Shown here piece by piece: positions 1-45,775 of a stretch of DNA of 45,775 nucleotides. This stretch comes from Deltaproteobacteria bacterium (lineage in GTDB: Bacteria; UBA10199; SPLOWO2-01-44-7). The notes under the pieces are model-generated. The model was given only the letters and a program-made list of their open reading frames with translations, made no database searches and was not told the origin of the DNA. Each line of letters starts with the position of its first letter. Position 1 is the stretch's first letter. The translations under genes were made by a program, and so were the position numbers. The stretch covers positions 1 through 45,775 of the forward strand of contig JAHFSU010000015.1 of the NCBI GenBank assembly GCA_023265595.1, written 5' to 3'.

Positions 1-1
1 C

Positions 2-850
2 CATCCGGCGAATGCATTGGCATTGTCATTAGAAGAGGACTCGACCCTGTTTGAAGATGCAAAATTTAAACAATTGGCCGAAGTGACCTTACGCGGTTGT
101 CCAAAACAGGCCCTGCTCAGGGTTGCTTCCCGATTTGCCGAGTGGGGTTTTGATCTTACGGAAGATCAGAGGGTTGCAAGGGCAATACAAAAGGCGATGC
201 TGCTGATTGATGATCCTCAATTTGCCACAGAAGAAGACATTGAACAATTAACGGATGCGGCAAAAATGGCTCAAAGAAAAGGGGAGGCGATATCAGATAT
301 GTGGACAGCTTTGGAAGCCATTCGAAAAGAGGGGGCTACACAACAGGTGCGCGACAAAGCAGATTTGGCATTGGGTGTCTGCTCAGAATATTACGAACTC
401 GGGCTTAAGGGGCTGGAGTCGGCCCCTTTTGATCTGGGCTCACTTTGGAGAGAACTCGAACAGGCATTGCGGGTAAGGGATCATGAAAAACTAGCGGAAA
501 GAATTTTTTTAATTGTGAGCGAGGCAAAAAAAAGAGGAGAGAAAGATGAGTTGACGAAACTGATCTCGCACCCTTCTCCTTTAGTCCGATCCTATACTTT
601 CAACGTATTTATCATAAGGTTTGGGATGGAAGAAGACGTGAAAAAAATTTGGCGAATGGAAAAACCAAATATTTTGAGAGATTTAAATAATCAAGACGAG
701 GATACCCAAGCAGATGCCATTGCAGAATTAGGGGACTTCGCTCAATGGGGTGTTTCAGAAGCACGGCAGATGTTGTTTGACCTCTCCCACCATCCCACTG
801 ATGCCACAATAAGAGATATCGCAAAATTTTCATTGTCCCGGCTGGATTGA
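2..850 (+). CDS. HEAT-like helical repeat protein, 5' partial
   Basis: The frame is open from the first codon of the window (position 2) with no stop, so the gene probably begins upstream; a TTG at 17 is the only early alternative start and has no ribosome site. The visible 280 or so residues are almost entirely predicted alpha-helix, charged and Leu/Ala-rich, with segments such as HPSPLVRSYTF and HPTDATIRDIAKFSL that look like HEAT/ARM-type repeats. Such repeats usually form protein-binding scaffolds. No catalytic motif, signal peptide or membrane segment is visible in this part. The next gene converges on it from 900. Function unknown; the repeat assignment is by pattern only. Confidence 0.6.
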   Translation, partial: HPANALALSLEEDSTLFEDAKFKQLAEVTLRGCPKQALLRVASRFAEWGFDLTEDQRVARAIQKAMLLIDDPQFATEEDIEQLTDAAKMAQRKGEAISDMWTALEAIRKEGATQQVRDKADLALGVCSEYYELGLKGLESAPFDLGSLWRELEQALRVRDHEKLAERIFLIVSEAKKRGEKDELTKLISHPSPLVRSYTFNVFIIRFGMEEDVKKIWRMEKPNILRDLNNQDEDTQADAIAELGDFAQWGVSEARQMLFDLSHHPTDATIRDIAKFSLSRLD

Positions 851-899
851 ATCCAGATGCAGGAGGTACTGGAGGTACGCATACTTCCCGCCAATGGGC

Positions 900-1475
900 C
901 TACGGCATCACCCCCGACATAACCTGAATGTTGGAGTGGCTGTCGTTCCCTGAAACCTGCAGCATCACCTGTCGTTTTCCTTTCATGTAAGAGACCGAAA
1001 ATCGCCCCTCCCGATTCGAGGTTTGTAAAGTCTGCCAACCATTGGCCCCCATTTTACTTTGATAAAATTGAAACACCTCGCTCGCCGGTTTTTCGGACTT
1101 CCAGCTGAAGGATTGCATCCCCATCACGGAGACGTTCCCCTTAAATTCGGCCGGGGAAAAAACGGGAATATCGGCTGGAAAATCGGGGGGCATTTTTTCG
1201 CTCGCCCGGAAGGCAACCGCCCCTCCGTTCCTCTTTTCCTGAATCGTCACTCCCTCCTCACCTATCTTTACGTCGACATTGCCCCCGCTCTCTTTGTTGA
1301 TCACCTGTTCGATCAGCTTTCCGGCCGCCTCCTTGGCCAATCTCTCTCCACCGCGACTGGTGAGGAAATAGCGGATACCAAAACTGACCACCGCAGTCCC
1401 AATGATAAAAAATCCGAAAAGGACCAACAGCACGATCACCCACTTCGGAAACTTCTTCTTTTTCACTTCTTCCAT
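900..1475 (-). CDS. Single-pass membrane protein, unknown function
   Basis: 191 residues. After a short Lys-rich cytosolic start (MEEVKKKKFPK) there is one strong membrane helix at about residues 12-36, followed by a soluble extracytoplasmic domain. The latter contains a KLIEQVINKESGGNVDVKIG segment and a C-terminal half with many Ser, Gln and Met residues (FQFYQSKMGANGWQT resembles small periplasmic domains that act on substrate variants of lipoproteins). A ribosome site (AAAGGAGA) lies 7-8 bases before the ATG, which fixes the start. It is the last gene of a minus-strand cluster after dsbD and is separated from dsbD by a repeat element that forms the end of dsbD. I do not recognise the family. 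Confidence 0.7.
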   Translation of the reverse strand: MEEVKKKKFPKWVIVLLVLFGFFIIGTAVVSFGIRYFLTSRGGERLAKEAAGKLIEQVINKESGGNVDVKIGEEGVTIQEKRNGGAVAFRASEKMPPDFPADIPVFSPAEFKGNVSVMGMQSFSWKSEKPASEVFQFYQSKMGANGWQTLQTSNREGRFSVSYMKGKRQVMLQVSGNDSHSNIQVMSGVMP

Positions 1476-1495
1476 AAAATCTCCTTTTATTTATT

Positions 1496-1571
1496 TGTCA
1501 TCGCAAGCCTCTTCAGGGGCGTGGCGATCCCGTTGACTATCGGGATTGCTTCGCTGCCGCTCGCAATGACA
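1496..1571. repeat. GTCATTGCGAG-type inverted repeat (family C, copy 1)
   Basis: The ends are inverted (TGTCATCGC at the left, GCAATGACA at the right) and an inner stem ATCCCG/CGGGAT surrounds a short loop. The same design recurs at 10393-10528 and 12939-13038. The right half of this copy lies inside dsbD and supplies its last nine codons and its TAG stop; the left half is the spacer to the next gene. Short repeats beginning GTCATTGCGAG occur interspersed in many bacterial genomes; their mode of spread is mostly unknown. Confidence 0.8.
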
Positions 1572-3144
1572 GCATCAATTTTTCCGGATTGTAAGAGATA
1601 ACTTTTAAATCTTCCATCATCTCACCATTTGGTTTCACAAATAAAATAGTCGGCCAACCGACCACCCTGTATTTTTTGAGCAACCGTTCCACTTCGGCGT
1701 TGCCGCTAAAGGTCGCGTCGATCCTCACGGGGATCATCTGTTGCAACAGCGCCACGACTTCCGGTTTTCTAAAAAAGCCAATTTCCAATTCTTTGCACGG
1801 CGCGCACCATTCGGCATAAAAATCGATCAGCATCACCCGATTTTCCCGCGCCGCCATCTCCAGACCGCGCGGTTCGGAATCGATCCAAACAACCGAACCG
1901 GGCTGATGCCAAAAATAGCTAAGCCCTTTTTCGAGCGGGATCACGGTGTTGAGATAAAAAAGAGCAATGCCGAAAAGGACAAGCCCCATCGCCCGTTTGG
2001 CCCAGACACTGAGCGGAAAGCGGCGAAAACGCCCTTGCAATGTTCCGTAACCGGTCCCGAGCAAAACAAAGAGCAGCCCCATCCCCAACGCGTAGACGAG
2101 AAGGAGAATAAAACCTTGCATGAAATTTTGATTTCCGGCCACGAACAAAAGAAGTGAGCCGACCACCGGGCCCGCGCACGGCGCCGCAAGGAGACCGGCC
2201 GCCGCCCCCGAGACAAACGCACCGATCCGCCCATGCCCCTTGATATGATTCAGACGATGCCGCAATGTTTGCGGAAGATGGATTTCGTAAAACCCGAACA
2301 TCGAAAGGCTTAAAATGAAAAAGAAAATCGCGAGCGCCACGACGACCCATTTTTCCTGAAAGACAAACCCGAGGCTTTTTCCCAAAGCGACCGCCAAAAC
2401 GCCCAAGGCGGCATAGGTAATGGCAAGACCCAAAACGAGATAGATCGACAACAAAAGATTTTTCCGAACCGGATGCTGCGCCCGCACACCGATGATCATC
2501 AATGTGATCGGAATGAGAGGGAGCACGCACGGAGTGAGCGACGTCAAAACACCCCCCAAAAAGACAACCATCAAAACCACCCACCACCCCTGCTCCAAAA
2601 TTCGCGAAAAATCCTGCGTCTGCAACAGCTCCCGCCACGAATTCCTACCTGGTAGGGAAAGGCCTTCCCCTACCAGGTAGGGAGGTTGGCTCGCCACTTG
2701 GAATCGGAAGACGATCAGATGTTTTTCTTCGGGATAACAAAGGGTTGTGGAACAACCTTGAAGTTTCACAAGAGCCTCCAGCAACCGCTCTCCCCCTAGC
2801 GCCCCAGCCGGAAGTTCAAAAGTCACCTGAAGGGTTATCTCCCCTCGAAAAATCTCTTTTCTCTTTTTGAAAAAGGGGTCTTCGTACCATTCCGATGGGG
2901 GGTACTCGATCTTTTTGACCTTAACCCCCTCCAGATTCAAAAATTCCAACTCTGTTTTATCCTTATAGATAAAATAGCCTTGTGGAATCTGAACGGAAAC
3001 CGAAACGGTCTTTGTCTCTCCGGGGAAAATGGTAATGGGACTATCGGGGGATAAAACCTGAAACGGACTTTTTTCCTGTGCCGATACGCCGGCGCCAAAT
3101 AAAAACACCAAACAGAGAAAAAATCCAAAAAATCTCAAGGACAT
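1537..3144 (-). CDS. dsbD: Thiol:disulfide interchange protein DsbD
   Basis: 535 residues with the complete three-part DsbD plan. DsbD passes electrons from cytoplasmic thioredoxin across the inner membrane to periplasmic disulfide reductases and cytochrome c maturation. Signal peptide 1-22 (cleavage after VSA); N-terminal domain with the cysteine pair GCSTTLC (C131, C136); CcdA-like membrane domain about 185-405 with cysteines in SLTPCVLPLIP (C206) and LAAPCAGPVVG (C323); C-terminal thioredoxin domain with WCAPC (C447, C450). Two repeats lie within it: residues about 154-168 come from a 38 bp palindrome between the N domain and the membrane domain, and the last nine residues (LRAAAKQSR) and stop come from the repeat at 1496-1571. 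The first 104 bp overlap the upstream protease gene in another frame. No strong ribosome site is seen, so translation may be coupled. Confidence 0.95.
   Translation of the reverse strand: MSLRFFGFFLCLVFLFGAGVSAQEKSPFQVLSPDSPITIFPGETKTVSVSVQIPQGYFIYKDKTELEFLNLEGVKVKKIEYPPSEWYEDPFFKKRKEIFRGEITLQVTFELPAGALGGERLLEALVKLQGCSTTLCYPEEKHLIVFRFQVASQPPYLVGEGLSLPGRNSWRELLQTQDFSRILEQGWWVVLMVVFLGGVLTSLTPCVLPLIPITLMIIGVRAQHPVRKNLLLSIYLVLGLAITYAALGVLAVALGKSLGFVFQEKWVVVALAIFFFILSLSMFGFYEIHLPQTLRHRLNHIKGHGRIGAFVSGAAAGLLAAPCAGPVVGSLLLFVAGNQNFMQGFILLLVYALGMGLLFVLLGTGYGTLQGRFRRFPLSVWAKRAMGLVLFGIALFYLNTVIPLEKGLSYFWHQPGSVVWIDSEPRGLEMAARENRVMLIDFYAEWCAPCKELEIGFFRKPEVVALLQQMIPVRIDATFSGNAEVERLLKKYRVVGWPTILFVKPNGEMMEDLKVISYNPEKLMLSLRAAAKQSR
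2644..2681. repeat. CCTACCTGGTAGGG palindrome (family A, copy 1) inside dsbD
   Basis: A near-perfect 38 bp palindrome with arms CCTACCTGGTAGGG and CCCTACCAGGTAGG and an AAGGCCTT centre; one mismatch. The same element occurs at 9583-9619 in aroE. In dsbD it is read without a stop as YLVGEGLSLPGR, in the linker between the periplasmic N domain and the first membrane helix. Confidence 0.85.
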
Positions 3145-4453
3145 GATCGTTGAATGTACGGAAAGAGCTGTCGGAAGTCAACTGGCACCATCCCTTTCCG
3201 GAACTCCCTTCTGATGTATCGATACTGCCGGCGCCGGCGCCATCGTTTTCACTTTCGGACGAAGTGGGGGAGAGAGAAAAAGCCGGCATCGTAATCACCT
3301 GCCCCCCCCTTTCACAGCGGATTGTTGTGGCTCCGCCCGAAGCCGGAATATGGCCACTCCCAAAACCTTGCGGCGAGAGATCATCCATCGGTTCAAAACC
3401 GGAGCTTTCTTTATATTTATCGGAGGCCAGCTCTTCATAGATCACTTCATAATCAAAACCGGGCAACAACCCCGATAAAATATAGTCCCCATGAAGGGTC
3501 CTGTTGGGTGAATAGGGATACAAAACACCGCTCACCATCGAACGGGCATCGCGCTGGGGGTCGCTCACCTGTCGCGCAATAACATTGACGCCGGGCATCG
3601 GGTTTCCATCGGCGGCGTTTTTGATCTCGCCTTGAACAAAACAAAACGAATCTTTAAAAGTCTGGTTCGGGTAGAGCCATGAAATAGTGACTTTATCGTC
3701 GCGATGGAGCCCGATCTGTTCGGTCGATTTGAGTTCGGGAAACATCGTCGGAATATTAACCCCAGTTGAACACTCCGATGTGAGGGAACAAGACAACGCC
3801 GACTCCAAATTGACCTGCGTATGATCGAGATTTAACAAGTGGCCCAGCTCATGCAAAATAACCGCTTTAAACTGTTCCTGAGTAATTTCGGGATCTGCCG
3901 CCGTATTCACCCCATTCACCAAAAGACCGTTCAAGAGAATAATGCCGCCGTAAATATCTTTGGAATTTCCTTTCGGAAACGGAGTCCCCATTCCGGCGAT
4001 CGATTTTTTCGCATTAGGATCCCCCGTATAATCGGCAATAATCGAGCCGTCGACATCAAAAATGATCGTTGCCGGCATCGGATTGGACAAATCGGGAAAG
4101 GTATAGGCTTCATGATTCTCTTTGGTGATGTCTTCCCCCACTTTGCCGTCGCCATCTTTTTGAAATTCAATTGCAACGGTCGATACCGCAGACCCATTGG
4201 GAAGATTTAACGAGACATTTTGCCACTTGCTAAAAAGATCAGTCATCCAGCTCAACGCGGTCGCTCGGTCGACACGCACGTTGAGAGGCCCATTATCGGC
4301 GCGCCATTTGACGACCCATTTCTGCTTCACATCATCAAAGGGCCAACGGGCCGGCTCTCCCGAACGTGTCACCCTATCGACCATAAAAGGCCCGCCGGCC
4401 AATAATGGAAAACAAACAAGGGAGAAAAATGTGAAAAACAAAATGCGTTTCAT
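3041..4453 (-). CDS. Secreted matrixin-like zinc metalloprotease
   Basis: 470 residues. Signal peptide 1-20 (MKRILFFTFFSLVCFPLLAG). The zinc site HELGHLLNLDH (H201, E202, H205, H211) is the extended metzincin motif HExGHxxxxxH, and NIPTMFP downstream (about residue 235) fits the Met-turn. Residues about 270-400 look like a carboxypeptidase-regulatory-type beta domain (QGEIKNAADGNPMPGVNVIA). The C-terminus has a Ser/Glu/Gly-rich linker, a lone cysteine (GWCQL, C423), a short hydrophobic stretch 441-453 and an Arg cluster (WRRR), which resembles MYXO-CTERM-like cell-surface sorting tails, although the spacing between Cys and helix is longer than usual. The start overlaps the stop of the upstream secreted-protein gene (ATGA), so the two are probably co-translated. 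The 3' end overlaps the dsbD start by 104 bp. Confidence 0.85.
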   Translation of the reverse strand: MKRILFFTFFSLVCFPLLAGGPFMVDRVTRSGEPARWPFDDVKQKWVVKWRADNGPLNVRVDRATALSWMTDLFSKWQNVSLNLPNGSAVSTVAIEFQKDGDGKVGEDITKENHEAYTFPDLSNPMPATIIFDVDGSIIADYTGDPNAKKSIAGMGTPFPKGNSKDIYGGIILLNGLLVNGVNTAADPEITQEQFKAVILHELGHLLNLDHTQVNLESALSCSLTSECSTGVNIPTMFPELKSTEQIGLHRDDKVTISWLYPNQTFKDSFCFVQGEIKNAADGNPMPGVNVIARQVSDPQRDARSMVSGVLYPYSPNRTLHGDYILSGLLPGFDYEVIYEELASDKYKESSGFEPMDDLSPQGFGSGHIPASGGATTIRCERGGQVITMPAFSLSPTSSESENDGAGAGSIDTSEGSSGKGWCQLTSDSSFRTFNDHVLEIFWIFSLFGVFIWRRRIGTGKKSVSGFIPR

Positions 4454-5058
4454 CGGTTGACCACAATGTTTTTGATTAAAGAGGTGAAATCGTCATAAGA
4501 GATAGGCCCGGAAGCGCCCTCCACCATATTTCGCTGGCTTTTGCTTAAACTTTTTGTCGGCAATCCTTTGAACAGACCTTTGTTCCCATACGGATTGACT
4601 ACTTTTACATTTCCCTCTGCATCGCGAAGAATTTTGAAATTTCCCTGCCCGCCGCCGACGATCCACCGAAAGCCTTCGTATTTGGTTGAAGGGGGGCCAA
4701 AAAAGAAAATACCTTCCTGTCTGACTTCAAATCGGTTCGACTCTATCGGAGGCAAATGATATTGCATCGCTTCGCTGCGCGAGTGGACATCCCATTGACT
4801 CACCTCAAAACTCGAACCGCAACTTCCTTTGAGACATTCTCTGGTCAGAAAAGTATAGATGACAATCGGCACCTCCTGCTTCGTGACAGGATGGACCAGC
4901 ATACTCCCCCGTTTTGCGGTGCAAGCGGCATCGGCAATGATATCGGAGTTTTCAACCATATCTTCCAGTTGAGCTGGAAGGATAACTGTGGCAAAATTGG
5001 GGGATCCGATAAGGAGAGTGAAGACTAAAACGAATATTTTTAATGTTGCCTGTTTCAT
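4450..5058 (-). CDS. Secreted protein of unknown function, first gene of protease operon
   Basis: 202 residues with a signal peptide (MKQATLKIFVLVFTLLIGSP, cleavage near residue 23). The mature part has cysteines C46, C75 and C80, the last two in RECLKGSCGS, so a disulfide is possible. The stop overlaps the ATG of the metalloprotease by 4 bp, which predicts translational coupling and a shared job, for example a partner, inhibitor or folding aid of the protease; this is inference from position. No known domain is recognised. It heads the minus-strand cluster that continues into dsbD, divergent from the S41 protease gene. Confidence 0.75.
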   Translation of the reverse strand: MKQATLKIFVLVFTLLIGSPNFATVILPAQLEDMVENSDIIADAACTAKRGSMLVHPVTKQEVPIVIYTFLTRECLKGSCGSSFEVSQWDVHSRSEAMQYHLPPIESNRFEVRQEGIFFFGPPSTKYEGFRWIVGGGQGNFKILRDAEGNVKVVNPYGNKGLFKGLPTKSLSKSQRNMVEGASGPISYDDFTSLIKNIVVNR

Positions 5059-5125
5059 AGTGTAATCATATACAAAACCGCTTTTTTAGTCTCTAATTAG
5101 TTATCGGCAACCCAGGGGGCCAAAG

Positions 5126-7834
5126 TTGCTTAAAATCAGTAAATATATGATTTTTAAAATAATTTTTTGTATGCATATGGTAGCTGCTACCATATGCTCC
5201 TCTACACTTTTTGCCAAAGCCCCCGACCCCAACTACCCATTGGGAAGCGCCCTTTTGGCCTCCAAAACCATTTACTATATCCAAAGATACTATGTTGATC
5301 CGGCCCGTATCGATACCGATGCCATGTTCGAAGCGGCGCTGAATCAGGTCCAAAAAAATGTTCCGGAGGTGTTGGCCAAATGCGAAAAACCGAAATTGTG
5401 TTCAGTCACCGTCAATCAAGCGACCAAGCGTTTCAAATTTCCATCCAAAGAATTGGCCGGTTTGTCGAATACCTTGAAAGAGGTTTTTCAATTCATGGAG
5501 ATGCATGTCGACAAAGATACCGACAAGGAAGAGATCGAAGGCTCCGCGATTGAAGGGATGCTCAATGAGCTCGACCCCCACTCCAATTTTTTGAGCGCCG
5601 ATGTTTACCGCGAATTTCGTGTCGGCACGGAGGGAGAATTCGGCGGATTAGGGATTGTGATCGGACTTAAAGACGGAAAATTAACCGTCACCGCGCCGCT
5701 CGAAGGAACTCCCGCTTGGCGAGCCGGTGTCAAAGCGGGAGACATCATCATACAGATTAACGAGGAATCGACCATCAACATGACCCTGACCGAAGCGGTG
5801 GAACGTCTGCGCGGCCCGGTCGGAACCAAAATCACGATCAAAGTAGAACGGGGAGGGAGAGGTACCCCGTTGGCATTGACGCTGAAACGGGCCTTGATCA
5901 ACATCGAAGCGGTACAGGCAAAATTGGTGAAGACCCCAAAAGGGGCGCCGGTCGGTTTCATCCGTGTCAAAAGTTTTCAGGCGAACACCGAGACCGATTT
6001 TTTGAAGGCGTTGGCCGATTTGACGGCGACCCCGAATCTGAAAGGGATTGTTCTCGATTTGAGAAACAACCCGGGAGGACTTTTGGATCAGGCGGTCTCT
6101 TTGTCCGACGCCTTTCTCAAAGAGGGGGTCATTGTATCGACCGTCGGACCTCAGGGAAAATTGATCGATCGCCAACGGGCGCGGTATGAAGGAAAAGAAC
6201 CGGATGTTCCCCTGATTGTTTTAGTGAATGAAGGTTCCGCTTCCGCATCGGAAATTGTGGCCGGCGCCCTCAAAAACAACAACCGGGCGCTGATTGTCGG
6301 CGCCAAAACATTCGGCAAAGGTTCGGTTCAAAGTGTTTACGATCTTCCGATGGACGCCGCCGTCAAACTGACCGTAGCCCAATATCTGACACCGGGCAAT
6401 CAATCGATCCAATCGATTGGCATCACCCCCGACATTGAACTCGATCCGATCATCATCGATAAAGATCATCTCGATACCGTTGAGAATATTCTCTTTGGCG
6501 AAAAAGATCTCGAAAAACATTTCGACAAACAGAGCGAGGAGATTGAAAAACCGGAGTATGTTCTCCGCTTTCTGGCCCCGACTCCCAAAGAAGAGGAAGA
6601 ACCGCAATACCATCCGGAATTGCGGCTTGAAGAAGATACCGTGGGCCAAGTGGCGCTCGATCTGATCGATTCGGTCAAGAGCGCCAACCGGATTGAAATG
6701 CTCAAAGAAGTGGAACCGCCCCTCAAGACAAAGCAACAGGGAGAGGATAAAAAAGTGACGGCCGTCTTCCAAAAATTGGGAACCGACTGGAATATGGCGG
6801 AAACGGCGAAAGGGACTGCGCCACAAGCCGAAATTTCTTTCGATCTTCTGAAAGATGGAAAAATTATCAAGCGGGCGTTGGCCGGCGATTCGGTCACGCT
6901 CAAAATCCGGATCAAAAACGTCGGAAAAGCCCCCTTCACCCGTCTGGTGGCCCAGTCGGAAACAGAAGACGGCCTTTTCAAAAATATCGAATTTGCCTTC
7001 GGCAAAATTTTACCGGAATCTTCCGCAAGCTGGGAGATGAAATTGAAAATTCCGACTGCCGCCCTCACCGAAGATGTCCCGATCAAGCTGAAATTTAACG
7101 AGGCCCACAATAATATCCCGGCCGATGCGGAAATCATCATCCCCATTCAAGGTTTGAAACGCCCCCGTTTCGCCCATCTCTACCAACTGGAGGAAAATTG
7201 GGCCGCCCAACTCAAAATGGGAAAAAGCGTTACATTGACAGTCAAGGTGACGAATCAGGGGGAAGGCCGTTCCAAGGCCCCCGTTGTTGCGATCAAAAAT
7301 CTAAACGGAAAAGAAGTCTTCATCGAAAAAGGCCGCACCGTTTTGGAGGCGCTCGATCCCGGAAAAACGGCAACCGCCGTTTTGAATTTTCACATCGACC
7401 CGAAATGGGAAGAACCGATTCGATTGGGGCTCCATATCGCCGATAGCGATCTGCTCGTAAATACCGAACAGGATATCACGCTTAAACCGAAGGAGGAAAC
7501 CGTCACTCCACAACAGGCGGTCCTCTACAGCCCGCCAGCCATCCTGATCACCAGCAAAATTACAGAGCCAATAAAATCCCCCTTCCTCTTGGAGGGACAG
7601 GTTAAAGACGACAAAATCATCAAAGATTTTTACATTTTTCTTGACGAGAAAAAGGTTTTTTACGAATCGAATGCAAAACAGAATGAGTCCCTTTCTTTTT
7701 CCGTCCCGTTAGAAATGAAAAAGGGAAACAACATCGTCGGCATTACGGCGCGGGATAATGGAAACCTGATGACGCGACAATTTTTTGTTGTGCAACAAGC
7801 GGCGGCCAAAACCGATGCAAAGGCATCGCCGTGA
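5126..7834 (+). CDS. S41 carboxy-terminal processing protease with C-terminal beta-sandwich extension
   Basis: 902 residues. Periplasmic tail-specific (Tsp/CtpA) protease: signal peptide 1-30, helical region with ELDPHSNFL (148-155), PDZ domain about 165-245 (GGLGIVIG), S41 catalytic domain about 255-435. The Ser/Lys pair is S373 in GSASASEI and K398 in KTFGKGSVQ, 25 residues apart as in E. coli Tsp. About 340 further residues (565-902) contain at least two CARDB/Ig-like beta-sandwich modules (for example VTLKIRIKNVGKAPF and VTLTVKVTNQGEG) and a last beta domain; this resembles a deltaproteobacterial subfamily that I recall as MXAN_5808-like. Start: TTG 5126 has AGGGGG six bases upstream; ATG 5147 is the alternative. 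It begins a plus-strand operon and overlaps ribF by 4 bp (GTGA). Confidence 0.93.
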   Translation: MLKISKYMIFKIIFCMHMVAATICSSTLFAKAPDPNYPLGSALLASKTIYYIQRYYVDPARIDTDAMFEAALNQVQKNVPEVLAKCEKPKLCSVTVNQATKRFKFPSKELAGLSNTLKEVFQFMEMHVDKDTDKEEIEGSAIEGMLNELDPHSNFLSADVYREFRVGTEGEFGGLGIVIGLKDGKLTVTAPLEGTPAWRAGVKAGDIIIQINEESTINMTLTEAVERLRGPVGTKITIKVERGGRGTPLALTLKRALINIEAVQAKLVKTPKGAPVGFIRVKSFQANTETDFLKALADLTATPNLKGIVLDLRNNPGGLLDQAVSLSDAFLKEGVIVSTVGPQGKLIDRQRARYEGKEPDVPLIVLVNEGSASASEIVAGALKNNNRALIVGAKTFGKGSVQSVYDLPMDAAVKLTVAQYLTPGNQSIQSIGITPDIELDPIIIDKDHLDTVENILFGEKDLEKHFDKQSEEIEKPEYVLRFLAPTPKEEEEPQYHPELRLEEDTVGQVALDLIDSVKSANRIEMLKEVEPPLKTKQQGEDKKVTAVFQKLGTDWNMAETAKGTAPQAEISFDLLKDGKIIKRALAGDSVTLKIRIKNVGKAPFTRLVAQSETEDGLFKNIEFAFGKILPESSASWEMKLKIPTAALTEDVPIKLKFNEAHNNIPADAEIIIPIQGLKRPRFAHLYQLEENWAAQLKMGKSVTLTVKVTNQGEGRSKAPVVAIKNLNGKEVFIEKGRTVLEALDPGKTATAVLNFHIDPKWEEPIRLGLHIADSDLLVNTEQDITLKPKEETVTPQQAVLYSPPAILITSKITEPIKSPFLLEGQVKDDKIIKDFYIFLDEKKVFYESNAKQNESLSFSVPLEMKKGNNIVGITARDNGNLMTRQFFVVQQAAAKTDAKASP
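5173..5197. repeat. GCATATGGTAGC palindrome (family F, copy 1)
   Basis: A perfect palindrome with 12 bp arms around one central base, nearly identical to the 29 bp palindrome at 38892-38920 beside guaA. Here it lies in the coding sequence for the signal peptide of the S41 protease and is read as MVAATIC. A partial relative lies at 27936-27956. Confidence 0.85.
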
Positions 7835-8829
7835 AAGTCTTTCGCGGATCCAAAACATTCAAAAGCGGCAAAAGAGATGTCGGCATGGCCCTCGGCAATT
7901 TCGACGGGGTCCATCAGGGCCACCAAACCATTCTCAAAAATTGTATCACGACCGCCGCAAAAAAAGAGTGGATGGCGGCTGTTTACACTTTTGATCCCCA
8001 TCCGGCAAAAATTCTCTCTCCAAAAACCATGCCCCCCTTGATTCAAACTCTCGATCAAAAACTGGCTTGTCTTGAAAAAACGGGGGTGGAAGCCGTGATC
8101 GTCGAAAAATTTGATCCGGCTTTTTCGAAATTAACGCCAAAACAATTTCTCGATGAAATTCTGCTGAGACGATTGCACACAAAAGGGATTTGGGTCGGCT
8201 ACGATTTTACTTTTGGTGTCAAACGGAGCGGCAATATCGAAACTTTGAAAACATTCTGCAAAAAAGAAGGGCTGCATCTTCACGTAACCGGAGCCCAGTT
8301 CGAAAAAGAGACGCTCGTCAGCTCGACCCAAATCCGGCAGTTGATCGGCCGCGGACAGGTCGATCTGGCCGCCGAATTTTTGGGGAGGCCTTTTACACTG
8401 ATCGGCGAGGTGGTGCGCGGCGAAGGGATCGGCGGCGAAATGGGAATTCACACGGCAAACCTAAAGGTCGAGAATGAACTCCTCCCCCGAATAGGGATTT
8501 ATGCAACCCGATCCACGATTCACGCCTGTCCGCCGGTAGTTTGGCGGGCTCCACGCCTGTCCGCCGGTAGTTTGGCGGGCTCCACGAAGGAGTGGCCCTC
8601 CGCAACCAGCGTCGGTTTCAACCCGACCTTTCCCGGAAAAGGTTTTTCGGTGGAGACCCATCTGATCGGCTTTGAAGGAAATCTGGTCGGCCAAAGAATT
8701 GAAGTTGCGTTTTTGAAATGGCTGCGCAATGAATTGACCTTTCCCAATGCGGAAACATTGGCGGTGCAGATTCAAAAAGATATTTCGGAGGCGCTAAAAA
8801 TCAATGAAACTCTTCGGCATCATCGGTAA
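7831..8829 (+). CDS. ribF: Bifunctional riboflavin kinase/FAD synthetase RibF
   Basis: 332 residues. RibF phosphorylates riboflavin to FMN and adenylylates FMN to FAD. The N-terminal FAD synthetase domain has LGNFDGVHQGHQ (21-32), TFDPHP and SSTQIR; the C-terminal flavokinase domain has HTANLKV and GFNPTFPG. Residues about 230-253, between GIYAT and ATSVGFNPTF, come from two tandem 31 bp palindromic repeats. Because 31 is not a multiple of three, the two copies are read in different frames (PPVVWRAP and then LSAGSLAGST). The insert sits in a loop of the flavokinase fold, so activity is probably kept; this is not proven. The start is GTG overlapping the protease stop. It overlaps aroE by 26 bp. 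Confidence 0.94.
   Translation: MKVFRGSKTFKSGKRDVGMALGNFDGVHQGHQTILKNCITTAAKKEWMAAVYTFDPHPAKILSPKTMPPLIQTLDQKLACLEKTGVEAVIVEKFDPAFSKLTPKQFLDEILLRRLHTKGIWVGYDFTFGVKRSGNIETLKTFCKKEGLHLHVTGAQFEKETLVSSTQIRQLIGRGQVDLAAEFLGRPFTLIGEVVRGEGIGGEMGIHTANLKVENELLPRIGIYATRSTIHACPPVVWRAPRLSAGSLAGSTKEWPSATSVGFNPTFPGKGFSVETHLIGFEGNLVGQRIEVAFLKWLRNELTFPNAETLAVQIQKDISEALKINETLRHHR
8521..8582. repeat. Tandem pair of family B elements inside ribF
   Basis: Two copies of a 31 bp unit whose core is CCGCCGGTAGTTTGGCGG, a hairpin with CCGCC/GGCGG stem. Related single copies are at 20349-20392, 23020-23065 and 31191-31240, with a shortened one near 29811. Both copies here are fully open in the ribF frame. Confidence 0.9.
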
Positions 8830-9619
8830 TCCGCTCGACCATTCGTTGTCGCCAAAAATTTTCAATGCCCTTTTCAAAAAAAAACGCCTCCCATTTCGCT
8901 ATCTCTCCTTTCAGGTCGAAAAAAATCATCTCAAAAATCTGGTTCGCTGCATGAAACTCTGCGATATAGAGGGGCTCAATGTGACCGCCCCATTCAAGGA
9001 GGCGGTGATCCCCCATTTGGATGGCTTGGATCCCTTTGCCAAACAGTGCGGCGCGGTCAACACGATTGTCCGTCAGAAAAATCGCTTCGTCGGCTTCAAT
9101 ACGGATGGCCCCGGTTTTGTCTGGGCTTTGAAGGAAAAAGCGAAGGTCCTTCCAAAAAACAAGACGGTCCTATTGATCGGCGCCGGTGGCGCGGCCAGAG
9201 GGATTGCCGCGGCTTTGGCCGCCAATGGGGCCAAAAAAATTATTGTTTTTAATCGTCACCCCCTGCGCGCAAAAAAAATGGGACAACACTTGAAAAAATA
9301 TTTTCCAAAAACGATATGGCAGACATTGCCACTGGCCGCAAAAAAACTGAAAACTGTCTTGCCACAAACCAATCTCCTGATTCAAACCACCCCTTCTCTT
9401 CTTGCACTCCCCATCTCCCTTTTGTCGCAAGAGGCTATCGTTTGCGACATCCTCTATGGCAAGGGAGAGACAAAATTATTAAAGGCCGCCAAAAAACGCC
9501 GCCTCAAAACCGTGAACGGCCTCTCGCTCCTCCATTTTCAAATCCTCCTGAATCAAAAACTTTGGGGCCTTCCCCCATTTCCCCTACCTGGTAGGGAGAG
9601 GCCTTCCCCTACCAGGTAG
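8804..9619 (+). CDS. aroE: Shikimate dehydrogenase
   Basis: 271 residues. Reduces 3-dehydroshikimate to shikimate with NADPH in aromatic amino acid synthesis. Substrate-site motifs GNPLDHSLSP (8-17) and NVTAPFKE (59-66, catalytic K65), GFNTDGPGF (catalytic D101) and the nucleotide-binding loop GAGGAARG (126-133) are intact; NGLSLLHFQ near the C-terminus is the usual last conserved block. The C-terminus is unusual: after NQKLWGLPP the last residues (FPLPGRERPSPTR) and the TAG stop are supplied by a family A palindrome, replacing the original end. It begins inside ribF (26 bp overlap) and is the last gene of the S41 protease-ribF-aroE operon. Confidence 0.94.
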   Translation: MKLFGIIGNPLDHSLSPKIFNALFKKKRLPFRYLSFQVEKNHLKNLVRCMKLCDIEGLNVTAPFKEAVIPHLDGLDPFAKQCGAVNTIVRQKNRFVGFNTDGPGFVWALKEKAKVLPKNKTVLLIGAGGAARGIAAALAANGAKKIIVFNRHPLRAKKMGQHLKKYFPKTIWQTLPLAAKKLKTVLPQTNLLIQTTPSLLALPISLLSQEAIVCDILYGKGETKLLKAAKKRRLKTVNGLSLLHFQILLNQKLWGLPPFPLPGRERPSPTR

Positions 9620-9656
9620 AAAATGGGTGTTTTTAAACCAGGTAGGGAATGGGTGT
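9583..9656. repeat. Family A palindrome (copy 2) plus a half copy at the aroE end
   Basis: 9583-9619 repeats the dsbD palindrome (CCTACCTGGTAGGG arms, AGGCCT centre) and includes the aroE stop codon. About 18 bases on, a half element (CCAGGTAGGG) follows, and AATGGGTGTTTTT occurs twice around it, giving short direct repeats. The hairpin followed by T-runs could also act as a weak terminator for the operon. Confidence 0.8.
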
Positions 9657-9739
9657 TTTTTTACCGAAAAGGGGTGTATTAGAACTCCCTGACTCAAAAA
9701 AATAATAAGTAAAATCAAATAGTTATATTTTAAACTTAT

Positions 9740-9755
9740 TTGGCACCGATCTTGA
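9740..9755 (+). promoter_or_regulatory. Possible sigma-54-type promoter for the receiver gene
   Basis: TTGGCAC, five bases, then TTGAA matches the -24 element well and the -12 element poorly (consensus TGGCAC-N5-TTGC). The distance to the ATG at 9771 is only about 15 bases, so a transcript would have almost no leader, and no Shine-Dalgarno site is seen. Confidence 0.3.
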
Positions 9756-9770
9756 ATAGTTCTTAAAGTG

Positions 9771-10232
9771 ATGGCTTCCAAAACTCAAAAAACGAAAACG
9801 ATTGTAGTTGTTGAAGATGATGCAACTTATCTCCACCTCTGGACGAAATTGATCCGAGAGGCCGGCATCTCCCACCCCTTCCCTTTCTCCAACGCTAAAG
9901 AAGCGCTCCAATTTCTCAAAAAAACAAAAGCCGATCTGTTGATCAGCGATGTCTTGATGCCGCAGACAAATGGTTATGAATTGGCCTTGAGCGCCAGAAC
10001 GCTCCATCCGAAACTGGAAATTTTGCTGACGACCGGTTACGAAACCGATCTCTCCCGATACGATTTGAAAGGATTACGCTGCCATCTGCTGCACAAACCG
10101 TACCACAATCTGAATGACGTCTGTCTTTTGCTGAAAAAACTAATTTTAGGCGAAAATGTTTTTGAGGAGATGGACGAAGATTCCTTCAGCGAAAATATCG
10201 ACAACCCCGATGTCACCGAGTGGACCCTTTAA
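9771..10232 (+). CDS. Single-domain response regulator (CheY-like receiver)
   Basis: 153 residues from ATG 9771 (a GTG lies directly before it). Almost the whole protein is one receiver domain: acidic pair in VVVEDDATY, phospho-acceptor Asp (D60) in LISDVLMPQTNGYE, Thr in LLTTGYE, and Lys-Pro in LLHKPYH. After the domain there is only a short acidic tail (about 135-153), no DNA-binding or enzyme output, so it probably acts by protein contact or in a phosphorelay. No histidine kinase is nearby. Its stop shares bases with the stop of the convergent helicase gene (TTAA at 10229-10232). Confidence 0.9.
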   Translation: MASKTQKTKTIVVVEDDATYLHLWTKLIREAGISHPFPFSNAKEALQFLKKTKADLLISDVLMPQTNGYELALSARTLHPKLEILLTTGYETDLSRYDLKGLRCHLLHKPYHNLNDVCLLLKKLILGENVFEEMDEDSFSENIDNPDVTEWTL

Positions 10233-12463
10233 CAGCGCTCTAACTTTGCATATTCCGCAATCAATTTTTTAATCATCCCATTGGCAAATTTGACGGTCAC
10301 TTTTTCGCCAAGAGTTGTTTTTTCCGAGGCGGCGATTGTGCCCATGCCAAAGTCGGGATGTTTGACTCTGGAGCCGATGCGATAATTTCGATTGTCATCG
10401 TGAAGAGTCCGTGAGGGCAACGTGGCAATCCCGAGATTGCTTCGCGGAGCCTGCCTCGAGCCCGGAGATTGCTTCCCCCTCGACAAGCTCGGGGTCGCAA
10501 TGACAAGCGGGGGGGCTCGCAATGACACCTGCGAATCCTCCCAGTCTTGATTGAAATCATCCTCCACTCTATTTTTATCGATTCGTTCGATCAGCTCTGC
10601 CGGCATCTCTTCCAAAAAGCGGGAGGGCAAACCATACTGTTCCTGTCCATTGTAAAAACGCCGCCACGCATGGGTCAAAAAAAGTTTTTTCTTGGCACGG
10701 GTCATCCCCACATAAAAAAGGCGACGCTCTTCTTCGAGCTCTTCAATCTCGTCCTGAGAACGGGCATGCGGCAACAATCCTTCTTCCATCCCCACAATCC
10801 CCACCACACTGAATTCCAAACCCTTGGCCAAATGGAGCGTCATCAGCGGCAAAACGCCTCCTTCTGCATTTTGATCCAGATCAGAAATAAGGGCCACCTG
10901 ATCAAGGTACGATTGCAAAATGGCATCGGGAAAATTTTCTTCAAAATCGGCGACGCTGGCCACCAGTTCATTGAGATTCTCGAGACGCTCTTCAGCTTCG
11001 CTTGAAGTCTGTGCAGTAAGCGAACGGATCATGCCGCTCTCCTCCAAAACCTTCTGCAAAATAGCGACAAGATTTAACGGGCCATCCGCCGCCGTTTTCT
11101 GCATTCCCTCCAGCCATTTCAAAAATTCCTGTAATTTTGGATGATCGGTCTCTTTTGCCGCATCGAAAAAAGAGAGCCCGCGAGCTTGTGCAAGGGCCTC
11201 CACTTTATCAAGGGTCGTTTTGCCGATACCGCGCGCCGGCACATTGACAATCCGCTTGAAAGCGACCGAATCTTGCGGCTGGCAAAGAACGCGCAGATAA
11301 GCCAGCGCATCTTTCACCTCGGCCCGTTCATAAAACCGCAAACCTCCATAAATAATGTAGGGGATTCCCGCCATGCGCAAAATTTCTTCCAACGGGCGCG
11401 ATTGGGCATTGGTGCGATAAAAAATGGCCATATCACCAAAGGGAACTTTTTCTTCCAAATGCCATTGGCGAAGCCTCTCTACCACAAAAACGGCCTCCTC
11501 TTTTTCGCTATTCAAACTGGCCAGCGTAATTTGCGGGCCCGGCTCGTTATCACTCCACAGTCCCTTTTCCTTGCGGAGCTCGTTGTTGGCGATGACTTTG
11601 GCCGCCGCTTTCAAAACATTTTGCACCGAGCGATAATTCTGTTCGAGCCTCACCACCCGCGCTTCGGGATAATCTTTTTCAAAATTGAGGATATTGTTCA
11701 GATCGGCCCCGCGCCAGCGGTAGATCGACTGATCGGGGTCTCCCACCACACACAAATTTTTGTGCGTTTGGGCGAGCAGAGAAATCAAAACATATTGGGC
11801 ATGATTGGTGTCCTGATATTCGTCGATCAAAATCTGCTGCCACATTTGCTGATAGCCTTTCAAGACATGCGGCTGTTTTTGAAAAAGAGTAACCGTTTTC
11901 AAAATAAGATCGCCGAAATCGAGCGCGTTGTTGTCGTTCAGGATTTTCTGATAGCCTCGATAAATATCGATCACCCGTTTGATGTAGGGATTGCCGGCAT
12001 CGCTTTCCAAATCGTCCGGATTTTTCAGTTCGTCTTTAAGCCTTGAAATACGGCCGACAATGGCCGACGGTGGAAATTTTTTATCATCCAGATTGATCTC
12101 TCGTATCACCTGTTTCACAACACTCACCTGATCGGCGGCATCATAAATATTAAAGGACGGCGCAATGCCGGCCTCCAATGCATGTTTGCGCAAAATTTTG
12201 ACGCAAATGGAATGAAAAGTGCCGACCCAAAGCTCTCTCGCTTTGGGGCCGATCAACTGCTCCAGCCGTTTTTTCATTTCACCCGCGGCCTTATTGGTGA
12301 AGGTCACAGCAAGGATGCGCCCCGGCGACAATTCACAATCTTGCACCAGATGGGCAATGCGATGGGTCAGCACGCGGGTCTTGCCGGTGCCGGCGCCGGC
12401 CAAGATAAGGAGCGGCCCCTTTTCGTGATGCACTGCTTCGAGTTGTTGGGGATTGAGGGACAT
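10229..12463 (-). CDS. pcrA: UvrD/PcrA family DNA helicase (superfamily 1A)
   Basis: 744 residues. ATP-driven 3'-5' DNA helicase for repair and replication restart. Q-motif LNPQQLEAVHH at the N-terminus, Walker A AGAGTGKT (22-29), DEExx-type motif LIDEYQDT (near 222), GDPDQSIYRWRGAD, QNYRS, motif V/VI region TLHLAKGLEF and RRLFYVGMTRAKK. The C-terminal end (RIGSRVKHPDFGMGTI to the stop) is the PcrA-type Tudor-like domain. Between the helicase core and this domain, residues about 646-691 are encoded by a compound family C repeat, a disordered linker position that tolerates inserts. The ATG has no clear ribosome site. PcrA and UvrD cannot be separated by sequence alone here. Confidence 0.93.
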   Translation of the reverse strand: MSLNPQQLEAVHHEKGPLLILAGAGTGKTRVLTHRIAHLVQDCELSPGRILAVTFTNKAAGEMKKRLEQLIGPKARELWVGTFHSICVKILRKHALEAGIAPSFNIYDAADQVSVVKQVIREINLDDKKFPPSAIVGRISRLKDELKNPDDLESDAGNPYIKRVIDIYRGYQKILNDNNALDFGDLILKTVTLFQKQPHVLKGYQQMWQQILIDEYQDTNHAQYVLISLLAQTHKNLCVVGDPDQSIYRWRGADLNNILNFEKDYPEARVVRLEQNYRSVQNVLKAAAKVIANNELRKEKGLWSDNEPGPQITLASLNSEKEEAVFVVERLRQWHLEEKVPFGDMAIFYRTNAQSRPLEEILRMAGIPYIIYGGLRFYERAEVKDALAYLRVLCQPQDSVAFKRIVNVPARGIGKTTLDKVEALAQARGLSFFDAAKETDHPKLQEFLKWLEGMQKTAADGPLNLVAILQKVLEESGMIRSLTAQTSSEAEERLENLNELVASVADFEENFPDAILQSYLDQVALISDLDQNAEGGVLPLMTLHLAKGLEFSVVGIVGMEEGLLPHARSQDEIEELEEERRLFYVGMTRAKKKLFLTHAWRRFYNGQEQYGLPSRFLEEMPAELIERIDKNRVEDDFNQDWEDSQVSLRAPPLVIATPSLSRGKQSPGSRQAPRSNLGIATLPSRTLHDDNRNYRIGSRVKHPDFGMGTIAASEKTTLGEKVTVKFANGMIKKLIAEYAKLERC
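10393..10528. repeat. Compound GTCATTGCGAG-type repeat (family C, copy 2) inside the helicase gene
   Basis: About 135 bp starting GTCATCGTGAAGAGTCC and ending in two close GCAATGACA-type ends (near 10505 and 10526), with ATTGCTTCC and CTCGACAAGCTCGGGG internal blocks as in the copy at 12939. It is open throughout in the helicase frame and encodes a Ser/Pro/Arg-rich linker. It seems to be two nested or adjacent insertions. Confidence 0.8.
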
Positions 12464-12473
12464 TACGATTCAA

Positions 12474-12848
12474 TCAATTATCACAATTCTTATTTTCCTG
12501 AATGATAAAATAGAGAGTGAGACCCGTAGACAATGCAATACCACCACCCAACGCAATAGCACCCGATGTTTCATGATTGTTGGCCAAAAGAATACCGCCG
12601 GTGATAATAAAAGGGAGACCCGCGACAAGGGTCATCCCATAAAACAATTCTCTTCCACCCGGGATGCCGATATCGCCGTCGTTTGTTTTCTCACGGCATT
12701 TTCTTCTTTGCGGTTTTTCTTGCAGGAAGGGTTGTACAGAAACGGTAAAAAAATCTTTTGGAGTCAATGGTGCCTTACCAAAAGTAAGCCTCTCATTAAA
12801 ACCAAGTATCGGTTTTTGGAAATCACCAAGATGAATCTGATCGACCAT
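12474..12848 (-). CDS. Small membrane protein, unknown function
   Basis: 124 residues. A polar N-terminal half with a short basic stretch (KPQRRKCREK) is followed by two hydrophobic segments (about 70-90 and 96-114) with many Gly and Ala residues, probably a helical hairpin in the membrane. A ribosome site (AGGAAA) lies about 8 bases before the ATG. It is directly upstream of the helicase gene on the same strand, with an 11 bp gap, so they may be co-transcribed. I do not recognise the family. Confidence 0.65.
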   Translation of the reverse strand: MVDQIHLGDFQKPILGFNERLTFGKAPLTPKDFFTVSVQPFLQEKPQRRKCREKTNDGDIGIPGGRELFYGMTLVAGLPFIITGGILLANNHETSGAIALGGGIALSTGLTLYFIIQENKNCDN

Positions 12849-12906
12849 AAATATTTTCCTACTCCACCGTTACACTTTTGACAATTCAAACTTTGTCTCA
12901 AATTAG

Positions 12907-13076
12907 TGTAGTGTCCCATTAATATCTTTACACACAACTGTCATCGCGAGCCCCAAAGGGGCGTGGCGATCCAGTTGTAATCACTCGAGTTTGCTAACTG
13001 GATTGCTTCCCCCTCGACAAACTCGGGGTCGCAATGACGGCGGCTTCTATTGTCAAGGAGCGTTAGGGGCACTACA
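12907..13076. mobile_element. MITE-like element with terminal inverted repeats and TTAG direct repeats
   Basis: 170 bp with imperfect ends TGTAGTGTCCCATTAA (left) and, inverted, TGTAGTGCCCCTAACG (right). The bases TTAG flank both sides as a direct repeat (12903-12906 and 13077-13080), as a 4 bp target duplication would. Inside is a complete family C repeat (12939-13038: TGTCATCGCGAG to GGTCGCAATGACGG). It has no coding capacity for a transposase, so it would be a non-autonomous element or a remnant. It fills the 240 bp gap between the 124-residue membrane protein and the next gene. Confidence 0.65.
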
Positions 13077-13089
13077 TTAGTAAAAGGCT

Positions 13090-14265
13090 TTATTTACCTG
13101 TGATTTTGTTTTTGTAACGATGAATGGCTATTTGGGTTTCCAATTCAAGCGATTCCACACCAAGATAGGCTTTGGCATGAAGAAGATCATGACCCTTTCC
13201 ATCCAAAATATAACCTCCAAACCGAGAGCGAACATGAGACATCATCCTGCTTTGCAAACCTTGTCTGCGTAATTTACGTTGGAAAGCTAGTTCAATATCT
13301 TCATCATCACCCTCAACTTGAATCTTGCGATCATCAATAGAGGCGATGGCTTTCTGAAAGCGCATGTTGAACACCCAATCGGAATCGGGGATGTACAGAC
13401 CCGGTTTCAAACCGCTGAAATATTCCAATGCAAATCTTAAAACACAATCATTATGATTTTCCCACCATTGTCTATTGACTGTCATATCGGTTGCATCTGT
13501 TAAAATTCGGATTTCGGCGGAATGGGGAACCCACCAATCCACGCCCCCTTCAAAAGGTTCCGGTTGAAATTTCTTTTGGGCAACCATCACATCCACATCC
13601 TTGTGTTTTTCCAAATCTTCCACCGTTCTTTTGACGTTCCAAACGGCTTCTGCAAGACCTCCTATCAAAATCCCGACCGCCTGTTTTTCTTGTAAAATTT
13701 TGTGTGCAATGAACATGCCATCCAACCCTTTTGCAGCATTTGGAAATTCGGGATGATGCAACTCATGACGAAATTCCAACAATTGTCTCAAAAGAAGTTT
13801 TTGCTCATAAGTCAGTCTTTGCGTATAGGTTTTCCGCAAACAAGGACTCATGCCCATGCTCATCCCCATTGCCGTAAGAGCCCCTTTTTCAAGTTGGTCG
13901 GCCACCCTTGCCGCCGTTTCAAATTCATAAACCCAAGGTTCGGCGCGCATTTTCAAAGCAATAGCCGTTTGTTTCTCCTCGGCCAGTTTTTGCAGAGAGG
14001 CTCGCAAAGAACGGGTCAATACGGGATTGGCTACCCAATGTTGAGTATTCAGAACGATTCTATGATTCGGTATTGGAGAAGTTTGACCCAAAACAGACGA
14101 GGCTACATCCGTTAAATTAGCGCCCTCGTCAGGAATAACAACAAGACCGGATGGAGAAGATTGGGTAAGGAAGGATATACCCCCCCGCAATCGCGATATT
14201 TTGTAAGGGTGCATTAATGATGTTGACCATATTTTTTTCTTAAAATTGTTAACATCCCGTGCCAT
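13090..14265 (-). CDS. Possible nucleotidyltransferase-fold protein
   Basis: 391 residues from ATG 14265 (ATG 14214 is an alternative; neither has a clear ribosome site). The segment ILIGGLAEAVWN (199-210) followed by HKDVDVMV (221-228) resembles the GG...DxD core of small nucleotidyltransferases such as the aminoglycoside adenylyltransferase/MNT group, in which the two Asp residues bind metal. A third acidic residue cannot be assigned with certainty. The N-terminal 190 residues are not recognised. It lies in the accessory island next to the MITE-like element and divergent from an RHH/PIN toxin-antitoxin pair and RNA ligase. Substrate unknown; fold assignment is inference. Confidence 0.55.
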   Translation of the reverse strand: MARDVNNFKKKIWSTSLMHPYKISRLRGGISFLTQSSPSGLVVIPDEGANLTDVASSVLGQTSPIPNHRIVLNTQHWVANPVLTRSLRASLQKLAEEKQTAIALKMRAEPWVYEFETAARVADQLEKGALTAMGMSMGMSPCLRKTYTQRLTYEQKLLLRQLLEFRHELHHPEFPNAAKGLDGMFIAHKILQEKQAVGILIGGLAEAVWNVKRTVEDLEKHKDVDVMVAQKKFQPEPFEGGVDWWVPHSAEIRILTDATDMTVNRQWWENHNDCVLRFALEYFSGLKPGLYIPDSDWVFNMRFQKAIASIDDRKIQVEGDDEDIELAFQRKLRRQGLQSRMMSHVRSRFGGYILDGKGHDLLHAKAYLGVESLELETQIAIHRYKNKITGK

Positions 14266-14324
14266 GCCATCGCAATGGTTATCGTCACCCTCTCAAAAAA
14301 AGATGCTTGCCTTTGCGGTATAAA

Positions 14325-14343
14325 GTAGTATTGTCGGTAGTAT
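14325..14343 (+). promoter_or_regulatory. Direct repeat GTAGTAT, possible antitoxin operator
   Basis: The heptamer GTAGTAT occurs twice with a 12 bp period directly before the antitoxin gene; the second copy runs into the ATG. RHH antitoxins usually bind short tandem sites in their own promoter, so this is a candidate autoregulatory site. Confidence 0.3.
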
Positions 14344-14590
14344 GAAATCGTCCCTTGCCAAAAAGGCCAGCATTACGCTTCCGGCGGAGCTGGAGAACCA
14401 GCTTCAGAAAGTTGCCAAAACGGAACACCGCACCTTGAGTGGTGTTCTCCAAGAGGCCGCTCGCTTCTACCTCAACACCAAACAATGGGAAGAGCTCCAG
14501 AAAAAGGCGGTTCTTAAAACCGCTACTATGGGGATTCATTCCGAAGAAGATGTTGATAAATTGATTCACGACATGCGGGCCAAACGGTGA
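14342..14590 (+). CDS. RHH (CopG-like) antitoxin
   Basis: 82 residues. The N-terminal part ASITLPAELENQLQKVAK followed by TLSGVLQEAARFYL fits a ribbon-helix-helix DNA-binding domain: one beta strand and two helices. The C-terminal part is charged and helical and probably blocks the toxin. The stop overlaps the GTG start of the downstream PIN gene (GTGA), the usual arrangement for a type II toxin-antitoxin pair. The family likely represses its own promoter; a GTAGTAT direct repeat lies at the start. Confidence 0.8.
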   Translation: MKSSLAKKASITLPAELENQLQKVAKTEHRTLSGVLQEAARFYLNTKQWEELQKKAVLKTATMGIHSEEDVDKLIHDMRAKR

Positions 14591-14997
14591 TTATCGTTTG
14601 TGATACCAATGTACTGGTTTCTGCTATCCTGTTTCCGGGAGGCCTTCCCGATAAAATTGTCCGCGGCATTTTTTCCGGACGGTTTCAACATGCCACCTCC
14701 CCCGATATCTTGACGGAACTCAAAAGAGTTTTGGGAAGCAAACTGGGCATGGGCGAAGATATCACGAAACCTTTTAGGGAACTTCTGGTGAAAAATAGCA
14801 GAGTGGTTTATCCGACAGAACGACTCAGTGTTGTCAAAGAAGATGAAACCGATAACCGAATTTTGGAGTGTGCCGCCACCGCTGATGCGCAATTTTTAAT
14901 CACAGGCGACCAAAAACATCTTTTACCGCTGAAAAATTTTCAAAATATCAAAATCGTTTCGCCAAGAGAATTTGTAACAATGACAGAAATTATTTAG
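14587..14997 (+). CDS. PIN-domain ribonuclease toxin
   Basis: 136 residues starting with GTG. MIIVCDTNVLVSAILFPGG is the classic N-terminal PIN motif with the first catalytic Asp; later acidic positions lie in PDILTELKRVL, ETDNRILECA and ADAQFLITGDQKHL, together forming the four-acid metal site. It matches the putative toxin/PIN family often placed as COG1569. Such proteins cleave RNA and are neutralised by the partner, here the RHH protein 4 bp upstream in overlap. Its stop overlaps the stop of the convergent RNA ligase gene. The RNA target is not predictable from sequence. Confidence 0.85.
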   Translation: MIIVCDTNVLVSAILFPGGLPDKIVRGIFSGRFQHATSPDILTELKRVLGSKLGMGEDITKPFRELLVKNSRVVYPTERLSVVKEDETDNRILECAATADAQFLITGDQKHLLPLKNFQNIKIVSPREFVTMTEII

Positions 14998-15740
14998 TCT
15001 AATATTTCCTGATCCTCCACGGCATCGCGGCCCGCTTTTTCATAATCCAAAATTTTGATGGAGTCAGAGTAATACCAATCAAACATGTCCCGGCGCAATT
15101 TGGCCATCCAGATTTCTCCTTCTGCTTTTCTCTTCAGGTTGTAAAAAACAACCCCTTCCGCCATCACCTTTTCATCAAGACCGAGCTTGGAAGCCCGTTT
15201 GGTAAAATAGCGGGAGACCAAACCTTCCTGAAACCAGGAGCTCCAATTGTCGAACGTCCGTTCATGCTCGTGAAAGGATTTGTATCGCAAATCCTTGATC
15301 GCCTTTTCAAAAGAATACCATTCGTGGACCAGCAGTTTGTAGGGATTGCCCTGCACCTTCGGGCCAATCAATTCCCCCGCCTGCTCTCCATTTTCCTCCA
15401 CATATCCCTTCCCAATCGATTGAAAAATTCCTTCCATGATAAATGTTTTGCCGTGGAGAATTTGCAAAGGATCAATATTATTTTTGCGGTTTTGAACCGC
15501 AACCAGCCTTCCCTTTTCGGTATAAATCTTGATGTTGGTTCCGTTGAGTTTTTCAACGGCGATCGTTTCGGGATCTTCAAACACCCATTCATAATCTGGG
15601 GTGATTCGGTTCACGACTAAATACGCTTTGGGATCTCTCAATCCCAAACGGGAACCATTTTTTTTCCAATCCTCATGATCCACCGCAAAAGTTTGCCGAA
15701 GAAAGGGACAATAAATTTTAGGAAAGTCGGAAAGGGACAT
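14994..15740 (-). CDS. Rnl2-like RNA ligase
   Basis: 248 residues from ATG 15740, chosen because AGGTG lies 8 bases upstream; a GTG at 15749 would add three residues. Covalent nucleotidyltransferase motif I is VEKLNGTNIKIY with K64 as the expected AMP-binding lysine, very close to the EKIHGTNF pattern of T4 Rnl2. HGKTFIMEG and GELIGPKVQGN fit the middle motifs, AEGVVFY fits motif IV and MAKLRRDMF fits motif V. These enzymes seal nicks or breaks in RNA using ATP. It converges on the PIN toxin gene (4 bp overlap), so an RNA-cutting and an RNA-sealing enzyme are side by side. Confidence 0.85.
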   Translation of the reverse strand: MSLSDFPKIYCPFLRQTFAVDHEDWKKNGSRLGLRDPKAYLVVNRITPDYEWVFEDPETIAVEKLNGTNIKIYTEKGRLVAVQNRKNNIDPLQILHGKTFIMEGIFQSIGKGYVEENGEQAGELIGPKVQGNPYKLLVHEWYSFEKAIKDLRYKSFHEHERTFDNWSSWFQEGLVSRYFTKRASKLGLDEKVMAEGVVFYNLKRKAEGEIWMAKLRRDMFDWYYSDSIKILDYEKAGRDAVEDQEILD

Positions 15741-15791
15741 GGTTGGCACCTATAACATTAAAAATAAAAAGATCAAGACGCGCCGCCTGAA

Positions 15792-15900
15792 GGGAGTGGT
15801 GGAAAATGCACTTTTTGTCATCCCTGCGAAAGCAGGGATCCAGTGGTTTCAATAACTTCTGGATTCCCGCTTTCGCGGGAATGACATTTCCACCACTCCC
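15792..15900. mobile_element. MITE-like hairpin element with CTGAA direct repeats
   Basis: 109 bp. Outer ends GGGAGTGGTGGAAAATG and CATTTCCACCACTCCC are inverted repeats with one extra A on the left. Directly outside, CTGAA occurs on both sides (15787-15791 and 15901-15905), like a 5 bp target duplication. Inside (15816-15886) is a second inverted repeat, family D: GTCATCCCTGCGAAAGCAGG at the left and CCCGCTTTCGCGGGAATGAC at the right. No coding capacity. It lies upstream of the RNA ligase gene; the rest of 15750-15969 shows nothing else. Confidence 0.65.
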
Positions 15901-15969
15901 CTGAATGAAATGCCCACGAAAATCCGACTCCTCGTGATTATTACAGTCCCAGCAACGGAGAAATAAATA

Positions 15970-16605
15970 TTATTTATGCTTCACAAGATGCAAACCGCGA
16001 GGACTAAATCGAACAAAAAGAGGGGGAATGATATCGAATGCTGGGTCACGTGTAAACCCGATGGAGTCTCTGAAAATCCAACCTCTCGTCACATCGAAGG
16101 CCGCAATATCTTTTTCCAGCAAAGCCAAAACACACGCAACTCTTTTCAATAAGGGATGTTTTCCCCATCGCTCACAAATAAATACAGCAATTTCATTGGC
16201 CACTATTTGCCACGCCTTCCCATCTTCTTTTGTTGGGGCCGTTATCGCGAATATTTCCATATAATCAATCAGAATTCCCACAGCCCTCTGCTGCCTCCAT
16301 TTTTTAAGAAGCCCCCATTTATTTTGAATCATTCTTAAATGTGCCCCCGTCCATTCTTTGGCCAACCAATCTTCAAACGTATCATATTTAATTCTCAACG
16401 ATTCTCCTCCACCATTTAACTTTGCCATTATGTCATTCTTTGCAGCTCGATTTCTTAACCGATCAAAAGGAATCACATTTTCGGCTGCTTGCACGAGTTG
16501 CGGCCCCTCAAGATAGACGTCTCCCGTTAAAGGAACAGTCACAGGACCCGTAACGGGCAAACCATTCACTCTCAAAGAAGACAACAATAAATTTATAGTT
16601 ATCAT
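15970..16605 (-). CDS. Hypothetical protein
   Basis: 211 residues. The ATG has GAGGAAA about 6 bases upstream. The N-terminus (MITINLLLSSLRVNGLPVTG) is beta-like, the middle is helical with Trp-rich pieces (TFEDWLAKEW, WGLLKKWRQQRAVG), and no signal peptide or membrane segment is evident. I recognise no family or active site. It directly follows glmS on the same strand with a 13 bp gap, so it may be read through from glmU-glmS, but it is more likely part of the accessory island that starts here. Confidence 0.6.
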   Translation of the reverse strand: MITINLLLSSLRVNGLPVTGPVTVPLTGDVYLEGPQLVQAAENVIPFDRLRNRAAKNDIMAKLNGGGESLRIKYDTFEDWLAKEWTGAHLRMIQNKWGLLKKWRQQRAVGILIDYMEIFAITAPTKEDGKAWQIVANEIAVFICERWGKHPLLKRVACVLALLEKDIAAFDVTRGWIFRDSIGFTRDPAFDIIPPLFVRFSPRGLHLVKHK

Positions 16606-16618
16606 TTTTTCCTCGTGA

Positions 16619-18451
16619 TTACTCCACCGTCACGCTTTTGGCCAAGTTTCTCGGCATGTCGACATCGCAGCCTTTGGCGTCGGCAATGTAATAGGCAAAA
16701 AGTTGCAGGGGTAAAATATAAAGAAGGGGGGTGATGGAATAAAAAGTTTTGGGAACGGGGATCACGGCATCAACCTTGTCCGCCAGATGTTTATCCCCCA
16801 CCTCTCCTTCGGCAATCGTATAAGCGCCACGGGCCTTCACCTCTTCTACATTACTCAAAATCTTTTCGTAGGTATCGCTCGGTGGAACGAGCGCTACAAC
16901 CGGAACCCCTTTGTCGACCAAGGCAATCGGGCCATGCTTGAGTTCACCGGCGGCAAAACCTTCGGCATGCACATAAGCAATCTCTTTGAGTTTCAGAGCC
17001 CCCTCCAAGGCCAACGGGTAATGCGGCCCGCGCGCAATGAATAAAAAGTGGGGGGCCTCTTTACAACCGAGCGCAATTTTTTTGATGGCGTCGGCATTTT
17101 CGAGAATTTTCTCCAGATATTGAGGGGCGCTCCGAACTTCGTTGATTTTTTTGATCAGTTCCGTCTTTGAAATTTTGTCCCTTCTTTTCGCAATTTCCAA
17201 AGTCAAAAGATACAAAACCGTAAGCTGACCGGTAAAGGCCTTCGTCGAGGCGACACCGATTTCCGGACCGGCATGCGTATACAATGTATTGTCGGCCATC
17301 CGGCCGAGCGAACTCCCAAGCACATTGCAAATACCTAAAACTTTGGCCTTCATCTCTTTAGCCATTTTGGTGGCGGCCAGCGTATCGGCCGTCTCTCCTG
17401 ATTGGGAAATCGAAATCACAAGGGTCTCTTTTCCGATCAGCGGTTCAGCATAACGGAACTCGGAGGCAAGGCTCACCACAGTTGGCACATGAGCCAACTG
17501 CTCCAGCCAATATTTTCCGACAAGCCCGGCGTGATAGGAAGTGCCGCACGCAATGATCTCGATTTTTTTGAACGGAAAACCCTTTTTCCCGAAAACTTTC
17601 TCGATTCCTTCAAGAGTTAACTTGCCGCTGCCGAGCTGCACGCGCCCCATCAAGGTCTGCTCGACCACTCGTGGTTGTTCAAAAATTTCTTTGAGCATGA
17701 AATGTTTGAAGCCGGCTTTTTCAGCCATCACCGGGTTCCAATCGATGTGTGTTTTTTCAGCCGGCTTGGGATGGCCCTTTTCATCGAACACACTAAGATG
17801 TCCCTCTTCCAAAATCGCAAATTCATCATCTTCTAAAAAGGAGACATCGCGTGTGTAGGGGAGCAACGCCGGCACATCAGACGCAACCAGAGCCTCTTTG
17901 TCGCCAAAACCCAAAACAAGCGGCGAACCCGATTTGGCCGCAAACAATTTTTTCGGTTCCTTGGCATAAAGGACAACAATGGCGTAAGAGCCACGAACTT
18001 TTTTGAGGGCCGAACGGATTGCCTTGGCGATTTCTTTGTGTTCCTTTAATTCCTCATTAATAAGATGACAAAAAATTTCAGTGTCCGTTTCGGATCTGAA
18101 ACGGCATCCTTTTTGAAGCAACCCTTTTCTCAGCGCCTCATAATTTTCGATGATCCCGTTGTGAACCACCACCACATCCCCTGCCCGATGGGGATGGGCG
18201 TTCCTCTCGGAGGGGACGCCATGGGTGGCCCAGCGCGTGTGACCGACCCCCAAATGTCCGTGCGGCTTATGTTTGCCAATCTTTGCCTCAAGTTTGGTCA
18301 GCTTCCCCTCGGCCCGTTCGATTTCAATGCCGCCGCCATTTAAAACAGCGACACCGGCCGAATCGTAACCGCGATATTCCAGGCGCTTCAAACCGTCGAT
18401 CAGAACATCCGCCGCCTCTTTGGGCCCTATGTAACCGATGATCCCGCACAT
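16619..18451 (-). CDS. glmS: Glucosamine-fructose-6-phosphate aminotransferase
   Basis: 610 residues from the ATG at 18451, which places the N-terminal nucleophile Cys directly after Met (MCGIIGYIG) as required in this Ntn-hydrolase; the longer upstream open frame is not used. Uses glutamine to turn fructose-6-phosphate into glucosamine-6-phosphate, the first step to UDP-GlcNAc. Glutaminase domain (1-240: GYDSAGVAV, HTRWATHG), then two SIS domains (ACGTSYHAG, SQSGETADT, ASTKAFTGQ) and the C-terminal DMPRNLAKSVTVE. It starts one base after glmU ends, so the two form an operon. No glmS ribozyme could be placed in the 1-base gap. Confidence 0.97.
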   Translation of the reverse strand: MCGIIGYIGPKEAADVLIDGLKRLEYRGYDSAGVAVLNGGGIEIERAEGKLTKLEAKIGKHKPHGHLGVGHTRWATHGVPSERNAHPHRAGDVVVVHNGIIENYEALRKGLLQKGCRFRSETDTEIFCHLINEELKEHKEIAKAIRSALKKVRGSYAIVVLYAKEPKKLFAAKSGSPLVLGFGDKEALVASDVPALLPYTRDVSFLEDDEFAILEEGHLSVFDEKGHPKPAEKTHIDWNPVMAEKAGFKHFMLKEIFEQPRVVEQTLMGRVQLGSGKLTLEGIEKVFGKKGFPFKKIEIIACGTSYHAGLVGKYWLEQLAHVPTVVSLASEFRYAEPLIGKETLVISISQSGETADTLAATKMAKEMKAKVLGICNVLGSSLGRMADNTLYTHAGPEIGVASTKAFTGQLTVLYLLTLEIAKRRDKISKTELIKKINEVRSAPQYLEKILENADAIKKIALGCKEAPHFLFIARGPHYPLALEGALKLKEIAYVHAEGFAAGELKHGPIALVDKGVPVVALVPPSDTYEKILSNVEEVKARGAYTIAEGEVGDKHLADKVDAVIPVPKTFYSITPLLYILPLQLFAYYIADAKGCDVDMPRNLAKSVTVE

Positions 18452-18452
18452 T

Positions 18453-19829
18453 TTATTTTTTCCGCTTTTTTGCCCAGTTTTTTTTATTGATTTGTCTCTG
18501 CCGTGCAATCGCCAAGGCGCCCGGCGGCACATTGTCGGTAATGATCGAACCGGCGCCGATAGTCGCCCCATCGCCAATGGTTACAGGCGCCACCAAGGAC
18601 ACATCACTCCCGACAAAAACTTTTTTGCCGATTTTCGTCGGGTATTTTTTGACGCCGTCATAATTGCAGGTGATGGTGCCGCAGCCGATATTCGCCTCTT
18701 CTCCGATAACCGCATCGCCCAGATAACTTAAGTGATTGGCCTTCGCCCCTTTTCCGATTTTTGTTTTTTTCAATTCGACAAAATTGCCGATGTGCGCCCT
18801 TGGGCCCACGTGGGAATGGGGTCGCAGACGGGCAAAGGGGCCGACCACCGCCTCTTTCTCAAGAACGCTCTCTTCCAACACACAATACGGTTTAATCGTA
18901 ACACCGTCTCCCACAACCATATCCCTCAAAATAGAACCGGAATCGATAAGACAATTTTTCCCGATTTTTGTTTTGCCGTACAAAAATGTCTGGGGATAAA
19001 TGAGAGACCCCTCCCCGATTGTAACCGTTGCATCGAGGTAGACATGCCGCGGGTCGATAAAGGCGACCCCTTTGGAAAACCAGTATTCGATCAACCGACC
19101 CCGAATAATTTCGTCGGCCCGCGCCAGTTCTTTGCGATTGTTGATCCCACAGAATTCATCGGGGTCCTCACCGACAAATCCCAAAACGCGGACCCCTTCT
19201 GCAATGGCCTCTTCGACAATATCGGTCAGATAATATTCTCCCGTCACCGGATGTTTTTCGAGTTTTTTCAAGGTCTGCAAAAGCCACTCACTCTGCACAC
19301 AATAAATACCGGTGTTGATCTCTTTTATTTTTTTGATCTCTTCAGTCGCCTCTTTTTCCTCCACAACCTTTTCCGCATCCCCCATGGGGTTGCGGACGAT
19401 GCGCCCCAAACCGAAAGGGTTTGGCAAAATGGCGGTGACAAAACCGAGTGTTTTCTTTTCTTTCACAACCGTATCCACAAATTTCCGAAGGGTCTCCGGT
19501 TTGACGAGAGGATCGTCGCCGTACAAAATCACGACATATCCTTTGGATCGTTTCAAAAATTTTTCAGCCGAATGAACCGCATGGCCTGTGCCGAGAGCTT
19601 GCCCTTGATACGCTATTTTGATCTTAGAATTATTTCGGAAATATTGTGAAACCGGATCCGATTTTTTAGAGGCAACAACGATGGTTTGTTTGGCCCGAAC
19701 GGCATGAGCACTTTTCAAAACATGTTCGATCATCGGCAGCCCGCACAACGGATGTAGCACTTTGGGCAGATCGGATTTCATCCTCTTTCCTGCCCCCGCC
19801 GCCAAAATAACCACTGAAATTTCAGGCAT
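18453..19829 (-). CDS. glmU: Bifunctional GlmU: UDP-GlcNAc pyrophosphorylase and GlcN-1-P acetyltransferase
   Basis: 458 residues. N-terminal uridylyltransferase with VVILAAGAGKRMKSDLPKVLHP and YGDDPLV; C-terminal left-handed beta-helix of hexapeptide repeats (for example IGEGSLIYPQ, IGRGAK-type turns, NHLSYLGDAVIG, CNYDGVKK) for acetyl transfer. Makes UDP-GlcNAc for peptidoglycan and LPS in the cytoplasm. A very strong ribosome site (GGAGGGGGAG) lies just before the ATG. It is followed at once by glmS, so both amino-sugar steps are made together. It is transcribed away from the membrane-protein gene at 19944, with two small palindromes in between. Confidence 0.97.
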   Translation of the reverse strand: MPEISVVILAAGAGKRMKSDLPKVLHPLCGLPMIEHVLKSAHAVRAKQTIVVASKKSDPVSQYFRNNSKIKIAYQGQALGTGHAVHSAEKFLKRSKGYVVILYGDDPLVKPETLRKFVDTVVKEKKTLGFVTAILPNPFGLGRIVRNPMGDAEKVVEEKEATEEIKKIKEINTGIYCVQSEWLLQTLKKLEKHPVTGEYYLTDIVEEAIAEGVRVLGFVGEDPDEFCGINNRKELARADEIIRGRLIEYWFSKGVAFIDPRHVYLDATVTIGEGSLIYPQTFLYGKTKIGKNCLIDSGSILRDMVVGDGVTIKPYCVLEESVLEKEAVVGPFARLRPHSHVGPRAHIGNFVELKKTKIGKGAKANHLSYLGDAVIGEEANIGCGTITCNYDGVKKYPTKIGKKVFVGSDVSLVAPVTIGDGATIGAGSIITDNVPPGALAIARQRQINKKNWAKKRKK

Positions 19830-19850
19830 TTAACTCCCCCTCCTGAGATT

Positions 19851-19884
19851 GTTCTTGTAGAACCTAGGAGGTATCGCATACCTC
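19851..19884. promoter_or_regulatory. Paired palindromes in divergent glmU upstream region
   Basis: GTTCT-TGT-AGAAC (19851-19863) and GAGGTAT-CGC-ATACCTC (19868-19884) are perfect inverted repeats next to each other between two divergent genes. They could be operators or a small RNA hairpin in the glmU leader. The second one is also a possible further short interspersed palindrome. Confidence 0.35.
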
Positions 19885-19943
19885 ATGCATAAAAAGTTAG
19901 CAACCTTTTTTGAACCCTGCCGATAGGTTAGTTGGAGGTCACC

Positions 19944-20576
19944 ATGACGGAAAATGAAATGCAACCGATCACACTGATCAACCCGAAACAGGGCCCTAAG
20001 CCCCCTTCCCTTTTGGCCAACATTGCGGTCATGCTTTTGCTGTTCAGCGTCGTCTGGGGAGGACAACGGATGGTAAAAAGATGGCAACACACGGCCACAC
20101 CGGCACCTACCGCAGAAACCCTTGCCGAACCGGTGACCGAAACCAAAGAAACTAAAGAGGCGGCTGAAAATAATATCGTGATGGAAGACCTCGACAATGA
20201 ACAACCGATTGCTGAATCAGCGCCGGTCGTGATGCCGGCGGAGACTAAAGAGGCGCCCAAACCAAAACCGGTTGCGAAGAAAAAAACCGCCGTCAAAAAA
20301 CCGATCTCAAAAAAGAAGGTCGCAAAAAAACAGCGATCTACGATTCCCGATTCACGCCTGCCCGCCGATAGTTTGGCGAGATCCACGAAATCAATTTATG
20401 CGAAGCCCGATCCCTACACCGACGGCGGCGCAAACGATTTAGATCGTCTGGAAAACCGTAAAAAATATAACTTGCCGGTTGCAACAAAACAGATCAAAAA
20501 AGTAAAAACCGAAACGGCAGCCCCCTCCGTCCCTCTCGATGAACGGGACCAGTTCATTCCGTTTGAGAAGGATTAG
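19944..20576 (+). CDS. Membrane-anchored Lys/Ala-rich protein, unknown function
   Basis: 210 residues from ATG 19944, fixed by GGAGG about 6 bases upstream (a TTG at 19932 lies within that site). One membrane helix at about 26-43 (LLANIAVMLLLFSVVWGG), then a long low-complexity periplasmic region: Glu/Thr/Pro-rich first, then Lys/Pro/Ala-rich (about 105-132), which suggests a stalk that crosses the envelope or binds acidic polymer. Residues about 136-150 (SRLPADSLARSTKS) come from a family B palindrome. The C-terminal 45 residues are charged without known domain. Its stop overlaps that of the convergent relE-like gene. Confidence 0.75.
   Translation: MTENEMQPITLINPKQGPKPPSLLANIAVMLLLFSVVWGGQRMVKRWQHTATPAPTAETLAEPVTETKETKEAAENNIVMEDLDNEQPIAESAPVVMPAETKEAPKPKPVAKKKTAVKKPISKKKVAKKQRSTIPDSRLPADSLARSTKSIYAKPDPYTDGGANDLDRLENRKKYNLPVATKQIKKVKTETAAPSVPLDERDQFIPFEKD
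20349..20392. repeat. Family B element inside the membrane-protein gene
   Basis: A diverged copy, GATTCACGCCTGCCCGCC to GATCCACGAAATC, with the CCGCC/GGCGA stem partly decayed. It is read in the same orientation and frame as in ribF copy 2 and in pgeF (RLPADSLARST against RLSAGSLAGST). Confidence 0.8.
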
Positions 20577-20836
20577 CGGTAGATTTCTTTTCGATGACCG
20601 ATATCGATTACAATGACCAGCAAATGGGAATGACGGACTTCATAAATGATGCGATAGGGACCAACGCGATATTTATTTAATCCCTTCAATTTCCCCTTCA
20701 AAGGAACCCCGACCCTGGAATTTGAGGCAATGGCATCAATGGCATTGGCAATGCGCACGCCAATATTGGGCTGTGATTTCATGATCAGACTGAAGGATTT
20801 TTCAGCCTGCTTGGTGAGTTCAATGCGATAGGACAT
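20573..20836 (-). CDS. RelE/ParE-family toxin
   Basis: 87 residues. The pattern YRIELTKQAEKSFSLI at the start, LKGLNKYRVGPYRIIYEV in the middle and VIVIDIGHRKEIYR at the end is typical for RelE-type mRNA interferases of the RelE/ParE superfamily, with the basic and Tyr residues in the C-terminal half forming the likely active site. It follows the antitoxin gene by 9 bp on the same strand. Members cut mRNA at the ribosome or block gyrase; which applies here is not decidable, though the GHRKEIY end fits RelE better. Confidence 0.88.
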   Translation of the reverse strand: MSYRIELTKQAEKSFSLIMKSQPNIGVRIANAIDAIASNSRVGVPLKGKLKGLNKYRVGPYRIIYEVRHSHLLVIVIDIGHRKEIYR

Positions 20837-20845
20837 TTAAAAATC

Positions 20846-21115
20846 TCAAAGTTTGTATTTTGATTTGATCTTCTTCCAACTCACCGTTCTGCCCTTTCTG
20901 GCCTCGCGTATTCCTTTCTGGATCCTTTTGAGATTTTCCTTATCCATGACCTCTTCGGCAGTATCAATCAAACTTTCAAAATCAACTATGGAGAGTAAAA
21001 CGGCAACCGCTTGGCCATGCTTGGCAATAATATACCGGCCTAGATGTGCATCAACATCTTCGATGATGCTGGGTAGTCTTGGGCGCAACTGCTTTAGAGT
21101 AACAAAGTTGTACAT
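20846..21115 (-). CDS. Phd/YefM-type antitoxin
   Basis: 89 residues from ATG 21115, which has AAGGAGG 7 bases upstream; an in-frame TTG at 21139 is less likely. The N-terminal domain (LRPRLPSIIEDVDAHLGRYIIAKHG in two parts, then AVAVLLSIVDFESL) matches the Phd/YefM DNA-binding and dimer fold; the C-terminal part is Lys/Arg-rich and would wrap the toxin. It is the first gene of the module, and the promoter directly upstream contains an inverted repeat expected for autorepression. Confidence 0.87.
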   Translation of the reverse strand: MYNFVTLKQLRPRLPSIIEDVDAHLGRYIIAKHGQAVAVLLSIVDFESLIDTAEEVMDKENLKRIQKGIREARKGRTVSWKKIKSKYKL

Positions 21116-21125
21116 ATTTTGCCTC

Positions 21126-21172
21126 CTTGTTTCGAACAAGTAAAGTGTACTCTAAAGAGTATACTTTGTCAA
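21126..21172 (-). promoter_or_regulatory. Toxin-antitoxin promoter with operator palindromes
   Basis: On the minus strand: -35 TTGACA (21167-21172), 17 bp spacer, -10 TACACT (21144-21149), ahead of the antitoxin ATG at 21115. The spacer and -10 box carry the inverted repeat AGTATACTCT/AGAGTACACT with one mismatch, and a second perfect palindrome CTTGTTTCGAACAAG lies at 21126-21140. Both fit binding by the Phd/YefM dimer. The -35 box overlaps the stop codon of lysA. Confidence 0.75.
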
Positions 21173-22512
21173 CGCGCTGTATCCAGATTTTCTACACCAA
21201 GGAGCCAATCTTCAAAGGTTTCACGGCGACGGATGAGTTTGTCGGTTTTGCCGTCGACCAAAACTTCAGCGGCGCGGAGGCGTCCGTTGTAGGGATAGCT
21301 CATGCAAAAACCGTAGGCGCCGGCGTTTTCGACAACGATGAGATCGCCGATTTCCAGCTTGGGGAGTTCGCGGTCTTTGGCCCACGCATCGGCATTTTCA
21401 CAGGCCTGTCCGGTGATGGTCACTTTTTCTGGTTCGACAGGCTCACCATGACCGGTTTTGATGTCACCATGTCCGGTCATCCTGAGCTTGTCAAATCCGG
21501 TCATCCTGAGCTTGTCGAAGGATCTCGTTTTATCCACAGAAATACCGTGGTAGGCGCCGTAAAGCACTGGTCGGGCCAGTGTTGACATCCCGACATCAGT
21601 CCCGACGAATTTTTTGTAGCTCTCTTTGATCGCATGCACGCGGCCGATGATAAAACCGGCATCCCCCACCAGATAGCGCCCCGGCTCCACCACTAACTGG
21701 ACATCACCCAGACCAAACTCTTTTGTTTTTTTCCGGAAAACATCGCAAACTTTTTCCGCCGTCTTTTCGATGTCGAGCGGTTTTTCATCGGGCAGATACG
21801 GGATCCCAAAACCGCCGCCGATGTCGATGAACTCAAATTTTATATGGAGGTCGTGCGCCATGGGTCCGACGCAATCGAGCAGTTTTTTTGTGATCGCCTC
21901 AAAATATTCCGGCTCGGTCACGCAAGAGCCGGTCATCATGTGAACACCGAACTTTTTTATCCCCGCCTCTTTGGCTTTTGCATAGGCTTCTTTCGCCCTC
22001 TCCCACGGAATGCCGAATTTCGCCTGTTTCCCGGCCATCACATCACTTTCATGCACATTGCTTTTGCCAAAATCGGGATTAATCCGAAAACTTAAAACGT
22101 CCGGCTTTCCAAACTTTAGGAGACGATCCAAAAGGCTCACATCGTCCAGATTGATGAAGGCCCCCGATTCGATACCCGCTTTCAAATCATCATCATTCAA
22201 ATAATTTCCGGAAAATAAAATCGCTTTCCCTTTTGCCCCGAGCTTCTTTGCAAGCAAAATTTCATTTAAGCTCGCACAATCGCAAAAGGCCCCTTCTTGC
22301 ATCAATAATTTCACAATAGCGGGGTTGCTGTTCGATTTGACGGCGTAATAAATCTGAAACCGGGGCCAATGTTTTTTGAAGGTCCGATCAAGTCTTTGAA
22401 AATTCTCCCGTATGCGACCCGCCTCATAGACATAGAGCGGGGTGCCATACTCTTTGGCAAGCTCCTGCGCAGAAATGGAGTCGAAATAGATTTGAGAGTT
22501 TTTGTAATGCAT
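21169..22512 (-). CDS. lysA: Diaminopimelate decarboxylase
   Basis: 447 residues. PLP enzyme that forms lysine from meso-diaminopimelate, the last lysine step. Lys59 in YYAVKSNSNP holds PLP; HMMTGSCVTEPEYF, DIGGGFGIPY, EPGRYLVGDAG and the catalytic QACENAD and NAGAYGFCMSYPYNGR are present. Residues about 327-361, between GAYHGI and VTITGQACENAD, are read through an inserted GTCATCCTGAGC-type repeat array (SFDKLRMTGFDKLRMTG...), in the beta domain where family members have a variable loop. It starts 1 base after pgeF ends and closes the minus-strand operon that begins with the lipoprotein gene. Confidence 0.95.
   Translation of the reverse strand: MHYKNSQIYFDSISAQELAKEYGTPLYVYEAGRIRENFQRLDRTFKKHWPRFQIYYAVKSNSNPAIVKLLMQEGAFCDCASLNEILLAKKLGAKGKAILFSGNYLNDDDLKAGIESGAFINLDDVSLLDRLLKFGKPDVLSFRINPDFGKSNVHESDVMAGKQAKFGIPWERAKEAYAKAKEAGIKKFGVHMMTGSCVTEPEYFEAITKKLLDCVGPMAHDLHIKFEFIDIGGGFGIPYLPDEKPLDIEKTAEKVCDVFRKKTKEFGLGDVQLVVEPGRYLVGDAGFIIGRVHAIKESYKKFVGTDVGMSTLARPVLYGAYHGISVDKTRSFDKLRMTGFDKLRMTGHGDIKTGHGEPVEPEKVTITGQACENADAWAKDRELPKLEIGDLIVVENAGAYGFCMSYPYNGRLRAAEVLVDGKTDKLIRRRETFEDWLLGVENLDTAR
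21431..21525. repeat. CCTGAGCTTGTCGAAGGATC-type repeat array inside lysA (family E)
   Basis: GTCATCCTGAGCTTGTC occurs twice in direct orientation (near 21476 and 21500), followed by GAAGGATC, and GGTTCGACAGGCTCACCATG occurs once as a partner on the other side. All of it is open in the lysA frame, encoding DKLRMTG twice. This repeat type is widespread in bacterial genomes. Confidence 0.8.
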
Positions 22513-22513
22513 A

Positions 22514-30204: not shown

Positions 30205-31190
30205 ACATTATCTCTGCACAATTTGGAAATGAGTCGCTCCAAGAGAAGTTGTGAGGAGACGCGACTCGATTTCAGGGCACGATCGCAATCGGCCAAGGCC
30301 TTGAATCGTTTGGCCCATCCCTTCGGACGGAAGTGTCTGGCCTGCACGGCGTAATCTTTCGCAAAAAAAGGATGCACCCCAAGCTCTTTTGCTAATTGTG
30401 TTTCCGGACCATTGCCTCTGGCTAAAATCTCCTGCGCTTTGGCGAGCAACCGAAAATGACGGACAATCATCGCAAACGTCCTGAGCGGCTCCTCCCCTTG
30501 CGAAAAAATATTATCAAGATACCGGATGGCCTCTGCCGATTTTTTATTTCCGATCGCATTTGTCATCTCAAAAATATTTTTTTGCGCCGTATTCGCAATC
30601 ACCTTTTCAACATCAGCCAGATCGATCAATTTTTTGGCCCCCACAAACAAAAGCAGTTTCTCAAGAGACTGGTGAATGGCCCCTAAATCAGCGCCGACGC
30701 AATCGGCCAAAAACCGGGCCGCCTCCTGCGAAATTTGCAGTCCGGATGACTTGGCCTCCATATTGATCCATTGAGGCAGTTGGTTGGGATAGAGTTTTTT
30801 ACATTCGACAACGGCGGCTTTGCCCGAAATTTTTTTGAGGTCTGCGGCTTTGAGCTCTTCGGCAAGCAAAATCAGAACCGATTGGGGATTGGGATTGATT
30901 AAATATTCCTGTAACAACTCCCAATCGGGTTTTTTAAGTCGATCGGCATCGGTGGCCACCACAACCCGGCGCGGACTTAAAAGAGACGCCGTTTTGAGGC
31001 AATCCAAAACCGCGGCCAGTTTAGCAGTCCCGAGTTGAAAACGATCGACCGTTTCGGGCTCACTGCCGAAAACCGTTTTCAAAATCTGCCGCTCAGCTGA
31101 AAAAGCGAGATGCCGCTCCGGCCCGGAAATCAGATAACAGGAGGCGATTTTTTTGGCACGGAGTGTCTGATCGAGTTGTGTGATATCCAT
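30201..31190 (-). CDS. holA: DNA polymerase III subunit delta
   Basis: 329 residues from ATG 31190 (MDITQLDQ). The delta subunit opens the sliding clamp in the clamp loader. YLISGPERHLAFSAERQIL at the N-terminus, LLSPRRVVVATDADRL, and the C-terminal collar-like part (RFLADCVGADLGAIHQSLEKL, IRHFRLLAKAQEIL) fit family HolA. The upstream family B repeat runs right up to the ATG, and an in-frame TTG inside it would give an N-terminal extension MAGSTI, so the repeat may be translated. No normal ribosome site is visible. It follows leuS by about 60 bp and converges on rpsT. Confidence 0.9.
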   Translation of the reverse strand: MDITQLDQTLRAKKIASCYLISGPERHLAFSAERQILKTVFGSEPETVDRFQLGTAKLAAVLDCLKTASLLSPRRVVVATDADRLKKPDWELLQEYLINPNPQSVLILLAEELKAADLKKISGKAAVVECKKLYPNQLPQWINMEAKSSGLQISQEAARFLADCVGADLGAIHQSLEKLLLFVGAKKLIDLADVEKVIANTAQKNIFEMTNAIGNKKSAEAIRYLDNIFSQGEEPLRTFAMIVRHFRLLAKAQEILARGNGPETQLAKELGVHPFFAKDYAVQARHFRPKGWAKRFKALADCDRALKSSRVSSQLLLERLISKLCRDNV

Positions 31191-31240
31191 AATCGTGGAT
31201 CCCGCCAAACTACCGGCGGGCAGGCGTGGATCATGATTCG
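31191..31240. repeat. Family B element between leuS and holA
   Basis: ATCGTGGATCCCGCC to GGCGGGCAGGCGTGGATC, the full palindromic unit, directly upstream of the holA ATG. On the minus strand its end is in frame with holA (LAGST). Confidence 0.88.
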
Positions 31241-31249
31241 AACCGAAAA

Positions 31250-33553
31250 TTACGAGTCACGAACCACAATATTTACTAATTTTTTCGAGACATAAATCAT
31301 CTTCACAATCTGCCGGTCCCCAACATAAGATTTGACTTTCTCCAAACCCAAAGCCTGTTTTTTAATCGCCTCTTCGTCCGCATTCACAGGCAGTTCCATT
31401 TCGCCGCGCAACTTCCCGTTCACCTGAACCACAATCGTCATCGTAGAGGCGACCAGCATTTTTTCATCCCATTTTGGCCACGGCTCCAGCAAGAGACTTT
31501 TTTTATGCCCCAACCTTTCCCAAAGTTCTTCGGCAAGATGCGGCGCAAACGGCGAAAGCAAAATCACGAAGGTTTCTAAATCGACGGCCCCTGAATTGAG
31601 ATATTCCATAAGACCGGACAACGCGGTGTTGAACTGGAATTTTTCGATATCCTCGGTGACTCTTTTGATCGTTTTGTTTTTCCACCGATCGGCCTCTTCG
31701 TTTTTCATTTCCGCCGACGACTGTTTTGTCTCCACAACAAGCCGCCAGACCCGATTCAAAAACCGGTACATCCCCTCCACGGCCTCGTCATTCCATTCGA
31801 GATCCTTTTCGGGTGGAGCCGCAAACAGAATAAAGATGCGGGCCGTATCGGCGCCGTAATGGTTGATAATCTCATCGGGATCGACCACATTCCCCTTCGA
31901 TTTGCTCATCGCCGAACCGCCGAGACAGACCATCCCTTGTGTCAGCAGATTTTTCACCGGTTCGTCCAGTTTGATCATTCCCAAATCGCGCATCACTTTG
32001 GTGAAAAAACGGCAATAAATCAGATGGCCGACCGCGTGTTCAATGCCGCCGATATATTGGTTGATCGGCATCCAATAATGGACCGCTTTCGGATCGACCA
32101 TCCCTTTTTCATATTTCGGCGAACAGTAACGGAGCAGATACCAGCTCGATTCGACAAAGGTGTCCATCGTATCCGTTTCACGCCTCGCCTTCTTGCCGCA
32201 AGACGGGCATTTTACATCCATAAAATTTTTGTCCTTGGAGAGAGGAGAACCTCCCTCGCCGGTAAAAGGGACATCGATCGGCAATTTGACAGGGAGATCT
32301 TTTTCCGGAACCGGCACCGTGCCGCATGCGTCACAATAGAGGATTGGGATTGGCGCCCCCCAATAACGCTGACGGGAGAGGCACCAATCTTTCAACTTAA
32401 ATTGAATCGTCTTGTTTCCAACTCCCTGTTTTTCAATGATATCGATGGCATTGAGATCCGGTTCCATTTCTTTGATGGGGAGCTTATATTTTTTTGCAAA
32501 AGCAAAATCGCGCTCATCATGGGCCGGCACCGCCATTACGGCACCCGTGCCGTAATCCATCAAGACAAAGTTGGCGGCATAAACGGGGAGTTTTTCACCC
32601 GTCACCGGATGGAGACAATAAGAGCCGGTAAATTCCCCCTCTTTCTCATATTCACCGGTCAGGCGTTTCATCCGCTCCATCTTCAAGGTTTTTTCAACAA
32701 ATTTTCGGACCTCTTTTTCGCGCCCCCCCATTTTGGCCAATTTCATGAGCAGCGGATGCTCACAGGCGAGGCTCATAAAGGTAACGCCGTAAAGGGTATC
32801 CGGCCTTGTGGTAAAAACTTCAATTGCCGATTCAACGTTTTCGATTTTAAACCGGATGGAGGCCCCTTCCGATTTTCCAATCCACTCTTTCTGCATGGTT
32901 CGCACCCGCTCAGGCCACCCTTGCAGTTTACCATCGATATCTTTCAAGAGCTCCTCGGCATAATCGGTGATTTTGAAAAACCATTGCTCCATCGGCTTTT
33001 GCATGACAGGCGTAGAACAGCGCCAGCATTTTCCCTGTTCGACCTGTTCATTGGCCAAAACGGTTTGACACCCCTCGCACCAATTCAACAATTTTTCTTT
33101 CCGATAGGCCAAACCCTTTTCAAACATTTTGATGAAAAGAAATTGTTCCCAACGGTAATATTCGGGGTCACAGGTTGCAAACTCCCGCTCCCAATCGTAG
33201 GAAAATCCCATCCGTTTGAGCTGGGTCCGCATGGTGTCGATATTTTCATAAGTCCACTTGGCCGGATGGATTTTATTCTTGATCGCCGCATTTTCGGCGG
33301 GGAGGCCGAATGCATCCCAACCCATCGGGTGCAACACATTCAAACCCTGCATCCTTTTGAAGCGGGCCACCACATCGCCGATCGTGTAGTTGCGGACATG
33401 CCCCATGTGGATGCGGCCGGAAGGGTACGGCAGCATTTCAAGGCAATAGTATTTTTCTTTTTTTGAATCTTCTTTGGCGGCAAAAAGTTTCTGATCTTCC
33501 CAAAACTTCTGCCATTTGAGTTCTATTGTTTGCGGATCGTAGTGTGATTGCAT
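31250..33553 (-). CDS. leuS: Leucyl-tRNA synthetase
   Basis: 767 residues. Charges tRNA-Leu. HIGH motif [11 protein letters not shown] (H49, H52), [12 protein letters not shown], zinc-like Cys cluster ([21 protein letters not shown]), connective editing domain with [12 protein letters not shown] and [13 protein letters not shown], a second Cys set ([20 protein letters not shown]), and KMSKS as AMSKSKGN (near 548). C-terminus [10 protein letters not shown] and [16 protein letters not shown] are standard. It is shorter than E. coli LeuS (860), with smaller connecting inserts. It lies 33 bp after hflX and is followed by a family B repeat and holA. Confidence 0.97.
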
Positions 33554-33586
33554 GGAGAGATGCTATTAGCTGAAGAACAGAAAAAA

Positions 33587-34909
33587 TCAAGCCGCTAAAA
33601 ATTGCCGGTATTTTTTGACATGCTGCGGTTCGATTTCGCAGATGACATGAACGCCGTCGGCTTCATGGCGGGCTTCGACCACATGGCCCAAGGTATATAA
33701 AGAGGCTAGGATGTCACCACGGCTGTAAGGCAAAAAGAAATGGGCCCGCTGGCAAGAGCGGCGCAAAAAGTGATCCATCTCCAAAAGCAGCTGATCCATC
33801 CCCTCACCGGTCAAGGCCGAAACGGGAATCCCTTGAGAACCGTTCATCTCGACAAACCCCTGATCCTTTTTGTTGAAGATAGTCAAAATCGGTTTTTGCC
33901 GTAACTCAAGTTCAACCAACGCCTGCTCCACCGTTTCTATCTGCTGATAGACCTCCGGGTCGGAGGCATCGACTACATGGATCAGACAATCGGCATGGGC
34001 GATCTCTTCGAATGTCGCCTTGAAGGCCTCAATCAATGAGAGCGGCAGTTTCCGGATGAAACCGACGGTGTCGGCCATCAAGACCTGCCGGCCGCTCGGA
34101 AGTTTCAGACGACGGACGATCGGATCCAGCGTCGCAAAAAGTTTATCTTCCACCAAGACATCGGCGTGCGTCAAAGAATTAAACAGCGTCGATTTGCCGG
34201 CGTTGGTGTAACCGACCAGAGAAAAAAGAGGGAGCGGCACCGCCTCTCTTTTCAGCCGATGCAACGTCCGATGAGTCTGCACCTCTTTGAGCCGTCCGTG
34301 AATTTGCGTGATCTTTTCCTTAAGACGCCGGCGATCGACCTCAAGCTGCGTTTCACCGGGCCCCCGCAAACCGATACTCCCCGTCTGTTTGCTAAAGTGG
34401 GACCACATCCCTTTGAGTCGCGGCTGGATATATTTAAGTTGCGCCAGTTCGACCTGCAGACGTCCCTCTTTAGTGTGGGCCCGTTTGGCAAAAATATCGA
34501 GAATCACGGCGGTCCGGTCGATCACTTTGACTTTCCAGTTGTCTTCCAAATTTTGATTTTGCGTCGGGGTCAGTTCGTCATCGATCGCGACACTTTCGGC
34601 ATTGTTTTGGCGAACTTCTTCTTCAATTTGGGCGACCTTCCCTTTGCCTAAAAAAGTTTTCGGATGGGGATGTTCAATCTCCTGTTTCGCAAGACCGACA
34701 ATATCTCCGCCGGCAGTATCAACGAGTCTGTTTAATTCATTTAAGGATGCCTCAAAATCGTGACGGGTTTGGCCTTTCCGGCGAACGCCGGTCAGGAAGA
34801 CGCGCTCTCTCTTTTCAGTTGGCTTATGAGCCTTGTTTGTCAAGGGTGGTGAAATTCTCCTTTCGTTCTTTACAGCGCCATTATAACCGACACTTTCGTG
34901 GTCTGACAA
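33587..34909 (-). CDS. hflX: GTPase HflX
   Basis: 440 residues if it starts at TTG 34909; later in-frame starts are possible (for example TTG near 34840 after AAAGGAGA), so the first 25 residues are uncertain. HflX splits stalled ribosomes. N-terminal domain with LNELNRLVDTAGGDIVG, LGKGKVAQIEE, IDDELTPTQNQNLE and RPRLKG-type IQPRLKGMW, then GPGETQLEVDRR and the G domain: GYTNAGKST (G1), DTVGFIRKLP (G3), NKKD (G4), VSALTGEG (G5). C-terminal small domain. Lies 6 bp after dnaE and before leuS in a minus-strand series. Confidence 0.94.
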   Translation of the reverse strand: MSDHESVGYNGAVKNERRISPPLTNKAHKPTEKRERVFLTGVRRKGQTRHDFEASLNELNRLVDTAGGDIVGLAKQEIEHPHPKTFLGKGKVAQIEEEVRQNNAESVAIDDELTPTQNQNLEDNWKVKVIDRTAVILDIFAKRAHTKEGRLQVELAQLKYIQPRLKGMWSHFSKQTGSIGLRGPGETQLEVDRRRLKEKITQIHGRLKEVQTHRTLHRLKREAVPLPLFSLVGYTNAGKSTLFNSLTHADVLVEDKLFATLDPIVRRLKLPSGRQVLMADTVGFIRKLPLSLIEAFKATFEEIAHADCLIHVVDASDPEVYQQIETVEQALVELELRQKPILTIFNKKDQGFVEMNGSQGIPVSALTGEGMDQLLLEMDHFLRRSCQRAHFFLPYSRGDILASLYTLGHVVEARHEADGVHVICEIEPQHVKKYRQFLAA

Positions 34910-34915
34910 CTCTTT

Positions 34916-37900
34916 TTATCCCCCCTGAAACCATGTGACGTTTCGGCCAAAAAGTCTTTTGACCGAATCGACTAATTGTGAGGAGGGCTCCACCTTGAGT
35001 TCATCGGGAAGTTTTAAAACGGTTTCGGATTGTTCCGGCACGATCACATGGATATAGGCGGAGCAAGGGCCTTTAAAACGGCCTAAAACCGTCTTTAAAG
35101 CCTGTAATTGTTTGGGGGTCATTTCGGGCGAACTCAATTTGAAATGGATGGTTTTGGTGAATTGTTGTGGCGCATTTTCCAAAAGGAGAATCTCTTTCGC
35201 CAAAATTTTGTTAACCTCTTCCCCTTCATCAACATTGCCAACCACTAAAACAGGCCGATCCATTTTGAGCCAAGCATGCGATTTGGCATAGGCCTCCGGA
35301 AAAACGACCACCTCCACAACCCCTTTCATATCTTCCAAGGTTACAAAACCCATCCGGTCCCCTTTTTTCGTATTGATTTCGCGAAGGGCCGCTACCATGC
35401 CGGCCACCTTCACCTCCCGCTTGTCGGCCAGCTCGGCAATCTTTAAACAATCCTCGGTGGCATATTGCGAAACAAGATTTTCATATTGGGCCAACGGATG
35501 CCCGCTCAAATAAAACCCGAGCGATTCCTTTTCAAATTGCAAACGCTGGCGCTCCGGCCATTCGTCAATCTCCGGGAGCTTCTCCATCGATTCCAAACCG
35601 CCGACACTTTTGAACTGATCCAAAAGGCTGAATTGTCCGCTCAATTTTTCTTTCTGCTTTTTGGCACCCAACTCCAAAGCGTGATCGATAACGGCCGCCA
35701 GTTGCGAGCGCCGCCCTTTTGTAAAATCAAAGGCTCCACATTTGACCAAACTCTCTACCACACGCCGATTGGCCTTGCGGCTATCGACCCTTTCGCAAAA
35801 ATCGAAGAGAGAGTGAAACGGCCCGTCGGCCTCTCTTGCGGCGACAATCGATTCAATCGCCGCCTCCCCCACATTTTTGACCCCGCCGAGTCCAAAGCGG
35901 ATTTTTTTATCCTCCATGACGCTAAAGGCATAGTGACTTTCATTGAGATCCGGGGAGAGCATTTCAATGCCCAATGCCTGACATTCCTGCAGATAAAAAA
36001 GAATTTTGTCTTCGTTTCCCATTTCTGTGGTGAGAAGGCTGGCCATATATTCGGTGGGATAATGGGTCTTGAAATAGGCTGTTTGATAGGAAATAAGGGC
36101 ATAGGCCGCCGAATGGCTCCGGTTAAAACCATATTCGGCAAATTTGGCCATCAGATCGAAAATTTTTTCGGCCTTTGCAAAAGGGATTTTATTGGCAGTG
36201 GCCCCCGCAATAAATTTTTCTCGCTGCTGCGCCATTTCGTCGGCAATCTTTTTTCCCATCGCGCGGCGCAAGAGATCGGCATCACCGAGACTAAAGTTGG
36301 CCAAGCGGCTTGCAATCTGCATCACCTGTTCTTGATATAAAATAACGCCGTAAGAATCTTCCAACACTTCTTTGAGCTGCGGCAATTCGTATTTGATCTG
36401 CGTTTTGCCATGTTTGCGGTTGATAAAATCATCGACCATGCCGGAACCGAGCGGACCCGGACGAAAAAGGGCCACCAAGGCGATGAGATCGGCAAAGCGG
36501 TTCGGTTTGAGCCGCACCACCAGATCGGTCATGCCGGAAGATTCAAGCTGGAAAACGCCGGCGGTGTCTGCCTGCGAGAGACTTTTATAAACCTCTTTGT
36601 CATCAAGCGGTAGCGTCGCTAAATCTATTTTTTTGCCATGACGTTTTTCAATGAGTTTCAGTGTGTCATCAATGACCGTCAGCGTTTTCAAACCCAAAAA
36701 GTCAAATTTGATCAGACCGATTTTTTCGACCGCCTTCATGTCAAACTGAGTCACAATTTCATCGTGCTGGCCTTTGTATAAAGGCAAAAAGTTGACCAAG
36801 GGCTGATCGGAAATCACCACCCCAGCCGCGTGTGTGGAGGCATGCCTTGGAAAGCCCTCCAACATTTTGGCAATCTCCAAAAGCTGTTTTATTTTTTCAT
36901 CCTGATCGGCGAGTTCTTTGAGTTGCGGTTCTACTTTGACCGCCTGTTCCAGTGTAATCCCCAATGTATTTGGAATCAGTTTGGCAATCCGGTCCACCTC
37001 ACCATAAGGCACTCCCAAAATACGGCCTACATCGCGCACCACCGCGCGGGCTTTCATTTTTCCAAAGGTGATGATTTGCGAAACGCTCCCATATTTTTTG
37101 GCAACGTATTCCAGCACTTCATTGCGGCGGCGCATACAAAAGTCGATATCCATATCGGGCTGACTCACCCGCTCCGGATTCAAAAAACGCTCAAAGAGAA
37201 GATTGTGCTCGATCGGGTCGATATCGGTAATTCCCAGACAATAGGCCACCAGAGAACCGGCGGCAGAACCGCGCCCCGGGCCGACCGGAATGCCCTGCGA
37301 TTTGGCATACTGGATAAAATCGGCGACAATCAAAAAATAGCCGGCAAAGCCGGTCGATTTGATCATCGTCAATTCTTCTTCCAACCGTTTGGGATAACTT
37401 TTTTCATCCCATTTTATTTTCGATAACTGATTGCGCACCGTGATTTCCTGCAATCGTTTTTCCAAGCCCGTTGCCGCCTGCTCGGCCAAATAAGTCTGCA
37501 AATCTTTGCCCTGAGGGGCCTGATATTTTGGAAAATGGTATGTCTTGAAATCGAGTTCGAGATTGCACCGCTCGGCAATCTTGATGGTGTTTTCAATCGC
37601 CTCCGGATGCTCTTTGAAAATAGCCTTCATCTCTTCCGCCGATTTCAGATAGAGCTGATCCGTTTCCATTTTCATCCGGTTGGTCTCGGCCATCAGTTTG
37701 CCGGTTTGAATACAGATCAAGGCATCGTGGGAGATCGCCTGTTTTTGGTGGAGATAATGAACATCGTTTGTGGCAACCAAAGGAAGTCCCGTGGTTTTGG
37801 AGAGTGCCACCAAGCCCTGATAAACAATTGATTGCCCTTGAAGCCCGTGATCGGAGAGTTCCAAATAAAAATTCTCCGGTCCAAAAAGTTTGGAATAGTA

Positions 37901-38389
37901 TTGCGCCGCTTCGTGTGCCGCATCCATCCGGCCACGTGTGAGCAACATCGGGATCTCTCCGCGCAGACATCCGGAGAGGGCAATCAACCCTTCCGCATGC
38001 CGTTCCAACATCTCTTTGTCGATGCGCGGTTTGTAATAAAACCCCTCCAAGTGGCCGGCACTCACCAGTTTGCAGAGATTCCGATAACCCTCGTTGTTTT
38101 TGACCAAGAGGGTGATGTGCGACAAAAATCCTTCACCTGTCGCATCTTTTTTATGCCGCGAACCGGCGGTCAATAAATAAGCCTCGCAACCGATGATCGG
38201 CTTGATCCCCTTTTTCGACATGGTTTGGTAAAATTCGATCGCCCCGAAAAGATTGCCGTGATCGGTCATCGCCACCGCCGGCATTTTCAGTTCATGCAAA
38301 CGATCGGCCAGCGCATGAATGGGACAGGCGCCGTCGAGCAGGCTGTAATAGGTGTGGAGATGGAGATGGACAAAGTCGGAGTGGTGCAT
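34916..38389 (-). CDS. dnaE: DNA polymerase III alpha subunit
   Basis: 1157 residues from ATG 38389 (MHHSDFVHLHLHTYY); a TTG at 38407 overlaps the stop of the preceding gene and would add six residues. Replicative polymerase catalytic subunit. PHP domain (HLHLHTYYSLLDG, TDHGNLFGA), polymerase core with GPGRGSAAGSLVAYCLGITDIDP and catalytic PDMDIDFCMRRRNEVLEY, FLGLKTLTVIDDT, QADTAGVFQLESSGM, YQEQVMQIA and NRSHSAAYALISYQTAYFK (shown in parts), then tandem HhH and OB-fold (VAGMVAALREI). Length and order are normal for DnaE1. Together with the FMN-binding protein, hflX, leuS and holA it forms a long co-directional group. Confidence 0.97.
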   Translation of the reverse strand: MHHSDFVHLHLHTYYSLLDGACPIHALADRLHELKMPAVAMTDHGNLFGAIEFYQTMSKKGIKPIIGCEAYLLTAGSRHKKDATGEGFLSHITLLVKNNEGYRNLCKLVSAGHLEGFYYKPRIDKEMLERHAEGLIALSGCLRGEIPMLLTRGRMDAAHEAAQYYSKLFGPENFYLELSDHGLQGQSIVYQGLVALSKTTGLPLVATNDVHYLHQKQAISHDALICIQTGKLMAETNRMKMETDQLYLKSAEEMKAIFKEHPEAIENTIKIAERCNLELDFKTYHFPKYQAPQGKDLQTYLAEQAATGLEKRLQEITVRNQLSKIKWDEKSYPKRLEEELTMIKSTGFAGYFLIVADFIQYAKSQGIPVGPGRGSAAGSLVAYCLGITDIDPIEHNLLFERFLNPERVSQPDMDIDFCMRRRNEVLEYVAKKYGSVSQIITFGKMKARAVVRDVGRILGVPYGEVDRIAKLIPNTLGITLEQAVKVEPQLKELADQDEKIKQLLEIAKMLEGFPRHASTHAAGVVISDQPLVNFLPLYKGQHDEIVTQFDMKAVEKIGLIKFDFLGLKTLTVIDDTLKLIEKRHGKKIDLATLPLDDKEVYKSLSQADTAGVFQLESSGMTDLVVRLKPNRFADLIALVALFRPGPLGSGMVDDFINRKHGKTQIKYELPQLKEVLEDSYGVILYQEQVMQIASRLANFSLGDADLLRRAMGKKIADEMAQQREKFIAGATANKIPFAKAEKIFDLMAKFAEYGFNRSHSAAYALISYQTAYFKTHYPTEYMASLLTTEMGNEDKILFYLQECQALGIEMLSPDLNESHYAFSVMEDKKIRFGLGGVKNVGEAAIESIVAAREADGPFHSLFDFCERVDSRKANRRVVESLVKCGAFDFTKGRRSQLAAVIDHALELGAKKQKEKLSGQFSLLDQFKSVGGLESMEKLPEIDEWPERQRLQFEKESLGFYLSGHPLAQYENLVSQYATEDCLKIAELADKREVKVAGMVAALREINTKKGDRMGFVTLEDMKGVVEVVVFPEAYAKSHAWLKMDRPVLVVGNVDEGEEVNKILAKEILLLENAPQQFTKTIHFKLSSPEMTPKQLQALKTVLGRFKGPCSAYIHVIVPEQSETVLKLPDELKVEPSSQLVDSVKRLFGRNVTWFQGG

Positions 38390-38403
38390 AAGAAATCCAA
38401 AAA

Positions 38404-38841
38404 TCAAAACGGCAACTCAAAAATTCTCCATGGAAAAACAGTCAAATCCGAATAGCGAATCCATTTCGGTATTACTTTAAAATAGACAACCCCTGCCATA
38501 CCCATGAATTTTGCCGAATCGGGTAGTTTGGCAATATGGATTTTCTGACACTCTTTCAATTCCTTGCCATTTAATTCCACGGCTATACCCTCGTATTGCA
38601 CGGTAATATTTTCATCCCACCCGATGACAACGGCAACATTTTGATTTTTCTGGATATTGCCATATTTTCGATACATGACAAAAGTATCAAAAATAAGTTC
38701 AAAGGGCTCCCGTTCCGAAAATTCGATCACCGCCGCTTCCGGGTTTCCCTTTGCATTAACGGTAGTCAATGCACACAGTGAATGTTTCTTAATGAAATTC
38801 CAGATGACCTGTTTTTGATCTTCAATGGAAGCGGCGCCCAT
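38404..38841 (-). CDS. Pyridoxamine 5'-phosphate oxidase-like FMN-binding protein
   Basis: 145 residues from ATG 38841, supported by AGGAAG 4-5 bases upstream; TTG 38868 would be longer. The fold pattern fits a split-barrel flavin-binding protein: IWNFIKKHSLCALTTVNAKGNPEAAVIEFSE (in two blocks, LCALTTV and NPEAAVIEF), FDTFVMYRKYGNI and NVAVVIGWDENITVQYEGIA. Such proteins reduce or bind FMN/F420-type substrates; the precise role is unknown. The stop lies 15 bp before dnaE. Confidence 0.8.
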   Translation of the reverse strand: MGAASIEDQKQVIWNFIKKHSLCALTTVNAKGNPEAAVIEFSEREPFELIFDTFVMYRKYGNIQKNQNVAVVIGWDENITVQYEGIAVELNGKELKECQKIHIAKLPDSAKFMGMAGVVYFKVIPKWIRYSDLTVFPWRIFELPF

Positions 38842-38891
38842 AGGCTTCCTGAATAGACAATCGGACAAAACTCGGCAATGAGATAAATAAA

Positions 38892-38920
38892 GAGCATATG
38901 GTAGCAGCTACCATATGCTC
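38892..38920 (-). terminator. Family F palindrome as possible guaA terminator
   Basis: A perfect 29 bp palindrome, arms GAGCATATGGTAGC around one central base, 10 bp after the guaA stop. On the minus strand it is followed by CTTTATTTAT, so it could act as an intrinsic terminator. The same palindrome is inside the S41 protease gene at 5173-5197, so it is also an interspersed repeat. Confidence 0.55.
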
Positions 38921-38929
38921 CCCACCTGA

Positions 38930-40477
38930 TCATTCCCACTCAATCGTCGCGGGGGGTTTGGAGGAGATGTCTAAGACAACGCGGTTGATTCCCTTGACCT
39001 CATTGATAATCCGGTTAGAGATGCAGCTCAAGATATCGTAGGGGAGTTTGGCCCAATCGGCGGTCATCCCGTCGAGACTTTCCACGGCACGCAACGCCAC
39101 CACATTTTCGTAAGTCCTTTCATCCCCCATCACGCCGACCGTTTTGACCGGAAGCAAAATACAAAACGTCTGCCACACTTTCGTGTACCATCCGGAACGT
39201 TTCACCTCCTGCATCATCACATCATCCGCATTGCGCAAAATTTCGAGACGTTCTTTGGTCACTTCACCGATGATCCGAATCCCCAAACCGGGTCCCGGAA
39301 AGGGCTGGCGGCTGGTGACATCCTGCGGAATACCAAGCGCCTTTCCTAATTCACGCACCTCGTCTTTAAAAAGTTCGCGCAACGGCTCCACCAGTTTAAG
39401 CCCCATTTTTTCCGGAAGTCCGCCCACATTATGGTGGCTTTTGATGAGTGCCGAGGGCCCTTTGAATGAAATCGATTCGATCACATCGGGATAGAGTGTC
39501 CCCTGCGCCAAAAATTCGATTTTTTTGAGCCGGTTCGCCTCTTCATCAAATACGGCTATAAATTCATTGCCGATGATTTTCCGTTTGGCCTCGGGATCAG
39601 TGATACCGCGCAATTTCTTCAAAAACCGCTCTTCGGCATTTACGGAAATGAGCGGGATATGAAACGTATGGGTGAAAACCCGTTCGATTTTTTGCGGCTC
39701 CCCTTTTCGCAGCAAACCGTTGTTCACAAAAATACAGGTCAACTTGTCACCGATCGCCTTGTGGATCAAAACCGCCACAACCGAAGAATCGACGCCTCCC
39801 GATAAAGCACAAATAACGCGCTGATCCCCAACCTGTTCCCGGATTTTTTGGATCGCCTCTTCCGCGAAAGAGGCCATCGTCCACGTGGGGGTCAGATTGC
39901 AAGTTTGATACAAGAAATTTTCGATCAGCTTATTTCCTTCAGGGGTGTGGGTCACCTCGGGGTGAAACTGGAGCGCAACGATTTTCCCATCTTTGCTCGA
40001 CAAGGCCGCCACGGGGCTATTTGCCGTATGCGCAATGGAACGAAATCCTGCCGGAAGTTTTGCAACATGATCGCAATGGCTCATCCAAACCGGCATCGGA
40101 AAATGAATGGTTGCGAAAAGAGGCTCGTCTTTTTCAAATTCGATCTCGGCCTTGCCAAATTCTCTTTTTTCCGTCGATGTTACTTCGCCGCCAAAATGGG
40201 TCACGATCAGTTGCATCCCGTAGCAGATTCCCAAGATGGGGATACCCAGCTTGAAAATTTCGGGATCGGGTTTGGGCGCCGATTCGGCATAAACAGAGGA
40301 GGGGCCTCCGGACAGGATAATACCACCCGGATTGAATTTGCGGATCTCTTCAATCGGATAGTTGTACGACTGGATTTCACAATAAATGTGCGCCTCGCGG
40401 ATGCGGCGCGCAATCAATTGCGTATATTGCGAACCAAAATCCAAAACCAAGACACGCGATGTTTCCGGAAGAATCAT
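38930..40477 (-). CDS. guaA: GMP synthase (glutamine-hydrolysing)
   Basis: 515 residues. Converts XMP to GMP with ATP and glutamine. Class I glutamine amidotransferase domain ([18 protein letters not shown], nucleophile in GICYGMQ, HPE in FHPEVTHT), ATP pyrophosphatase domain with SGGVDSS and [20 protein letters not shown], then the dimerisation domain ending [17 protein letters not shown] (ending as usual). Starts 2 bp after guaB ends, so both steps from IMP to GMP are in one operon. Confidence 0.98.
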
Positions 40478-40479
40478 AT

Positions 40480-41940
40480 TTATTCCTGCCGATAATTCGG
40501 GGCCTCTTGCGTAATGATCACATCGTGCACATGGGATTCCCGCAAACCGGCCGAGGAAATTTTGACAAATTTTGCTTTTGTTTTCAGCTCCGAAAGATTA
40601 GCCGCGCCGACATAACCCATCCCCGACCGCAAACCACCGACCAATTGATGCACAACCTCGAAGAGTTTGCCACGATATGGAACGCGGCCTTCAATCCCTT
40701 CCGGAACCAATTTGTTCAAAGCCACACGCTGTTGAAAATAGCGGTCGCGCCCCCCTTTTTGCATCGCCGATAACGACCCCATCCCGCGATAGACTTTGTA
40801 ACTTCTCCCCTGATACAAAACGACTTCGCCGGGCGCTTCATCGGTGCCGGCAAAAAGAGAACCGATCATCACGGTGTTGGCCCCGGCCGCCAAAGCCTTG
40901 ACCACATCCCCCGAAAATTTGATGCCGCCGTCCGCAATCACCGGAATTCCGTTTGCCTTGGCCGCTTTGGAGACCCATTGAATGGCTGAGAGTTGCGGCA
41001 CGCCGACGCCGGCTACAATCCGCGTCGTGCAAATGGAACCGGGCCCCATGCCGACTTTGATCGCATGGACACCGGCCTTTATCAGATGCAACGCCCCTTC
41101 TTCGGTGGCCACATTGCCGGCGATAAATTCAGACTTTGGATGATTTCGAATGCAACTCGTGAGGGTATTCAAAACCGATTGAGTATGTCCGTGTGCCGTG
41201 TCGATCACAACAACATCACAGCCCGCATCCAAAAGCGCCCCCGCCCTTTCGATCTCTTTCGGACCGGTTCCCACGGCAGCCCCGACACGCAAGCGGCCTA
41301 AACCATCTTTGGTGGCAGAAGGATAGCGGCGCGATTTTTCCAAATCTTTGATTGTGATGAGACCTTTCAAATTTCCTTTTTCATCCATAACCGGCAGTTT
41401 TTCAATTCGGTGTTGGTGCAAAAGTTGTGTTGCCTCTTCCAATTTAATTCCTTCCTTTGCGGTGATTAATTTTTCCAGAGGGGTCATACAATTTTTGACC
41501 GGGCGACTCAAATCTTCTTCAAATTGAAAATCGCGGTTACTCAAAAGACCGACCAGCTTCCCATTTTGCACAACCGGAAATCCGGAGATGCCACTCTCTT
41601 TTTGCAACTGAACCACGGCCGACAACGGTTGATCCGGTTCGACCGTAACGGGATGAATAATCATCCCCCCTTCTGACTTTTTGACCCGCGAAACTTCAGC
41701 CGATTGTTCCTCCGCCGAACAGTTCCGATGGATAATGCCTAGGCCCCCTGCTTGGGCCATAGCAATAGCCGTTGCCGTACCGGTCACGGTATCCATGGCA
41801 GCGCTAACTACTGGAATTGACAGACGAATTTTATGGGTAAACAAGGTTGTCAGATCAACATCCGTGGGCAAAACGGAACTTTCGCCGGGAAGAAGAAGAC
41901 AATCATCAAATGTATAGGCTTCTAAAAGGGGATCCAACAT
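40480..41940 (-). CDS. guaB: IMP dehydrogenase
   Basis: 486 residues. Oxidises IMP to XMP with NAD, the committed step of guanine nucleotide synthesis. [17 protein letters not shown] at the start, [26 protein letters not shown], two CBS domains (about 95-200) that sense adenine/guanine nucleotides, [30 protein letters not shown] with catalytic Cys, [17 protein letters not shown] and the flap region [26 protein letters not shown] (in parts). ATG at 41940 without an evident Shine-Dalgarno site. First gene of guaB-guaA. Confidence 0.97.
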
Positions 41941-42014
41941 GGCGGGCGTCTACTCTCAAGAAAACAAAATGTCAAGACTTTACAAAATGGAAAACGGGGA
42001 TTAAAAATATACTG

Positions 42015-42614
42015 ATGCAAACGCAAACGGACCCAAAATCACAGCGACTTTTTGAAAACGATTTTCTCGAATCGCTGACCCATGTTCATCACACCACACC
42101 CCATTTCCTTTATATACCGGTTATCATTTTAAGCATTTTTTTCGGTTTTAAAATGGGCGCGGCTTCCGAGATAGGCGGAGCAGGTCTTGTCCTTCTCGGT
42201 TTTTTCAACTGGACCCTTTTTGAATACTGGATGCACCGCCTTCTTTTTCACTACAAACCGAAATCAAAAATGGGAGAACGGTTTGTCTATCTTTTTCACG
42301 GCATCCATCACGATTTCCCCAACGAGAAAGATCGTTTGGTCATGCCCACTGTCACAAGTATCGGCATTGGTCTTGCGGTTTTTCTTATTCATTACGGCTT
42401 GGCCGGCCCAAAAGGACTTTTCTTGTATGCGGGATTTTTGATCGGCTATCTCTATTATGAATATGTCCACTATTCGGTGCACAACAGCAAATTAAAAATC
42501 GGCTGGACGGAATGGCAGCGTAAAAACCATCTCAAACATCATTTTCAGGATTCCAAAAACCGTTTTGGCGTCTCTACTCCGATGTGGGATGTTGTGTTTG
42601 GGACTGATAAGTAA
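42015..42614 (+). CDS. Fatty acid hydroxylase / sterol desaturase family protein
   Basis: 199 residues from ATG 42015 (MQTQTDPKSQ); a longer frame overlaps the guaB start and is not needed. Di-iron membrane oxygenase with the histidine clusters HRLLFH, HGIHHDFPN, HYSVHN and HLKHHFQD, between about four membrane helices (for example FLYIPVIILSIFFG, LVLLGFFNWTLFEY). The order and spacing, including DRLVMP after the second cluster, fit the fatty acid 2-hydroxylase (Scs7/FA2H) branch, which hydroxylates acyl chains of lipids. Substrate unknown. Divergent from guaB; its last 41 bp overlap the convergent next gene. Confidence 0.88.
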   Translation: MQTQTDPKSQRLFENDFLESLTHVHHTTPHFLYIPVIILSIFFGFKMGAASEIGGAGLVLLGFFNWTLFEYWMHRLLFHYKPKSKMGERFVYLFHGIHHDFPNEKDRLVMPTVTSIGIGLAVFLIHYGLAGPKGLFLYAGFLIGYLYYEYVHYSVHNSKLKIGWTEWQRKNHLKHHFQDSKNRFGVSTPMWDVVFGTDK

Positions 42615-43440
42615 TCACGGTCTCGTTCGACTGCGCTGTGAGCACCATCAAAATTTCGCTAAAGCCGGCCATAGAGTAGGTGTCTCTTTTCTTTTGAGAA
42701 GGGACCGCTTTCATCAACAATCCGGAAAGACCTCCCCAAACAGTGATGTTCGCCGACACAGTGACCGTTTTTTCCGTCTCCGTTCCATTTTCTTCCATCG
42801 CAATAGGAAAATAAATCTTCAAACCATCCATATTTTCTACAATACCGCTGGTTTCCAGCCGTTCGCCATCTCGTCCGGTGCAGTTAGGTCGAAGATGAAA
42901 GTGGGAACCATCGGAGAGCTCCTCAGAATAAAGAACGGAGCCGACAGAAAACCCAAGGGCGATGAGGTTAGTAAAATAGGCCTCTTTTCCGTCTGAGAGA
43001 AGGCACATTTTGGAATCCTCAACATGCGGCCTAAAATATTTGTAATGAGCCTGATTATTAACAATGGACCTGACTTTTCGGGGAGAATCGGGCAAAACAA
43101 AAATGCCTGCATATAAACCGATATCGGCCTGATCTATTTTTTGAAAAGTCGTCACCACGCCGGCGTCGGTGACCTCCTCCAGAGAAAAGGCGACATTTTT
43201 GGTCTGTTTGCCAAGTTTGGAAATATCGTTTTGAGTCAAAGGCGTTTTCGGAAAGAGGGCCATTTCCAAATTTTTGCGGGACAATAAGCGCCGCAAAACA
43301 GAATCGATTTGATCTTGCCCCTCAGAATAACGATCAAAAGCCCTGTTTACATACTGTGCGACCTTTGTTTCGAGTTCTTGCTCCAGTTGCAAAAAAGCGG
43401 CTTCATTATTTTGACCGGCATGAAAAACAATTTTCGGCAT
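42574..43440 (-). CDS. Hypothetical protein, possible START-like domain (A)
   Basis: 288 residues. No signal peptide. The N-terminal part (1-90) is charged and helical. The segment SPRKVRSIVNNQAHYKYFRPHVEDSKM (about 128-154; given here in parts as SPRKVRSIVNN and HYKYFRPHVEDSKM) followed by beta strands resembles the start of START/SRPBCC-type ligand-binding domains, and the gene after it has a similar piece. I recognise no enzyme motif, so this is a weak idea. Same strand and about the same length as the following gene (43482-44345). It overlaps the hydroxylase gene tail by 41 bp. Confidence 0.6.
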   Translation of the reverse strand: MPKIVFHAGQNNEAAFLQLEQELETKVAQYVNRAFDRYSEGQDQIDSVLRRLLSRKNLEMALFPKTPLTQNDISKLGKQTKNVAFSLEEVTDAGVVTTFQKIDQADIGLYAGIFVLPDSPRKVRSIVNNQAHYKYFRPHVEDSKMCLLSDGKEAYFTNLIALGFSVGSVLYSEELSDGSHFHLRPNCTGRDGERLETSGIVENMDGLKIYFPIAMEENGTETEKTVTVSANITVWGGLSGLLMKAVPSQKKRDTYSMAGFSEILMVLTAQSNETVITYQSQTQHPTSE

Positions 43441-43481
43441 AAGGAACGGCGACCCTAAAGAAGGAAGGAAAAAAGATCAAG

Positions 43482-44345
43482 TCACACTGCGTTGAAAGGG
43501 GATGTTCCCCGGATGCTCTGTTCGTACAAATTTTTAAGCCACGATTGCATCCGTTGCTTCACGCCGCGATCGCCTCCGAGAAAATCAGGAATCCCTTTGG
43601 TATCGGCCGCCATGCCACAACCAACCGGAATTTGCGCCGCATAGGTACGCATCTCCATCACAATCACGGTCCCATTGGCAAACTCAAAAGCCTGAATTTG
43701 GCCGATATAATTTTTCAAGAGATCCGTTCTTCTTTCCGCAAACAATTCTTCCGGTTTTAAAACGGCTTCAGGATTATTCAAACTTTTTTGCGCAAAAGTG
43801 AAACCATAACCGACATCCCTTGCAACAATCTCAGTCAGATACTGCATATCCGAACTTTTTTGAAGCGCATACACCCGCAACAATTCGGAATCCTTCGGAG
43901 TAAATTCACGGACCACTTTGGCCTCGTCCACGCCGGCAAAAATTTCGGGATACCTTGCCGGATCGGCAACCCGCGCGAAAATATCGGGCAAAATCCCCTT
44001 TTCTTTTGTGAAAAGAATGCCGCGTGCCGTAAAAAAACAGATCCGGTCTGCATCAGAGGGAGGGTCTTTCCAACTCCCTTCTATACCACTCGCAAAGACT
44101 TCCGGCTCTCCTTCTTCCAAATCGGAAACAACGGTATCCGGTTTCAAAAGAGGTTTCCCCAAATCGAAAAGGGAGGCCGTTTTTTGGCGGACAAATTTTT
44201 CGGAATCGAAAGAAACCGACCGCAGGGGACGGGTATCGGCCTTTTCAAAGCGGTCTTGCAAAGGAAAAATAGCCGGCGGCGCCATTCTTTCAAAAGAAGA
44301 AGTGGGATGAGAAGAAACAACCGAATGGATCTTATTTGCCCCCAT
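43482..44345 (-). CDS. Hypothetical protein, possible START-like domain (B)
   Basis: 287 residues. The first 90 residues are polar and probably partly disordered. ARVADPARYPEIFAGVDEAK (about 126-145) followed by YALQKSSDMQYLTEIVARDVGY has the pattern of START/SRPBCC proteins (a helix leading to a Pro at 'FP.V', then strands), and FEFANGTVIVMEMRTYA could be later strands. The C-terminal helix QRMQSWLKNLYEQSIRG fits as well. Weak assignment. It could be a distant paralogue of the 288-residue neighbour 41 bp downstream. Its own function is unknown. Confidence 0.6.
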   Translation of the reverse strand: MGANKIHSVVSSHPTSSFERMAPPAIFPLQDRFEKADTRPLRSVSFDSEKFVRQKTASLFDLGKPLLKPDTVVSDLEEGEPEVFASGIEGSWKDPPSDADRICFFTARGILFTKEKGILPDIFARVADPARYPEIFAGVDEAKVVREFTPKDSELLRVYALQKSSDMQYLTEIVARDVGYGFTFAQKSLNNPEAVLKPEELFAERRTDLLKNYIGQIQAFEFANGTVIVMEMRTYAAQIPVGCGMAADTKGIPDFLGGDRGVKQRMQSWLKNLYEQSIRGTSPFNAV

Positions 44346-44399
44346 GAGGGACGAAAGTCTAAACTTCTTTCCTAAAAGATCAAGAAAGAGTTCTTTGCA

Positions 44400-44969
44400 T
44401 TATCCGTCTTTAAACAAAAAGTTTTGCAAAAGGAGAGAACCCATTGGAGTTAAAATGGATTCGGGATGAAACTGGACGCCATAGATTGGATAAGAAGCAT
44501 GCTGCATCCCCATGATCTCGCCCTCTTCCGTATGCGCGGTCACTCGCAGACAATCGGGCAGCTTTGTTTCATCGACTGCCAGCGAATGATAACGCGTCGC
44601 TTCAAACGGTGATGGGATGCCGAAAAAAATCCCCTCCCCTTTATGAAAAATTTTAGAGGTTTTGCCGTGCAAAATATTTTTTGCCGACACAACCTTTCCC
44701 CCAAACGCCACCGCAATCGCCTGATGCCCGAGGCAAACACCGAGCAGAGGAATCTTTCCGGCCGATTTTGTAACCAGCTCTATGCACATTCCCGCCTCGG
44801 CCGGCGTTTTGGGCCCGGGCGATAAAACAATGTGGGAAGGTTGCCATTGGATAATTGCATCGGTATCAAGTTGATCATTCCGCACCACCTGCACTTCCCG
44901 CTCCAAGACGGCCAAAGCCTGATAGAGATTAAAGGTAAACGAATCGTAATTGTCGATCAAGACGATCAT
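44400..44969 (-). CDS. Anthranilate/aminodeoxychorismate synthase glutamine amidotransferase subunit
   Basis: 189 residues from ATG 44969 (MIVLIDNYDSFTFNLYQ), which is the standard family start; the longer open frame upstream lies in the glycosyltransferase tail. Class I amidotransferase: LSPGPKTPAEAGM, nucleophile Cys in LGVCLGHQAIAVAFGG, RYHSLAV, and HPESIL with His/Glu of the triad. TrpG and PabA cannot be told apart by sequence; no large subunit or other trp gene is in the window. The gene follows the glycosyltransferase by 2 bp. Confidence 0.93.
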   Translation of the reverse strand: MIVLIDNYDSFTFNLYQALAVLEREVQVVRNDQLDTDAIIQWQPSHIVLSPGPKTPAEAGMCIELVTKSAGKIPLLGVCLGHQAIAVAFGGKVVSAKNILHGKTSKIFHKGEGIFFGIPSPFEATRYHSLAVDETKLPDCLRVTAHTEEGEIMGMQHASYPIYGVQFHPESILTPMGSLLLQNFLFKDG

Positions 44970-44971
44970 TT

Positions 44972-45670
44972 TTAACCCCAAGAAAAAAATCGGATCTGAA
45001 TCAATTTCCATCCGTAATTGATCATCTGGCGTATGCCGCATTTGGAACGGCCATAAATCCGGTTATGAAAATGGATCGGAATCTCCATGATCCGAAATTT
45101 TTTCTTTGAAATTTTATATAACAATTCGGCGCCGATCGAATAATCGGTCGAGACAAACCGGTCAAAATCGAGCGCCGCAAGCACCTCTCTGCGGTAACAT
45201 TTATACCCACCGGAAATGTCTTTCACCTTAGAGCCGAGCAAAAGCCGGTTGAAAAAATTGATCACATCACTGAGACAATTTCTAAACCAGTTTCGGTTTT
45301 CGATCGTGCCGCCGGCATAACGGGAGCCGATCACCATATCGCATGTTTTGATCTGCTCCAAAAACCGCGGGATATCGTTTGGGTCGTGGGAAAGATCGGC
45401 ATCCATTTCGATAATCGTGCCGCAACCGGCTTTTAATGCCTCACGAAATCCGTCCAATCCCGCGCTCGCCCGTCCGCGCACGGTACGGCGCAACAGATGA
45501 ATCTGCGGATATTTTTTGGCCCAATTTTCAACAAGGTCGGCTGTCCCATCCGGAGAATTGTCATCCACAACAAACAGATGCAAATCCGAAAGCGGTAAAG
45601 CGAAAATTTTTTCGATCAACAATCCGATATTATCACGCTCGTTAAATGTCGGGACCATCACACCGATCAT
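44972..45670 (-). CDS. Dolichol/polyprenol-phosphate mannosyltransferase-like GT2
   Basis: 232 residues, no membrane helix. GT-A fold: VMVPTFNERDNIGLLIEKIF, VVDDNSPDGTADLV, MDADLSHDPNDIP (DxD-like Asp pair), GSRYAGGTIENRNWFRN (in parts), SGGYKCYRREVL and the end YGRSKCGIRQMINYGWKL. These match DPM1-type enzymes that load a sugar from a nucleotide sugar on polyprenyl phosphate for envelope glycans or lipid A sugars. The ATG overlaps the stop of an upstream gene (ATGA), so it is in an operon with what is likely a membrane glycosyltransferase. Confidence 0.9.
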   Translation of the reverse strand: MIGVMVPTFNERDNIGLLIEKIFALPLSDLHLFVVDDNSPDGTADLVENWAKKYPQIHLLRRTVRGRASAGLDGFREALKAGCGTIIEMDADLSHDPNDIPRFLEQIKTCDMVIGSRYAGGTIENRNWFRNCLSDVINFFNRLLLGSKVKDISGGYKCYRREVLAALDFDRFVSTDYSIGAELLYKISKKKFRIMEIPIHFHNRIYGRSKCGIRQMINYGWKLIQIRFFSWG

Positions 45671-45775
45671 TTTTTTCTCCGGTAGATATCCATCCCGCGG
45701 ATCGTGGCTTCAAAAACATAATTTCTTTCCACAAAATCGTTGAGCAACTTAAAATCGTGCATCGGGTAACGCCCA
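45667..45775 (-). CDS. C-terminal end of upstream protein (partial)
   Basis: The minus-strand frame that stops at 45667 is open to the window edge: about 35 residues ending FVERNYVFEATIRGMDIYRRKK (last part VFEATIRGMDIYRRKK), overlapping the glycosyltransferase ATG by 4 bp. The FVERNY...IYRRK pattern is frequent at the C-terminus of PMT/ArnT-like membrane glycosyltransferases, which use polyprenyl-phosphate sugars made by the neighbour. This is suggestive only, because most of the gene is outside the window. Confidence 0.5.
   Translation of the reverse strand, partial: GRYPMHDFKLLNDFVERNYVFEATIRGMDIYRRKK

Follow-up and report, generated by a model that had tools for sequence, protein, structure and literature searches.

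The window analysed here is a stretch of 45,775 nt from an uncultured deltaproteobacterium in which nine coding insertions of repeats are distributed over eight genes, i.e. dsbD (two insertions), the S41 protease gene, ribF, aroE, pcrA, a membrane protein gene, lysA, and pgeF (Table 1). All five repeat types named in the original prediction were recovered at the predicted places, and a search of the 1.87-Mb assembly yielded 42–79 matches per family, compared with 0–2 for the reversed-pattern controls. The numbers of matches in the genome and in the control were 58 and 1 for F1 (CGCCAAACTACCGGCGG, ≤2 mismatches), 79 and 0 for F2 (GATTGCTTC-N-GCAATGAC), 42 halves and 2 for F3 (CTACCTGGTAG), 48 halves and 1 for F4 (CATATGGTAGC), and 44 and 0 for F5 (TCCTGAGCTTGTCGAAG, ≤2 mismatches), respectively. 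The repeats are small (24 nt in F1, about 30 nt in F4, and about 38 nt in F3), F2 composites in the window extend up to about 76–128 nt, and CGTC is present within some F2 copies. The focal genome and those of all relatives are draft MAGs, and the gene caller used was a simple one.

Table 1. Host genes and repeat copies in the window
Feature	Position	Strand	Remarks
dsbD, host gene	1537..3144	-	Two insertions: F3 mid-gene, F2 at end
F2 copy, dsbD end	1496..1571	-	Source of final codons SLRAAAKQSR and stop
F3 palindrome (GTAG-type REP pair) in dsbD	2644..2681	.	dsbD aa 155–167; (GAACCTC)n at the site in G004
S41 protease, host gene	5126..7834	+	Start codon 5126 or about 5171
F4 palindrome, S41 protease signal-peptide region	5171..5200	.	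7-nt arrays at the site in G001, G004, and G005
ribF, host gene	7831..8829	+	
Two tandem F1 hairpins (31-nt period) and CGTGAAT 7-nt array remnants	8509..8586	+	ribF aa 227–252
aroE, host gene	8804..9619	+	
F3 palindrome and degenerate halves	9583..9662	.	Source of aroE C-terminus and TAG stop
pcrA/uvrD, host gene	10229..12463	-	
F2 composite, pcrA C-terminal linker	10400..10527, core 10467–10504	-	
F2 copy, intergenic	13001..13038	.	
Membrane protein, host gene	19932..20576	+	
F1 hairpin inside 7-nt array remnant, within membrane protein	20341..20387	+	
lysA, host gene	21169..22512	-	
F5 repeats (SFDKLRMTGFDKLRMTG...)	21423..21520	-	lysA aa 331–364
pgeF, host gene	22514..23269	-	
F1 hairpin in pgeF	23023..23064	-	aa 69–83; GGTCCAY arrays at the site in G001 and G002
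F1 hairpin nested in CCCTCACCC...CCCTC repeat, upstream of murJ	29801..29871	.	Probably not coding
F1 copy at or before holA start	31193..31246	-	Probably not coding
F4 palindrome, intergenic	38894..38921	.	

Several of the window sites are occupied by other repeat DNA in the relatives. At the ribF site, TGGACCA arrays are present in G001 and G005 and the site is empty in G004; at the pcrA linker, a different F2 copy was found in G003 and 7-nt arrays in G005. Inspection by eye of the membrane protein site revealed array-like DNA in G003 and no repeat in G002, G004, or G005, and no repeat was seen in the aligned relatives at the C-terminal sites of dsbD (n = 3) and aroE (n = 4). When LysA is aligned with a homologue of solved structure, the alignment is interrupted at residues 325/360. 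Since the start codon of the S41 protease gene is uncertain, the peptide encoded by F4 may belong to either a signal peptide or a leader. The gene model of holA, which had been proposed with some hesitation as a further host, starts at 31190, past the repeat, and this copy probably lies in the 5′ untranslated region. The F1 copy upstream of murJ, absent from the original list, was also considered as a coding insertion and rejected, as MurJ of the relatives starts at MSE or VSE. An orthologue carrying the same peptide without the repeat DNA, the case named beforehand as speaking against insertion, was seen in none of the alignments inspected (7 internal window sites and 12 hosts elsewhere); where a relative has a similar peptide, the repeat DNA is also present, e.g. 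in lysA, priA, polA, and truA of G001.

Of 203 repeat clusters sampled genome-wide, 59 are located inside predicted genes and 29 at their edges; the remaining 115 are intergenic, while the coding share of the sampled sequence is 90%. The prediction that several repeat families have inserted in frame into loops, linkers, and termini of housekeeping genes is supported genome-wide, in a bacterium outside Rickettsia. A coding signal in one frame was detected on both flanks of 50 of the 59 intragenic clusters, whose hosts include gltX, tgt, mnmA, purH, polA, truA, priA, hemB, and smc. When all genes outside the window with a deep internal copy were scanned, a Pfam domain was identified in 37 of 40 hosts, many of them housekeeping genes. 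Before the 203 clusters were counted, four others of F1 were dropped because their context matched neither F1 subtype; they include C13:3489 and C22:64951, two apparent chance matches without the CAGG tag, and C21:1943, a true 24-mer. The F5 cluster C53:29705 was retained, although it lies in a conserved stretch of an acyl-CoA dehydrogenase and probably matches by chance. From the depletion in genes, the two-sided coding signal, and the gaps in orthologues, we infer that the insertions surviving in genes mostly keep the frame and lie in permissive loops, linkers, or ends.

F3 belongs to the GTAG-type REPs/REPINs and has a RAYT of its own. Its palindrome, GGTAG GGGAAGGCCTTTCCC CTACC (minus strand of 2644–2681), is a short palindrome adjoining GTAG, and its 42 halves form 20 clusters, 16 of which are intergenic. 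Five RAYT genes were identified in the genome. At one of them (L002), F3 halves at 1201 and 1226 and at 1967, 1992, and 2017 bracket an open frame (1264–1908) carrying the HTHV motif. Two further RAYTs are flanked by other inverted repeats (GTGCCTGGCAC and GGAACGTCCCC), one degenerate F4 half-site was seen by eye on a single side of RAYT L005, and F1, F2, and F5 were not found around any of the five within loci of about 1.5 kb on each side. F1 also differs from the GTAG REP layout, in which GTAG stands 5′ of the stem: it has GTAG in the loop and CCTG as its 5′ tag. The suggestion that a single RAYT mobilizes every family, which draws on the presence of RAYT genes in the genome, is therefore very improbable, because flanking on both sides was found for F3 only and two other RAYTs bear different repeats; a single shared transposase was rejected on the same grounds, together with the absence of F1, F2, and F5 from the RAYT loci.

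F1 is a hairpin nested in other repeats. Excision of 24 nt restores a 7-nt array at 12 F1a copies that were selected by hand, leaving out contig 66 and the inner copies of tandems, giving 168 of 252 matches compared with 86–116 for other lengths (19 to 29 nt). At 23 F1b copies, chosen by a filter on flanking C-runs, the same excision restores the empty host repeat, with 432 of 483 matches compared with 268–337 for other lengths (20 to 28 nt). In dnaX of G001, the site encodes SPSPLVGEG, a sequence similar to that of the host repeat lacking the F1 hairpin. The distribution of the F1 24-mer is lineage-specific, with 29 copies in the focal genome, 3 in G032, 1 each in G001 and G003, and none in 42 of the 46 genomes of the class.

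The arrays found in the relatives have a marked preference for a period of 7 nt. Their syntenic genes contain 18 arrays of period 7, compared with 0–3 at every other period from 5 to 12, and their copies of 12 pre-chosen hosts contain 14, compared with 0–3 at other periods. In 141 kb of the relatives' sequence, 16 period-7 arrays, six of period 14, and 0–1 at other periods were detected, and one order-1 shuffle gave none. In the focal genome, a strict scan of 685 kb identified 3 arrays of period 7 vs 7 of period 8, and the scan applied to the relatives' genes found no 7-nt arrays in its own syntenic genes.

In the syntenic region of five relatives, 12 of the 18 arrays lie on repeat sites of the focal genome (null means, 0.7–5.4), as do 10 of the 14 arrays in the 12 further hosts, which were fixed in advance (null means, 1.5–2.9). 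Under a null restricted to gap-adjacent positions, a rough proxy for tolerance, the expected means were 4.7–5.4 for the syntenic genes (1 of 20,000 trials) and 2.9 for the pre-chosen hosts (0 of 20,000 trials). Related species often have different repeats, unrelated to those of the focal genome and mostly heptanucleotide arrays, in the same protein loops; by eye, F2 and CATATGG palindromes occupy the truA site in different genomes, an F5-like repeat and 7-nt arrays the Mur ligase site, F3 and GAACCTC repeats the dsbD mid-site, and a palindrome and arrays the mnmA site. Such loops look like recurring resting places of repeat DNA. Part of the sharing must reflect common ancestry, because related 7-nt DNA is present at the gltX site in all five relatives (recognized by the automatic criterion in two and, in degenerate form, by eye in the other three) and because G001 and the focal genome have F5 or F2 in common at lysA, priA, acyl-CoA dehydrogenase, polA, and truA. 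No clear repeat was seen in the relatives at hemB, and G003 and G005 have no insert in purH. In the congener G001, the matches to tgt (contig C67) and to der each switch from one frame to another at the focal site (own aa 203/217 and 165/173, respectively), so a repeat at such a site need not keep the frame (2 of 12 hosts), unless these breaks are MAG errors; another tgt fragment of G001 (C142) crosses the site in one frame.

Taken together, it is highly probable that putatively mobile repeats are tolerated at permissive loops, with family turnover at fixed sites. The genome would harbour several independent small mobile families, namely the F3 REP/REPIN, the nested hairpin F1, and the further palindromes F2, F4, and F5. 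All of them would have spread through the genome, F3 probably by hairpin-guided single-strand (HUH/Y1) copying. Insertions into genes would survive mostly when the frame is preserved and the segment hit is permissive. These sites would be long-lived, other species of the family often holding other repeats there (mainly 7-nt tandem arrays), and the repeat families would replace or invade each other at them, the host protein being retained. The encoded peptides would be tolerated spacers rather than selected modules. We give very little credence to the alternative that they are selected modules of common function: F1b and F2 do prefer one frame (10 of 16 and 7 of 10, respectively), and peptide properties are likely to be under some selection, but 2 to 5 frames are used per family and unrelated peptides stand at the same site in relatives. 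Since the frames are multiple and the peptides differ between relatives, tolerated insertion is indicated more than peptide function, and the earlier statement that this process creates protein sequence holds in the literal sense.

How the sites came to be shared can be explained in several ways. There is about an even chance that they are merely a few disordered linkers tolerating anything, so that sharing follows without repeat-to-repeat targeting. The sites do fall between conserved alignment blocks, and random insertion with purifying selection predicts sharing, but the arrays on focal sites (12 and 10) exceed the gap-adjacent expectation, gaps being a rough measure of tolerance. A single ancestral 7-nt array per site, present before the family split and then homogenized or decayed, with palindromes inserted later and no recurrent invasion, is conceivable, with the balance leaning against it. 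It is consistent with the gltX arrays, with the location of F1a hairpins within 7-nt arrays, and with the hairpin in G003 ribF, which lies within that genome's own 7-nt array; the unrelated repeats seen by eye at the truA, Mur ligase, dsbD, and mnmA sites and the lack of an insert in G004 ribF and in G003 and G005 purH argue against it. An extension of the turnover reading, which we regard as unlikely, is that permissive loops of core proteins heritably house repeats and that later families tend to insert into the resident one or to displace it, as when hairpins enter 7-nt arrays and other repeats, position being kept while sequence, frame, and family change. Position would then be conserved over family-level divergence because later families target resident repeats, and nested insertion into already harmless repeats would be a targeting strategy protecting both element and host.

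In-gene REPs and Rickettsia palindromic elements (RPEs) are known already. RPEs are palindromes found in frame within conserved genes and tolerated at neutral sites, according to the available parts of PMC2229807 and PMC2635572, and the focal repeats resemble them in lying in frame within unrelated conserved genes. The precedent is wider than the Rickettsia case invoked in the original prediction: the accessible text of PMC3733652 describes REPs inside ORFs outside Rickettsia, REPs supplying TAG stops, and, in recB of two Xanthomonas species, REPs at roughly corresponding sites, and it classes RPE-4 and RPE-6 with the short CGTC repeats. Most focal repeats are shorter than the size given for RPEs (105–146 bp in the portion of PMC2229807 at hand), the F2 composites of about 76–128 nt reaching into this range; they belong to another lineage, and, in the case of F1, are nested. 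In comparison with the GTAG REPs/REPINs as described in the accessible text of PMC3733652, F3 shares the GTAG tag, the palindrome, the inverted pairs, and a flanking RAYT, whereas F1, F2, and F5 have no RAYT found nearby; also unlike those REPs, a single small genome carries five families, and sites are shared by unrelated repeats in several genomes of the family. For cross-species site sharing, our literature search, covering sources available in part, returned one printed example, the recB remark, and no closer precedent; searches with F2 and F5 DNA or peptide strings gave matches that look unrelated. The 7-nt arrays resemble the GGGACCG heptanucleotide repeats of Geobacter metallireducens, which occupy 49 intergenic and intragenic places (PMC2700814, in part), in being dispersed between and within genes and in their similar unit (GGACC core). 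In the available parts of that paper and of two reports on heptanucleotide tandem repeats of other bacteria (PMC4692102 and PMC4679880), such repeats are treated mainly as regulatory or structural elements, with no mention of coincidence with palindrome sites in orthologues.

With this family of genomes, the fate of repeat DNA in essential proteins can be traced across species in bacteria other than obligate intracellular ones, and the sharing of sites makes it testable whether proteins lengthen by random tolerated insertion or whether successive selfish repeats keep using a few sites. In predicted proteins, low-complexity peptides like DHGPWTM, SFDKLRMTG, and GEGCLSAGSVAEGEG can be derived from repeats and are not to be read as motifs.

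The window represents contig 49 of a MAG of 1.87 Mb (70 contigs, 97% complete), and the nearest relatives of its LeuS, among the matches listed, come from two Deltaproteobacteria MAGs (81 and 70%). The original observation that several palindromic repeat families reside in coding parts of genes was confirmed; nine insertions are present in eight genes of the window, i.e. dsbD (two insertions), ribF, aroE, pcrA, lysA, pgeF, and the genes for the S41 protease and a membrane protein. All five families (F1–F5) are scattered across the genome, with 0 to 2 control matches per family.

Outside the window, 100 stretches around repeat matches were sampled, and genes were called with a home-made program based on simple dicodon statistics, which gave a coding fraction of 0.90; all assemblies are MAGs. 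With four F1 clusters of unclear context left out, 203 clusters were counted: 59 within genes (30 nt or more from both ends of the gene), 29 at gene edges (17 at the 3' and 12 at the 5' edge), and 115 intergenic. Because random placement in sequence that is 90% coding would put far more clusters in genes, most repeat insertions in genes have presumably been lost, and frame-breaking insertions may have been selected against. Frames are kept across the inserts that are present: the coding signal exceeds the threshold in the same frame on both sides of 50 of the 59 in-gene clusters. Deep internal copies (at least 150 nt from each gene end) outside the window comprise 41 entries in 40 genes, as two entries on contig 44 belong to one gene. 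All 40 genes were scanned, and 37 contain a Pfam domain, including, with names read from the domains, hemB, tgt, purH (two inserts), mnmA (three tandem F1 copies), gltX, der, polA, truA, dnaX, priA, lnt, and genes for a transglycosylase/transpeptidase, Mur ligase, RNB-domain ribonuclease, SMC, methionine synthase, and QRPTase. A single 3784-codon open frame on contig 44, without Pfam domain, holds five repeat clusters.

F1, a hairpin of 24 nt (CCTG-CCCGCC-GGTAGTTT-GGCGGG as reverse complement), is nested precisely in other repeats. In 12 copies of F1a, located in 7-nt arrays, deletion of 24 nt restores the CGTGGAT/CGTGAAT array (168/252 matches), every other deletion length from 19 to 29 yielding 86–116 matches and no deletion 77. 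In 23 copies of F1b, located in another host repeat, the same deletion restores the empty repeat (432/483; 268–337 for other lengths from 20 to 28), and this empty version is present elsewhere in the genome. One further F1 copy is nested in an F2-like repeat. As 24 is a multiple of three, a single F1 hairpin alone causes no frame shift. F1 is expanded in this lineage, with 29 exact-pattern copies in this genome versus 5 in the 45 other genomes of the class searched. F2 is more widespread, being found in 22 of 46 class genomes and also in contigs labelled Ignavibacteriales and Magasanikbacteria; although its inner hairpin varies, all 54 distinct versions are closed by a Watson-Crick pair, of four types. 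The distribution of F2 is patchy, with 218 and 116 copies in genomes G008 and G019, respectively, and no match in 24 of the 46.

F3 (CTACCTG-GTAG-GGGAAGGCCTTTCCC-CTAC-CAGGTAG in the dsbD copy, minus strand) is a GTAG REP/REPIN with its REP-associated tyrosine transposase (RAYT), since a RAYT ORF with the HTHV motif on contig 21 has F3 halves on either side; this RAYT would move F3. TnpA-REP recognition is among the matters covered in PMC8266576. The suggestion that one mobilizing enzyme serves all families was not supported: the RAYTs at loci L004 and L001 are bordered by other inverted repeats, which are separate families (GGAACGTCCCC, 44 nt at 95%, and GTGCCTGGCAC, 31 nt at 97%, respectively). 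By eye, one degenerate F4 half was found on one side only of RAYT L005, and no flanking repeat was recognized around RAYT L003.

Host proteins were aligned with orthologues from a congener (G001) and four other species of the same family (G002–G005). In the relatives, the columns of the repeat peptides are often occupied differently. At internal window sites, some repeat is present in at least one relative in 7/7 cases by reading and in 6/7 by an automatic period-7 criterion; no repeat was seen in the aligned relatives at the two C-terminal window sites. In the S41 protease, the repeats form part of the signal-peptide region. The distance from pcrA to the membrane protein gene is 3.8 kb in G003 versus 7.5 kb here.

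Repeat sites in the window and related features (aa, residues of the protein of this genome; arrays, 7-nt tandem repeats)
Feature	Position	Repeats in this genome	Relatives
ribF site			TGGACCA arrays in G001, G005; array with hairpin in G003; nothing in G004
lysA site			F5-like DNA in G001; arrays in G002, G004, G005
pgeF site			Arrays in G001, G002; hairpin-bearing array-like DNA in G003, G004 (by eye)
pcrA site			A different F2 copy in G003; arrays in G005; no repeat in G004
dsbD site			(GAACCTC)n in G004; no repeat seen in G001, G005
S41 signal-peptide region	5126-5200	F4	Arrays in 3/4 (L396, L397, L400)
Further repeats (intergenic or upstream)	13001, 29801, 31193, 38894		
Genes at 12474, 13090, 14342, 14587, 14994, 15970	12474-16569		No orthologue in fetched stretches
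leuS	31250-33553	Free of F1–F5	Three arrays in G001, one in G004 coinciding with one of these at aa about 604-616 (L401, L399)
purH	L254:2314-3828	F1a, F2	Arrays in G001, G005 at aa about 190 and 244
3784-codon frame	contig 44, 36569-47923 (L303, L304)	F1b (four), F2 (one)	
Nested F1	C16:46800	F1 in F2-like repeat	

In 98,940 nt of orthologous genes of the relatives, 18 period-7 arrays were identified, other periods from 5 to 12 giving 0–3 each. In syntenic-region genes, 12 of the 18 overlap repeat sites of this genome, a count limited by the shared ancestry of some arrays; the means were 0.7–1.4 under random placement and 2.0–5.4 under gap-adjacent placement, and the strictest gap-adjacent null reached 12 in 1 of 20,000 trials. 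The result was replicated in 12 hosts on other contigs, chosen for annotation and family variety before the relatives were seen: 10 of 14 arrays are on the site (null means, 1.5 and 2.9; 0 of 20,000 trials reached 10). The automatic criterion places an array on the site in five of these hosts (tgt, mnmA, gltX, Mur ligase, and purH), whereas reading finds some repeat there in a relative for 11, hemB being unclear, and a kind unlike that of this genome in at least one relative for eight. At the gltX site, all five relatives carry 7-nt DNA (G003 and G004 by the automatic criterion, three degenerate by eye), and purH contains several shared sites within one gene. One repeat may be replaced by another at a site.

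Local slippage alone does not explain the arrays, since a single unit can recur in many genes of the same genome: G005 has TGGACCA in six genes, and G003 has CGGACAT or a one-step variant in four, indicating dispersed families. Some of the site sharing goes back to common ancestry: in lysA, priA, acyl-CoA dehydrogenase, polA, and truA, F5 or F2 is present in G001 at the same positions as here, so that shared sites need not all be independent events. Also on the opposing side, a strict scan found only three 7-nt arrays in 685 kb of this genome, and tgt (contig C67; L426) and der (L435) of G001 match in two different frames, with the break at the repeat site of this genome; either a repeat there disrupted the reading frame or the MAG contains an assembly error at a repeat. 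The same 685 kb (L001–L335) contains seven period-8 arrays, more than those of period 7, and the G001 der site carries a 19-nt repeat apparently similar to GTGCCTGGCAC.

Elements of these types are known. According to PMC3733652, REPs occur within genes of several species and can supply stop codons, and the recB genes of two Xanthomonas species carry different REPs at about the same position; RPE insertions are reviewed in PMC2229807, and heptanucleotide repeats, both intragenic and intergenic, are described for Geobacter metallireducens in PMC2700814. A literature search of open-licence PMC papers found no description of the combination seen here.

Judged from alignments, the insert positions appear loop-like: the alignment of LysA to a solved homologue is interrupted at residues 325/360, and the gap in GltX falls at the insert. 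Each repeat family uses 2–5 reading frames, and the varied frames and peptides argue against a function of the peptides. The preference of F1b (10/16) and F2 (7/10) for one frame suggests selection for tolerable linkers.
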